From positions 8,082,618 to 8,146,617 of the forward strand of contig CAUJGJ010000444.1 of the NCBI GenBank assembly GCA_963170055.1: DNA of 64,000 bases. The letters are read 5' to 3'. This DNA is from Halisarca cf. caerulea (taxonomy: Eukaryota > Porifera > Demospongiae > Chondrillida > Halisarcidae). Under the pieces are notes generated by a model, which saw only the letters and a list, made by a program, of their open reading frames with translations, was not told the DNA's origin and did no database searches. Each line of letters begins with the position of its first letter. The stretch's first letter is position 1. Both the position numbers and the translations under genes were made by a program. This document shows positions 1-64,000 of this stretch, piece after piece.

Positions 1-601
1 AGGTAAAAGTCCAGTTATGATAGCTGTTTCTGGTCTGCTTATGTTCTTGTTTGTGTGATTTAGATACAGATGTCCTTGATGAGCATTTGAAGCGAATGCG
101 ATGATCTAAATAGAAATAGATAAGAATTCAAACTTGGTAGATGTATTACTTGTAGTAAGAATACACAATACACAAAGTTTCAATGGCTAATGTACATGTA
201 CAAAAGGGCTACAATAGACGGAAATCTTATAGTGTTTAAAATGGCGGCCGTGGTATCTTGCTACCAAATCATATTTTCTCTTAGTTCAATACAGCTTAAA
301 ACAAGGAATAGCGCAAAGTGGAATAGGCATAGAATAACAGGGTTCCTTGCAGCAATAGCTGGTACTTTTCCGGATCATCGGTGCCGCGCATACCTAGCAA
401 TTAAGAGATAAGTGCCTTTTGACATATCGAAAGGAGCACTGTTGACACTTCTGCGCTCAAGACGCTTCATTGGTGAATGGGCAGACATCAATTCCTTCGA
501 CAATTTTAGCCTCCCATCCGTGTGAAGTTCGTCTAATCCTTGTGAAGTTCATCTAATCGATATAACAAACAGTACACGTTCATAAAGCCTAGGGTTATTA
601 A

Positions 602-847
602 CCCTAACCCTAACCCTACCCTCGGTGTAAATGTACCTTTCCACGAAGATGGGCCAAAAGGGTCACCAATAAGCAAGAAAGTCACAAAAAGCTTTTGAAA
701 AGGAAATTTGTTCAATATCGTGCCCAAAACAAGCCACAATAACAATGAGCCACTAAAGTGGATGACAAACACGAACGCATATGGTAATTATGTATGCACT
801 AATGCGAACATGCGCATCCACTATAGTGGATGACAAATCGAAAAGGG
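602..847. mobile_element. Small piggyBac-like MITE (TTAA family)
   Basis: The element is flanked by TTAA at 598-601 and 848-851. It starts CCCTAACCC and ends AAAAGGG. Subterminal ACTAAAGTGG and CCACTATAGTGG palindromes on the right arm tie it to the other TTAA elements here. Confidence 0.6.
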
Positions 848-1646
848 TTAATACTATAAGATAGTTCTTAGAATAATAGTGAAAGACACCAAATCACTGT
901 TCAGTTTACTACCATGTTTGTCAAGTCTACTATTAACTTTCTTCCAATACAAGGATATCTACCCCCTAGAGTCTGTATACTTTGGTGTTCACTCAGTAGT
1001 TAGGTGGCCACCCATCTTACAACCATTCACAAGGACGATAGCAAACAAGGTGCAAACAAGGTGCATTCAAGGTGAATACAGTGATATAATAGGGACATTA
1101 AGATTTTAATTTTTGTCTGTAAGCGTAACCTGTAACGTGTGGGAAAGTCATGTGTGCAGCCACAAACCACAATTCACAGGTAAGCACCACACATTTTCAA
1201 TGCATAGTGGAGCATCTACATGTATGTGATTTCCCTGTGTATTTGCTTGGCGGATAACTTGGCTTTTCCATGTTTTATTGTTGTTTTATTGAAGACCAAC
1301 ATCTGCCCTGATGCTTTGATCGAAAAAAGCACCTTGAGATCCCTTCTGCAACTAGTTTGGCAGGAAACTTGTAACATGCCTCTAATTCTGTGGCCAGAAC
1401 TAAAGCATGACCTAGCAATTGCCCGTGAACTAATTTTCTGTCGACTTAGCAAGCTTAAATCGATCACTACAAAGCTCAGCAATGTCTTCTGCAGCGGTCT
1501 TCCAAGATAAGAATCGAAAGGTCCTTCTCATATCTGTTGTATTTACTTTCACCAAGAAAAACGACTTGCAACATGTCTGCTACATTTTGTCTTTTAGAGA
1601 TACCCCTCTATTAGCTTAGTAGGCCAAGTAAATAAAGGCTTGCCGG

Positions 1647-1827
1647 TACAGTGAAACCTCTCTAATCCGACACTCAATGGGACCTGAGAATAATGTCAGA
1701 TTAGGAGGTTGTCGGATTATGGAGTGCCTCTTACCATACATTAGTATGGTGGATGTACCTCATAAGATGGTTGGATTAGAGAGAATGTTGGATTATAGAG
1801 GTGTCGGATTAGAGAGGTTTCACTGTA
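1647..1827. mobile_element. 180-base palindromic MITE
   Basis: Starts ACAGTGAAACCTCTCTAATC and ends with its exact complement, between TA dinucleotides. The TACAGTG ends and TA duplication fit a pogo/Tigger-like (Tc1/mariner superfamily) MITE. A further GTCGGATTA repeat occurs inside each arm. Confidence 0.8.
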
Positions 1828-2159
1828 GTCTTATACCTTTTTGTAACTGTACTTTACACATTACAGGTTACATGTAAAGTACATACATGTGGAAATGTGT
1901 ACCCTGTGACTGCAGTTACAGGTTACACGTTATACATGAACAAAATCTTAAGGTCTCTAATATGACTACAGGCAGATTCCATCATAATAGTATCGATGAC
2001 TGTGGAAGGAATTTTCAAATACTATGAGGTCTTCTGCAAATCTACAACATTATATAGAAAGCAGTGACTTCAAACAAATTAAAACTCTTGCAGTAGCCAT
2101 GAAAAAGCCTTGAAATTTGAGCCATCTTTTTGGTAAATGGTGAAGCAGGAATTACTCAC

Positions 2160-2296
2160 AATGTGTGGTGGATAGCTTCCTCTTTGCAGTGTCCATCGAA
2201 TCTCGATGCTTCGGGATGTTGTATTCGCCAGTAAGAAAATTCCACCTCTTTGTAGTGGGGGAGGGGTTGGAGGGGGAACATCTACTAATTCAGTTT
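2160..2296 (-). CDS. Start of a fibronectin type III-like domain
   Basis: The exon encodes TELVDVPPPTPPPLQRGGIF followed by LLANTTSRSIEIRWTLQ. The Pro-rich entry, then T-S-x-S-I-x-I-x-W, is the usual beginning of an FN3 domain (A and B strands). Acceptor CCTTCTCCAG, donor CACATT|GTGAGT, 137 bases, phase 1 in and phase 0 out. The second half of the domain is not found between here and base 1. Confidence 0.65.
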
Positions 2297-5200
2297 CTGG
2301 AGAAGGAAATTCAAATCACATCACCATTGCAATCTTTGAGTTTAAATTTTATGTGTATGATACATTAGTGCAATTTGTGTACTACGATCATTAACAGAAA
2401 ACGACAATAGTTGAAATTTGGTTTCTATGTGGGCTTTCATTGGACAAGTTCTGTCATAATAGTATAATATATGAACTAGAAATTTATGTGTATGACATAA
2501 TATTGCAGTGTTGTGTATCAGCATCAACTAACAAGTGCATGTGGGTCATGTCCATGCTAATTAGGAAGTGTGAATATCTCAGCCTTTTTGACAACTTGTT
2601 ATCAACTTGTAGGCAGACATGTGATCTTCCTAAAGACTACCGTTTTGAATGTCTCATATGAATGCTGAAGCAGCTAGGACAGCTTTCCTGACCCCTATAC
2701 AATAAGGAAATCCTCAGGGTGCTACTAAATGGAGGAACTCCTTCTGAGACATTTTCCTGCAGAAATCGCTATATCAAAGTACTTGCTTAATTATCCTTGT
2801 AGGGTATTTTGCCAATCTTCTTGAAAGCCAAGATTGGTGAAATTAGACCTGAAATGACAAGATTCAAGTACCTATAACTCAGGACGGGAGCAAAAAGTTC
2901 AAATACTTAACAGGAAAGTGTTGTATAGTGCAAATAACTCTCAATTGGTATCATAAAACCGTTGCTAGCTTGTTCCCTCATTTAGCACCCAGCAGAAAAC
3001 TAAAATTCTGAAGAACAGCTTAGTTTTGATCACATACCTGCATGTGACAGAGCACCTGTGATGATAGAAAACGTCACTAAATGTAGATTTGGCATTTGGA
3101 TACGCCAGAATATCAGCCTGAATCACAAGATAACTGCATGACTAATCTTTTATAGGCGCCAAAAATAACATTTTATTACTAAAGAGTGCTATCATAACAA
3201 AATTGGACATGTCCCAACATGCGAGAGCAATAGTTTAATTCAAATATGATGGGCTTTCAAATGGCAGCTTAGTATGATGAAAATGAGATGCCATACTCAC
3301 TGGGAATATTGCAAGCTTTTCCTTGATTTTCAACATGTCCGTCATCTGTACAGCACTTTGAGGGTGACAAAACTGTACTCTTTTTACACTTGCAATCCAA
3401 TTTTCTGTCCCCACTGCAGACATATTTGTATCCAGAGTCAGTTTCAGCTGAATGTTCAGGACAACTGTCTGTTATTGGGGGAGCAGAAAAAAATATACAT
3501 GGTGAAATAAGAAAAGATTTCAAGTAAGTTAAGATCTAAGAAATGCATGCAGATACTCATTCTTAGCCAAAATCAAAAGACAATGATTAGTGGAGGCTGG
3601 AAATTTGAAAAGGTGGATTGGGAAAATTTCACATGCATACAAGCATGAACTAATGGATGCATGCACACACACACACACACACACATGCACGCACATTTTC
3701 GACCTTCAAATAGATGATCAATGCAGGTGAGTTATGTCCGATTTTGGACATCCCACAAAATGGTTGACACTTCGTAGGCACTAAATTTAACCCTCCCCCC
3801 TGCAATGGGTAATATTAGCATGAACCTACTATTCTACATTACAAACATATTGGTTGGTGTTCTCTTTAAGATAATCTACAAGTCGAACGTCCCACTACAC
3901 GCAATGTCTTCGGCTAATGTCGAACGACTCCTTAGATACATAAGTGCCCTGAAAGATTCCTGAAGCCCGGTAGCTCAAAGCATGGCTGTTATGTCCAGGG
4001 GTTTCTGTCGTTTTTGGAGGTCTCCAACCACAAAACACAGAACGTAACTCGAACAGTAGAAGGTGCAAAGCTCCAGGAATCTTTCACCTCAGTTTGGACT
4101 CTTGGGAACCCGATGGCACTATTGCTGTTACTCTGAGCCAAGATTCTTACCACCACGATTTTGAAAGAAAATTTCCACTTGAGCATCTCTCTTCTCAGAC
4201 TGCAGTCACATGCTGTCACATGTTCTACGAACGTTCTCTTTCTCGTATTCTCGCATATACGTCCAACCGTATATGTCATCACAAAAATCTAGCTATCTGC
4301 GCATGACAATCCCATGCGGTTAGTGCTATAATGAAATTCATTGAGTGAAACCGTATAATGTTAGGCTTATGGCTGGATTCGGACATAACACACCTGTGAA
4401 AGCTAAGAGGACAGGTAATGCAATGTGCGCATTCCAAAGGACAGAGAAAATGGAGTACAGAAACTACAAATACAAATCAGTAATTTGAGTTAAAAACTTG
4501 TAGGGGCTGCAGCAGAGGCTACCACTTACACTGTAACTGTAAGTGGCAGCCTCTAAAAAGATTATTGAATACAAATGTAGTCACAAACTCGGTTACAAAG
4601 GGTAGTGCATACATTGCTAGCATATAATATACACTTTCCACTACATAACTAGCCTTTGGGTCTAATCCCAAGCACAGTCAGTGTCCTGTAAGTTTTGTCT
4701 GCTAATCTTCTATTCAGGTACACTTGGTCAAAAAGAAGGTGTGGTTTAATAGTCAAAGCCACTTTGAATTTCACAGTAAACGTAATTGTTAAATCAGTAA
4801 ACCTTCCGTAGGAGTTTCTACTCATTTTGTAGTCAGCACTGTTGACCTCCACAGACATTACTGGTCTACCATGTAAATAAATGTGCTGAATCTAAGGGAA
4901 AAAGCAGACTGGCTGAGAGCAATTTTGCAATATTATTTGAATCTTGCATACTCACATCATACACCATTTGGGGTAAGAACTTTGTAGTGTCTTCAATGCC
5001 TGAAAAGTATGCAAAATTGAAACTTAACAATGCAATGTCCCCTGGTTCTTCTTTCTTCTTCAAGCGACAACCTGAGAAGTCTGTTTTTTCCCAAAAACCT
5101 ATGAGAAGAATGTTCAAATGTGCCATATTTGAATAATTATTACACAAAATAAATGCAGTGGAGAAATGATCACTAAAATGCAGGTATATTATGGTACTTT

Positions 5201-8200
5201 CACCGAAAACAAAATGACTGCTGCTTTAAGTGTCTCTAATAAAACACCTTGTTTTCTCTTCGTACAGCTGCACAGACCCAAGGAACCGTCTAGATAGTAT
5301 TTCGAGCATTCACATTTTGTGCATTTGTAATTTAAAGAGCCAAAAACCTGTTGTACTTGTTGTATATGGTCAATTATTAACCATATTGAAATAAGCAAAG
5401 AACGTAAAAGGCGCAGGTGAAGACATCTGAATTTAAACACCCAAGTGGATTCATAAGACAGAACATGTCCTTATCTTACTTTCCTGATTTGGGGAACACG
5501 CTAATACATTCCATGGCTGTTATGTCCAAGGATTTCTGGTCAAGAATATTGGCTATAGCAATAAATGGCTGCACATAAACTGAGTGGATGGACTGACAAT
5601 CTTCCTCAAATCAGACTTTGAAGTTCAGTCTTTTAGCAATAATCTGACAAAAGGTTTAAGTATCTAGGTAGAGATCTAGACCTGCGCCTTTTTCGCCATA
5701 AATCCTTGTGGACTGGAGTTCTTCTTTAGGCTTTTGTCACATGATATCACATGTTCACAGAGGCAAAATCTTCAAATATGCGCGAGCTTCAGCCCGTGAT
5801 GACATATAATAGTCGTATTTACCCTTTATCGTGGAAGATGTGGTTGCGCTATCACCCCCTTATCGTGGACGCTTCTTTCGTCATTTTAAGAACGAATCAA
5901 GTGTTCACTGGCTCAGTTATCAGCCTAACGAATGTGAAAACATATTACGAGTATAAGATAAGCGATAGATCATAACAAAAGTAACAGAAAGGTAGAAAAA
6001 CAAAATCTTATAAGTGTACCGCATGCGTATTACCCCATCAGTTGACTTTCGGGAACAGGTAGATAATGCCAAAACGGGCTCAGAATCAACATGGCTAAAG
6101 AAATGAATGCACAATACTGGTCTACGAAGAGGAAGGATGAAATAGCTTTAACAGCGTGCCTCTTTTCCTGCAATTCTTGAGCGTCATTTCCTTCGACGTT
6201 GACAATCTTCGAAGGGACCTAATCTCCCATTATTGTTCATCACCTGATTCTAAGAAGTGAAATAATTACAGAGGCAAGCAATGTAAAGAAACTGCTCCCA
6301 TTCCCTCGGCACAATTCCCGGTTTTAGATTGAGCCACACAGAAGAATGCCATTTTTATTCCGCATAACTAAGAGTTTTTGGTAAATTATCGCATAATCAT
6401 TATATAACACCATAAAAGGGTATTGTAAGTAATTGTTTGTAAGTGTTCTAACTTTGTTGTATTCCATATTAGAAGGTTCATACTTACAGAGTGTGTTACT
6501 ATGCTACATGTATGCTTCATATAAAATTTGAACAAAATGTGCTAAACTTTCATTATGTTCCACAACCACCGGTAGAGCCACTATAGTGACTCATCCACAA
6601 TAATAGGTTAAGTTGGGGTCACATGGCTAGATCGTGATAAACTGTCTGAGGCGTAATGATCAAATTGCATACCCTTTCAAACCACAAAACGCCTACTTTA
6701 GCCTCAATACTGGGATAACTTACCGGTGAACTTCCAGGCTATAGTGGAGTAAATATGAAATCTGAGTTTATCTATTTACCCAGTGTAAATGGCATAACAT
6801 CATTTCAATGAAATTCTGACTGAATTTTAGGGAAGTCTGAAGTTTAGGGAAGCAGACCGCAGTGAATTTCCACTCAAAACTGACAAGTGCACGTGAAGAT
6901 ACTAAATGTAGTTTTTTTATGTCTGATTATGGATATAAAACAAAATAGGGGATGTTATTGAAGAGCTGGAATGAATCGAATTGTTTTGTGTTGTAATGAG
7001 ATACACAGTTTTAATAGCTGCTTGTACCAATGCAAGAACATATGTATTTTGTATCTGAGTTGATTGGAAGCTTATCAAGTACTTGAAAGTTAGTCTTTAC
7101 AGACCCGCCTTTGTAAAGATGGCAAATTCTGGTCGGGACATAACACACCTGCGAATATATACAGTTGCTACAAGAAAACATACGATATCATCCAATGAAA
7201 TGATTCCTGCATTGGACGTTCTTGGAAACTAGCTGTTAATGTGGATGTATAGTGGCACTGTGCTTAACTAGCACGTAAAGGGCCTATAAATGTATCTTTT
7301 CACACTATATACACATCTGCAATAAATGTCTAACAAATCTTTCTGTGCTAATTTTAGTTATGAGAAAGAAGAATATTGATTATTGTATCAAAGATAATGC
7401 TATTAAATTTCACAACCTAACACAACTGGCTATAGCTTACCACTGATGTTGCACTGTCTCTTGACTGTTCCATAATCATCAAATATCGATCCATACAGTG
7501 AACAGTTGTTTGTTGCTATACCACATGTCTCAGTGCGAGGCCAAGTGACAAAGTTATCCGTTGCTGGATTGCAACCTGCAGAATAAAATGAAATCACAAA
7601 ATACAGCATTTTGTAAGTTTTTACATAATAATTACAGCAAACCCTTTATAATAGGACATTAATTTTACTCTAATCTGAACATTTTATGCTGTACAGTCAC
7701 TGTGAAAGTATGCTATGAGTCTATAATAAGACAACCTACTAATCAGTCAGACATGTGTTCAAGCCACAACTGAGCGTCGCTTTAGAGTGATTTTACTGTA
7801 GTACTTAACATTAACCTTTTAACGACCACGTGTTTCTGTCATTTCTAGACCGTTAACGACCGTTAGCCACTAAAGTGGCTTGAATATTTAGAAGATTTGT
7901 TTGGCCAGGAATATCCCTGAAATTGTTTTGTTTCCGCCGTATAACTCACTGCTGTCCTCAATGTACTCTCTTTCATCTATTCGAATATGGATACTACAGT
8001 TCGTGATTTTAAGGTTCTTTTGTAATAGTATGTATGTGCGTTATTTTCGAGTTGTCTAATCCTGGTCGCTCGAAACATTTTGAGTGGTGATTATACAATA
8101 CGAAGCTTAGGTTGACTTTTAAAGCTTAAATTATGCACTCGTCTTCAAGGGAGACACTTCTGTCAAATGAACGAGAAGAATTTTTAGCTCTGTGTGTGAT

Positions 8201-11200
8201 GAGAACAGAAAAGAACGACATATTCCTGTGAGAGTTTTGTTCCACTCTTCGCTGCGCTTTGCTCTAGTATTACTCAAACAAAGGCAAAACATGATACTAT
8301 ACCCAAGAAATAATGCATTGTTTAAGTGAGCAACTTTCGGCGGAAGCCATTTTTGTTTGTATAACTGCGTGTTATTGTTTACAAGTGTGTTTCTCGTAGA
8401 ATTTCTTTGACTTTATATACACTCGTACAGCTATGTATGACTATAAAATTTGGTCTGACAACTACATAGACCATGCCCTTTCTGCCACTCTAACTTTTGT
8501 GGCAATTGCGCAACTTTTGCACCCCGCTGTCTTAAAGTATACTTGTTGTTATAAGCCACTAAAGTGGCTAACGGTAGTTAAAAGGTTAATACATAAGCTA
8601 AACTCACTGTGTATGTTAAGTCGAACAGAATAATCTTGTCTCCACTCAAACTTTCTGTCCTTCTGGCCAATTCCCCTTACCTGTACAGTAAATCTAAACC
8701 AATTCTGCCAATTTTGAATTTCATTTCTTACATATATTTTGCCATCTTCAGTGATACCAATATCAGTGTTGTCTGGACTACTAAACTGAACACTTGCTTC
8801 CTTTATGTACTTGGGGTCCTGAACTATGTTTGGACCCATATCCAGTATGACTGCTCCTTTTCTTAAATCTGGGCCAACACTATATTGTGATCTGCCTTTG
8901 TATGATACACCAGCTGCATGAGTGGAGGGGTGGGGAAATAAATAAAGGGCATTGAAACATTTCATCACTGCAATTCCTCAACAGTGACAATACAGAATAT
9001 AATAATTATATGAAACAAGAAATTAGCCTGCAATTTGCATAGTTAAGCTGCATAACTCACGTATGATAGAGACCTGAACACTGGCTGATGTGAAGTTGTG
9101 ATAATCCTCCCCACTATGAAGCTTTGCTTCAATGAAACTTTGCACATAAAAGGAGAAACTTTGCACTCTTCCAGGCTGTACAGGTAGCATTCTGATAACA
9201 CCTTTCTTTGAATTCACAGAAAATTGTGTTTCACCACGTCCATTGTGCAAAAATCTTGTACTGTATTCTTCAAATTGCTGGGGATAGTGGACCTCTACAG
9301 GCACTTTGTACACAGGTTCATCCGTATTTACATCCGAAAGATGCACAAAGATTGTGTAGGTGCTTTGTGATAATCCAATGTATGGAGCTAGTGTAGCTGC
9401 GGTCAAATCAATGAAAGAAAGATAAATTGTACTACAGTAATGAAAAGTGACTGAATGAAATGGCATACTCCACTTGCATACTAATGCAGCATTCTATCAG
9501 TTTGTAACATGATTACACAGGGTACTTCTAACTGTCCTTTGTTTTTTGGATTGCGGATGGTGCTTGTTTTCAGCATCATCAATGAGCAACTGCTTTGATC
9601 CTCTCATTGGGTGTCTTTCAGATAATGTTGGAAATTCCACGTATCAACAGAATGGGGGAAGATGTGATCATTGTGATGTTACCCCTATGTATATGTGAAA
9701 CATCACACAAATTTCTATGTGATGAGGTCAAAGAAAAAAACAGCCTCAAAGGAGATGCCTTCTGATCATCCTAATTCTTATCTTCATCAGATCATGGGAC
9801 ACATGGGATAAATTACACCATGTGAACCACTGGAAAACAGGTTTTTTATTCACAACTATCATTATGATGATTATAACCTAATCCCCAAACATTTTTCTAA
9901 TGATAAACTACTTGTTCCTTATTCTAATGTTGATTTCATGTGAATCCTTTGGAATATTCCATTTAGGCAAAGCCAAAATGTGCTCAAAACTATGGTGTGT
10001 TCAGAGGTGGCTTTCTTCCTTTAGGAAACAGCTAACTTTGTTGGTATGCCTTTAAAGCAATGATTATATATGTTGCTTTCATCTTATGTACAAACTAAAA
10101 TGATACTATTCAAGATTCAGAAGAGAAGGTTGAGAATTTGAGAAACCATTATGTGACGACCATTTTTGTTTAGCCTGTGTACAGAAGCATACAGTCAAAA
10201 CATTATTGCATATGCATAAATCTATGGAGGGATATTTAGCTCTGTCTAATACAAAACTTCAGCTACAGTAAATTAAAAAAACAGCAACATTGAAATTTCC
10301 GTTCAATAGTGCAAATCAGCATTACATGCTTTAAGTGCCATTTTCCACCCAATTTTGTATTGTGGACAGCACTCATATGAAAGAGGAAGGAAACACAGTT
10401 CAAATGGAGTGGACAGAAGAACTTGTTTCAAAGTTGCTTTAGCTAGATCAGCAGTGTGACATTTTTGGCAATACGGAAACTTGAATAATATGGTCATAAA
10501 CCTTCAAAATGTTTAAATTTGTGTTGAATGACTCGAAGAATTGCAAGAATATAAAGAAAAGGAATTTGGACTCATTTTTGTATACAGCTGCATATATTTT
10601 GACCATTGAGAAGTATTTCAAACTATGAAACACTAGTGAAAGATAGTTGTGTTAAGTGTACAAACTAACTTCTTGATGAAGGTAGATAAGATAATTCTCT
10701 TGTACACTTAGAATCAGCTAGTTCCTGTGGAAATCAGAGATAGTTAAATCAGATAGTAATACAAAAAAACAATGCTTTTATCTTGTAATTCATTGAATAC
10801 AGAGTTTTAGAAGCACATTGTGGCACTATGGCATATTTATAGCATGTGCATCATCATTAAGATACATATACAATATTATTCAACAGCCAGCAACAATCCA
10901 ACTCACCACATTTTCTTTATCAACTAAGCAGCTACAGTCAGAACTTATCACTTTCTGACATATATTCACCACATTTTTTGGATAGCTTTTTGTGAAGTGC
11001 TGGCAATCATCTACATATGTGGTTTGATAATAGAGTAATGATCTAATAATAAGACTTGAAATTGCATTGAAGAGTATTTATTGGCTAAAGCCAATAAATA
11101 CTCTAGTAGATTTTGCAAGTAAGTTGCAAAATCTTAAAAGCCTGTGACAGGTGAAAAGTTGCACTGAATTGATTGTCGATTGAAGAACTTCTTTGATGTG

Positions 11201-14200
11201 TTTCAAAATTCAACAAACTTTCTTCTATAGTAGCATGTGAATAGCATAATATTGATGATAGCAGTATGAATGTTTCAGGAATCAAAGATGATGTAAAAGA
11301 CAAGGGATTTTTCAGAACACCAGGTACATAAAATGCCTGATGTGTATGTACTATTGCAAATAAAGCATTACAATAACTTGGAGTCACCTTTAGGTTTAAA
11401 GATGCGAATTCCTCTATACTTGGAATTCATACTCAAGCCTGCTATTTTTTCGCGAGAAGAAAAGTAGTCATTCATCACTTTTGAAATTACAGAAGGAGTT
11501 ACAGCATCTGTGAACTGTAGTGCCACTACTACACGGAACATCCCATCATAGTAGTGGGCAGATGTGATTTCAACTGTTTGTGCACTGGTGTCTTCTGGAA
11601 ACATGCTACGAACCTGTATGATAATCAGAAAAAATTGTATTGATATACTAGTGGAAGTAAACCATAACAATAATCCGGTAAACCATCTAGTGCTTACAAC
11701 TAGTCAAACACTACTCCTTTGTTACATGTACAGCTTCTTGCACACAAACTACTTAACATGATGCAAAGCTTGCTATTCCTATGTGTGCATGTCTGTTTCA
11801 GTTATTGTGATCTAAAATTTGTGATGACGTGTAGGGTCAAGTGTGTAGTGTAAGACAGTAGAGTATTCTTAGGCTCATCATTTTGTGTTTGGGTTGAGGT
11901 AATCATAGTGATTGATTTAGTGTGCTCCCTTTGAGAAGTACTAATACTTGGTCTTGTGTCCTAAGTAGAAATACCACCTTGTGTCAACATACTGTTTCTC
12001 TAAGGAGAGATAATAATTTTGCTTTACCAGTATACATGTAGTGAAAGAGTGTTTGTGTTTACTTTCAACTTGTAGTATACGTGGGCAATCAAATGTACAG
12101 CAGTTGTTCATTTTGCTCCAAGCTTATTTGATGACTGACCAAACTACGGATTCAACATTATTGGTATATTTGTCTAGTCTAACTAGCATTCCACACTGTA
12201 TAAGTGGATCAGAAGAAGTACAAATTTGGAAATTTCAAATTTTACTTTTCTTAATTGGAGTGCAAATTTTATATGCTAACTAGAATTTCATCTAATGAGT
12301 TATAGTCAAACACAATGTAGTTAAATTCTGAATTATTCTAGACCAAGGAAGATGAATTTTAATGATTTACTAGCCTGTCAACTGATGGCCTGAGTACACA
12401 TGGCAAAGGTTGAAAAAAGCATAAAAGTTGAAATGTAATGCTCCCAACTTATAAATTATCTGCAAAAAAATTGACAACAAGAACCTGGGATACAATGAAC
12501 TCCCTGATATAACCAACATATGTACACCTTAAAATGTACACCTATTCACTCTATTGTGAATGAAACATGATGTATTGAACAACCTGATACAGTAAACCTT
12601 TTCATTGGTCCTGAGGCAGTTCATTTATAATGAGGCCTGACTGTATTTATTATACCTTCTTCAGAATTCGTTCCTTTGCCAGTCTATATCCCAGACTACT
12701 GTGTAATCCAAACCATAGCAAACCAAAAGGATCTGTCACATTCGACTGCACATAGCATCTGGAAAAATCAATTGTATCTTCCTCCCCATCCGAGTGGCAG
12801 TGACGCTGAACAACATTTCCTTCCAGCAGTGGATGATACTCTGAACAGCTCTTTTCAAATTGAGAACACTGTGGCATTGCTGGCCACTGTACATTAGCTT
12901 CATACAGTGCTTGGCAACCACCTTCCAAGTGAAAGAGCAAAAATACAGGCTAAACAAGCATTTTTGCTGATTGTTAATTCAAACAGTACCTGATGCTGCA
13001 ACAGGGAGTTTGAGTATGTGGTCACATTTGTCTTCATTTTGGAATTCATACTGCAAGTGGAAGAAAAGTACAGATTGAGAAAATTTCATGCTATACTTTT
13101 CTAAAATGGAGTACAGATTTTATGACGAATGCGCAATACAAACATCACAGGAGCAGTCACCAGATATATTATCAATATTTGGGGCATCACTTCATCTTAT
13201 GCACTTACCCTTCTAAGGAAATTACCATATACAGTGGAATCTGTAGAATTCAATGCTGTGTGGGCATCAAAATTATGTCAGATTGCAGAGTTTGTTGGAT
13301 TTTGTAGGTTGGGTTTGAAGTGACTCTTAGCATACTTTAATGTGGTGACTGTACTTCAAAAAATATTGAGATTAGAGAGAATATTGGAAAATAGAGGTGT
13401 AGGATTACAGATGTTAATCTGTGTACTTTATTTTTCACAGGGTAAAACTCTCAAAATCTTGGATTTTAGCAATTTTGCATTTCTATATTCATTGCAGATG
13501 GCCATGTTTTGCCATTGCACAAGGGCCCAATATATATTTTTGTAGGTATAAACTTTTGTAGACGGCTTCCAATCCATTAAAACATGAATATAAGACCACA
13601 CAAAAATTAAAGTGCATACAGTATTCCAAATTGGTTACAGGGTTAGGGTTACTTCACTATACTTAAGCAGCTACAATGTGATGTCGTTGGGTGCAACCAT
13701 TTTTTCTTCAGCTAAGGCAATGTATTTCACTTTTTTGATGTTGCTGAGTTATCTTGACTTAAGGTTACCTAAATAGATTATTTAATTACCTAAGAGGCTA
13801 CTGGGTGCCTAGAGTAGTAGCCTTTTTGGCTAAAGGCCTCCCCAGGTTAAATAAGCTTCCGTAACCGTAACCGTAACCGTAAGTTCTGTACATATTAGTA
13901 AAACAGTGAATGTATTAGTACCAATAGTTACCCTAAAATTTTGTGATGTTTGGCGCTAAATGGGGACAGAAACATTCATTAGTTATAAATTTGGCAAACG
14001 CCAGGCATTTCTTTGAAGGTCAGTGGTCACTTGTACCAGATCATGGCAGGGTAAGTATCATAGGGGTATTTATTTTCCATGAGATAAATTGTCGCTGTAT
14101 TCACGGTTATTATACTTGCAAATTTTCAAAGTAATTTTGTCTTGCGTATATTGAACCCTGCATTGGTGGGTTCCAGAGTCGTTCTGTTCTTCTTGTTGTT

Positions 14201-17200
14201 TTAGAGTTCCAAAAACTACCATGATGGCACTATTGAGCTACCTCAAACTGGTCGAAAGCCATAGTTCCTGATCCTACTGGTCGTCTTTATGCTGATATCC
14301 CACCACCGGTATTTGGCAAGTGAACATCGAAGTCTTGGCAATTGAGAATTTGGGGACGTACAGTCAAGTGTTAATGGGCTACGAATGAGCAGTGAGCACA
14401 GGATGGCAAGTCGTCTATTACGTTCTCCCACATGTCCGCTGACGCCCTACAGGCATGTAGCTAGAATATTATTGTATGACATTATAATAGCATTGCCAAT
14501 AACAATTCTTATTTTCGCGTGTAAGGCAACCTGCAAAATTTAGAATCCTCAAAAGTTTTGATAGAAGGCCTTCTACAGGATTTTGCAAAAATAAGTTGTC
14601 CTGAAAATAAATACCTCTATGGTAGTTTGTATTTGGTGGAGCTGGCATTCCTTGTGATGGATGGTAAGAGCTAGAAAAGGAACCTTTTCTGCACAGACTT
14701 TGCTTGTGAATTCCTGAGATTCAGTTGTACGCATGTGGGACATGTCCGCGCTAATTCGGAGGTGTGAAAATTTTGGTCTTTTTCACAGCCTTTGTTCTGA
14801 ACTTGTAGAAGCTTCAGAGCATCAAACGACGGCTTAACATGTAGGTAGAAACATAAACGTTTCGAGAATTACTATTTTAAAAGATCTGGTTTATTCATGA
14901 AGAAGCTTGTATGGTTTTCCTAACCCCTATTAAGAAGCGAAACGCTTTGGGTGCAAGATAGTGGAACGCTTCTAAGACTATTTAATCACATAAATCGCTA
15001 TAGCGAAACATTTACTAACTTTTCCATGCAGAGGCATTGACAATTTCGCTCCAAAGCTGAGATCTGTAAAAACGACCCTCAAACAGTAAAATTCAAGCTG
15101 TTGTAACTAGCAACAGGAGTAAAGGTTCTTTTGCCTCCGCATGGAAAAGTTGTATATTACAAATTGCTCGAAGTTGGCACCTATAAACTGTCTCCAGCTT
15201 GTTCCTTCACTTTGCGCTCAGCCGAAAACCATAATTTCGAAGGACATCCAGATAGGTCTCAGGCCAGCATGTGACAGAGTTAAATGTGACGACAGAAAAC
15301 GTCCCTATACGCGGATTCGGTATTCGTATGTGCCCAAATATCAGCCTGAATCACGAGATAAATGCGTGACCAATAACTTGTAGGCGCCGAAAAATAACAT
15401 TTTATCACTATGCAAACTGGGAAGCTCTATCATAACAAATCTGGACATGTCTCACATGCGTATGCTGATTTTGAACTTTAGCCAAAATACTATTTTGAGA
15501 AAAGTATAGTTGACTACAAACATACAAAATTCCTACCCCTTCTATTATTCCTGTGTAATATTTGCCAGCAACAGTATTGCCCTTTGATTAGTATGTCGGC
15601 CATACTACACAATAAATTCAAAGCGAATTATACATACACAAATACCTGTGAACATACATTAGCAGAATCTTCGAAAATTGTTAAGAGCATGGTAGTATGG
15701 AGAACTTGTATATTTCCCACACAAGGATAACACTTGAGTTCAATATTGCTTCAGTATATTATGTATTATAATAGTATTAACATTAGCTCAATATTCTCAA
15801 TTCAACAAAAGCAAGGGAAATGACAGAAACAGTTGAGATCACATGCAGGATGCCACCCCTACACACTCTAGTCATCTATGAATACAAAACAGTTGGTGAC
15901 AACTTACTGCTGGACAGTCACATTCTTCCTTGAGGCACACAGTAGAGAGATAGGTACTCCTTGTCACATTGGTGAGCCAAACACATGAACCTGTAGGAGA
16001 CACAAAGAAGTTTATCCTTTATAGGGATAACATGTTCACGTTGAGAAAAAGTTGAAGTTTTGTGATTTACTGGAACTTACACTTCAATAAATCCCTTTAG
16101 GGGATGAAAGTGTGGTGAACTACGACCCTCAATCTTGCATATATATTTGCTAAATACCTCTATTACATTCCTTTTATACTGTATAAGGTTATAAACAGTA
16201 CACCTTTCGTAATGAGATAACTATTAAGTAGTGTAACCATGCCTATCATTCAGTATTGTCTGCTTTATGGCAGGAATGCAACAGATTACAAGAGACTTTA
16301 CTGTTCCTTTTCAAAGGGCAACTGTAACAGCAAGTGTTTTGACTGGCATTCTGAGTTACACAACTGTGCATGTGCGTTTCTTTTGATGTGGTCAGGTCGA
16401 TAAATCTCTTATCGACCTATGAATAGGTTTCTAAGTCCAGGGCTCTTATTGCAGCTATTACCTACAAGGTTTTACCTGCATACAAACTTTGAGGATTTAT
16501 GTGAAACAGAAGACTGTTTGCTAATGGCCGCTTCACAGCAGTGTATATGATAAAAGATGAAGAGCTCAATGATAGATGGCCATTGGGTGACCTCAAATCA
16601 GCTGTTTAAGCCCAATAGAACCTGGCCTTTTTCAAGTTATTTATTTCTGAATCAAGAACTTGATGCAATTAGTGGAAACTGGCATTTGTAAGCTCAATTG
16701 TTCTTGCTCAATCACATATGCGTTGAAGTCCCATCACTAAAGAGTACTATGTGTTTGTAGGAGTAAACCACCATCCCTGTTTCTTATTTCCATCATAAGA
16801 CTAAGCATACACATCACTAATTCTTCATCTGAATATCGAAGAAGATTCGCAGAAACGTGTTCTGTTGACTCACCACTTAATCTATGTGAGCAAGAGCCCA
16901 AACCTGCCGGGTATTAGCAGACCAGCTGTTGGTTCTTTGGTTATTTGAAGGAGCATGGTGTTGAATAGATGATTTGAGCTCAGCATCTGTCATCAATGTG
17001 AAGCCGCCATTAGCAATTGAAAATAAACACTCACGCACACGTTGCATAAGGCAGTTATCACAATTTGGTATTGGTTGCAATGGAATTTATCACCCTCGGC
17101 ACTTTGTGCCTTGGGTAATATACCTCTTACTTATGTGATAACCTATACATATAACTTATATGTGGAGAGATCTGTACACTGTTGTGCATTCACATGCTAC

Positions 17201-20200
17201 GTTGTGTGCACATCAGGCATATAACAAACAGATAGGGGCAAAGATTTATCAAAAATAAAATTAATTTAATTGCTTGCATATCTGCCCTATTGAAATTTAA
17301 CCATTAAAGATACTCTTCTTCTGCCCTTAGTCATGTGGATGTCCCTTGATATTACTAATGAACATATTGCATCCCCAAAGTAGATAGTTGAAATGGTCAT
17401 TACTTGGAGTTCTGGCACTTTTAGGAACAAAGTAAAGCAAAACAAGCATAATTTTGAGGTGTTGAAAGCAAGGAAGTGTAATGTGATTTGTAATGTGTTT
17501 ATTCTGTGATTATTTTGTGCTCAATCATGCAGCAAAATGACAATTTACCCACTCTAAGGCACCTTTAATTCAAATTCTGTGATTACATTCCTTCCACCCC
17601 ACATAACACCCCCTCCAAAGTGTGATGTATACATAACTCACATGTTCTATTCAGCACTGAATAAAATACAGAAAACTCCAAAGGAACCGGTCATTTTAAG
17701 CACGTGTTTAATTTATTTCTCGTACCAGTGAAGTTTCGCACTACGCATATTATAGTTTACTCGTTGGATGTCGATTGTTTTGACTGAGATGAGGAGTTAC
17801 TAACTCTAGCCTCTAAGCAAAACCATACTCATTTTAATGTACTGGTTACATTTTCTACTATATTGTACTGATACTACTGTATCATACCACTTCCACATCT
17901 TATGGTACAATATGTGTTGAATAATAGGAACACATTGAGAGCCTGGTGAATTTGGCAACTCACTCATTTGCTGAAAGATCACAAAATTTGGAAAGTGGCT
18001 GAAGTTGCCATACACAGTGTAGGGATCCCGTGGGGCTGTAGTTGTGGTAATTTCAGTGTTTATCCTCATTTCAGTGATGTAATATGAATCTTTGAGCTTT
18101 CTATCAGTATATACTCCTCTGTATCCAAATGTACGTCGAATCTACAGCAAACAGAGGTAAATTATAACATCCACTCACATAATTGCACCAATGCAATACT
18201 TAATGGAGATCAATATCACTCTAGCCAAAAAATACACTTATAGGTTTGTAATGCCTTGACAGGAAGTATAGTGCATCATAAAATGATGACTGAAGTCTTT
18301 ATCTGTGACTTTAGAACTCACATGTGAAGAATGAGCCCAATACTGATTATATTCTTTAGCAAAGAATAGTCCCAATATGTCATAGTCTTCATTGGTAAGG
18401 TAGCATTGGGAGAAATCTACTTCCCGAATATCATCTGAATCACAGTAAGATACAAGTGTCCCGTTGAGCCAAGAATGAATCACACTGCAGTCCTTTACTA
18501 ATGATGAACAGCGAGGTTGAGCTTCCAAGTGTAAGGAAGGTTGGCAACCTGTGAAGACAATGACAATATCTAATATACTGCACTCAACTATACTCGATGT
18601 ACTTATATCACATTATATTATGTTACAACTGTGAATAGAACTACTATACATATAGGCAGCAAATCACCATAAGTGCATGCCTAACCCATGCATGTGTCTT
18701 ACAAGACACATATATAGGAACTTCAGCATAGAGAAAACTTCTCTTAACCCCATAAGTCCATTCTATAAGCAGATTATTCTATCCCTTTTAGATACATAGT
18801 GTAGAGTAATTCTATTCTGAAAACCAAAGAACAATGAATTTGATAAGGCAATAATTATCTAGTAATGAAATCAAAAATTTGTGTACTCTTGTATTCTGTA
18901 ATGTTGATGATTTTCTCATCTTAGCAACCCCACTGGACCAGTAGTAAACATTCACAATACCTGTTAAATTTACTGAAACGAGCATGTTGAATTTCCTCTT
19001 CTGTAATCTCGAGAATTGCCTCACTGCATATTCTCCGTAGACTTGAAAATTAACTGGTGACTTGACGTTTGGAAAGGAAGCAAGTCTCAAACTGCCTTTT
19101 AGGCTAAAGGGATAAAAAATAATTCATAGGACTACAGAAAGTAGATGATTGAATGGTTAAAAGAGATTTATATAATAATAGGAAGCATTCAGGTGCTCAT
19201 AACATTATTCATAGTAATATTATATCTGAAAGTCTTATATGTGGACAAGACAAAGAAGATTACTCAAATGTATGTGATTGGTGACTGAAAATGCTTTCTC
19301 TCTCATACAATGGACTTGTAAATAATTATCCAGAAATACAGAAAAGTTTCATAGTTCAAACAATCAGCAGAACTTAATAACTGGAAGGGAATTTATATTG
19401 CTCAGGTACTGTTTGTCACAGCACGTAGAGGTAAGTTATGTACACATAAGAGGCCGAACACAAGATGACCACTACCAAAGTCATGCATGTGGGACATGCC
19501 CACACTAATTCGAAGGTGTGAAATGTCCGTCATTTTTACAATTTCTGTTCAGACAGACATGTAAACTTCTTGTTGAATGTAGTTATTAAACAACTGTTGC
19601 CTATGTTGAAGCTGCTACGAAGGTTTTCCCTACGTCCATGGCAAAAATGGCATTTTAACAAGAAAGGAAGTTAACCTTTTAACGACCGTTAGCCACTGTA
19701 GTGGCTATAACAACAAGTATACTTAACGACTGCGGACTGTAAAAGTTGTGCAATTGCCACAAAAGTTAATGTGTCAGAAAAGGCATTGCCTATGTAGTTG
19801 CCAGGCCAAATTTTATAGTCATACATAGCTGTACGACTGTATGTAAAGTCAAAGAAATTCTATGAGAAACACACTTGTACACACTAACGTGCAGTTATAC
19901 ATAAAAACAGTTTACTAAGTTATACAAACAAAAATGGCTTCCACCGAAAGTTGCTTGCTGAAACAATGCATTATTTCTTGGGTATAGTATCATATTTTGA
20001 CTTTGTTTGATCAGTACCGAAACAAAGTGCAGCGAAGAGTGGAAAGAAACTCTCTCGTAACTTTTCTTGTAGGAATATGTTGTTCTTCTCCGTTTCTGTC
20101 ACATGCAAAACTAAAAATTCTTCTCGTTCAATTGACAGAAGTGTCTCCCTTGAAGACGGGTGCATACTTCAAATCTTTAAAGTCAACCTAAGCTTCGTAT

Positions 20201-23200
20201 CGTACAATCACCACTCGAAATGTCCCAAGCGACCAGGACTAGACAACTCGAAAATAACGCACATGCATACTCTTACAAAAGAACCTCAAAATCAGGAACT
20301 GTAATAGTATCCATATTTGAATAGATGAAAGAGAGTATCTTGATTCCTGACCAAACGAATCTTCTAAATATTCGAGCCACTGTAGTGGCTAACGGTCATT
20401 AACTGTCTAGCAATGACAGAAACACGCGGTCGTAAAAAGGTTAAATATAGGGGCTTCGATAAGGCATACAATGCGTCAGAACAATAACTGGTATACAATG
20501 ACATCTAAACAGAAGTTAGAATCATACCAGTAGTCTCGGTGATTTTTTTCCTCAAAGACAAAGTTGTAAACTTAAGACAAATCGAAAATGTTGACGAAGA
20601 AGACAAATGCGAATTTTTCGCATCAAATGCTCAATTCGCAGTGATACCTCTTATGCTCTCTCTTTATGCTTAATGGGCACGAGAAAACCTGCCTTTCATC
20701 TGAAATTGTGCATTTTTGATTGCACCAAACAATTTGTAGACATTTTATTCTCTGTAAACCATCCTATAATAACCAGTATACCATTATTGTGAACAAGTGC
20801 GTTAGGTACCCAATTTCTCCTGCTCTTTTATACAGTAAGGACGCTTGCTATAGGTATAATGTTTTGCATTATTGCATTCTGAAACACTAGGCTATTTTTT
20901 GGTATATTTTTTTGATCGTGCAATATTCACACATCACGTGTCTTAAGGGGTGAGGCCTTGTAGAGCCAATAAAGTGGCTTTTGGACTTTAAGGGGTTAAT
21001 GTCCCTATTGTTGTGAAAGTATACAGATTTTCATGCAGAAGAGCCATTAGCCAATTCAAAACACAATTCGGTTAAAAGGAACAAAGTGCATGCAGCAAAT
21101 CGAATAAGTAACTTGAGAAGTCTGCCTCCCACACACTGAAACCTTTACAAAGCATTGAAGTGTACCTCTACAGCTGAACATGCATTGAACACAATGTTTT
21201 TGTAGAATTTGACAATTGTTATGAAAATATTGACAGTTGTTTAGAAAACAGTTCCTGGAATATGAATTCATACTTCTCTATTAATATCATATAAATTCTT
21301 CATTCTAAGACTCTCTTTAAATCCATGTTATATATATATCTGATGAGTGTTACACTCTGGAAGTACAAACAATATTGAAACTAACAAGTAATCCGAATTA
21401 AAACTTGTGGGGGCTGCCGTCCCATGTACTCAAATTACTTGCATAGCATTGAGGTGTACGTGCACAGCTGAACATTCACTGAACATACGTACTAGTTACT
21501 ACACGTCCACACTGCAGGATTGCATTTACTGTTCGACACCCAAGGATGCTAAGCCCCCGAGGGGGAGTGCAGTAAGTACCGCAATAATGCAGTATGGGCG
21601 TGTAGTAACTAGCTTATTGCAAAATAAATGCTCTGACAAATTTGCAGGATGATTCTAAGGTATCTCGGGACGAGCTGTTCGAGTATTATCTGCTTCAAAC
21701 ATATTCAAATTCTGTTGCAAGTTGATGTCATCAATATCGAAATACCTTAGGCTTAGTAAGTTGCAGTCAGGTTAGTGTGTTTGGTGTGAGCTTATGAGAG
21801 ACTCTACAAGTAGGTCGTGCTGGCCACCATTGATTCTTTTATTAGCGTGCACAGCATTCACCACTTTTAAATGCATTTGTTTAAGAATTGACTAGCATTT
21901 GATGGCTTTTCGTGCATTTTGGCTAAAATTTAGAGCCTTAATTTCACAAAACACGATCTGTAACATCTCTGCAATGACACTCTTATGCCAGCGCTGTATT
22001 ACGTATTCACAGCTGTGAAGTCAAAAAGTGTTAAATTTGTTAGTTTATGCATATGGCTGTTTGTGTTTACATTAGCATGACCATATAATGAGGGGCGCTT
22101 CTGTGATACTGCACTACAGTTCAAGTATCCCAAATACCTAAATACTGGTCACTTTGATGTATGACATCATCATGCGATAATGTTTATTAAAACTAGACAA
22201 TTGGGCCATTGTTTTGTAAACAATTCACATAATTCTTTCCAGTACCGTGCAGCAGGACATTTTTGCATGCAAACTTTTTGCAAATTTGTCCCATGAAAGC
22301 TTTTTCGTGGTTTTAATTTCACGATTCTGGGCTGAACAGCCATATTCACATTCTTTCAATACTCCTATTTGTGATTCAATGGCTGGAATTAGTGAAGAGG
22401 GGTTCTTTGATCGCTAGCTACCAAAGAGAACACTAGGCCTACATATATGTACTGGGCAGGCTATAGTTGGAGAGGAATAACTGTGCAATATTCCCTCGTG
22501 ATAAGTACTTGCTAGCAATGAAAAAGAACGGTCAGAGAGTAGGTCACGTTCCTAAAATAGCTCAAAACTTACTCTTAAGACCACAGCTGTGAAGAGTAAG
22601 TACTCCAGCAGTGGAAATGTCTATGTTCACGGCTGTGACCGATGTCATTGTCCATTTTCGCGTGGATTGTCGCTAATGTATTGCTTTACGAATATATTGA
22701 AGCCTAAAAGATTCGCGGTATAGTCTTCGTGAATTAGGCCATTCACGAAAATAGTGAAAATATAACCTCGTGAAAATTTCCCACTGTACAGTAGTCATGC
22801 AATGTGTACCTGATGACAGCACTGGCAGACTTGCTAATGAGATACCAATTGATTACATTGGGTGAAGCTACAGAAATGCCCCTCAACTGCTTGATGTGCA
22901 CACACCCTACCTGCACATGAAGTTGTTGTCACACTTTACCTTATTGAGAACTCTGTACTGCTGCTTGAAAAGGTGTAGCCATCATAAATGAAGTTGAATT
23001 TTGGGTCTTTTCTGACAAAAGTTGACAAATCAACAATTTCTTTGTTGAGAGGATAATCATATGGTATTGTCAAATTAAGTCTTGTTTGGTTAAAATACAG
23101 GCGATCTATCGTAGGAAAAGGATATTACATGAAAAATATGTACGTAAATTCTATATACAACACAACTGAAGTTTTGGAAACATAAGGTAAAGTACTGCAG

Positions 23201-26200
23201 TGTGAACGTGGTTTGAACATATTGTGATAAGTAATCGGAGAACAAGCCATAAGTTTAATGGAAGACATTTTGCAAAATGGTAGGCACTGTTTTGGCATTT
23301 TGTGGAATATGTTTAATAAGTTCATATGTTCACAAAAGTATTAGTGATGAGTATTGATAATAGTGATGAATGTATTATGAACACGTAATTCATGAGTAGC
23401 TAAAGTATACACACTGTTTAGAGTGGCACAAGTACTAATGGCATTGCATCTTACCTACTCCCCTATATTCAATTCTCCCTGTTAAGAAGTCAGTAACGTC
23501 TTCACCATCAGTGGAGATTCCCTCCACATACACATAGAAAACTTGAGATCCAGAGGAGCTGTACAATTCAAGTGGTAACTATATATATATAAAAGCCAGT
23601 ATAATATGTATCATTGTTATATAATATGTAGCTTGTATTAAATGTTTTGCTGTACAAACACAGAAGCTATGGGCATGTGTTTATCTGTTGAGATTCATTT
23701 CTTTACTTATAAAGGAATGTAATTGAATCTAAATTGATTAAATACAGTCTCTTGGAGAACATGAGCACATTGCTATACAGTACATGACACAAGTTCCTTA
23801 CGTTTATCTGCAATCAGACGCAACAATCCTTTTACAGGTTTACGTGAAAATTGTTTTGGGTTTCTGCGGAAAGCTATCCAGGTTTCTGCGAAACTTCTGT
23901 GAACACCTACTGTGGATTATGCAATTATAGCGCAATGCCATACACAATAGACGCATACACCTTGACTTAACCTTGGGCTAGATTTCTACCAAATGCTTCT
24001 AAAACAGATGGAGAACTTCTGAATCGGAGTTATTAAAAAGTATAGTTGCAATACATACAGCCAAAGTAATGACGAGCAAAGTATAGAAGTTAGAAACAAG
24101 TCGAATCAAGTAAGTATTCTAACGGCAAAAATAAATTAAAATTAGTATGTACGTAGTAAATCATTTGCTCCTGACTTTCCTGTAGATTTCGTCCATTGCC
24201 TTCCTTATTTATCTGTCTGTGACAATCTTGGACTCTGTTCCATCCCTAGGAAACTGCTGATAACAGGCTTCTAGGATTGCCTCAACTCCCCACACATATA
24301 ATGCTAATTTCCCACCTACGCTGCAGACATTGGAGATTCTCTTCTTGTTCTCTTGAAGAGGCTCTGTGTCAATTTCCCTGCCTGATTCTTTTCTGGATTT
24401 GCAGCCATTCATACATTGTCAAAGGATTGTGAGGGCTATGGTGACTTTCTGACCTTGGGTTTCGGCCGAGACACTCCCAGATAGTTCAATATTGCATATC
24501 GAATGCATAGGCGTAGGAAGATGTTTTGAAGTGGGGGGGCGAGCAATGAACACCACGTAACATGAATCCTTTTTGGGTAACTAGCGTAATCGGTGCATGA
24601 TGTCAACGTAACGATAGGGTTTCTACAGTAGATACATTATCTTCTGAGTTTGAGGATACATATAACATTGTTTCTTCCAACTTTGGAGGAACGTTCAGTT
24701 CAGTTCAGTAAAATTCTAATTATTTAGACTGGAGATGGCACTAGCCCAGTGGGCTACTACGTAGACTCCCAGAGACAAAGAGTGACATAACAATACAAGC
24801 ATAAACAATAAAATATGCACATGCATAAGCTACTGGACTGAAACTCAAAAACAAGCACACGTATGAAGGAAAATACTGGGCAAGACACTTAGACTAAGAA
24901 CATGCATGCACAGGCATAGAGGACAGTTCTAGACTCTACTCTGCCTGAAGATTGCACCAACTACTGCTAAACTAATTGAAGAATAGCATGGATGAACCTC
25001 TTCAGCAGTACAAGATGTAGCCTGTGAATCACTCTATCTGTATACAAATCCTTGCAGTCTACTTGTTTTGAAGAACCAGGCAAAGACCTGCAGACAAACA
25101 AATCTACCAGTCGCTTCTTACAGGCCGACAACGGCAAAACCGTGCAACACGTGATTGCGCAATAATTGCAAATGGCGGCTTGCGATAGGTAGCGTTATAA
25201 TGCCAATTTTATGGCTTAAAACTTCTTTATGAGAGAGTTTTACAATAAACTTACTTTCTGTTGGAATGTAGTATATTTAAACTTTTAAATGTGATTTTTA
25301 GATTACTTGGCCGATATTTTGATTATTTTAAAAATGAAGATGTAGAGCTCTTTGGCAAGTGCCCCCCCTGCCCCCGCGGTTCCTACGCCTATGGAATGGC
25401 ATCCAGTAGTAGCAGTAGACCTAGTGGTAGTCAAATTACCTATCTTCTGCAAAATGGTGGCTTCTGCTTCTGGTTCTCCTTCAGGCTGTACCAGTGTAGA
25501 TGTCAGTGGGCCATTTTCAGCTAGAGTAGGCAAAGGTTCTGGTAGACGCGTGAGTATGATATGCTCCAGTACTGCAATTTTGGCCTTCGATCCGGAGATG
25601 CTATCTTCTAAATTGTCAAAATGCTGCTTCACGTCAGACAAACCACTCTGTCTTAGCATTTCGGCAATTTCGTCTATGGTTAGTCCATCAGGCTTTCGTC
25701 ATTGTACTGCGCTGCATGAAGTAATAGAATCCTGATTACTCACAGATTCTTCCCAGGCCATTTCACGAAAGGAAGGTGGGCTTGCTACTTCAAAAGTAAA
25801 TGGCTTTTCTTGATTCATTATGTTTTGCTTTTCAGTTGTTGTCAGACTTGCTACTTGTGCAGGAATCTCTGGCAATTGCTCACTATCCGCTGTGATAACT
25901 TGCAGTTGTACAGCTTTTTGGACTTTCCCCATATCACGCCGACCACCTGACCAACAAGAACATCTCTTTTTTTCCCTTGGGATCGTCCTTCATCTAACCA
26001 TTCCACTTGTAGTTTGCCGCTGGAAGACATCTTGAACTTGAACAATCGCTTAACATACTATCGCAAAAAGCTGTTGCAATCACTTCGATGCACTGGATAG
26101 TGTACGCACCTTTTAAGGGTTTTAACTAGATATCCTTACACTTTATTAGAGAGAACGAGTTGTTGCGTTATGGAAGATCAGTGGAAAGTCTGCCACATAT

Positions 26201-29200
26201 ACATCAATTCAGCGGTCATTAGCATCGGAAGGAATCATCACTACAAGGCAAACTGTTCAGAGCACTATATCTAGATGGGAGACTACAGGAAGTGTAAGTG
26301 ACAGTGCTAGGAGTAGACATCCTAAATTGATGCCAGATGAACATTATCACTGTATTGATAAGCTCTTGACCGGAAATGATGAACTAACTGCAGGAGATCT
26401 AATGGAGCACATGGAAGCAGAGTTTGGACTCTTGGTCTATTCTAAAAGGACTGTAGCTCAGGCAAGACAGGATTTAGGCTGGTCATATGCTGCAGCACGA
26501 TATTGTCAAGCCATTAGAGAACAAAATAAAATGAAGAGGCTTGCTTGGTGTCAAGATCAATTGAAAGAAGAAGAGAAATTAGATGATGTGATATTCACGG
26601 ATGATGTTGCGTTAGAAATACATCGGCGTAAGAGTTTTCGTAAGAGAGGTCAGTCAAGAAAGTTGAAATATAAGCATAAGCATCCACTTTAAAGTTCATG
26701 TGTGGGCTGGAATATCCAAGCGTGGTGCAACTGGTATAGTCATATGCGGTGGCATAATTACTGCAACACGGTTTGGGGACATTTTGTCTTCTTCCTTGTT
26801 ACCCTTTATTCAGATGGCTTACCCGGACGGTCACAGGCTGTTCTTTGACAAAAATGGCATGAACTGGTGGAAAAGTCCTGCTGAGAGTCCTGATCTCAAT
26901 CCAATTGGAAGGTATGGGCCAGTCTAAAGGCATTCCTCCGGGGCAAGATCAAGCCCAAAAATCTAGCAGAGCTAAAAGAAGGAATCCGCCAATACTGGAA
27001 AAATTAACACCAGACGTTTTCACAAGATATATAGACCATTTGCAGAAAGTTCTACCTGATATGATTAAAGTAGAAGGAGCCCCTTCAGGACATTAAATAT
27101 TTTGAATTATAGTACTAAGTGGTCACTAGTTTTGGACATAAAATCTATACTTGCTATCAATAGGTCTTGTTTAAATTTCTCTTTGCAATACTGTAACAGT
27201 AACTGTAACATCTTATTCAGAATCTACGTACAACAATTATTTGTGTAATTGCATCGCATCAGTGTGCTACCTGTTGTACGTAAGGAGACGTGAGCAATGT
27301 GTGGTTTAGAGATTATCCTTTCATGCTTCTCTGTTTGCTTATTCACGGGCACTTGCGGAAATTAATAGTACACATATGTGAACATTCACAGAACTCGTCT
27401 TCTGCATATGCGTGCATGCGTATGCAGGCCGTTTCTGCAGATTAACAGCGGTTAGGTGTAACGATTTTCACAGATTAGCGTAAGTAAGTTGTGTCCTGTA
27501 CCGTATTTCTATGTGGAAATGAAAGAACTAACACGCTCACATAACCTATTGCCGACATACCCTATGTATTTCCATGGGAAACTGTGAACTAACCTTGAAG
27601 CTATATATACTGACAGAACCCCAGAATGAACATTAAGACGAATAGATGAATCCCTCGTATTATATCGAATACTTGTGGTATTCAGCACTGAATCATTCTT
27701 TAGCACTATAACCTCTCCAAGTCGATCTCCTCTTTTGTCCGTTTCACGAAATATGAGGAAGTTGAATTCTGTAGTTTCCAAGGTGAAGACTCCATCTCCT
27801 TAGTAACATAATGAGAGTGGGAATGTAAGCATATCACCCACAACCATGGGTTACAAAATTGTAGCCCTAGTTTGTTGGAATTTCCTCAAACATCTGGAAC
27901 ACTAGTTTGGTCACTGAAGTGATTTCTTCAATACCAAAGTGTATAATACAAGATACCCCTTATAACGACATGGGTTAGGATAATACCCTATTTTTAAATT
28001 ATGTAAAGGGGATGGCAGCCCTTTGGTAGCCCTAGAAACAGAGTATATGTGACAACACACACAAGATGACAAGTTGCCAATTAATTCTTAAGATTGTTGG
28101 CTCATTTGTATGCCCACATGCATGCACCTACCAGATCTTTTCACATCTTCAGGAACTAGAGCAGTTTCAACGGAGCACTTTCCATCAGGTTCAGTCTATA
28201 TGCAGTATATATATATAAGGACAATGGAAACAATGCAATGAATAGCAAATCTGCAGTCATTCTATAAGATGTACAGGACTATGAACAGTAGGTTAATATA
28301 GGTACATACATTGATAGCTCAGTAGTCAGACCACATGCATCACAGATGTATTATATATGTATAGTGGAGAACACTTACAACATGAACGTAATATATAGCA
28401 ATTTTTGGCCACAACAAAGCTTCAGTTAATATCAGTTTAATACAGTGGAGCCTGTATAATCCAGCATCAATTGGGGAATGAAAAGCAGTGCTGGATCAGC
28501 AGGTTGCTGGATTATAGAGGTCAGTTCGAATGGTATTACTGATGGTGGGTGCCATAAAATCTTGGCTGGTTTAGGCAGGTTCCACTGTATATGGTAATAA
28601 AACACAGTGTTAGTTGTAATAGCAAACTTATGACACATCAAAACACTAATTTAAGTGGGAATTTCACATTGCTATATCAGTGTTCCACTGTGCACCATGC
28701 ACTCACTGCAGTTTCTTCTTCACATTGACAGTCAAATGAATCTGTTTGTTGACATATAGGAATGAACCTGTGAGGACTGTCGTCAGTGAAGTTTTGACAC
28801 TCATCTATTCCGGAGGAATTAGAGAGCAAATTATACTCAAGGAAAATTCAATGCCTGTCATACTAGCATGCATGTTTTAGGTTCCATTACATCTTGAGAA
28901 ACAAAACAAATATTAATATTCATTCAAGTGATTTGAGTTCAAAAGTGTTAAGATGCATATCGCTTGGAAAGTTATTCCATACATAATTAGCTAAAATACC
29001 AGTAACTAGCTCTTATTTTGCACCAAAGTGCATCCCAGTTTGTCAAGCTGTATGTATGTTAATCATTCTGAACTGATATTTCACACTATTGCCATTTTGT
29101 TAAGTATTTCAGCCTGGCATAATATAGAATGAATGTACATAATCATACATAATATAGTACTCCCACTAATAAGTGACTTTTATTGATAACTGAATCGAAA

Positions 29201-32200
29201 CACACTGGAGTGAATAGTGCAAATTGAGTAAGTAAGTGATCTGATTTGTATTTCATACTCTACTTACAATCTTGCTCTATAATCTCACTCAATGATGCCT
29301 ATTACAAGGGACGTGACACTGCCACCAAAATTCAAATAGGGTTCAAAATGTAGTAAATGGTGTAAACTAACCAGGTTGCTGTAAAAGTGTCGTGCGTATT
29401 GCCGTTTGGGAGAAATTCTACTCCAAAGGTGGTAAAACCTCGGTTTGGGTAGCCATATTCATTACATCACTAGGGTAAACTGAACAAGAATAACTATGGT
29501 GCACCATGTAGACCTGTACCTCTTGGAGCCTTTAATGACCAGTGAAGAACTGGAGGGTGTTCGTGAAAGGTTTGGAAATGAACATGACAGGCAGGAACAA
29601 GGGCACATTGAGCTTTTTGGAAGTCAGAAGTGGTCACAATAGGTGGTGTTCATGTGGAAACTGTCCTGCGATGACTACAGAGATGGAGAGCGTCTGCTGC
29701 AAAGAAGTGCCCGAAATTCTCTAGAAAATGGGACCTCACGGATGTATTACAGACAATCTCAGCTTCGTTGTAGTTTGCCTGGACCCAGAAGTCCTGCAAA
29801 CTGCTTTAGTAGCCATGCGAGACGTGTGCTTTGAAGACTTCGATGTTCCGGGGCCACAACGGACTTTGCGACTTGTAGCTTATCGTCAGTTCACCTGGTG
29901 GATACACAAACAACTCGGTTGCTCTGTTAGGAGGGTCATTCCTGCCTGTGCAGCAAGTCAAATTAGGCATGAGTACCCAGAAGAATCGGCCCAATAGACT
30001 GGATTCCAGGAGGCCCAAGAAAATTGACTGAAACTGTGATTATATATTTACTTACTTTTGTGCAGTGTAGTGTGGTGCGGAATGCGTCTTCATGTACCAA
30101 TGAATAATAAGTTCAGCAAAAGATGTAAAGGCATACATGCCCATGTACGCTTCTGTGCTTTGGCTTGGTTCGAGGAATCAATTCACTCTTCAAACCCCAT
30201 TCAAAACAATCCACTGAGAAATGCTACGAGCATACACGGCTATTTTCTTTGATTGGAGGGTCTTTGAGCCGTAGCTAGACTTGAAGATGAGCAGGTTTTT
30301 TCAGCAGTAGCCTGAAGAAATGGAAGCTGCACTTGCAGTCCTTGTTGTTGTTCTTGCAGCCAAAGGCCATGCAGCACGGCATAATGTAGGTGTTCTCCAT
30401 AACTTAGAGGACAGGAGACAGTTATTGGAGCAATTGCAGAGACGTTTTCACGGCGAATGCAAGTATGTACTATGTACACAAATCGACGCTTCTATGCTAA
30501 CTTTCACGCCAGTGACGTCACACCACAATGGGGTCATTTTCTGTAAATGGCTTCGAAAACGGAAGTTCAGAGAGCTCTATCTCACAAACAACAATGATTT
30601 CACTACTGGGACTTCACCAGCAAGGGTTTTTATGATGATAACTTTAATTTAAAGGCCACTTATATGTTGGAGGCAGTGTCCCTTTATCCATTTAATCTGC
30701 ATAAGCCACTTTAGTGGCTTTAGGTGCAGACTTGTGAGTTATTTTTTCCCAGCCAATTTTTATGAAATTACACACATAGAAACTATATTGCATAACAATG
30801 TAATTTGTATGCTATTACACCTGTACATTGTGTTTAATGAAAGATACAGGCTATAGAAATTCTTAGAATACAAGGAATTACTAGATATTTTGTTAGTGCA
30901 CATAAGTTATACGAATAAAAGATAGTGGCACCAAGGGAATTGTTTTGATTTCTCGCAAATCTGTGACATAAATATGACAAGAGGGAACAGGACAGAATGC
31001 AATGGGCCATTTCTTGATGCAGTCTGCAGAGGTCAAGGTGAAGAAGTGGCGTCGTACATTGTCCAAACAACACAAGCGCACTTCTGATCAACGAAAGGAA
31101 AATCTCACTGTTAATCACAGCGAAGGAGAAGCAAAAGTAGCGAGAAGGCTTCCTTTCTAGTTTCATGACCTATGTTAAGATGTCCTAGCTGTGTGTAGAT
31201 TTTTGCGTTTGCTTCAGCGATGATCTCTGCCATCAATCATATCGGCGGTTAGACGCATACAAGATAGACAGACAGGGCTACTTTGAATGTCTAATTTGAC
31301 ACTCTTTCTAGGTAAAGTTATCGCATTCTAATACGTATACGGCCGTATACCTGTTATTCTTGTTGGTGGCACTAAAGTGGCGTTTGCATGTTTGCGCACA
31401 CGTAATTTTCGCATAATTTGCACGTTATAGGGTTAACTCACCTATAGGTGTGAATATACGAACACCCTTGTAGTTAGAATACAGCTGTACTCCTCCAAAG
31501 TGTGTGGTATCCCGTAGCTCTCTCACTGCTGCCACAGCAATTGTGTTGTTGATGGTGGGTAGGAATTTCATGTCAAAGATTAAGTCCAATGCATAACTGC
31601 TTGGTATAACTGACAGAAGTCCTACGTCCGTGACTACTCCACGTGGGAATAGTTGCTTGATCTGTGAATAAATTATGCAAAGTTAGGATTCTCATCAAGT
31701 TTTAATATTCACAAAAGGCAAACGGGTAATCCTTATGATGTTTATGCTCTAGAAATACAGTCAACTTCCTTGTTAGCAACAATGACGGTACTAACCATGC
31801 TAATGGTCCACTGGGATCAGGTAATTTGCTCCCATTGCCTTTCTTAAAGTTCTTTAATAAGGACATACTGAGTTTTAGAGACTGTCGTCTCAATTCCTTT
31901 GTAAATTCTTCATATCCGTACCACATGCAAAGTGCAAAGGGTGTAGATGGTTACTAAATTTTGTGAGTAAATATTTTGTGGTTTCCTTCCCAACAACAAA
32001 AAACACATTTTCTTACTCCTCGAATATTACCCACTATATGGTATAATATAAATAATTTTTGAATTTGAGAAATACAAATTTATGTAGAAATTAGTATTAG
32101 CCATAGTTTCAAAGCAATCAAACACTGTCAAGCAACCAGTGTTAATTGAATGCTCAAAAGCTGTTGCTGTGTGTTAAGATGTGCACATACATGACATGTG

Positions 32201-35200
32201 TGGTGACACTTACATCCTCAGTAATCCTTCTGATAACTCTGCTGTAGGCCTTGTTTCTTGCAAATTGAAACCACAGCATACCAAATGTCTCATTGTCACC
32301 TCTCTCTATGTAGCACTTTGAGAAATCTGGAGGTGATTGGGATCCCCTGGAGTCACAGTGACGTATGACAACACTTCCATGCAATCTGGGATGATATTCT
32401 GAACAATTTTTTGGGAATCTTGTGCAAGGGGGCATTTGTGGCCACTGCACATTTCCATCATTGTAGAGAGGACAGCCTACAAAATTGACATTGAATATGT
32501 TGAAAGTTATTGGTTTTTGAATGTTGCAACCAGCTTGCTACTGTAACCATATTGTAGCTGTCAATATATAGCACTTTGTTGTGCAATGCATAATTCCACT
32601 TATATAAATATAGGTGGAAAGAACCATATAAAAATCATTTAAAATGGAAAACATGTAGGGATAAAATTGTCAACTGTCAAAACATTGGAACAAGCGGTAG
32701 GGTAGAGGTAGAGGTAGCCCCATATATGCCTAGCCCTATACCTGTCCAGCCCTGTACAACAAACAACCCCTACCCTGTTCCAATGTTTTACAGTTGACAA
32801 TTTTTATCCCTACATCTTTTTTACCATTTTTAAATGGTTTTATATTGTTCTTGTCCATATACTTTTACTTGTAAATGATAGGTTGTAGGTAGTGGCTGTC
32901 ATATGACGCTATATAGCCACAAGTAGATTTTATCCAAGTTACCCACTATTGACAACATACACAAACATAACAATACTGATAGCAAGTAAACACCAATGTA
33001 GCCCAAATATGCATAGAGCTATACATTATAACAAACCTCGTTTGTGGAATATTGACAGTCATGCCTACATCCTATTTCTATTCTTACAAGAATTTTATAT
33101 TTGTCTTGTACATGTAACTTTGGTTTAAAGTATGTGTGTGGATATGAGAAAAGGGCCATATCTTCAATTCGATAGCTCTATCACAGAGCAATAGGATGAT
33201 GCATGCAGTGCCTCTCTGGCTTGTCCAGTTATTGAGGTATGCGGAGTTGTAGCAACACTACCGCTTTATTACCATTACGAGAACAAGCTTGCTTCTGGTA
33301 TGCACTCCAAACACCGTATACGTATGACATCATTGTTAGTTTAGCATACATTAAAAATGGCGATCTTGGCCAAACAACACGATTAATCTTTCATTTCATT
33401 TGATTTTGGAAGTCAGGACATTTGTTTATTGTGAAAGCAAGTTCAAACATTAGGTCAGCACTTGTTTCAGCCTTTTTTGAAGTATTCTACATATTCATGC
33501 GCGTTTTTGCATTACATTTCACCCGCAAATATTACAGAATTTCTTGCTGCGTAGTTTTATCTATGCACTTGTCACAAGCACTACTAAATGATAGTAAATA
33601 CACTTTGAAGTACTATATCATATCCTGCTACTGTTGTAACTACTTTCCATGTGTACTGTATGATGATTACCTAATCAATGATTTCGCGCATTCTTTGCGG
33701 ATGCTGTATACGCTTTCCGTACACCAGGTCATTCTATTGCAATACTTTACTTACCTTGAATGGATACTCTTATGGTCATGGACAGAGTACTGAGGGCTCT
33801 TCTACCATTTTCCCAGAAATCAACGGTTATTGCTGTTGTAATGGAAAATTCTGTGCGTGGATTTGGTAATTCCTTCAGGGCTAGTACACCATCAGAACTG
33901 ATGAATGGAAGTATATATATATTATAAATAACATAATGGAAAGTATCTGTAGATGACAGGGATGTTAGGTAGGTACAGGGTATCAGGGTGTCAGGGGAGG
34001 CCAATAGCCAGAGACTACGCATGTGGGACATGTCCAGATTTGTTATGATAACGCTCCTGAGTTTGCATAGTGATGAAATATTATATTTCAGCACCTATAA
34101 GTTATTAGTCACGCATTTATCTTGTGATTTAGGCTGATATTCGGGCGTATATGAGTGCCAAATCCACGTTTTGTGTCGTCACGGTTGCTGTGTCACATGC
34201 TTGCTTGTGACCGAACTGAATGTTCTTCGGAATTTTAGTTTTCAGCTGGGTGATGCATGAGGGAACAAGCTAGAGGAAGTTTCATGGTGCCAACTTTGAG
34301 CCATTTGAAGGATACAACTTTTCCATGTGGCAGCAAGAGAGCTTTTGTTACTGTCCTAAGTTATAGGCGCTTGAAGTTTGTCTTTTGAGGGCCAATATAC
34401 AGATCTCAGCTTTGGAGAGGAATTGTCTTTGCTGTCGCATGGAAAAGTTAGTAAATGTTTTGCTATAGCGATTTATGTGAAAAAGGAGTCTTAAAAGCAC
34501 TCCACCATCTATCACCCTAGGCGTTTCGGTTTTTAGTAGGGGCTAGTAAAACCTTAGTAGCTTCTGCGCGCTTGAAGCAGGTCTTTCAAAAGGGTAATCG
34601 TCGAAACACTTATGTGTCTCCCTACATGTTAAGCCTACGTTTGTCGCTCTGAAGCTTCTGCAAGTTGAGAACAGAAGCTGTAAAAAAGACCGAAATTTTC
34701 ACACCTTCCAATTAGCGTGGACATGTCCCACATGCCTACTATAAAGGTGCCTCGTAAAAATGCACGTGAAAGAGTTGGGAGAGGAATAAGAAATGACTGG
34801 GAATTATAAACAACTGTCATTTATCTATGTAAATTACCTTTCCAGTTGAAAAGATGATTTTAATTGTTTAAAAATGAATGAGTTTCAGTGTAACCACACG
34901 AACCACATAGACTGAAGTATATAAAATGCCAATTGGGAACTGTCAATTTAGAACAAACCGAAGGTACTCTTGTGTTATACTGCCTATACACAAGAATAGT
35001 AGTTTCTGACTTATGGGTTGTTGTTCTTAACAACTTAAACTTCTGCAGGTGTGACATGTGCACATGTGAGGTGTGAACAAAATGGTGCTCCAAAAGTTGG
35101 CTGAAATCAGCCCCCTTATTTCTTCCGTTCTATTACGTTACAAGTCCTGATTACACTAGTTGATTCGAACCTATAAAAAGCTTCAGTGGATGAGGTGGTC

Positions 35201-38200
35201 ATGTAAATGCTCGTTTAAGGGAGTCATACGAAGTTGGAAGACTTCTTACATGAATATTTAAATTTTCACCATTGAAGAATTTTCTTAATCCTCTTCGTTT
35301 GAGAGATGTGCACTGAAATGTGGTTTCTGTCCAAAATTTAACCACAAAACCATGCTCATGTTGGGAATGGAGGACTTGATCAAAATTCTCCAATGGTGAG
35401 AATTTACCTTTGTTATTGGTGAACCCCATTCCAAAGCAAGGCTTCGCTGCACACTCATTCATATGACCGCATTTTCGAGAGAAATTCAGCCTTAGGTGAG
35501 CACTGTCTCCTCACCCATTATCACAAGGTTTTCATGTGACAAATATGACATCAGCATTACGGGATCCTTGAAGAAAATTTAGCCTAGTGACACAGATCGC
35601 GATTCGTACACCTTTTGTAGCTGTTTTCAGTTTCTATCGATCAGTAAACCTCTCTTATCCATCTATTCCATTGAAACTACCACAAATTCACTTGGAATAT
35701 TTTCGTAGATTCGGAGGAACACATGACTTGCGTGCGCAATCTCTGTATTCGGTGTCATAAACCACAAAATGCCCCTCAACTTCCACAAAGTGCACATTTT
35801 ATACCTGCGTCAGGCTACTACACTTTTCTAGGGAACTAGCACAAAACTTACTACAAGAGAAACACCGCAGGAACATGTCCATATGTCGAAGCTCTTTGAA
35901 TCTCGTATCTGATAACATAGTCTCCATCCTTGACAATGTAGTCTTTTGTGTCCAGAAAGCCCTTCCCCAGTGGGTAGCCATAAGGGACATTGACATGAAC
36001 GGATGTTTTGCTGAAATAAACTGGACCTATAATAGATATAAATGTAATAATTGTACATATTGAATTTCATTCAATGAGTATCATGAACATAAGCAGAACA
36101 GAAGGCTACAAAAATATAACAATTCACCGCAATTGAAAATATCAGTTAATGCAAAATACTACTATTCGACTCATGTGCAGGCAGGGTCAATGCGCTCAAT
36201 CAGCCAGCAAAGGGCATTTTGTGGTTTCAATGGAATATTGTTATCAAATGTCACATTAGAGAATTTTGCTTGGCCTGGTCACATGCTGTGTACGTGAGTC
36301 AAAGTGGATAGTTGACAAAGGACAAGGCTAAGTTTTCCCTGTATGGCCTTTTGATACCTTTTCCATTCATTTTATGTGCACAAATTACATACAGTAGAGG
36401 CTTGGTTATCCAAACACCTCTGTTCTTGGGCCCATTTGGATAATCAAAATGGACATGCCCACGCAAAATATAGTCTGGGGACAATAATTAGATTCTCATG
36501 TGCACACAGAACTACAATATGTGCAGAATACCAACTGCATTTACATTTGAAAAAGTCAGTGATGTGGGATTGCTTGAGAGAGTTCACCCTTTTCTCAGAG
36601 GCTAGGGTACGTAGCTCCCTAACCATTGATGTGTTGTATACTGAAGCCTCTGGTTAATGCTCCAGCCAGTTCATGCACTTGTCAAACATGCTAGCTGCTT
36701 GACTATGGGACACAGGGCATACATATCATTTCAAGCTTTAGCTTTTTTCCAGGCGTTCAGATAATCGAGGATTTGGATAATCGAGGATTCGGATAATCAG
36801 GATTCAGATAACCAAGGCTCTATACTGTAATATTATGTATGTCTTCTCAAAAACTACAAAAACCTGCACATCCCAGGAGCAGAGGTATTCAAAGCCCATG
36901 TAGTAAAAATGTAGTAAAAATGTAGATACCATTTGTAAAAACCCTTTGTAGTAGAAATCTTATCTGCATTTTGGACCGAAGCTGTCATTGTATACTTTTG
37001 AGTCTGCCAATTGCTTTGCTGGGAAGAATCTTTGTAAAGATTATGAGTGTAGCAATGCAAACTTTCAATGTAAATGTAGTGTACAATACATTTGTTTTTT
37101 GTATACATATACAGCGGGCCCTTGTTTATCTGATCACATCTGTTCCTCATAAAATTCGCATGTGGAACATGTCCGAATCTGCCCTGCGTGCTAATTAGTT
37201 GGAATCCGAGCGAAACTGTTATTCAATGGTTTCAAGTCATGTGACATGTGCATGATAAATCGTCTGGCTATAATGCGTACGCATTGAGTTTATTTTTGCT
37301 GCAACAATCATTTTGCAATTTCTGTGCACTTGCGAACGTTTATCCCGATATAATTCGTTCAATCGTATTCATTCTGGGAAGAAGATTGGCTAAAGCCCGT
37401 TAATAATCAGTATTTTAATATCCCTGAAAACAAGACGTACCGAGATGACATGCTATTTTCTCTCAACGGGTTCAATTCCAACCCGTTGAGGAGAAAAATG
37501 AAGATAGGCCATTCTGTTCTGAAGTAAAACATTCGTTATTTAGATTTAAAAGTAACAGCTACCGCCGGATATTACGCACCTTACTTCGACTCTGATATCC
37601 GACGTTAAAGTTCTGCACCCTTCGAATCATCGTCAAAAATATCCTCCTTCTGTTACAAATGTCCTGACTCCTTTAAAATGTATTTCGTTTGGCGTATCAT
37701 TCACTGCCATGCTCGTCGTGTCTTCTGACTGAATTTATTCCTCACGTCCACTGTAGTACATCACACGCATGTCATGTGACTAAATGGCCTCAGCAAGTCT
37801 TTTGTTAAGGTGTATCTTTAATGGCCGGGAGCCAAAAAGTTAGGGTTGATTAGCCTAGTCTTTTTAGATTTTTCGATTTATCATAGGCAACTTTAGACTT
37901 TCCATGTGGGGGATTTTGACTGTTGACTTCCTACAAAAGTTACAAGCCAAAATGTGAGTGTCTGTTGTGCAAATTTATGGTTTTCAGTGATTTTCTCAGT
38001 AACTGTTTCAAGTACAACAAGCGATTCGAGTTTAAAAAACTCGTGGGCCGCCCACGGCCCTGGAAACTTGAATCGCTTGGAAATCGTCTTCGAAGAACTC
38101 TTCTGGTCGATAAGACTCTTTGCTGATAAAATCAGAAACGAACGAATGAATTTTACTGAAATATAGCCGAAAGATTACGTACCGACTTCGCATCCGCCAT

Positions 38201-38210
38201 GTTGTTGACA

Positions 38211-38264
<54 letters not shown>

Positions 38265-41200
38265 TCGTTCCGGACATTCCGGACACTTCCGGTGAAAGTA
38301 AAAACAATATAGGGCCGCCTTCCGGCGGCCCAAAAATCCCCCACATGGAAGTTTTAGACATTGCTATAAGGAACCTACTTACCCTTTTTGGTGTCCATAG
38401 CTTTCAATCACCAGTGGCTCCCGGTGTTTTTGTGCCATTAGATAAGAAAACTACTTATAACTCCTTCTTCACATAATATTATGCTATTACTTCGATTTTG
38501 GGCTTAAAATGGAGACAATACAACACGCTACACGATGATATTTCTTTCAAAGAGATACAATAGACCTACTAAAAGAAATGGGACCAAAAGCGAACCTAAA
38601 TTTTTTCGCAACCTGAAGACTTACAAGTGCAAATGGACATGATCCACATGTGAATGTGTCAGATAAACCAGGTGTTGGAGAAATCAGGACAGATTGTACT
38701 GTGTCAAATAAATACTTAAGGTTCTCAGATATACCACTGTCGGATATACTAGGTGTGACTGTATTGTACTTATAAGTCTGTTGATAGAAAGCAAACATTT
38801 TTCTGACTACAAAAAGCACATGTGAGACATGTCCAGATTTGTTATGATAGTGCTTCCAAGTTTGCATAGTGATATAATGTTATTTTGCAGCGCCTTTAAG
38901 TTATTAGTCACACATTTATCTCGTGATTCAGGCTGATATTCGGGTGTATACGAATACCGAATCTGCGTTCAGTGATGTTTTGGTACGTCACGTTTAACTC
39001 TGTCACATGCTGGCCTGTGACCTAACTGGATGGTTTTCGAAATTCTGGTTTTCGGCTGAGCGCAACGTGAAGGAACAAGCTGGAGACGGTTTATGGGTGC
39101 CAACTTCGAGCCATTTGTAATATACAACTTTTCCATGCAGAGGCACAAGAACCTTTACTCCTGTCGCAAGTTACAACAGCTTGAATTTTGCTGTTTGAGG
39201 GTCGTTTTTACAGATCTCGGCTGAGCGGAATTGTCAATGCCTCCGCATGGAAAAGTTAGTAAATGTTTCATTATAGTGATTTATGTGTTTAAATAGTCTT
39301 AGAAGCATTCCACCATCTTGCGCCCAAAGCGTTTCGCTTTTTAGTAGGGGTTAGGAAAACCACATGAGCTTCTTCGCAAATTAACCAGATCTTCTAAAAT
39401 GGTAATTCTCGAAACGTTTATGCCTCTACCTACGTTTTAAGCCATTGTTTGACGCTCTGAAGCTTTTACAAGTTCAGAACAAAGGCTGTGAAAAAGACCG
39501 AAATTTTCACACCTCCGAATTAGCACGGACTTGTCCCACATGTGAGAGTACAGTAAGATGAGAGTAGAGCCCTTTGCAAGACCACCCTTGAGAGAGATCA
39601 CCCCTTTTGCAATACCAGCTTTATGGGTCACAAATGTGTATATGCCCCATATTAATCTCCCCCTCATTACAGACCACTCTTTTAAAATACAACCCCCTTC
39701 AAATGTGCCTAAGGTAGGTCTATGAAAAGGGTACTACTGTATACACCTTATTGTTTCAACATGAACAAGTTGAAGGCTTTGATGACAAAATATGCAATTC
39801 ACTATAGTGTCATAGGTATGAAACATTTCTGAAACAATACATCCATGTATAGCACATTGCACTCACCTACTGTTCGGATATGTATAGTTGCTTCTATGAA
39901 CTCCCTGGTAGTTTCACCCTCATATGTTGTGGCAATGACAAAAACAGAAAAAACTTCCTCTCTAATTCCTACAGCTGTGATACGTTTTTTCAATGTAACA
40001 ATGCCAGTCTCAGAATCTATTGAAACAATGTCTTTCATAATTCGTCCAAGAGTATATTTTATTGATGTAATGTTGTCTACCACACTTTCATTGTAGACTA
40101 GTCCAACTTCAAACAGCACATCTCCTGCCATATTGTTCCTTTGTGACACAATAGCATTGTAGGTGAGATTACTAAATTGAAAAATTCCTGCACAAAAAGG
40201 GGATGGTACTTTGCGACATAATAGCATTGTACGGGAGGTTGCTAAATTGAAAAACTCCTGTACAAAAAGGGGGAATGTAATTTTAATGAGTATCTGCAAC
40301 ACACACACATGGTGTATATGTCCGTAGATGAACTTCTAAGTCAACATTTCCTGCCCAAAGAAGAGGATGCACAACAACAAAAATAGCCCTTGTTTTGTTC
40401 ATCTCATATCATATGCTAATTTGCAATGTGCAACAGTAGGAGAAAGTAACCTCAGAAGTATCCAATGTATGCTTTCCTTCATAGTATCCTGCCAGATGTA
40501 TTGCATGTACAAAACTACAGTATTAGCCCTTACTTCGCTCATCTCACAATTCGTTGAATGTCAATTGCCAATGGAAATAAAGTATACAAAAAAGCTCAAG
40601 ATGTAAAGTCCCTCCGTACTCTTTAACATGCATAATTTGTATATCAGTGGAACTACAAGTCAAAACTCTATCATATAATGATTAATATTGAAATGTATCC
40701 CTAGGCATACTGTACTGAAACAAAAGAACAATGGCTGCCCCATGAAAAAGCATTCATTGTAATGATACAATTTTCCTTTTGCAATTCTTAGAGATGATTT
40801 CTGTGAGATATATGTAATCACAACATTTTGTCTCAAAGACAAAATTCAGATTGTTTCAAAATTTTCTAAATCTTTTCAATAATTATATATATATATGTGT
40901 GTGTGTAACAGGAAGTAGGCAAATAAAAATGGCTGCTGGAAGAAAGAAAGACTTTAAACAAGCAACGGTTTATCTATACAACAATGGCATCGGCTTTACA
41001 AAGGGGTTTTATAAAACCCAATTGTAAACCTGATCCACTGTTGCAGAGATAAACCGATATAACATTCGCAAGTAATTTGGGATAAAGGGCGGCAGCCCCA
41101 CATTTTTTTTTACCCAAATTACTTGTTTGGCAGGTGTTTTCAATAGGTTATGGAGGTAAGATTTTCAACTTGTTATGTTTACCCAATATTAGGCTATTGG

Positions 41201-41883
41201 CATTCATCAATAAGTTCTAGCAATTTTTTCCACATGATCTAATCAAGACTAGAAAGTATTCCAGTAGAATTTCACTGAGTGTGATATTGATGGCTTACCC
41301 AGCTGGACAGCCTTCCTTTTTGTATCGTGAAATTGAATAATAATAGAGGAATATGTGAGCATTTTAAGTGAATTATTGTAGTGATAACACACTGCTGATG
41401 GACTTTGAGAATGATGGGTTAAGTAGCAGGAACCTAAATCAACTGACTATATTATTCGCTATCACTTATGCACACAAAGGATCTTTGCTTGAAATAGCTT
41501 TGTAAGCTGTGTCTGGGCATATCCAGGATGTTAGAAAAGTGGGGGGAAGAAATGAATAAACTTGTGGTCATGCTCACTGTAAGTTGCAGGTTTCTAACTC
41601 ATGAATAGACTGCCACACATACACTGGTAGTGAGACATAAAATGACTCACAAGTGTAGTGTGGATATTTCCAAATCTCTCTCTTTCTGAGGAGAAAAGTC
41701 GATTCATTACATGCCCACCATAACCATTTAGGCTTGTGTGTATATCTACAAACAATTGATGTCTATATATTGCTATGACAGATGGGTGGATGTCAGCAAA
41801 TAAAATGTACAGGAAGTGTTGTTTGTACTCACCATCTGGGTTTATGTCTGGATCAACACCAGAGCCAGATCCATCAGCTGTAA
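2160..41883 (-). CDS. Large modular cadherin/HRM-like ectodomain gene, 27 exons traced (partial)
   Basis: This entry is the gene as a whole; its exons are listed separately. The joined exons give 4616 bases in one open frame (about 1538 residues) with matching phase at each of 26 introns. Module order from the N-terminal side is: linker, EC1-EC2-HRM-X-Cys-linker (unit 1), EC1-EC2-HRM-X-Cys-linker (unit 2), HRM-X-Cys-linker (unit 3), EC1-EC2-HRM-X-Cys (unit 4), then an FN3-like start. Cadherin repeats with an HRM domain are known in large adhesion proteins and adhesion GPCRs, so an extracellular adhesion or receptor role is inferred. No signal peptide, membrane segment, GPS site or 7TM region is visible, so the receptor class stays open. 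Almost all domain borders carry phase-1 introns, the pattern typical of exon shuffling. The introns are packed with small transposons. The first and last exons lie outside what I could trace. Confidence 0.8.
2537..3222. mobile_element. GCATGTGGGACATGTCC-family element
   Basis: Left end GCATGTGGGTCATGTCC, right end GGACATGTCCCAACATGC. One of five near-complete copies of about 0.7 kb. It lies in the intron between the FN3 exon and the unit 4 Cys exon. Confidence 0.7.
3301..3468 (-). CDS. Unit 4 Cys exon, extended
   Basis: The exon encodes SCPEHSAETDSGYKYVCSGD, then LDCKCKK and a second cysteine cluster (SKCC, KACNIP). The first part matches the other Cys exons (C...C...D-C-x-C); the last 25 or so residues with three more Cys are unique to this unit and replace the separate linker exon. 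Acceptor CCAATAACAG, donor TCCCA|GTGAGT, 168 bases, phase 1 in and out. Confidence 0.7.
3667..3686. repeat. CA microsatellite
   Basis: A short run of about ten CA units. Confidence 0.85.
3722..4398. mobile_element. CGCAGGT-family element
   Basis: Left end GCAGGTGAGTTATGTCCGA, right end TCGGACATAACACACCTGTG, a clear inverted repeat. It carries the family's internal motif CATGGCTGTTATGTCCAGG. It lies in the intron between the unit 4 X and Cys exons. No coding frame. Confidence 0.7.
4515..4553. repeat. Hairpin in a GGGGCTGC repeat
   Basis: GAGGCTACCACTTACA pairs with TGTAAGTGGCAGCCTC around a 7-base loop, with one mismatch. The neighbouring CTTGTAGGGGCTGC also occurs near 21410 and 44210. Confidence 0.7.
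4654..4891 (-). CDS. Unit 4 domain X, with a GC splice donor
   Basis: The exon encodes IQHIYLHGRPVMSVEVNSAD, a DLTITFTVKFKV strand pair and a closing LTVLGIRPKG. Acceptor TTTCCCTTAG. The matching donor position reads AAAG|GCTAGT, a GC instead of GT donor; phase 1 at this point is what the next exon needs. If the site is not used, an in-frame TAG two codons later would end the protein here. Confidence 0.65.
4956..5098 (-). CDS. Unit 4 HRM-like domain, second part
   Basis: The exon encodes FWEKTDFSGCRLKKKEEPGD, supplying the Trp and the DFS-x-C end of the HRM-like domain, then a LLSFNFAYF strand and a helix into domain X. Acceptor TTCTCATAG, donor GTATGAT|GTGAGT, 143 bases, phase 1 in and phase 0 out. 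The preceding intron contains a nested pair of transposons (5180-6728). Confidence 0.75.
5180..6728. mobile_element. CGCAGGT-family element split by a TTAA element
   Basis: Left end GCAGGTATATTATGG, right end CATACCC...GGATAACTTACCGGTG. It aligns with the unbroken copy at 43107-43843 on both sides of the insertion at 5822-6607. The internal CCATGGCTGTTATGTCCAAG motif is at about 5510. Confidence 0.75.
5822..6607. mobile_element. piggyBac-like MITE inserted in a CGCAGGT element
   Basis: The left end is TTTA|CCCTTTATCGTGG and the right end CCACAATAATAGG|TTAA. It is homologous along most of its length to the element at 50132-52671 (once that copy's insert is removed). The subterminal palindrome is GCCACTATAGTGACTC. 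It interrupts the element at 5180-6728 exactly where the related copy at 43107-43843 has an intact TTAA. Confidence 0.8.
7441..7575 (-). CDS. Unit 4 HRM-like domain, first part
   Basis: The exon encodes CNPATDNFVTWPRTETCGIA, a NNCSLYG stretch and GTVKRQCNISG. It matches the HRM-like exons of the other units up to the R-x-C motif. Acceptor TTATTCTGCAG, donor ATCAGTG|GTAAGC, 135 bases, phase 1 in and out. Only unit 4 splits this domain. Confidence 0.75.
7633..7800. mobile_element. Degenerate TACAG MITE
   Basis: TACAGCAAACCCTTTATAAT start and TTTTACTGTA end, about 170 bases, directly abutting the TTAA element at 7815. Arms match poorly. Confidence 0.4.
7815..8585. mobile_element. piggyBac-like MITE (TTAA family)
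   Basis: TTAA flanks at 7811-7814 and 8586-8589. Terminal repeats are CCTTTTAACGACC and the reverse complement ending AGTTAAAAGG. The GCCACTAAAGTGGC palindrome is present near both ends. Same family as 19675-20440, in the opposite orientation. The right end is about 20 bases from the splice donor of the exon at 8608-8913. Confidence 0.8.
8608..8913 (-). CDS. Unit 4 EC2: cadherin-like repeat in a single exon
   Basis: The exon encodes GVSYKGRSQYSVGPDLRKGA, then an IGITEDGKIYVRN core, FRFTVQVRG and a closing YSVRLNIH strand. In units 1 and 2 the same repeat is split by a phase-2 intron; here it is not. An internal GTAAGG after VQ is ignored because reading on completes the last strand and gives a good donor (ACACA|GTGAGT) in the right phase. 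A piggyBac-like element ends about 20 bases past this donor. Confidence 0.8.
9061..9396 (-). CDS. Unit 4 EC1: cadherin-like repeat in a single exon
   Basis: The exon encodes 111 complete codons starting TLAPYIGLSQSTYTIFVHLS, with a central TQFSVNSKKGVIRML core (cadherin F-S-I-x-x-x-x-G-x-I pattern) and a closing SVQVSII strand. No cadherin calcium motif is evident. Acceptor TTTGACCGCAG, donor ATCATAC|GTGAGT, 336 bases, phase 1 in and out. Confidence 0.8.
10670..10724 (-). CDS. Unit 3 to unit 4 linker exon
   Basis: The exon encodes ELADSKCTRELSYLPSSR with the single linker Cys. Phase 0 in, phase 1 out, 55 bases. Acceptor GATTTCCACAG, donor CAAGAA|GTTAGT. The next exon (9396) completes a Thr codon. 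Confidence 0.6.
10907..11010 (-). CDS. Unit 3 Cys exon
   Basis: The exon encodes DDCQHFTKSYPKNVVNICQK followed by a DCSCLVDKENV end. It matches unit 1 (DECQNFT...ICQQ...DCQC) closely. Acceptor CATATGTAG, donor AATGTG|GTGAGT, 104 bases, phase 1 in and phase 0 out. A perfect 15-base-pair hairpin (11072-11103) lies in the intron about 60 bases upstream. Confidence 0.7.
11072..11103. repeat. Perfect 15-base-pair hairpin
   Basis: GAGTATTTATTGGCT is followed by AA and then its exact complement AGCCAATAAATACTC. Intronic, between the unit 3 X and Cys exons. Confidence 0.85.
11388..11613 (-). CDS. Unit 3 domain X
   Basis: The exon encodes VRSMFPEDTSAQTVEITSAH, a FRVVVALQF strand, a helix with VISKVMNDYF, and the closing YRGIRIFKPKG. 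Phase 0 in, phase 1 out, 226 bases. Acceptor ATCATACAG, donor CCTAAAG|GTGACT. Confidence 0.75.
12656..12921 (-). CDS. Unit 3 HRM-like cysteine domain
   Basis: The exon encodes GCQALYEANVQWPAMPQC, then KSCSEYHP, GNVVQRHCHSDG, IDFSRCY and FGLLWFGL. It is the copy closest to unit 1 (32214-32476), sharing QWP-MP-C, CSEYHP-L-G and R-H-C. Acceptor CACTTGGAAG, donor AAGAAG|GTATAA, phase 1 in and phase 0 out, 266 bases. A glycosylation-type NVT site is present. Confidence 0.8.
12990..13050 (-). CDS. Unit 2 to unit 3 linker exon
   Basis: The exon encodes YEFQNEDKCDHILKLPVAAS, with the single Cys seen in the other linkers. Phase 0 in, phase 1 out, 61 bases. Acceptor TCCACTTGCAG, donor CATCAG|GTACTG. 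It joins directly to an HRM-like exon, so unit 3 skips the two cadherin-like repeats. Confidence 0.65.
13228..13450. mobile_element. Degenerate GTCGGATTA-type MITE
   Basis: TACAGTGGAATCTGTAGAAT followed by TATGTCAGATT and GATTAGAGAGAATATTGG parallels 1647-1827 with many changes. No clean right end. Confidence 0.4.
13859..13880. repeat. GTAACC short tandem repeat
   Basis: Four copies of a six-base CGTAAC unit. Confidence 0.75.
14730..15460. mobile_element. GCATGTGGGACATGTCC-family element
   Basis: Left end CGCATGTGGGACATGTCC, right end GGACATGTCTCACATGCG, flanked by TA. A second, internal inverted pair (AACTTTTCCATGCAGAGGCA at 15017-15036 and its near-complement at 15132-15151) gives a nested hairpin. 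Confidence 0.75.
15908..15990 (-). CDS. Unit 2 Cys exon
   Basis: The exon encodes SCVWLTNVTRSTYLSTVCLK followed by EECDCPA. It has the same C...C...C-x-C plan as the other Cys exons. Acceptor GTCTCCTACAG, donor CAGCA|GTAAGT, 83 bases, phase 1 in and phase 0 out. One NVT glycosylation-type site. Confidence 0.7.
17964..18141 (-). CDS. Unit 2 domain X
   Basis: The exon encodes IRRTFGYRGVYTDRKLKDSY, a Thr-rich segment (TEITTTTAP) and a closing NFVIFQQM strand. Phase 0 in, phase 1 out, 178 bases, the shortest of the four X exons. Acceptor TGCTGTAG, donor AAATGA|GTGAGT. The open frame runs on past the donor, but the donor is strong and its phase fits the next exon. Confidence 0.65.
18322..18548 (-). 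CDS. Unit 2 HRM-like cysteine domain
   Basis: The exon encodes GCQPSLHLEAQPRCSSLVKD, a Cys, G-T-L-V-S-Y-C-D-S-D, and VDFSQCYL, ending in a FF-A-K segment. The Trp-Pro pair of the other copies is missing (replaced around LEAQP), so this is the most divergent of the four. Acceptor TGTCTTCACAG, donor TTCACAT|GTGAGT, phase 1 in and phase 0 out, 227 bases. Confidence 0.75.
18961..19103 (-). CDS. Unit 2 EC2, second half
   Basis: The exon encodes SLKGSLRLASFPNVKSPVNF followed by strands ending VSVNLTG. It is 143 bases, identical in length and phase to the unit 1 counterpart. Acceptor ATCCCTTTAG, donor ACAG|GTATTG. It joins the HRM-like exon at 18548. Confidence 0.75.
19485..19670. mobile_element. 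Truncated GCATGTGGGACATG copy
   Basis: It starts CATGTGGGACATGCCCACAC and follows the family for about 180 bases, then stops at the TTAA element at 19675. No right half was seen beyond that element. Confidence 0.5.
19675..20440. mobile_element. piggyBac-like MITE (TTAA family), opposite orientation
   Basis: TTAA flanks at 19671-19674 and 20441-20444. Ends are CCTTTTAACGACCG and CGTAAAAAGG. GCCACTGTAGTGGC palindromes lie near both ends. Its reverse complement matches the element at 7815-8585, including the CGTGTTTCTGTCATT arm. It is inserted in or beside a truncated GCATGTGGGACATG element that begins near 19485. Confidence 0.8.
20941..20999. mobile_element. Fragment of a TTAA-family element
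   Basis: A family-like palindrome (GCCAATAAAGTGGC) and an AAGGGGTTAA end are present, but no matching left end was found. Probably a truncated right terminus. Confidence 0.4.
21491..21612. repeat. Hairpin-forming inverted repeat
   Basis: ACTAGTTACTACACGTCCAC pairs with GGGCGTGTAGTAACTAG across about 70 bases, an imperfect stem of about 26 base pairs. It may be a small MITE. Confidence 0.6.
22940..23105 (-). CDS. Unit 2 EC2, first half
   Basis: The exon encodes RLYFNQTRLNLTIPYDYPLN and then an acidic and Ser-rich stretch ending STEFSI. It is the counterpart of 35852-36026 with the same phases (1 in, 2 out). Acceptor CCTACGATAG, donor ATAAG|GTAAAG. One N-glycosylation-type site (NQT) is visible. 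Confidence 0.75.
23455..23558 (-). CDS. Unit 2 EC1, last part
   Basis: The exon encodes SSGSQVFYVYVEGISTDGED and a closing GRIEYRGVG strand, completing the cadherin-like repeat begun at 27798. I chose the acceptor TTGTACAG at 23559 because it keeps phase with the upstream exon; a nearby TATATATAG would shift the frame. Donor GGAGTAG|GTAAGA. 104 bases, phase 2 in and phase 1 out. Confidence 0.65.
24120..25300. other. Intronic stretch without a recognised gene
   Basis: Apart from the unassigned frame at 24150-24412 and a CAGTTCAGTTCAG simple repeat near 24700, nothing is recognised here. The 24708-24900 part has no matching inverted ends. Confidence 0.4.
24150..24412 (-). other. Unassigned open reading frame
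   Basis: The frame reads CKSRKESGREIDTEPLQENK, LALYVWGVEAILEACYQQFP and QIRKAMDEIYRKVRS. Composition is protein-like (amphipathic helix, few rare residues), but there is no family signature and no convincing splice partner. It lies in the long intron between unit 1 EC1 halves and may be part of an old insertion. Confidence 0.2.
25303..26045 (-). pseudogene. Unassigned intronless pseudogene
   Basis: The start reads MSSSGKLQVEWLDEGRSQGK, then VVGVIWGKSKKLYNCK. After a frameshift near 25900 it continues ITADSEQLPEIPAQVASLTT to an in-frame TGA at 25699-25701. Beyond that, the same frame goes on with GLTIDEIAEMLRQSGLSDVK, a coiled-coil-like heptad stretch and a Pro/Glu-rich end. One frameshift and one stop in about 740 bases point to a dead retrocopy or a gene carried by a transposon. 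The V-x-W-x-D-E-G / V-x-x-I-W-x-x-K-x-Y-x-C pattern resembles the small beta-barrel at the N-terminus of some BEN-domain proteins, but I cannot assign it. Confidence 0.55.
26150..27096 (+). pseudogene. Tc1/mariner-type transposase, broken
   Basis: Reading starts with ALWKISGKSATYTSIQRSLA and TVQSTISRWETTGSV, the paired helix-turn-helix start of Tc1-like transposases. It continues through KRTVAQARQDLGW to VIFTDDVALEIHRR with the first catalytic Asp. A stop after KHKHPL (26692) is followed in another frame by HVWAGISKRGATGIVI, HRLF, then NWWKSPAESPDLNPI. The segment with the second catalytic Asp (the D-N-x-x-x-H region) is deleted. A last frame change gives the C-terminal helices to a TAA at 27096. 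The element is inactive and no clear terminal repeats were located. Confidence 0.8.
27594..27798 (-). CDS. Unit 2 EC1, first part
   Basis: The exon encodes DGVFTLETTEFNFLIFRETD followed by a GD(R)LGEV stretch, N-TTSIRY, and SGVLSVYIAS. It aligns with unit 1 EC1 (DGIFQFSNLTYN, GDVLFEV, NITSIKY). Unlike unit 1, this repeat is interrupted by a phase-2 intron. Acceptor TGTTACTAAG, donor TCAAG|GTTAGT, 205 bases. Confidence 0.75.
28132..28195 (-). CDS. Unit 1 to unit 2 linker exon
   Basis: The exon encodes TEPDGKCSVETALVPEDVKR with one Cys. Phase 0 in, phase 1 out, 64 bases. It corresponds to the exons at 12990-13050 and 10670-10724, which share the single Cys and phases. Acceptor TGCATATAG, donor TCTG|GTAGGT. 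Confidence 0.6.
28441..28589. mobile_element. 150-base palindromic MITE
   Basis: Starts TACAGTGGAGCCTGTATAAT and ends GGCAGGTTCCACTGTA. It contains GCTGGAT(T)A repeats and belongs to the TACAGTG group. Located in the intron after the unit 1 linker-side Cys region. Confidence 0.7.
28707..28804 (-). CDS. Unit 1 Cys exon (C-x-C ending)
   Basis: The exon encodes DECQNFTDDSPHRFIPICQQ followed by a FDCQCEEETA end. The C-x-N/H-F-T start, central Cys and terminal D-C-x-C motif recur in units 2, 3 and 4. Acceptor CGGAATAG, donor ACTGCA|GTGAGT, 98 bases, phase 1 in and phase 0 out. The four cysteines suggest a small disulfide-bonded cap after domain X. Confidence 0.7.
29496..29997 (+). pseudogene. P2X7 C-terminal-like domain, broken
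   Basis: The first piece (from ATG 29496) reads YLLEPLMTSEELEGVRERFG and HIELFG. A frameshift near 29640 leads into WCSCGNCPAMTTEMESVCCK, the Cys-rich zinc-binding core found in the cytoplasmic ballast domain of P2X7 receptors. An in-frame TAG at 29722 is followed by GCITDN, VVCLDPEVLQTA, RLVAYRQFTWWI and RRVIPACAASQIR, the rest of the same domain, to TAG at 29997. No P2X channel part is present. Stand-alone proteins with this domain are known in invertebrates, often in many copies. Two breaks make this copy a pseudogene unless the stop is read through. Confidence 0.75.
30250..30652 (+). other. Open reading frame of unknown origin next to the P2X7-like pseudogene
   Basis: A 110-codon frame from 30320 encodes MEAALAVLVVVLAAKGHAAR, then LEDRRQLLEQLQRRFHGE and a basic C-terminal part. 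The hydrophobic start plus a charged helix is vaguely like the beginning of some transposon proteins, but there is no signature. It could be non-coding. It ends 30 bases before a piggyBac-like element. Confidence 0.2.
30680..31432. mobile_element. piggyBac-like MITE (TTAA family), left target copy unclear
   Basis: The right end is ATAGGG|TTAA; the left end begins CCCTTTATCC without a clean TTAA before it. Palindromes GCCACTTTAGTGGC (left) and GGCACTAAAGTGGC (right) are in the family positions. It sits in the intron just downstream of the unit 1 X exon (donor at 31441). Confidence 0.6.
31442..31661 (-). CDS. Unit 1 domain X (SEA-like at best)
   Basis: The exon encodes IKQLFPRGVVTDVGLL, two hydrophobic segments and a closing YKGVRIFTPIG motif. 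All four units have an equivalent exon, phase 0 in and phase 1 out, ending in a similar Y-(K/R)-G-(V/I)-(R)-I-F strand. Position after a cysteine domain and the mix of helix and strands are compatible with a SEA-like fold, but no cleavage motif is visible. Acceptor TTATTCACAG, donor CCTATAG|GTGAGT. Confidence 0.75.
32214..32476 (-). CDS. Unit 1 HRM-like cysteine domain plus start of domain X
   Basis: The exon encodes about 87 residues: CPLYNDGNVQWPQMPPC, then a Cys, then a G-x-V-x-R-H-C-D-S stretch and DFSKCY. The spacing (WP, Gly-Val-x-Arg-x-Cys, Phe-Ser-x-Cys) recalls the hormone-receptor motif (HRM) domain found N-terminal in class B and adhesion GPCRs. A FGMLWFQF strand and a basic helix follow and lead into domain X. 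Acceptor TTTTGTAG, donor GAGGAT|GTAAGT, phase 1 in and phase 0 out. HRM is my best label; a family-specific cysteine domain is the alternative. Confidence 0.75.
32654..32814. repeat. Foldback inverted repeat
   Basis: TGTAGGGATAAAATTGTCAA at the left pairs with TTGACAATTTTTATCCCTAC at the right; the match continues inward through AACATTGGAACA. Looser pairing extends outward to about 32612 and 32853. It lies about 180 bases upstream of the unit 1 HRM-like exon. The 61.9-62.05 kb stretch contains a similar Gly-tract-rich core. Confidence 0.6.
33755..33897 (-). CDS. Unit 1 EC2, second half
   Basis: The exon encodes YSDGVLALKELPNPRTEF followed by two beta strands ending IRVSIQG, the C-terminal half of a cadherin-like repeat. 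It is 143 bases, exactly the length of its unit 2 counterpart (18961-19103). Acceptor CATTCATCAG, donor TTCAAG|GTAAGT, phase 2 in and phase 1 out. It joins directly to the HRM-like exon at 32476. Confidence 0.8.
34018..34735. mobile_element. GCATGTGGGACATGTCC-family element
   Basis: Left end CGCATGTGGGACATGTCC, right end GGACATGTCCCACATGC. Orientation is opposite to 14730-15460 (the GCTAATTCGG-like arm is on the right). It sits in the intron between the two EC2 exons of unit 1. Confidence 0.75.
35045..35809. mobile_element. CGCAGGTGTGACATG element, copy 1
   Basis: Left end GCAGGTGTGACATGTGCACA, right end TGCACATTTTATACCTGCG. Shares left and right termini and interior with 54479-55345. It ends about 40 bases from the donor of the exon at 35852. 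Confidence 0.7.
35852..36026 (-). CDS. Unit 1 EC2, first half
   Basis: The exon encodes the N-terminal half of a second cadherin-like repeat, starting PVYFSKTSVHVNVPYGYPLG. It aligns with the unit 2 exon at 22940-23105 (LYFNQTRLNLTIPYDYPL). The acceptor is TCTATTATAG and the donor CTTGTA|GTAAGT. It is 175 bases, phase 1 in and phase 2 out, and is completed by the exon ending at 33755. A transposon of the CGCAGGT family ends at 35809, only about 40 bases beyond the donor. Confidence 0.75.
36390..36829. mobile_element. TACAGTAGAGG palindromic MITE
   Basis: Starts TACAGTAGAGGCTTGGTTAT and ends ATAACCAAGGCTCTATACTG-TA. Repeated GGATAATCGAGGATT units lie near the right end. Confidence 0.7.
37161..37500. 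mobile_element. GTGGAACATGTCC-related fragment with hairpin
   Basis: CGCATGTGGAACATGTCC opens a stretch related to 48852. At 37456-37490 there is an 11-base-pair hairpin, CTCAACGGGTT paired with AACCCGTTGAG. Confidence 0.45.
37885..38360. mobile_element. Inverted-repeat element containing a TA microsatellite
   Basis: Left end CTTTCCATGTGGGGGATTTT and right end AATCCCCCACATGGAAGTTT form an inverted repeat. The TA tract at 38215-38261 and GGGCCGCCC-type palindromes lie inside. Confidence 0.6.
38215..38261. repeat. TA microsatellite
   Basis: An uninterrupted TA tract of more than 40 bases inside the inverted-repeat element 37885-38360. Confidence 0.9.
38817..39544. mobile_element. GCATGTGGGACATGTCC-family element
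   Basis: Left end CACATGTGAGACATGTCC, right end GGACTTGTCCCACATGTG. Interior matches 34018-34735 in the same orientation, including the CCATGCAGAGGCA / TGCCTCCGCATGG pair. Confidence 0.75.
39867..40187 (-). CDS. Unit 1 EC1: cadherin-like repeat in a single exon
   Basis: The exon encodes 107 residues with the cadherin-repeat layout: an N-terminal beta strand after the linker, a central SIDSETGIVTL stretch matching the common cadherin core, then a VFSVFVIAT strand and a closing ATIHIRTV strand. The canonical calcium motifs (LDRE, DxNDN) are absent or strongly changed, so calcium binding is doubtful. The acceptor is TTTTGTGCAG and the donor GTAG|GTGAGT, both phase 1. The acceptor and first bases of this exon are tandemly duplicated just upstream (about 40205-40265). 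Confidence 0.8.
40140..40265. repeat. Tandem duplication across a splice acceptor
   Basis: ACTAAATTGAAAAATTCCTG-CACAAAAAGG (at the EC1 acceptor) is repeated as GCTAAATTGAAAAACTCCTG-TACAAAAAGG about 65 bases upstream, together with CATAATAGCATTGTA. See the finding on the duplicated acceptor. Confidence 0.7.
40880..41110. repeat. AACAGGAAGTAGGCAAAT repeat, copy 1
   Basis: A short TA/TG tract is followed by AACAGGAAGTAGGCAAAT and AAATGGCTGCTGGAAGAAA. The same order occurs at 44277-44420. An unnamed interspersed repeat attached to a microsatellite. Confidence 0.55.
41833..41883 (-). CDS. Unit 1 leading linker exon (Gly/Ser/Asp-rich)
   Basis: The exon encodes about 16 residues rich in Gly, Ser and Asp (TADGSGSGVDPDINPD). 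The acceptor is AATGCAG and the donor is GATG|GTGAGT. It enters in phase 2 position and leaves after one base of a Gly codon, completed by the next exon at 40187 (reading ...PDG-IFQF). It holds the same place before a cadherin-like repeat as the linker exons of later units. It is the most upstream exon I can place with confidence. Confidence 0.6.
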
Positions 41884-42312
41884 CTGCATTGCAAGGATGT
41901 ATAATACAGGTGAGATATTAAATACAAACAGGCTAAAATGCGTACAGGAAATGAAAAATCAGGGAAATAGATGTCAGTATGAGTAATAAATATTTATGGT
42001 TCCTCCATCAAAATTGTCATTGTAAACATTTCCAACCAAACATTGCTTGAACCAATTTTGTCTATCATTACATGTTTTGACTGTGATTGCATACCCCACA
42101 TACCTTCCAAAAGAAGCAATCCAGAGAGAAGGAAGATTATAATACTGGCACAGTGGTATGGCTGCCACTTCATATTCGACTTTCAGACAACTATTGACTT
42201 GGGAGAGAGGATATGGTAGCATAATAACCCAATGACCAGAAATGCCTTAGTGCCCTTCAATCTGTTTCCCAACAGAAGCACACATAGGCTTGTTCATGCT
42301 ATGATCACTTAC

Positions 42313-42324
42313 CTGTAGCGGCTA
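42313..42324 (-). CDS. Possible 12-base microexon upstream of the linker exon
   Basis: A strong donor (CAG|GTAAGTGATC) follows a short stretch with a pyrimidine-containing acceptor (ACTTCCACAG). The piece is phase 1 in and phase 1 out, which fits the next exon at 41883 and would add Ala-Ala-Thr. A longer version of the exon is blocked by an in-frame TGA about 30 bases upstream. It may instead be the end of a differently framed exon or a chance site. Confidence 0.3.
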
Positions 42325-42770
42325 CTGTGGAAGTTACAAGTGTTAGCCAATTAAGTAGTCAACAGTCAGACCATATCAAAGGACACATGCTGTGCATGCA
42401 ATACCGATGGAGAAGCCTGCATGCTAGATGAAGCCACGCGAGTTGTAGTTGATTGACAGAGATTAACCTTCTAACCCAGCCCTTAACGAGGACGAAAACA
42501 CGAAGCCACTTGAGGTGCAATTGATTCCCAGAAATTGACCTTCTATCCCTTAATCTGACACAAACACTGTACTGTACCGGACAATGTATAGCTGTTGTGT
42601 CCCTCATGTAGCAGCTAAAAATGAATACTTAATAATGCCCAGAGAACATGCACTACATAGATAATGAACATAATGGAAATGTTTCCTATTTTTAGGGGTT
42701 CCCGCTAACAACCCCTATATTGTTTTCTGTTTGAAGTTTCAGTGTATACTGCTCAGCTAATAATATGCAT

Positions 42771-42771
<1 letters not shown>

Positions 42772-42831
<60 letters not shown>

Positions 42832-42832
42832 C
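42772..42832. repeat. CA/TA compound microsatellite
   Basis: About 20 CA units are followed directly by TATATA units. Confidence 0.9.
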
Positions 42833-43106
42833 ATACATAATAGGAAAAAACTGTACAAGCAAGGGTGTATAAAACCTGCTTCAGTTCTTCAGTTGAGCTA
42901 TGCAGACTAGTTTTGACATGCTAGCAGTAAAGCCATGCAGCCCTGCAAAATAACTGACTTTCTCTGAAAGAATCAGTTAAGGCGTACTTTATGTAGGTTT
43001 GTGCTTGTTGTTTGATTCTTTCTCTAATCTTATTTTCGCTTCTTTTGGTCATTAGCTATAGTTGGTAGCTACATACAAGTAACACAAGTTTAGCTACACT
43101 GCTGTG

Positions 43107-43843
43107 CGCAGGTATGTTATGGTACTTTTCGCCAAAAACAAAATGGCTGCAGCTTTTAAATGACTAGTATAAAATGCCTTGTTTTCTCTTCCTGAAGGTG
43201 AAAAGACTCAAAAAGCATCTAGATAGTATTTCGAACATTCCTATTTTGTGAATATGTAATTTAAAGAGATAAACATATTGTACGTGTTGCACATGGTCTA
43301 TTTTTAACCATCCTAAGATAAACAAAAACTGCAAAAGGCGCGGGTCAAGACGTCTGAATTTAGACGCACAATGAATTCAGACATGTCCAAATCTTACTTC
43401 TCTGATTTGGGTAAAACGCCTCTCCATGTCCACGGATTTCTGATCATGAAGAACAACTATGGTAACAAATGGCTGCGCATAAACTGAATGGATGGACCGA
43501 CAATCTTCCCTAAATCAGAATTTTAAGTTCAGTCCTCCAGCGATAATCTGACAAAGTTTTAAGTATCTACGTAGAGATCTAGACCCGTGCCTTTTCGCCA
43601 TAAAATCCTTGTGAACTGGAGTGCTTCTTAGGCCTTTGTCACATGATATCAGATGTCCACGAAGACAAACTCTTCAAATACTCGTGCGTTTTAGCCTATA
43701 ATGACGTATAATAGTCGTGCTTAAGCTGTGGTCACATGGCCAGACCGTGATAAACTGTCTGAGGTGTAATAATCTAATCGCATACCTTGTCAAACCACAA
43801 AACACCCCTTTGTAGCCTCAATTCTGCTATAACATACCTGTGT
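43107..43843. mobile_element. CGCAGGT-family element, uninterrupted copy
   Basis: Left end CGCAGGTATGTTATGG, right end CTATAACATACCTGTG. About 0.74 kb, closely similar to 5180-6728 without its insertion. At about 43729 it keeps GTGCTTAAGCTG, the empty target site. Confidence 0.75.
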
Positions 43844-43887
43844 GGTAACTTAGATCACTGGTTTAGCCAACAGTTATATCATAGCCT

Positions 43888-44004
43888 TAGTACACTGGTA
43901 TATGACTGCTATGATTGTGCAGTTTGGCACTAGTATGACATCTCATAGTGAACTGGTATACTACTGCCACGATTGTGCAGTTGGGCACTAATATGACATC
44001 ATAT
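43888..44004. repeat. Two-copy tandem repeat, about 58 bases
   Basis: ACTGGTATATGACTGCTATG and ACTGGTATACTACTGCCACG begin two neighbouring copies; both continue GATTGTGCAGTTTGGCACTA-like and TATGACATC. Confidence 0.7.
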
Positions 44005-44273
44005 TGCTAATAACATGGTAAATTCAGAGAAACAAGTAGTAAATCTATACCTGAAGGCTAGATTTAGCTTGAAAAAATAACTTTATGACTGTTTTTCGTA
44101 CCAATGGTGATTGAATTGAATTTTACTCACATTTACATAGCTTGAACCCAAGAAAGAGTGATTCTTAACATATTATGTTTCAATAATAAATTTATTTAAT
44201 TAGCATTTTTAGGGGCTGCTGCAGGCAACCCCTATACTATTATCATTACGAATTCCGGAAGTGTAACGCTCTA

Positions 44274-44276
<3 letters not shown>

Positions 44277-44323
<47 letters not shown>

Positions 44324-44420
44324 GCAACAGGAAGTAGGCAAATGATAATGGCTACTGGAAGAAAAGAAAACTTTAAGAAGCAATGGTTTATCTCTGCAAC
44401 AATTCAGGTTTACAAAGTAT
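44277..44420. repeat. TA microsatellite and AACAGGAAGTAGGCAAAT repeat, copy 2
   Basis: About 45 bases of TA are followed by CAACAGGAAGTAGGCAAATG and ATGGCTACTGGAAGAAA. Confidence 0.7.
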
Positions 44421-44669
44421 TTTTATCCTTCAGCTTTGTATTCTTTGCCTTCATTGCAAATTTGAAGAAAATTCGCTGCATTTTGGCAAAGTTTCGTGGC
44501 TGAAACTGCCAAAATGCGAGGGGGAAGGTGCGAAGCCAGGTGGAGATGCTGGACTGTTAAATTTTCGTGAATTGTGCATTTTACAAGTCATCTTCATTTT
44601 GTGTACATACTTTTTCATATCGTTGATTGTAACCTCATGTCATTGTTCACTAGAATTTGATGATTAGTT

Positions 44670-46389
44670 ATTTAATCACTTTTGTTGTATGAAAATGACT
44701 ATGGGAAGTGTTTGGCCTAAGATCAAGGGGATTCCGCTCATAAAGAAGTAAAATTGCTGAATAGTACTGAAAGCTATTGCACAAGGTAGCGCATTACCTT
44801 TACTGAAGGATTTCTCAACAATGGTGAGTGGGGGAAGGATGGCTAATGTACGAATCGATAGCTAAGAAGTAAATCTTCAAGTAAAGTACTTGGAAAGGTT
44901 CTTTGAACGATAGTGACTGATTTGCAACCGTTTAAAACCTTTGCGCCACTTAAGGGGCTAATAACCATGAGGGGTACCACGAAAAATAGTAATGCGACCG
45001 GTGAGAGTCAAAAGTACAGTACAGAAAATTGATCTAGAAATTGCTACTTAATCCATTAAATTGTGCATTTCTTTTCAGGGGGTCACAGAACAGATGCAAT
45101 GTTGGGTTGAGGGTTGTGTCTAACCAGTGGAGCAGTATCTTGATAGACCTTCCCTAAGGACTCCCAGCACCCTCCATCACAGCTACTGCATGGATTTTGA
45201 AAGAAACAGAAAGATTGAACAAAAGTAACTACAATGGACAGTTATCTTAGCTTTCACACAATTGTTTATTTGATCTTTCTTCTTCGTCGCATGTGTGTGT
45301 ACCAGATACAGTCCAAGATGCGCAATACTGTTGTTCTAGCTCATATATATATTTGAACATAGGATGGTCCCATATGGTCCACCAAGCAATAATGTCTTCA
45401 AGATTTTATAATGATGACATAATGTCTGTGTGTCCTAAAGTTCGAAAAATGTTTTCTAAATAGTGACTTCTGTTTTTTTTTTTCATTGCATCAGATCTGG
45501 ATACTATATTTGTATTACAGTCTTGACTGTGCTTGTGCACATGACAGCCATGCACCTCTGAAACAGTCAATCATGATTGTCTTCTGAAACCTCTGAAATG
45601 ACTGGTAACGTGAAATAAGTCTGACAAGTTACATCCTTACAAGTGGTATCTTATGCACCCTTACAAGTGGCACCATGCACCTAGGTGAAGCTTCACAAAG
45701 TAACCTAAAGGTTCATGGGTGATTGATAAACTCTTACGTCTCATGTTTTCTGACTTCTAATTTGTTCTATTTATGCTTACCTTGTGAGAATTCAAGCTAG
45801 ACTTCCTCCCCGGGCTCATAAGTCATCCATGGTACTCACCTTCTATAGGTGGCTTGCTTAGCTGTCATAATTTTGTTCAACATAATATAATCCTATAAGT
45901 TGGTGTATTAAATCTTATTAGCATGCTGTTGAAGTCTCTGCTTGTGCAAAACTTCCATAATTATACTTACTCAAGCATTAACACAGGAAAGATTACATCC
46001 TGTCACCTTTTAGGAGTCCCTGCTTATGGGACGTACTTAATTTTTCATGCATATCAAAGGTCTCACTGATGGTATATGGCCAAAACAACTTGGGTTATGT
46101 TGGCTAGGTCTTTACTGTGTTTGATGTTGCCCGGTGTGATCACAGTGTATTTGAATTTCTCTTATCCATGACTTGGAATTTAACAGTGTTAATACTTATG
46201 AGCTATAGTTTGCCTAACTGCAGGGATATGGGTTAGGTGCAAACTCAGCCAGAAAGGAGGCGTTGTGGTTTTCAAGGAATGTTATAAAGCTTGTAAATTC
46301 TCAAAGCTCCATGGGTGGAATGGATGGACGACAATAGAGTTTTGCAGTTTTCGGTTGTCTGTAGTGTATAAATTCTCTGTTACAAGACA
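44670..46389. other. Intergenic stretch, nothing recognised
   Basis: No open frame with protein-like features, no splice-flanked exon and no clear inverted repeat. A family-like CGCCACTTAAGGGGC palindrome near 44945 may be a relic of a TTAA element. Confidence 0.4.
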
Positions 46390-47880
46390 TTCCTTCATAT
46401 CCTAATTATTGGGGTGAGTCTGAGCTTGCCCCACATAAACATGATGTACAGTGGTCATGTCTGTGGCAGGATATGTGTCGTACATCCAGCCAACAAATTT
46501 TGATGGATGTCATGGGTTCAACTCAATATTTTTCCAGCTGCATAGCACCACCCTGGACAATGGGTCCTGTAGTGCTTTCTGCTCTTTCTTCATCTGTTCA
46601 CCTGCTCAGCAGGCCTGTTCCTCTCTTTCACCTGGTAGTTTACGAACTAGTGGGTGGTTGGTCCCAAGTTGGTAGCAGGGGGTGCAGGGAAGAAACTCCA
46701 AATGATGCATAGGTGGATGCATGGTGTCCTCTCCTAACTGTTTCACTTCCAGTGGTGATCGACCTACGGAGCCACCTGCACCCCAAAACAAAGGAGTTGA
46801 AAGATTGTGAACTTCTGCATTTAATTTGCTACAAACACAAACTTTTGCACTGGCTGTAAGAAATGATTACATTATACCAATATTCTAAATGTGTTATGTC
46901 TCTATTGTTGTCTTTATTCTTTCCATCTTTATTATCTTTTATGTGAGTTATGTCAGTGCTGGAAGCCTTTATAGTAGCCCTCTGCATGGGCTAGTTGCCA
47001 CTCCAGGGTAAATAATGTTTACTGCTACTTGATGTTGATGCAATATACCACAGGAACTGGTGTAAAGCATTTTGGATAACAAGGACTGTGATGATTAAAT
47101 GTACCTGGCAGATGATCATCATTGTGGGGGTTGTACCTGAGATACTGGTAAAGGCACAACAATGATTGATAAACAGCCTATTTTTTCAGGATATATAGGG
47201 CATCAATGATGGCTACCCATTGCGGGCTTTGTATGGTTGTATAACCATAATATACGTGGAGCTGTGCATGGAGCAGAAATTAGACACAGAAATGTGGTGG
47301 GATCTTGGAGCCAATTGAAAAATGCTAAGTGTAGTTGTGCATGGCATGGTAGATGTGTGTGTAATTTGCCTTTGCTATTCACCTGGATGGCAGCAGCCCT
47401 ATGGCTAATCGATGCTGTGTTCACTCTCCTTTTGTTTCCTCAGCTTACCAATATATATACAACACAAATTGTGGAGGCAGGAATCTAAGGATTAGTGCAC
47501 ACCTTGTTCTGGCCTTTGCTGTTTATCTTGTTGTTGGTCAAGAGTGGGTAATTGATATTGTATGAGTTTGTGGTTTGTAAGCAAATACCCATTTGGTCCC
47601 AAGCTACCAGGTAAAAGAGAAATGGAATTGCCAAGCAGGCAAAACAGACAAAGCAAGAACAGAAAGCACTTGAGACTTATTGTAAAAGGTGGTACTATGG
47701 AACTGGAAAAATCAAGTGGAAACTGTCAAAATTTATTGGCTGAATGCACAACACCCGTCAAAATTTTTTCGGCCTGATGAACGACACATACATACTTACA
47801 CATCCAGTCAGCCACAGACATGACCCATGTACTACATGCACATCATTGTGGAGATCACTCAGACTCGCCCTCGCCCCACT
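46390..47880. repeat. 1.5 kb element with long inverted arms
   Basis: The reverse complement of 46390-46700 matches 47575-47880, with GCCACAGACATGAC, AAAATTTGTTGGCTG / AAAATTTATTGGCTG, GCTGGAAAAAT / ACTGGAAAAAT and CTACCAGGTGAAAGAG / CTACCAGGTAAAAGAG in the same order. The arms enclose about 0.9 kb with no recognised gene. Foldback transposon or inverted duplication. Confidence 0.6.
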
Positions 47881-48215
47881 TATGTATAAGTTATAGTAAG
47901 ACCTCCCTTACCCACACCTCAGATATCCTGTTCTCTCATCTTCCACAGTGTTTTTACAACAACAAATATGTAATAATCCCGCCGTACACTCTTCTACAGC
48001 TCCCTCATTTATCCATTTCCCTAACTTTGTGCTTTCATCCAGAACAGAATATGTGTGTGGATAAATGAGGTGTGACTGCATCACATGGGAGAGTGGCAGA
48101 CCTTAATTATTGGATCTCATAGCTCCAATCTGACTAACTCAAAGATGGAAAGTTTACAGAGTTTGTTTCCTCTTCTATAATTCTAGTCAATAAATGTGTT
48201 TCCAAAAGCAGTTTG

Positions 48216-48540
48216 TGGAGTCCATTTTACTGCCCCTAACAATTTCACCTCACACTGGAATCCATACGTTTGCTTGGGAAACTGCATTGGAGGGTACAAT
48301 GAACACTGTAAAGTCCTTAATACTACACCTGACAACATCACCTCACACTGGAATCCATACATTTGCTTGGAAAATTGGGTTTGAGGGGGGGGGGGGGGTA
48401 AAGTGAATACTGTAAAGTCCATTCTCACATCATCTTAGGTACTAATCACCAACTAATCCAATTATGTAACTCACATATTTTCCCCAGTCAGTGTCAAAGG
48501 TGCATGGGGGTACAACGAAGACTGTAAAGTACACTGTCAC
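48216..48540. repeat. Tandem repeat, unit of about 108 bases
   Basis: CACCTCACACTGGAATCCAT recurs at about 48247 and 48340, with ACTGTAAAGTCC after each copy. A weaker third copy is near 48490-48540 (GAAGACTGTAAAGTAC). A poly-G tract interrupts the second copy. Confidence 0.65.
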
Positions 48541-48851
48541 ATAATATCATGTTACGTCCAAATCACCACTAATCCAATAATGTAGCCCAGATATCAGCAG
48601 TCAGTGTCAAAGTATGATGGCTTCATTTTCTCAGTTGCCCATGAAATTGAATGACTTTTCTGGAATTGAAAATATGCTTTGTATGATTTTGCTATCCATG
48701 TACATAGTGTGGCCTTGCTGAAGTGCTGCAGGTAGCTGTATTAAGTTCATTTACCACTCGTAATTTTATTGTTCATGAGAACAATAGTAATGATGTGTCT
48801 TATTCTACTCTAGGGAGGGGATGAGACAAAGTACAATGATTCAGATATTAG

Positions 48852-49110
48852 TGGGACATGTCCAAATCTGCCCTGCGTACTATTTATAGTTAGCTGGAAT
48901 CCAAGCGAAATGGTTATTCAATGGCTTCAAGTCATGTGACATGTGCATGATGAATCATGACTTTATGATGTGTACACATTGAGTTTGTTTTTGCTGCCAC
49001 AATCATTTTGCATTTTCAGTATACTTGCGAATGTTTACCCCGATACAATTTGTTCAATCGTATTCATTCTGGGAAGGTTAGCCGAATGTGGGACATGTCC
49101 AAAGTCCCAC
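48852..49110. mobile_element. GTGGGACATGTCC-related fragments
   Basis: GTGGGACATGTCCAAATCTG begins a stretch related to 37161-37400 (GGAACATGTCCGAATCTG, then TTGGAATCCGAGCGAAACTG in both). A second TGTGGGACATGTCC start is at 49087. Complete ends were not found for either location. Confidence 0.45.
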
Positions 49111-50131
49111 TATTGTGTTAATGGGCTGGAATTAGAGTGTGTGTAAGGCTGCGATCATGTGATATGTGCATGACATTTTCATGACATAGAACTAAGCAAG
49201 GGAAATTGTGCTGCGTGATACTTGTTCTACTTTTCATACATGTGGAAGCCTTCATTCATCAAAAGTTAATGTCACGTACATATAGTTGTGTAAGGGAGCT
49301 TGGAAGATCATATTCACGATTGATAGTAGGTATCGCCGGCGAACTGCAGTACTTAACGAAATTGCCCTGCAATTTTGCTGTTAATGGTAGGATATTTCGT
49401 CCATGCAGTGACTTGCGAAGGAACGACATCACCCAACGCAGGTAAGTTATATCCTAATCTAGCCAAAACATGGGTGCTTTGCGGTTTTCACAGTATGAAT
49501 CTCATTATCACTGAATTGCGTGGGTTGATCATGTGCCAGTAACATGAATCAGCTTAGGAAGCTCTGCAACAAGCAAGTTGAAGCTCCAGACCCTTACCCA
49601 ACTTTAGACAGCACACTTTGTTATCGAACTTCTAAGTGTTTGTTTTTGGATGTTAACGCTTTCTTTAGCATGATTGGATAAAATGTATGAAGACTAAACT
49701 ACAAACTAGATTTTGAAAGGGCGGAATCAGAAGTTCCCAATCGTTTAACTCCTTCATTTAAAACCACGGGGCTATGTAAGAACGTATGCTAAAGATTTAA
49801 TAGAGTAGTGCAAAAAGATCGATTTTGGCCCAGAGAGAAGCCTTCACTGGTCAAAATCCTTGTAAAATGAAGAGATCTAGATAGTGGTCCATGACGACAT
49901 GAAGGAGTGATTTCTAAGAGGCAAAGCTAAATTTTCACCTCATGTATACTTTTGATTGCTTGTTCCTTTCAAGTTATGCCTCACAATTTCTTGTCTTGTA
50001 CTAATACTGGGTGAAAAATTACAAAATGCTGCACATAACAGCCAAGGAATAGAAGTTCAAAAGTATATATACACAGTGGAAAGTTAGATATTGATCCGAA
50101 GTTTATGTTAAACCTACTTTTACAGGTTTAA

Positions 50132-52671
50132 CCCTTTATTGTGGACAAGCCACTATAGTGGCTCACCCGTGGTTGTGGAAGATGACGAAAGTTTCGCAGG
50201 TAGGTTATGTCCGAAAACGGGGAGGATTGTTTATGGTAAAGCAGAATTGTTTACATAACAATTACTTTGTTTACATTAAAAGGAATTTCACACAAGGGTC
50301 ACATGATTTCAACGCTAAACGCCTTGAACAAAGTAAAACACTACGAAATTAGACGTCCAAAGGTGTTCTTTCATTGCCGATTTCGTTCTAAGCTTCTCTA
50401 GAGACGATTTTGTTCGTATTAAAATTAGTTAAGCAGCTATAATGGAGATTACGGAGGTAATCGGAGTTAATTAGGGAGCGTACGGGCTTCACGCTTTTGG
50501 GTGGAGGCGTCGGTGCGAGGAAAATGGCGCGGTCGAAGCGGGTACGAGGGGTGTGATTCGAATTGCATTTGAGGGTTTCGCGACCAATGCAAGCTAGAAA
50601 AGGGGGGTGCAGTCCAATGAGGGGGGTAACTAGGTTGCTGCGACAACGAAGGTAGCTATTCTGTAAACAGAACCCATAGCTTAGTGGAAGCTCTGCCGAC
50701 GCTCTTCTTTTGATCCCGCCCTCCCATTTCCCTCCTAGTTTGTTCTCTACAGTTTGGGGCTGCCTTTAGCAGTACACCTTAGTATTGGGATAGGTTGGAT
50801 AAGTGCGCCGTTCGGGGGACCATTAGATAGCGGAACGTTTGATAGGTGAGATTTGGGAGAGGATTTGTAGTCACGGGGTAAGATTTGTCTGGTAAGTTGT
50901 AATCGTGGGTGGATCCGCTTAGATAGAGGTTAGGTCGGGCTGCGCTAGTTTAGGGGATTCGCCGAAGCGGTTATAATAGGGTTGGACGGGTTTTGGGCGT
51001 ATGTTTTTTCCTTTTATTTTCACATAGGTCGTCAAGATAGCTGTCCCGATCGGTCAGCGTCATTCTCCACCAGTAATTCTGGTGTGATAAGGTTGGGTGT
51101 TGAAGAAGCATGGCTTCCCCAAACCACGTGGTGAGGGGGGCGTGCCCTTTAACGTCCCAGCCGACCGCCAGTCATGGGTATCATTCGATGCAGTGACTAG
51201 TTCGGTATGGTTGATCGACAGGGGGTTCAGTTACGGTGTTCCAAATAATGGGCTCAGCTCTCCTGTGGTCTATGCTCAAGGTAGTGAACATAATTAACTG
51301 CCAGTACTCGCGGCCGTCTTGCTTGGTATGACGTAATCAAACCACGTGACTGCATGTGATGTCAACCTACAGAGCAGTCAAGTTCCATAGGAAAACTTTA
51401 ACGAAAATTCCGGTGGTAGAGATCTCTGAGTTTGGCTTTGAAACTTTAGTATGTTGTTCCTAAAGGACCAAACCTCCAAAATCGAATCTTGCGACTTTGT
51501 ACGTCGTCCCATTCCTTTTATGTCCAGCGTCTTGTAGCTGAGGACCTTCTTTTTCAGCAGAAACCCCTGGACATAACAGCCGTGGAAAGGAGCTGCAAGA
51601 TGCAAGATTCGATTTAGTAAGATTTCAATCTGTGCTTTCGTTTGAACCTAGTTTTGTGAGCAAAAGCCCGGATCTTTACCACCGGAATTTGGCATTTTCA
51701 CTTTTTTCGATATGGTAAAAGAAAACACGGCATACGTAACTTATGGGCGTCCTATTATCTTTTTAGCGATTCAGATACTAAGGATATGTGTTCTAGGTAC
51801 GGTAAAAGGTGTTTTTAGAACATCTACTCGTATTTAAACAAAAAAACAAGCCGAATATTTGAAGGACCACGAAGACGACACCATTTTGTTTTATGTCCAT
51901 AAATCGGACATAACATACCTGCGTTAGCGCATTTTGTTCAAATTTTATACGAAGCATACATGTAGCAATAGTAACACACTGTAAGTATGAACCTTCTTCT
52001 AATATGGGTTATAACGAAGTTAGGACACATACTAAAAGTTATCTTCGATCCCATTTTACGGTGTTATGCAATAAATATGCGATAATTTACCGACAAATCC
52101 TAGTTATGCGGAATAAAAATGGCGTTCTTTAGTGTGGCTCAATCTAAAATCAGGAACTACGCAGGGAGGATGTGATCGATTTCCTTACTTTGCTTGCCGC
52201 TGTACTTGGTTTGCTTCCTGGAAAGAATTGACGAGCTATAATGGCAGATTAGGGCGCTCCGAAGATTGTCAACGTCGAAGGGAGTGACGCTCACAAATCG
52301 CAGAAAAGGAGGCACACTGTTAATGCTAGTTCGTCCTTTCCGCTTTCTAGAGAGGTACTGTGCCATCGTTTCTCAAGCCAGATTAATTCTGAACTCGTTT
52401 TTGTCATCATCTACCTGTTCCTGAAACTCGTCTGATGCAGCAATACGCATACGGTACGCTTAGGATTTTGTTTTTCTAGCTTTCGTGTTACTATTTTTGT
52501 TATCTATCGCTTATGTTGATACTGGTAACATGTTTTAACTTTCGTTAGATGGGCAATTGAGCCAGTAAACATTTAATTCGTTCTTAATATGACAAAAGAA
52601 GTACGAGCCACTATAGTGGCTCGTCCACAATAAAGGGGTGATTGCGCAATCATATCTTCCACAATAAAGGG
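50132..52671. mobile_element. piggyBac-like element carrying a nested insertion
   Basis: TTAA flanks at 50128-50131 and 52672-52675. Ends are CCCTTTATTGTGGAC and TCCACAATAAAGGG. GCCACTATAGTGGC palindromes lie near both ends. Removing the inserted element at 50195-51923 leaves about 0.8 kb that matches the element at 5822-6607. Confidence 0.8.
50195..51923. mobile_element. CGCAGGT-family element inside a TTAA element, with GC-rich core
   Basis: Left end CGCAGGTAGGTTATGTCCG, right end CGGACATAACATACCTGCG, near-perfect inverted ends. It interrupts the host element between AAAGTTT and TTAGCGC, where the related copy reads AAAGTTTAGC. Its right part carries GGACATAACAGCCGTGG. Its middle (about 50440-51340) is GC-rich and not found in the other copies. 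Confidence 0.75.
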
Positions 52672-54129
52672 TTAAAAGCCACCAACCTAGATCTCCGCAT
52701 TTTCCGCAAACTAGTTTCACCACAAGCACAGCTCGTGTGCTGTTTGTCCATAGCATTGCATGTGACGGCACGTGACTTTACTGGTGAAGATGACTTTCAC
52801 TACAAGAAAATTTCTTCAAAAATCGCAATGATAGAAATCCCCGATTTCCAGCTTGAAACTTTGAAGTATTGTTCGTAAAGGTCCAAACCCCTAGAATCGA
52901 ATTCAGGGTATTTGTACATTGTTCCGTTTGCTTTATGTCCAACGGATTGTAACTGGTCACCCTAGAATTTTGCACAAATTGTTGGACATAACAGCCATGC
53001 AGTGGAGCCTGAAGACCCTGAATTCGATGTAGTAATTTCAGTATCTGTGTGTTCTTTTGAACACAGTTTTGTGTCCAATAGCCTAATTTTCTACCACTGC
53101 GTTTTTGCATTTAACATTTTCTTTTACAGTCGGAAAAAACTTGTCATACGAGGTTTTGTAACCTTCCATAAGAATCTAAAAGACTTAGATACAAAGTAGA
53201 TATGCTTAAGATGTAATACAAAGCGTTTTCTGGGTGTTTTCACTATTTGTACACATGCCAAACAGACCGATAAACTTCACTCCTTCGATAACGGCGACCA
53301 TTTTTGTTTATGTCCAACATCGGACATAACATACCTGCGAAAGACTCCTTCTCGATTCGCGAACATGCGAAAAAGCATCGCCGTCTCAAAATCGACATGA
53401 TAGGGAAGGACAAAACAGAGAGAATGCATCATCACCAATATAGCAACTAACATATGATTATTTTAAACTAAAACTAACAATAAGATGCAGAATAACGGAG
53501 AAGAGAGCGAACCTTGCTGAGAGATTTTGCTTATGTGCCGCCATTCTTTCTCCACGAAATTATATCAATCTTATATCAATACTAGCATTTGCCTTAGGAG
53601 GCTCACGAAGACTTTAGCATTTACAAAGAATCTCTTTTACGTACATCTTGGAAGGGCTAAATCACTAATATAGAAAAGTTCACAAATTTTCAAACCATTT
53701 GTTTAGAACTATGTGTGCTATATAAAAACGTATGCCAAAGTTTTTCTGGTTTGACGCAAGATGATTGTGAATGGGGGATGAAACATTTACCTGTCATTCT
53801 TGGTGCTTGGTGTCCTTTTTGTCCAAGGATAAAGCAGGAGAGTATTCAAAATGAAATGTGCCAAGAAAAGTTTGCCTATGGCCACTACTGATGATTTTGA
53901 TTCAAAAATACTCTAAAACTTCAGCTCTCACATTTCCATTAATTGCAATGACATATCCATTAATTGTACATGGAATGAAAGTTTCATCTGATTCAAAGCA
54001 ATTGGACAGACTGTATTATTTTATTCATATATACTAATGCATATTATATGCAGCACGTGATGCTTGCTGATCATCACAAACCATACACAGTAGTGGTTCA
54101 TAACTAGGGATGATGTAGAACAAGTGCCG

Positions 54130-54360
54130 CCCAAACATTCGTAGGCAGGTTGTGTCCAATTTTAAATGGTGAGGATTGCTTTGGTATAATATACGGTAAT
54201 TTTTTTGCTTAGTACTTACTTCTTTGGATTAGAAGGACTTTCACACAAAGGTAACATTATTTCAAGGACTAATTACTTTGTGCTAGACCTAGGCATTGGA
54301 AAAATGCATTGAACAGACGTCCAAAGGTGTTTCTACATTGCTGACTACCTTCAGATGCCC
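54130..54360. mobile_element. Partial CGCAGGT-family copy
   Basis: The stretch GGCAGGTTGTGTCCAATTTT and the following 200 bases (GAGGATTGCTT, TTTCACACAA) parallel the left part of the element at 50195. The right end is missing. Confidence 0.5.
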
Positions 54361-54478
54361 CAGAGAATACTTACACTTCCTTCATTATATATCCAGCCCA
54401 GTGGCTATTCTGCCTATAGGCATGGACAGTCTGGTTTGGTAGGACATGTTCAGACCCAGCTGACTGCATGCCAAGCAA

Positions 54479-55345
54479 CGCAGGTGTGACATGTGCACAT
54501 GTGCAACGTTACCAAAATGGCCGCCCTAAAGTCGGCTGAAATCAACCCCCACTTTTCTTGTGTTTAGTGTATTTATGGAATACAAAAAGCGTACAAAACA
54601 TCGATATGACTATTTAATGCTACAACAGTTCACTTAACTTTGTTGTTAATACTTTGCAAAGCCGAAAAAACGACCACAGATTCGGACCTTAATAATAACT
54701 TTAGCGCAAAACCCGGTCATGTAAACCATCGTTTAGAACAGCCATACTTTGTCAAGACCTTTCTAACATCAATATCTAAATTTTCACCGTGGTCGAACTT
54801 ACCATTCTCTTTCGTTCCTGAGATGTGCATCAAAATGTTGTTTTTGACACAGAGTAAAACCACAAACTTGTGCACATGTCGGGAATGGAGCATGCTATCA
54901 AAATCGACCACGGTGAAAATTTAGTTTTACCTGTTGTGATCCAACTCCCGCGACATGGCTCCTCTACACAACCGTTTAGATGACCGGGTTTTCGAAAGAA
55001 ATTCACTCGTTGCAAAAGTCTCTCTCTCGCCGCTTGTCACAAAGCGGTCACGCGATATGATGACGTCACCAAACAATGGTAACGATCGGTGACATTGATA
55101 TTTCTTCTAGCACGAACGAATAACTATTAGAACGTTTTGAAAACACGAAATGTGCAGACTATTGCGATATTCGATACAATTCATTTCGGTTTGAGAAAGA
55201 GAAGGCCTATATTTCAAGCCGACTTCACAAACATTCACGTGACTAACGCACGTACATTAGTAAAACGTGTAAATTTTGAATCAAATTCCTTTGTAAACCA
55301 CACAACGCCCCTCTGTTTACAGAATGTGCACATGTTATACCTGCG
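54479..55345. mobile_element. CGCAGGTGTGACATG element, copy 2
   Basis: Left end CGCAGGTGTGACATGTGCAC, right end TGCACATGTTATACCTGCG. Interior inverted segments around TTTTCACCGTGGTCGA and TCGACCACGGTGAAAA (about 54780 and 54903) suggest a strong foldback. Confidence 0.7.
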
Positions 55346-55940
55346 AAATAAGAAAACCCCAATAGAAATCTCGGTAGTAAAGATCTTTGAATTTGACTTT
55401 GATTATGTCTTGTGCTGTTTCCAAAGGACCAATCTCCACTATTGAATGTTATATGATTGTAACTTTGTAAATTTGTAAATTTGCACACCAAACTGTTCAC
55501 TAAAATCATTATTGACTTCACATGAATCATGTCAAACATACATTACTCAATTTATGCATTACAATTATACAAATATTATCAAATTCAATACTAACATCAT
55601 TTCATATAGTATGTTATGTTCTATGATATGTTATGTATTGTGATATATGTTGACTTTTTGAAAAGTTGTGTTATACTCTCGTGTGTACCTGCACACAGAC
55701 AAGAATACATACATATATATATAATATATAATATAGTGCAAAATAGTGAAATAGTATGAATGAGATTATTGCTTCTATTATATATATAGCATGCAAGTAA
55801 ATCTATTTCAATAAAAATGTTGCTGTATATTAAATTTGACCATGAGTATTGAATGGTTTTGTTGCGCCATGCACACTGCCTCCATCTAGTCAACACACTC
55901 GCAATTATTTGTGTGTCATGTACATTGAACAGGGACTCAC

Positions 55941-56015
55941 TGAGGCAGAAGGAAGATTCATCTTGTTGATGCTCCCAGTTAAGTTGAATGACTTTCTTCG
56001 ATTTGGCTTCAGACC
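55941..56015 (-). CDS. Possible isolated exon
   Basis: An acceptor (TTCTACTTAG) and a good donor (CCTCA|GTGAGT) enclose 75 bases, phase 1 in and out, encoding SEAKSKKVIQLNWEHQQDES and FCL. The V-I-Q-L-N-W pattern resembles an FN3 B strand. It could be an upstream exon of the large modular gene or of an unseen gene. There is no neighbouring exon to confirm it. Confidence 0.25.
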
Positions 56016-56040
56016 CTAAGTAGAAATTCACATTAAATTT

Positions 56041-56078
56041 TGTGTGTGTGTGTGTGTGTGTTCGTACATGTGTGTGTA

Positions 56079-56116
<38 letters not shown>

Positions 56117-56128
56117 CGTACATGTGTG
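56041..56128. repeat. TG microsatellite
   Basis: Two runs of TG separated by TTCGTACATG, which itself recurs at the right end, so the tract looks partly duplicated. Open frames over it are artefacts. Confidence 0.9.
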
Positions 56129-56712
56129 TGGGAACGTTTCTCTTAGCAAGGCACAATTATATTATACTTACCAATGAACGTGTCCACAAGGGAAAACCCA
56201 CCAGCAGAGTATTGGAGCACGTCCGATTCATTGCATCATGGATGGGAGGGTCTTGAGTGCCAAAAATAAAATCATGATGAAAGGATGTGTACAGAAGCAT
56301 GGGAGGGTATATATACACATTAGGTTTACTTTTGAAAACGTAAACTTTTGTTTACCTTGTTATTCTGTTAGCACTTGTTCCTTAGCTATTGATGATCAAA
56401 TTTGTGGTGCAAAAGTAAATTTAGTAAGAAACCCTCCATGAATGCGATAGTGGTCTATTTCCTTGTTACGACATGTTGAACTGGCACTAACTCTTTGTCA
56501 AGAGAACTCCACAACATACTGTCAACATATCCTACTCATTGCAGAAAGCCTATTACAACTGCTGAGTTCCTCTGTGCACGAACTCAAAATGCCCATTAAA
56601 GGAATGCATTTTGTACTGAATGGGTTGGGAGATGCCCCATTGGTGTAAAGCTGGATTAAAATCGATAACATGACCAGTTGTATGAACCTCGTCTTCGTGT
56701 GATGGTTAAGCA

Positions 56713-57448
56713 CGCATGTGGGACATGTCCGCGCTAATTCGGAGGTGTGTAAATTTTGGTCTTTTTCAAAATTTCAATATTCTCAACTTGTGTAAGCCTC
56801 ATAGTCTCAAACAAGAACTTGGCTGGAAGGCCAACATATAAACTTCTCGAAGACTATTAATTCGAATGCCTCGTGTCTATATTCAAATATCTACGAAGGA
56901 TTACCTGACCCCTATCCAAAACCGAAAAGCTTGGGGTGCTACATGGTGGAACACTTCCTAGGACATCTTTTTACATTAATCACAATAACAAAGTATACTC
57001 CAACTTTTCCATGTTGCAAATTTTACCATTCCTCAACAAAGCCAAGATCGGTGAAATCAGCCCTCTAAAAGCAAACTTCAAACGCCTATAACTCAGGAGA
57101 GGAACAACTAATAAAAATTTGCAGCATGGGAAAGTTGTATCATACCAATAAATAGCTCACGGTCAGCGATACAAAAACGTTTTGAGCTTGATCCCTCATC
57201 TAGCACCCAGAAGAAAACTAAAAATTTAAAAACGATTCAGTGAAGTCACATGCCAGTATGTGATAATTCTGCAATGACGACAGAAAACGTCACTATACGG
57301 TGGCTTTGCATTCGTATACGCCCGAATAACAGCTTAAACCACAAGGTAAACATGTGAATAATAACTTACAGGCACCGAAAAATAACAAATTCCTCACCAT
57401 GTAAACCGAGGAACGCGATCATAACAATTCTGGACATGTCTCACATGC
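56713..57448. mobile_element. GCATGTGGGACATGTCC-family element
   Basis: Left end CGCATGTGGGACATGTCC, right end GGACATGTCTCACATG. Same orientation as 14730-15460. Confidence 0.75.
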
Positions 57449-59445
57449 ACAGAAAGTGCCTATAAAATGTTGACACAGCTATCACTCTGGGATCATACAT
57501 CCCAGGAACATGTTGTGTTCTCATTTTTACCAAATAGCCCAGCAAACTAACAAATTAAAAGCTAAAAACTGCACTTCTGGATCCATGTCTTGGAGAAAGT
57601 GATTCCATTCTATGCTTGTATGATTATTGTTAACACTTTGTATTCTGAACTTTTTCTCTGACACATGTTTTTCTGTATTATACAGCCTCCTTTTAGTATT
57701 GTTATTATATGTAGTATGACCATACAAAATAGACTGTTGCATTCAGAATTATAAGAGTTATCAATTTGTACCAAACACGTGAGGAATGGCAGCTTTTGCA
57801 CGTGTTTTCAGGGGTGTCTGAAGTATTCGCCTCAAAAGTGGTCATCTATGGGGGTACTTTAGCTTGAAATTCTGCAAAGCCCCTACTAATATGTGACATA
57901 CTATATACTCTCTAAATTTCGACATACTACTTTTTGCCAGGCTTCTAATTCTTTGGTTTGGTTTATTTGTATTCTAACCCTGTTGAATTGGCAGCTGTTC
58001 TAATTTCCATTATGTGACTCTATTTGGAATGATCTATTATTTTGTCATCTTTTCGCAGTACTCTGTGAATTTGCTTGCAATGATCACCTACAACCGCTGT
58101 ATCTTGCCCTTGTAGACACAGTCTTACCAATATGAACAATTGTGATATTTTCTTTGGTCTTTTAAGATAGAATTATACATCACTTGCACTCATTATGGCT
58201 ATCTTTGTTGGTTTCTGTTTGTTGAAGTATGTAAGTGGGTCAACATAGTATATCTAAGAGCTGGAATCCTAGGATTCATGGGTAGCTTTCTAAAATTTTA
58301 TCATATTCAATGATTTTTTCTGAAAATTCCATATAATATTATTCACCATGGCAAACAATTTTTGGTATATCCTATTCTATTCTAATAGAAAGACAAACTT
58401 TTCTGTGCACTAGGTGTGATGAATTTTAGAGAGAATACGGTATAATGCTATTACATACTACCATGTATTACTATCATTATGATATTATTGTATTCCAAAA
58501 AAGAACCTATTGGCATGGGTTTGCAAGTCCTCCTGGGATCTCCTGTCCACTGCAAGCTCACATGTGACAACAGTACACTTGAATTTGGGCAATGATCATC
58601 TCACCTACTCATTAATTAACCAGACACCCTCATGGGTAATGAGTGGACAGAGTTTTTGCAGTTAATTTTAACTGTATATGATGATTGCTGTGTCTGTACT
58701 GTATTTGCTTGAGTATAGGTTGCACCCAAGTACATGCTACACTCCAAATAAACGGACTAACTCATGAGTGCACAATGTATACTATATTTATGTATAGCAT
58801 TCGTTGTATGAGTCATTCTCTACAAAAGATTGCCTAACATTTTGTCTGAAACTGCAACTTATACTCCGGCAAATACGGTATAATATGAATCTGTAACATT
58901 CCATTCATAAAGTTCTTTACTGATGAACCTAAATATCCTGCCCATCTCAGAAATTTTCCAAAGGTCCAGGCAACGAAAAGTTAGATATTGTTTATTGTAA
59001 CCATTCAAAGTGGTTATCATTAATTTTTACTTCACTGCTATTTAGCTCTTCATCTTTCCAACCAAAGAGCTCATTTTGGTGCAAAGAATTTTCAATGTTT
59101 CCATTCAAATGTGCTATGAAACAAGCCGAAGGAAGGATCAAGTGGAAATTTTATGGTATTATTTCATGTTTTTGTTTTGTTTGTGTACTTTTTACGTGGG
59201 GATTTTGAATGTATTCGTGACCACATTTGTTTGGCCATTTTGTTACCTTGATTTATGCACAACCCACCTGCATAGGCAAAATTTTCTGCACACTGAAACC
59301 CTTCTTCAAGATATTTGCTACATGAAGATGTCCTAATCTCTTTTAGCATGCAGTGGTGCTGCACAGCCCAAGCTATGTGAGAACTTGTTTTTTCACTCTA
59401 AAATAAGGCAAATTGCATATACATGCATTACATTGTGGTGCAATA
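57449..59445. other. Intergenic stretch left of the NLR gene
   Basis: Only the palindromic MITE at 58697-58882 is recognised. This is where the 3 prime end of the NLR gene should lie, but no clear further LRR exon was seen. Confidence 0.4.
58697..58882. mobile_element. Palindromic MITE, GTATTTGC ends
   Basis: Left end TACTGTATTTGCTTGAGTAT and right end ATACTCCGGCAAATACGGTA are inverted repeats about 185 bases apart. TTGCA/TGCAA continue the pairing. Confidence 0.6.
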
Positions 59446-59469
59446 TTACAGAACCAAAAAGTCACTCAC

Positions 59470-59645
59470 ATCATTTTTACAGTGAACATTATCAAAATTT
59501 ATGTTGGTAAGTTTAGGGGATCCTTGCAGTATCCTTTCAAACACTTTGTAGTCACTGACAGTCATATTATTTAGTGTCAGGATCTTCAGTTGCGGACATT
59601 CAACTAGTGCATCTGTTAGTGTGTTGCCAAATGAGTCAGCTGCGG
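59470..59645 (-). CDS. NLR-type gene: two leucine-rich repeats
   Basis: The exon encodes FGNTLTDALVECPQLKILTL, NNMTVSDYKVFERILQG and SPKLTNINFDNVHCKN: two repeats of the C-P-x-L-x-x-L-x-L type with a helix between. Acceptor TCAATTGTAG. The exon either ends at AATGAT|GTGAGT or reads through to a TAA at 59446, which would make it the last coding exon. No further repeats were recognised to the left, so the receptor would have an unusually short LRR region. Confidence 0.7.
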
Positions 59646-59900
59646 CTACAATTGATGAGAGTAGCATCATGAAACTTATGAAAATTGTACTTACTGATTA
59701 GGAATGCACTAGTTTTTCTAAAGTATATTTGTACAAGTGGATTTACAGAAAAGGCAAATTGTATATTACACACGTGATATAAGGTTTCACCTAGTAAATT
59801 TAGAGAGGTATGGTAGAAAAAAGACAGATTGCACAAATGACGTGATACATTCTATAGCATGCAAATGCCATATGTACGAACTTTGAGAATGGAAACTTAC

Positions 59901-59967
59901 AATTCAGCACAAAGGTAATGCTTTCCAGTGTTGATTTACACCTTGTTAAAATGCAGCTGCAGAAATC
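59901..59967 (-). CDS. NLR-type gene: start of leucine-rich repeats
   Basis: The exon encodes DFCSCILTRCKSTLESITFV and LN. The L-E-S-I-T-F-x-L pattern is the strand part of a ribonuclease-inhibitor-type leucine-rich repeat. Acceptor CATCGTGTAG, donor GAATT|GTAAGT, 67 bases, phase 0 in and phase 1 out. Confidence 0.65.
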
Positions 59968-60044
59968 CTACACGATGTAAATATGAAAAACTGTACTAAT
60001 AAATCACTTTCATTTTGCAAAACAATACAGATTAAGTAAATCAC

Positions 60045-60130
60045 CTTTGGACAATTTGAAGAATAACAACTCAGTGTTATACTAGTGTCTTCCTCTTCAC
60101 TTGTTTCTGAAAATTCATCAAATTCACAAT
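60045..60130 (-). CDS. NLR-type gene: acidic connector exon
   Basis: The exon encodes CEFDEFSETSEEEDTSITLS and CYSSNCPK. It is a short acidic stretch between the NACHT exon and the leucine-rich repeats. Acceptor TCAATGTAG, donor CCAAAG|GTGATT. Phase 1 in (completing an Asp codon), phase 0 out, 86 bases. Confidence 0.65.
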
Positions 60131-60224
60131 CTACATTGATGAATTCAAATATATATATATATATATTCAATTTCAATAGAATTGAGATTCCAATCAGCTG
60201 TGAGATTTGTGCATGTATACATAC

Positions 60225-61782
60225 CTCTTGTATTTTTGAGATAAACTTTCAGTCTCTTTAGATGCAATGAATTTTTCAGTATTTCACATGCTACGCCTAG
60301 ATCATGGGGGACAAGAGGATTGTCAGGGTCTCCTAAAGACAGCGAGGAAGGTGGACTGGTATTGATGGTCCAAAACATTGGGTACAGGTATGGTCTTGTG
60401 TGGGAATCAATAATCAATTCTACTTTGTCATGAAGATGCGACATGAGCTCTTGTGCAAACTGTGTGTTGTTGGAGTGGAAGGCAACAACACTGAGCTCCA
60501 AAAGGGGACTGGAAGGATCAAATATCATACTCCCTCCACTAGCAAGCAATTTGTCATTTAGTTTACTGTTCTTTAGGCCAGTAATCCCCACATAGAACAT
60601 GAACATTTGGCGGAACTGGGATTTTACTAGTACAAAAATGTCAGAAGCATTTGGTTTTAATTGCAATTTTGTTTCCCAAAACTTGAATTGATCTTCTGAT
60701 GATTGCTGAGCTATGCCATACGATGCCAAATATTCCTGTAATGCGATATTTTTGAATTGTGCAGATTTCTGCTGTGAATGCCTACTCACAAAGCAGTGTA
60801 GCAAGCCACTAATACCACCTTCATTGATTACAGGATCATGGATAGTGGTTTTGTTGCTCATTATTCCTTCAAGAGCTAATTTACAAACTCTATCAAAGTT
60901 TGGTACTGTTCTGTGTAGCTCTTGTACTGTAATATTTCCTTGGCTTGTACTTTCTTCATTCACCAAAAGGCATATGATGACCTGGAGGAGCTCATTGGTA
61001 TGTTTGGGTACTTGTTGCAACTTTTTGAATATGAAGCATATCATGGCAAGAAATAGAGGCAAATAGCACAGGCTCTTCAGCAGAGGACGTTCTTTAAGTA
61101 GATGAAGAAGTTTAGTATCACCAGCATGAGAGAAGGATGCGCGAGTGAATTGCTTTACTGCAACATCTTCCAGTCTTCTCATTCTTACATGACAGGTATC
61201 TATTTTAAGAATTTTCTGAACGGCTGCTGGTGTAGATGTGAGCACCATGGAAGCTTGATTGAGGCTTGGTTCTTCTCTGCAAATTATTTTCTTGACGATT
61301 GAATTCTTCTTATATTTCTGGGGCATTTCATCCCAACAATCCACTACAAAAAGGACACCTTTACCTTTTTTTCTTATGATGTATTGTGTCAGCTTCAGTC
61401 TTTCATCCTGCAGGAGTACTTGTTCACCTTTCACTGTACAAGCTCGCAGTAACTCTTCCAAAGTAGTGCAAGGATTTTTGGTCATGTTTGAAATGGCCCC
61501 TAGAACAACAATTTTGTACTCTTTTGGCGTATTATAACAGGCAAAATCCCGACAAAGGTGATTGATAAGGGTTGACTTTCCACTACCGTACTCTCCTTCT
61601 ACCAGAACGTTCTTCACTTTAGACTGAATGAGAACATCCATGAGTCTGAAGCCCCTTTTGTTTTTTCCAGTTTGTGCAATAACTGGCCTCACTATATCGA
61701 CTTGTAGACAATTCATTTGCTGGTCACCTTGTAGCCAGGTGTATGATAATGGTAAATCCTCATATGCTGTTCTTAGGGCTTC
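60225..61782 (-). CDS. NLR-type gene: NACHT domain exon
   Basis: This large exon encodes 519 codons. Numbering from the internal Met at 61716, it has a Walker A motif GEYGSGKS (residues 41-48), a Walker B region GVLFVVDCWDE (about 120-130), a sensor-1-like MVLTSTPAAV where NACHT proteins usually have S/T-x-R, and a winged-helix-like segment. This is the NACHT ATPase of NLR immune receptors and relatives, which oligomerise on ligand sensing. The acceptor CCCTTGTAG at 61783 and donor AAGAG|GTATGT are clear. The exon opens with EALRTAYEDLPLSYTWLQGD, so an upstream exon must carry the true start, perhaps with a death-fold domain; I did not find it. Confidence 0.85.
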
Positions 61783-61949
61783 CTACAAGGGGCAAAATGT
61801 GATCATAAATGTATGATGGTCATTCTAATTCAGGTGTACCACAGCCCAGTATTGGGAACTATAGTGTACTATGTTCATGATGTATATGTGATATATATCC
61901 CCATATAAATATATAGGATGTAGGGTTGAGTATTCATAAAACAAAATTG

Positions 61950-62100
61950 TAAAGTAGGGTTATTTGTTGGGGAGGGTTGAAAGGCATAGGGATAGACATG
62001 CGTAGGCCTAGAATGGCATTGGCCTAGGCATACATGGGCCTAGTAGGACAGGGTTAGCCCTTGTACCCTCACAATATAAAATGGTGGGTGATTGGAAGTG
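61950..62100. other. GGCCTAG-rich segment upstream of the NACHT exon
   Basis: GTAGGCCTAG, GGCCTAGGC and GGGCCTAGTAGG repeats make a small palindromic cluster. It resembles the core of the foldback at 32654-32814. Confidence 0.35.
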
Positions 62101-62154
62101 CGCCCTAACTTGAAAGTTAGGCTTATTTTGCTTTAGGAATACTTGGAATTTCAT

Positions 62155-62690
62155 TTTAAAGAAAACCCCCATTTAGTGGGTTTGTTCTTCATATACTGGC
62201 GATATCTGGTGCAGGCCTTACTCATCATCGTCCTTTCATCCACGGACACTTGCTGGGGTGGCTGGTAAAACTCCTTGCACTTGTTCCTCATATGAGTGTG
62301 CAGGTGGAGTATCTTCTTTAGCGATGGGTTGACATGAAATTTTATGTCCTCTCCTCCTCCTCAGGGGTGATGACATGAAAAAATGAGGAAATTACCTTGA
62401 ACCTGTTTCCGGTCATTAGCTCATTCAACCGCACAATGAATTGAGCATTGTGGGTATTCCATTCCTTGCGATAGCTATGTACACAAGTGATTCCCAGTAA
62501 CAGCAATACACAGATGAAGAGCATCATTTCATCTGTGGTCAACTTGAAGTGGAGATATGTGGACTTCTTGTTGTCTTTCTTCAATTCAGTGAATATAGAC
62601 ATTGGTAGAATCAACAAGATGCTGCACAGTGTTGGTGTCGGAATACAGTTGGAATAGCACAAGTGCAGAAATACAGTACAGGTCAAAAGT
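62155..62690 (-). pseudogene. Decayed piggyBac-type transposase fragment
   Basis: The first part (62686-62342) contains LTTDEMMLFICVLLLLGIT and NELMTGNRFKVISSFF, matching the piggyBac transposase N-terminal core (T-x-x-E-M-x-x-F-I-x-I-L-L-L-M-G-I, then M-x-x-x-R-F). A frameshift near 62345 moves the frame; the next part (62348-62155) reads LHLHTHMRNKC, VSVDERTMMSK and RQYMKNKPTKWGFSLK, the catalytic-Asp and KPTKWG signature. A stop follows at once. The C-terminal half, including the other catalytic Asp residues, is missing. A piggyBac-like MITE lies at 63134-63609. This may be a relative of the source of the TTAA elements in the window, but that is unproven. Confidence 0.8.
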
Positions 62691-63133
62691 ATCTTACTCC
62701 TTTCTGCAAGCGCCTGTAGACAAAACCAATGTAAATTACCACAGAATTTAACGCCTTAAAACTACGGAAGTAAACCACATGATTCCACTGATCAGAAATT
62801 TCAAAATGGCTTCCCTCTCATAGCAATTGCACTCATGCGCAAATTATTGAAGTTAGTTCAATGTCATGGCTGGTCCATTCTACTTTACATATTCTGTTTT
62901 GTGTATGTAGTATTATCTTGTATATGCAGTTTGCCGTTCATTCGTTCCAAATTAGCACTAGTTCTTTTCAATGAAGTTAATTCGCTATTAGTTTCCTTCA
63001 AGTTAGTCCGTTATTCTTTTCTTGAATAATTCTACTGTTCATTGTTTTCTTCAAAGTTAACCCATAGTTCTTCTGTTCGAAGGCTGCCTGACATGTTATC
63101 ATACCTTCGAAGTTAGTATTTCGTTACGTTTAA

Positions 63134-63609
63134 CCTTTAAACGCCTGCGTGACAAATTTTCGCATACCCGTTATGGCCTAAAGACCACTTTAGTGGCTCT
63201 ATCCTCGCTACCCGACTTTTACTCTTATTTACCTTCCGCATTTGTGGTAGAAGCCTTTGTAATCATTTTCGAAGCTTACTTAAAGCATTTCAATGCGAAA
63301 TTGTTCGCACGAAGATAAAATCGTGCGTCTTCAATTCTTCCTATCGAGGTGTGGCCATTTTATTCTGTGGTTATCTCTGCATATTTTCGTATAATCATCG
63401 TATACGTGCGTTTCTTGGCATACATTTGCGTTTTTGCATATACTTTAGAGCCTTTTATTCGTATGATACAACGTTATATCAGTATAAAATTGATACGAGA
63501 GTAATACAATTCAAGTAAGCTATCGAACAATGTAAAAATCGAAGTGCTACGATAAATTTGATGAAGTACCGTCCACTACCGGGAGAGCCACTAAAGTGGT
63601 CTTCAAGGG
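63134..63609. mobile_element. piggyBac-like MITE (TTAA family)
   Basis: TTAA flanks at 63130-63133 and 63610-63613. Ends are CCTTTAAACGCC and CTTCAAGGG. Subterminal ACCACTTTAGTGGC and GCCACTAAAGTGGT palindromes. It is the copy nearest the decayed piggyBac transposase. Confidence 0.75.
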
Positions 63610-63613
63610 TTAA

Positions 63614-64000
63614 AAGTTGGCCAAGCACGGAAATCCGCAAGTGACAAATTGTTTATCCACAATTTTCTGCAACCTAATTCTGTACATTTCTGTGGAAGTC
63701 CGCGCAGGCACCTGTGGAAAAAAGGAAGTAACATTTGATTTGAACTTGTACCGTATCTGTGCCTGATGGTAGATGTGGCCCAGATATTTGAGTAGGAGCA
63801 AATGCTGGTGGTGATGGGATGTTTTGCTCTGGAATAGAGATGTCAATTGCGTCACTAGGAATGGCATCCACACTTACAAGAGTGGAAAGATGACCTGCCC
63901 CATGACCAAGTCCTCATCCTCTCCCATGCCCTGTCCTCTCCTTGACTTGATCTGGGCAGGGATGGTGTAGTGAGCTCTGCCTCCGACTATGATGATCTCA
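63614..64000. other. Right edge, possible exons not assigned
   Basis: On the minus strand a Pro-rich frame (SIPEQNIPSPPAFAPTQISG) is followed by TTTTTTCCACAG and another short frame (TSTEMYRIRLQKIVDKQFVT). They could be upstream exons of the NLR gene or transposon debris. Nothing is diagnostic. Confidence 0.2.

Follow-up and report, generated by a model that had tools for sequence, protein, structure and literature searches.

A modular 33-exon gene on the minus strand

The 64,000-nucleotide stretch of Halisarca cf. caerulea DNA analysed here (the window) carries a gene of 33 exons that spans 46 kb of the minus strand and whose left part continues outside the window on contig C412 of the 194 Mb genome. 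The encoded chain is ordered as signal peptide, EC1-EC2-HRM1-X1-Cys1, EC3-EC4-HRM2-X2-Cys2, HRM3-X3-Cys3, EC5-EC6-HRM4-X4-Cys4, FN3, S5 and an acidic tail. The exons are listed below with their phases. Negative coordinates lie left of the window, held-out E values come from profiles built without the unit concerned, and P0001 is a database protein described after the list.

42104..42173, minus: exon 1, signal peptide MKWQPYHCASIIIFLLSGLLLLE; phase 0 to 1; best hydrophobic start exon; in P0001
41833..41883, minus: exon 2, short linker; 1-1; chain model and P0001
39867..40187, minus: EC1, cadherin-like, single exon; 1-1; chain model and P0001; similarity to EC3 z 12.8
35852..36026, minus: EC2 first half; 1-2; chain model and P0001; EC2-EC4 z 14.6
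33755..33897, minus: EC2 second half; 2-1; chain model and P0001
32214..32476, minus: HRM1 and first part of X1; 1-0; Pfam HRM 27.2 bits; held-out E 3.9e-20
31442..31661, minus: X1, rest; 0-1; chain model and P0001; X1-X3 z 14.5
28707..28804, minus: Cys1 first exon; 1-0; held-out E 2.6e-05
28132..28195, minus: Cys1 second exon; 0-1; chain model and P0001
27594..27798, minus: EC3 first half; 1-2; chain model and P0001
23455..23558, minus: EC3 second half; 2-1; chain model and P0001
22940..23105, minus: EC4 first half; 1-2; chain model and P0001
18961..19103, minus: EC4 second half; 2-1; chain model and P0001
18322..18548, minus: HRM2 and first part of X2; 1-0; no Pfam match; held-out E 2.7e-07; z 11.5 with HRM1, 15.9 with HRM3
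17964..18141, minus: X2, rest; 0-1; chain model and P0001; unlike other X by sequence
15908..15990, minus: Cys2 first exon; 1-0; chain model and P0001; unlike other Cys modules by sequence
12990..13050, minus: Cys2 second exon; 0-1; chain model and P0001
12656..12921, minus: HRM3 and first part of X3; 1-0; Pfam HRM 23.4 bits (exon frame, cut-off 26.2); held-out E 4.7e-23
11388..11613, minus: X3, rest; 0-1
10907..11010, minus: Cys3 first exon; 1-0; held-out E 0.0011
10670..10724, minus: Cys3 second exon; 0-1; chain model and P0001
9061..9396, minus: EC5, single exon; 1-1; 37% identity to the homologous C40 exon
8608..8913, minus: EC6, single exon; 1-1; 34% identity to the C40 exon
7441..7575, minus: HRM4 first exon; 1-1; after splicing, HRM4 gives the top Pfam HRM match within the protein
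4956..5098, minus: HRM4 second exon and first part of X4; 1-0; chain model and P0001
4654..4891, minus: X4, rest, GC donor; 0-1; chain model and P0001
3301..3468, minus: Cys4, single exon; 1-1; Cys1-Cys4 z 5.9; chain model and P0001
2160..2296, minus: FN3 first half; 1-0; Pfam fn3 match weak (E 0.048), below the cut-off; P0001
1..105, running on to -102 outside the window, minus: FN3 second half; chain model and P0001
-236..-288, -355..-588 and -663..-777, minus: S5 exons, left of the window; chain model and P0001
-3719, minus: last exon, DEED and stop, left of the window; found from the end of P0001

The gene model was built by a home-made procedure that chains splice sites with the help of codon scores; it was then refined by hand, choosing among candidate exons whose phase fitted. 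The chain contains exactly 27 exons running from 41883 to 2160 in one open frame with all phases compatible. These are the same 27 exons that the original prediction had joined into a frame of about 1538 residues with every intron phase fitting; they encode residues 24–1562 of the 1765-residue model, i.e. 1,539 residues, and form the middle of the gene. The gene extends further at both ends, with a signal-peptide exon upstream and, beyond the window, the second half of FN3, S5 and the acidic tail. Four further exons lie left of the second FN3 exon, down to -3732, and the chained model before addition of the start exon comprised 31 exons and 1,742 residues, again with fitting phases throughout. 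A scan from 62000 to 40300 for a hydrophobic core followed by a phase-1 donor identified a strong start-exon candidate at 42173-42104 (hydropathy 3.16). A weaker candidate at 40402 (hydropathy 2.12) was rejected in favour of the stronger one, which fits the frame and is present in P0001. A good acceptor precedes the last exon, which encodes Asp-Glu-Glu-Asp and the stop and was located at -3719 in the genomic sequence. Some splice sites of the model score poorly, and the donor at 4652-4656, after X4, is GC rather than GT; the P0001 junction agrees with its use. All 18 of the inter-module introns are of phase 1, which is described as the signature of class 1-1 module shuffling (PMC8001218).

The database search, run after the model was made, covered 5.77 billion proteins with model residues 858–1381 as the query and yielded a single hit, P0001, which is 1768 residues long and whose contig measures 5,498 bases. 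Over 1,764 aligned residues, from the initiator Met through the last modelled exon, P0001 departs from the model by 9 substitutions. It lacks one Gly at the Cys2/HRM3 junction (the 5' junction of the HRM3 exon) and carries four extra residues at its end. Because a 46 kb gene cannot fit a 5.5 kb contig, P0001 would be an intron-free copy, most simply a transcript. Rather than splitting the units among separate genes, the outcome against which the original prediction was set, this copy carries all of them in one protein, and its match to a model made without it bears out the earlier view that chance assembly is very unlikely. Full-length queries returned P0001 as the only relative (1 of 2,344 candidates; 1 of 11) in a search that requires shared 5-residue words, so that diverged relatives may have escaped it. 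A 378-residue query, whose length excluded full-length relatives, returned none.

The window contains several other features. A single-exon ORF of 523 residues at 60145-61716 on the minus strand, upstream of the gene, has a NACHT domain (E 2.2e-12) and is NLR-like. At the EC1 acceptor (40180-40335) there is an apparent tandem duplication, with a similar 'FVQEFFNL..S.TMLLC' string in two overlapping frames. A plus-strand ORF in an intron of the gene (26327-26692) weakly resembles the helix-turn-helix of Tc3-type transposases (E 0.013, under cut-off). Approximately 41 bases at 8549-8589, in the intron beside EC6, match 20 other places in the genome at 90–98% and appear to be the end of a dispersed repeat, and a short CCCTAA-like repeat of about three units, an interstitial telomere-like stretch, lies at 595-620.

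Identity of the modules and secretion

The original prediction described four EC-EC-HRM-X-Cys units. Units 1, 2 and 4 have this composition; in unit 3, Cys2 runs straight into HRM3 with no EC pair between them. Likewise, the single C-x-C cysteine exon ascribed to each unit is found in unit 4, and the other three of the four units have two such exons. Pfam HRM (PF02793) matches three stretches of P0001, with a whole-protein score of 58.5 bits; HRM4, whose two exons are separated by a 2.3 kb intron, is the best of these. Pfam misses HRM2, but a profile of the other three HRMs detects it (E 2.7e-07). By these profile comparisons the identity of the domain, predicted earlier as an HRM-like cysteine domain, is firm. 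Five cysteines are invariant in all four HRMs, one more than the four conserved in the HRMs of adhesion GPCRs. Each HRM has 5 cysteines and the Cys modules have 5, 5, 5 and 7, while the ECs and FN3 have none. The counts are thus odd in HRM and Cys and even in total for each HRM-X-Cys block, for which reason we predict that the HRM and the Cys module of each block are joined by at least one disulfide bond.

The EC domains were predicted to be cadherin-like repeats. What stands of this is the fold of one homologous domain and weak profile evidence: in the structure model of the C40 exon homologous to EC6 (C40 carries a paralog, described below), only cadherins are found among the best 50 matches listed. 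The EC domains have no Pfam Cadherin match, and calcium motifs do not accompany the fold. The DXD pattern occurs in one of the six ECs versus 23 of 23 canonical ECs, and XDXE in two of the six (EC1 and EC4, in both of which, by our reading, it does not lie at the place of the motif) versus 21 of 23. NDN, from the DXNDN motif, is absent from the whole protein, a pattern that has no control, as it scores 0/23 in canonical pieces that were cut before the linker.

An alpha/beta domain X was predicted in every unit. X1 and X3 are indeed alike, but X2 and X4 are unlike them by sequence. Domain X is perhaps SEA-like; its structure model is of low confidence and the SEA-like resemblance is weak. Pfam SEA has no match in the protein, nor anywhere in the genome, the latter not being counted as absence. 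The SEA autoproteolysis motif GSVVV is absent from X, the sole GSVV being at position 287 in HRM1; some SEA domains, e.g. that of ADGRG4, are described as having no such motif (PMC10687090). The FN3 assignment comes from a weak Pfam fn3 match, which scores 14.3 bits (E 0.048) where the cut-off is 25 bits.

The strongest hydrophobic span of the protein is the signal peptide (2.27; the next reaches 1.50), and no other transmembrane-like stretch was found in P0001. Pfam yielded no match to GAIN or GPS, nor to EGF or laminin G modules between EC and HRM, in either the model or P0001, and none of the at least 57 genome-wide 7tm_2 matches listed is on contig C412. As the signal peptide is the sole strong hydrophobic span, the protein is most likely secreted, and the gene product is probably not a GPCR. 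We consider it very likely that the module architecture and secretion are both correct.

Growth of the repeat and relatives in the same genome

The significance of the repetition was assessed with profiles built without the tested unit and run over the 5,156 open segments that 114 kb of sequence contains, the best nine rows being inspected. The omitted HRM was among these in 4/4 cases (E 3.9e-20, 2.7e-07, 4.7e-23 and 0.0023) and the omitted Cys module in 2/4 (E 2.6e-05 and 0.0011), whereas the omitted X was found in 0/4 and the omitted EC in 0/6. Since held-out profiles recover the omitted units, the repetition of HRM, and partly that of Cys, is significant by sequence. For EC and X, the case for repetition comes from some similar pairs together with fold, position and intron phase. 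Only position and phase place X2, X4 and Cys2. Beyond the modelled modules, the profiles detected no further copies of the four module types in the 114 kb around the gene.

The similarities among modules follow a pattern. EC1 is similar to EC3 (z 12.8), and so is EC2 to EC4 (z 14.6), with the members of the EC1-EC2 and EC3-EC4 pairs unlike each other. EC5 leans weakly to EC1 (z 2.6) and EC3 (z 2.2), and EC6 leans to EC2 (z 3.9) and also to EC3 (z 2.9). HRM1-X1-Cys1 is nearest to HRM3-X3-Cys3, with z scores of 40.8, 14.5 and 15.6, respectively; HRM2 and HRM4 align with a z score of 4.0 versus the 40.8 of HRM1 and HRM3. From the EC1-EC3, EC2-EC4 and unit 1-unit 3 pairs we infer that the repeat grew by copying of multi-module blocks. 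Unit 1 seems to pair with EC3-EC4 plus unit 3, with HRM2-X2-Cys2 lying between.

On contig C40 (1631365-1650466) lies a paralog whose modules, beginning with the EC4 half and ending with Cys4, keep the order seen here and whose HRM4 is interrupted at the same place; the spliced HRM4 scores 38.3 bits, above the Pfam cut-off. HRM3 was looked for in this paralog and not recognised, transposon-like sequence being read in its place; the C40 copy may be incomplete. FN3-S5 gave no match on C40. All 11 compared exon pairs are open without stops and 15–61% identical, given that the C40 exon ends were hand-chosen among several sites of the expected phase and that the 3' end of Cys3a was set arbitrarily. 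Differences by codon position are 0.50, 0.42 and 0.64. The value of pN is 0.44 versus a pS of 0.80, which indicates that the proteins have been under constraint.

Contig C418 (~127157-141348; L055, L021, L056) carries SRCR-like domains, Ig-like domains (by eye) and three HRM or HRM-like domains, followed by 7TM. Eight SRCR-like domains were counted by eye, and the one tested is SRCR (E 7.8e-27). With 32.0 and 31.5 bits, two of the HRMs exceed the Pfam cut-off; the first is below it but matches our own HRM profile with E 6.8e-09. Tandem HRMs in a 7TM receptor gene are supported by these matches; the genome as a whole has at least 20 HRM and at least 57 7tm_2 profile matches. The first two C418 HRMs are followed, by eye, by an alpha/beta and C-x-C segment. 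Neither the X nor the Cys profile hits these segments, so the shared HRM-X-Cys block amounts to the HRM plus a likeness seen by eye. The receptor gene also contains DTDGDG calcium-loop-like segments, and near-identical HRM exons elsewhere on C418 suggest a cluster. Separately, a locus on contig C62 (L052, 384-2360) has FN3-like (by eye) and S5-like frames, then a hydrophobic span and a tail with NPAY and YDYI tyrosine motifs. Its match to S5 has an E value of 0.07 only, and it may be related, in membrane-bound form, to the C-terminal part of the gene.

Proposed function and comparison with known systems

Taken as a whole, the locus is best explained as a 33-exon gene for a probably secreted modular scaffold protein, a reading to which we give about an even chance. 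A function in extracellular adhesion or binding, or as a matrix scaffold, is suggested by the domain types and is tentative, falling somewhat short of even. In such a protein, rigid spacers or rods for self-association, working without calcium, would be formed by the EC pairs. Every HRM-X-Cys block would provide one binding head closed by disulfides, so that a molecule would have four. The partner of the heads might be a protein or peptide on cells or in the matrix. FN3 and S5 would serve as C-terminal modules and the acidic tail would make ionic contacts. A bolder and distinctly improbable extension is that early animals had in HRM-X(SEA-like)-Cys a mobile binding module, closed by disulfides, that works with or without 7TM, and that the gene is its secreted four-headed form on cadherin-fold rods, binding the same ligand class as tandem-HRM receptors. 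Its probability is lowered by the receptor gene, in which profiles support the HRMs only. If true, an HRM-based system for signalling or adhesion would exist in sponges with two arms, one of receptors and one soluble.

Among the alternatives, a soluble ligand trap or carrier is unlikely. Its HRMs would bind a ligand shared with 7TM receptors, withholding or delivering it, with the ECs as mere spacers. In secretin receptors the HRM is described as binding peptide hormones (PMC12716839) and as essential for activity (PMC4302439), the product is probably secreted and multivalent, and a 7TM gene with tandem HRMs is present in the same genome. However, no ligand is known, and a trap would have no need of FN3, the ECs or the acidic tail. 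The HRMs have also diverged, as the z scores of HRM1-HRM3 and HRM2-HRM4 illustrate, so that one shared ligand is not obvious. Similarly unlikely is a former adhesion GPCR that lost GAIN and 7TM and now serves adhesion GPCRs as a decoy or partner. Tandem HRMs upstream of 7TM exons on C418 are in line with such an origin, as is the report that before 2025 HRM was known among animals only from secretin and adhesion receptors (PMC12716839). Nonetheless, Pfam scans gave no remnant of GAIN, GPS or 7TM, no 7tm_2 match listed is on C412, FN3 and S5 take the C-terminal place, and the C418 gene is unmatched by the X and Cys profiles. A self/non-self or host-defence protein that recognises other sponges or microbes is very improbable. 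The SRCR-bearing receptor gene with tandem HRMs, the NACHT ORF upstream in the window and the 9 residue differences between genome and P0001 might hint at one, but a 0.5% difference is ordinary polymorphism, no hypervariable module was seen and neighbours prove nothing. Finally, a gene-model or assembly artefact, in which neighbouring genes or pseudo-exons were joined by chance, is almost certainly wrong: exons were hand-picked after a home-made chaining score and some splice sites are poor, but the independent P0001 matches from Met to the last modelled exon, which already refutes the artefact unless P0001 is a prediction from this assembly, and all 11 homologous C40 exon stretches, with hand-chosen ends, are open and conserved.

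The protein can be compared with several known ones. In ADGRG6 (GPR126), SEA and HormR domains are adjacent. Both domains are named in descriptions of that receptor (PMC10687090, PMC13197933), and in ADGRG4 (GPR112) SEA adjoins HRM (PMC10687090, PMC13197933), as domain X would here if SEA-like. ADGRG4 has the SEA-HRM order in single copy with 7TM, whereas the present gene has HRM-X-Cys in four copies and a probably secreted product. CELSR/Flamingo (ADGRC) combines, as here, cadherin repeats and HRM in one polypeptide (Flamingo architecture, PMC13197933). It differs in having one HRM, an EGF-LamG region, GAIN and 7TM, in contrast to four HRMs alternating with EC pairs, no EGF, LamG, GAIN or 7TM by Pfam, and probable secretion.

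Among sponge receptors, HRM is reported in at least 8 of 40 Amphimedon adhesion GPCRs and SRCR repeats in two, without a statement that one receptor has both, and the portion of that account consulted does not mention tandem HRMs (PMC4302439). The C418 gene shares tandem HRMs with the gene and has SRCR, Ig-like and 7TM in place of EC pairs, FN3 and secretion. According to a 2025 survey, earlier finds of HRM were confined to the secretin and adhesion GPCRs of metazoans; the survey adds HRM receptors of choanoflagellates and filastereans, together with non-GPCR transmembrane cases in Fonticula (PMC12716839). The Fonticula alba proteins resemble the present one in having HRM outside a GPCR; they differ in being transmembrane and from a nucleariid, and the relevant part of the survey mentions no cadherin or tandem module in them (PMC12716839).

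In the portions of the open-licence literature searched, no tandem or secreted HRM protein of animals was found, and the arrangement, called undescribed in the original prediction, has no counterpart there. The domain types are all known; their arrangement, repetition and secretion are apparently new to us. A secreted animal protein with four HRMs would mean that HRM is not tied to 7TM signalling and suggests that this receptor-type domain, which normally occurs once in a cell-surface receptor, can also work outside receptors. The gene would supply HRMs in soluble form from a sponge-like animal, in which the ligands of HRM receptors are described as an open question (PMC4302439). It would also put cadherin-like domains without calcium sites to use in a shuffled, probably secreted protein.
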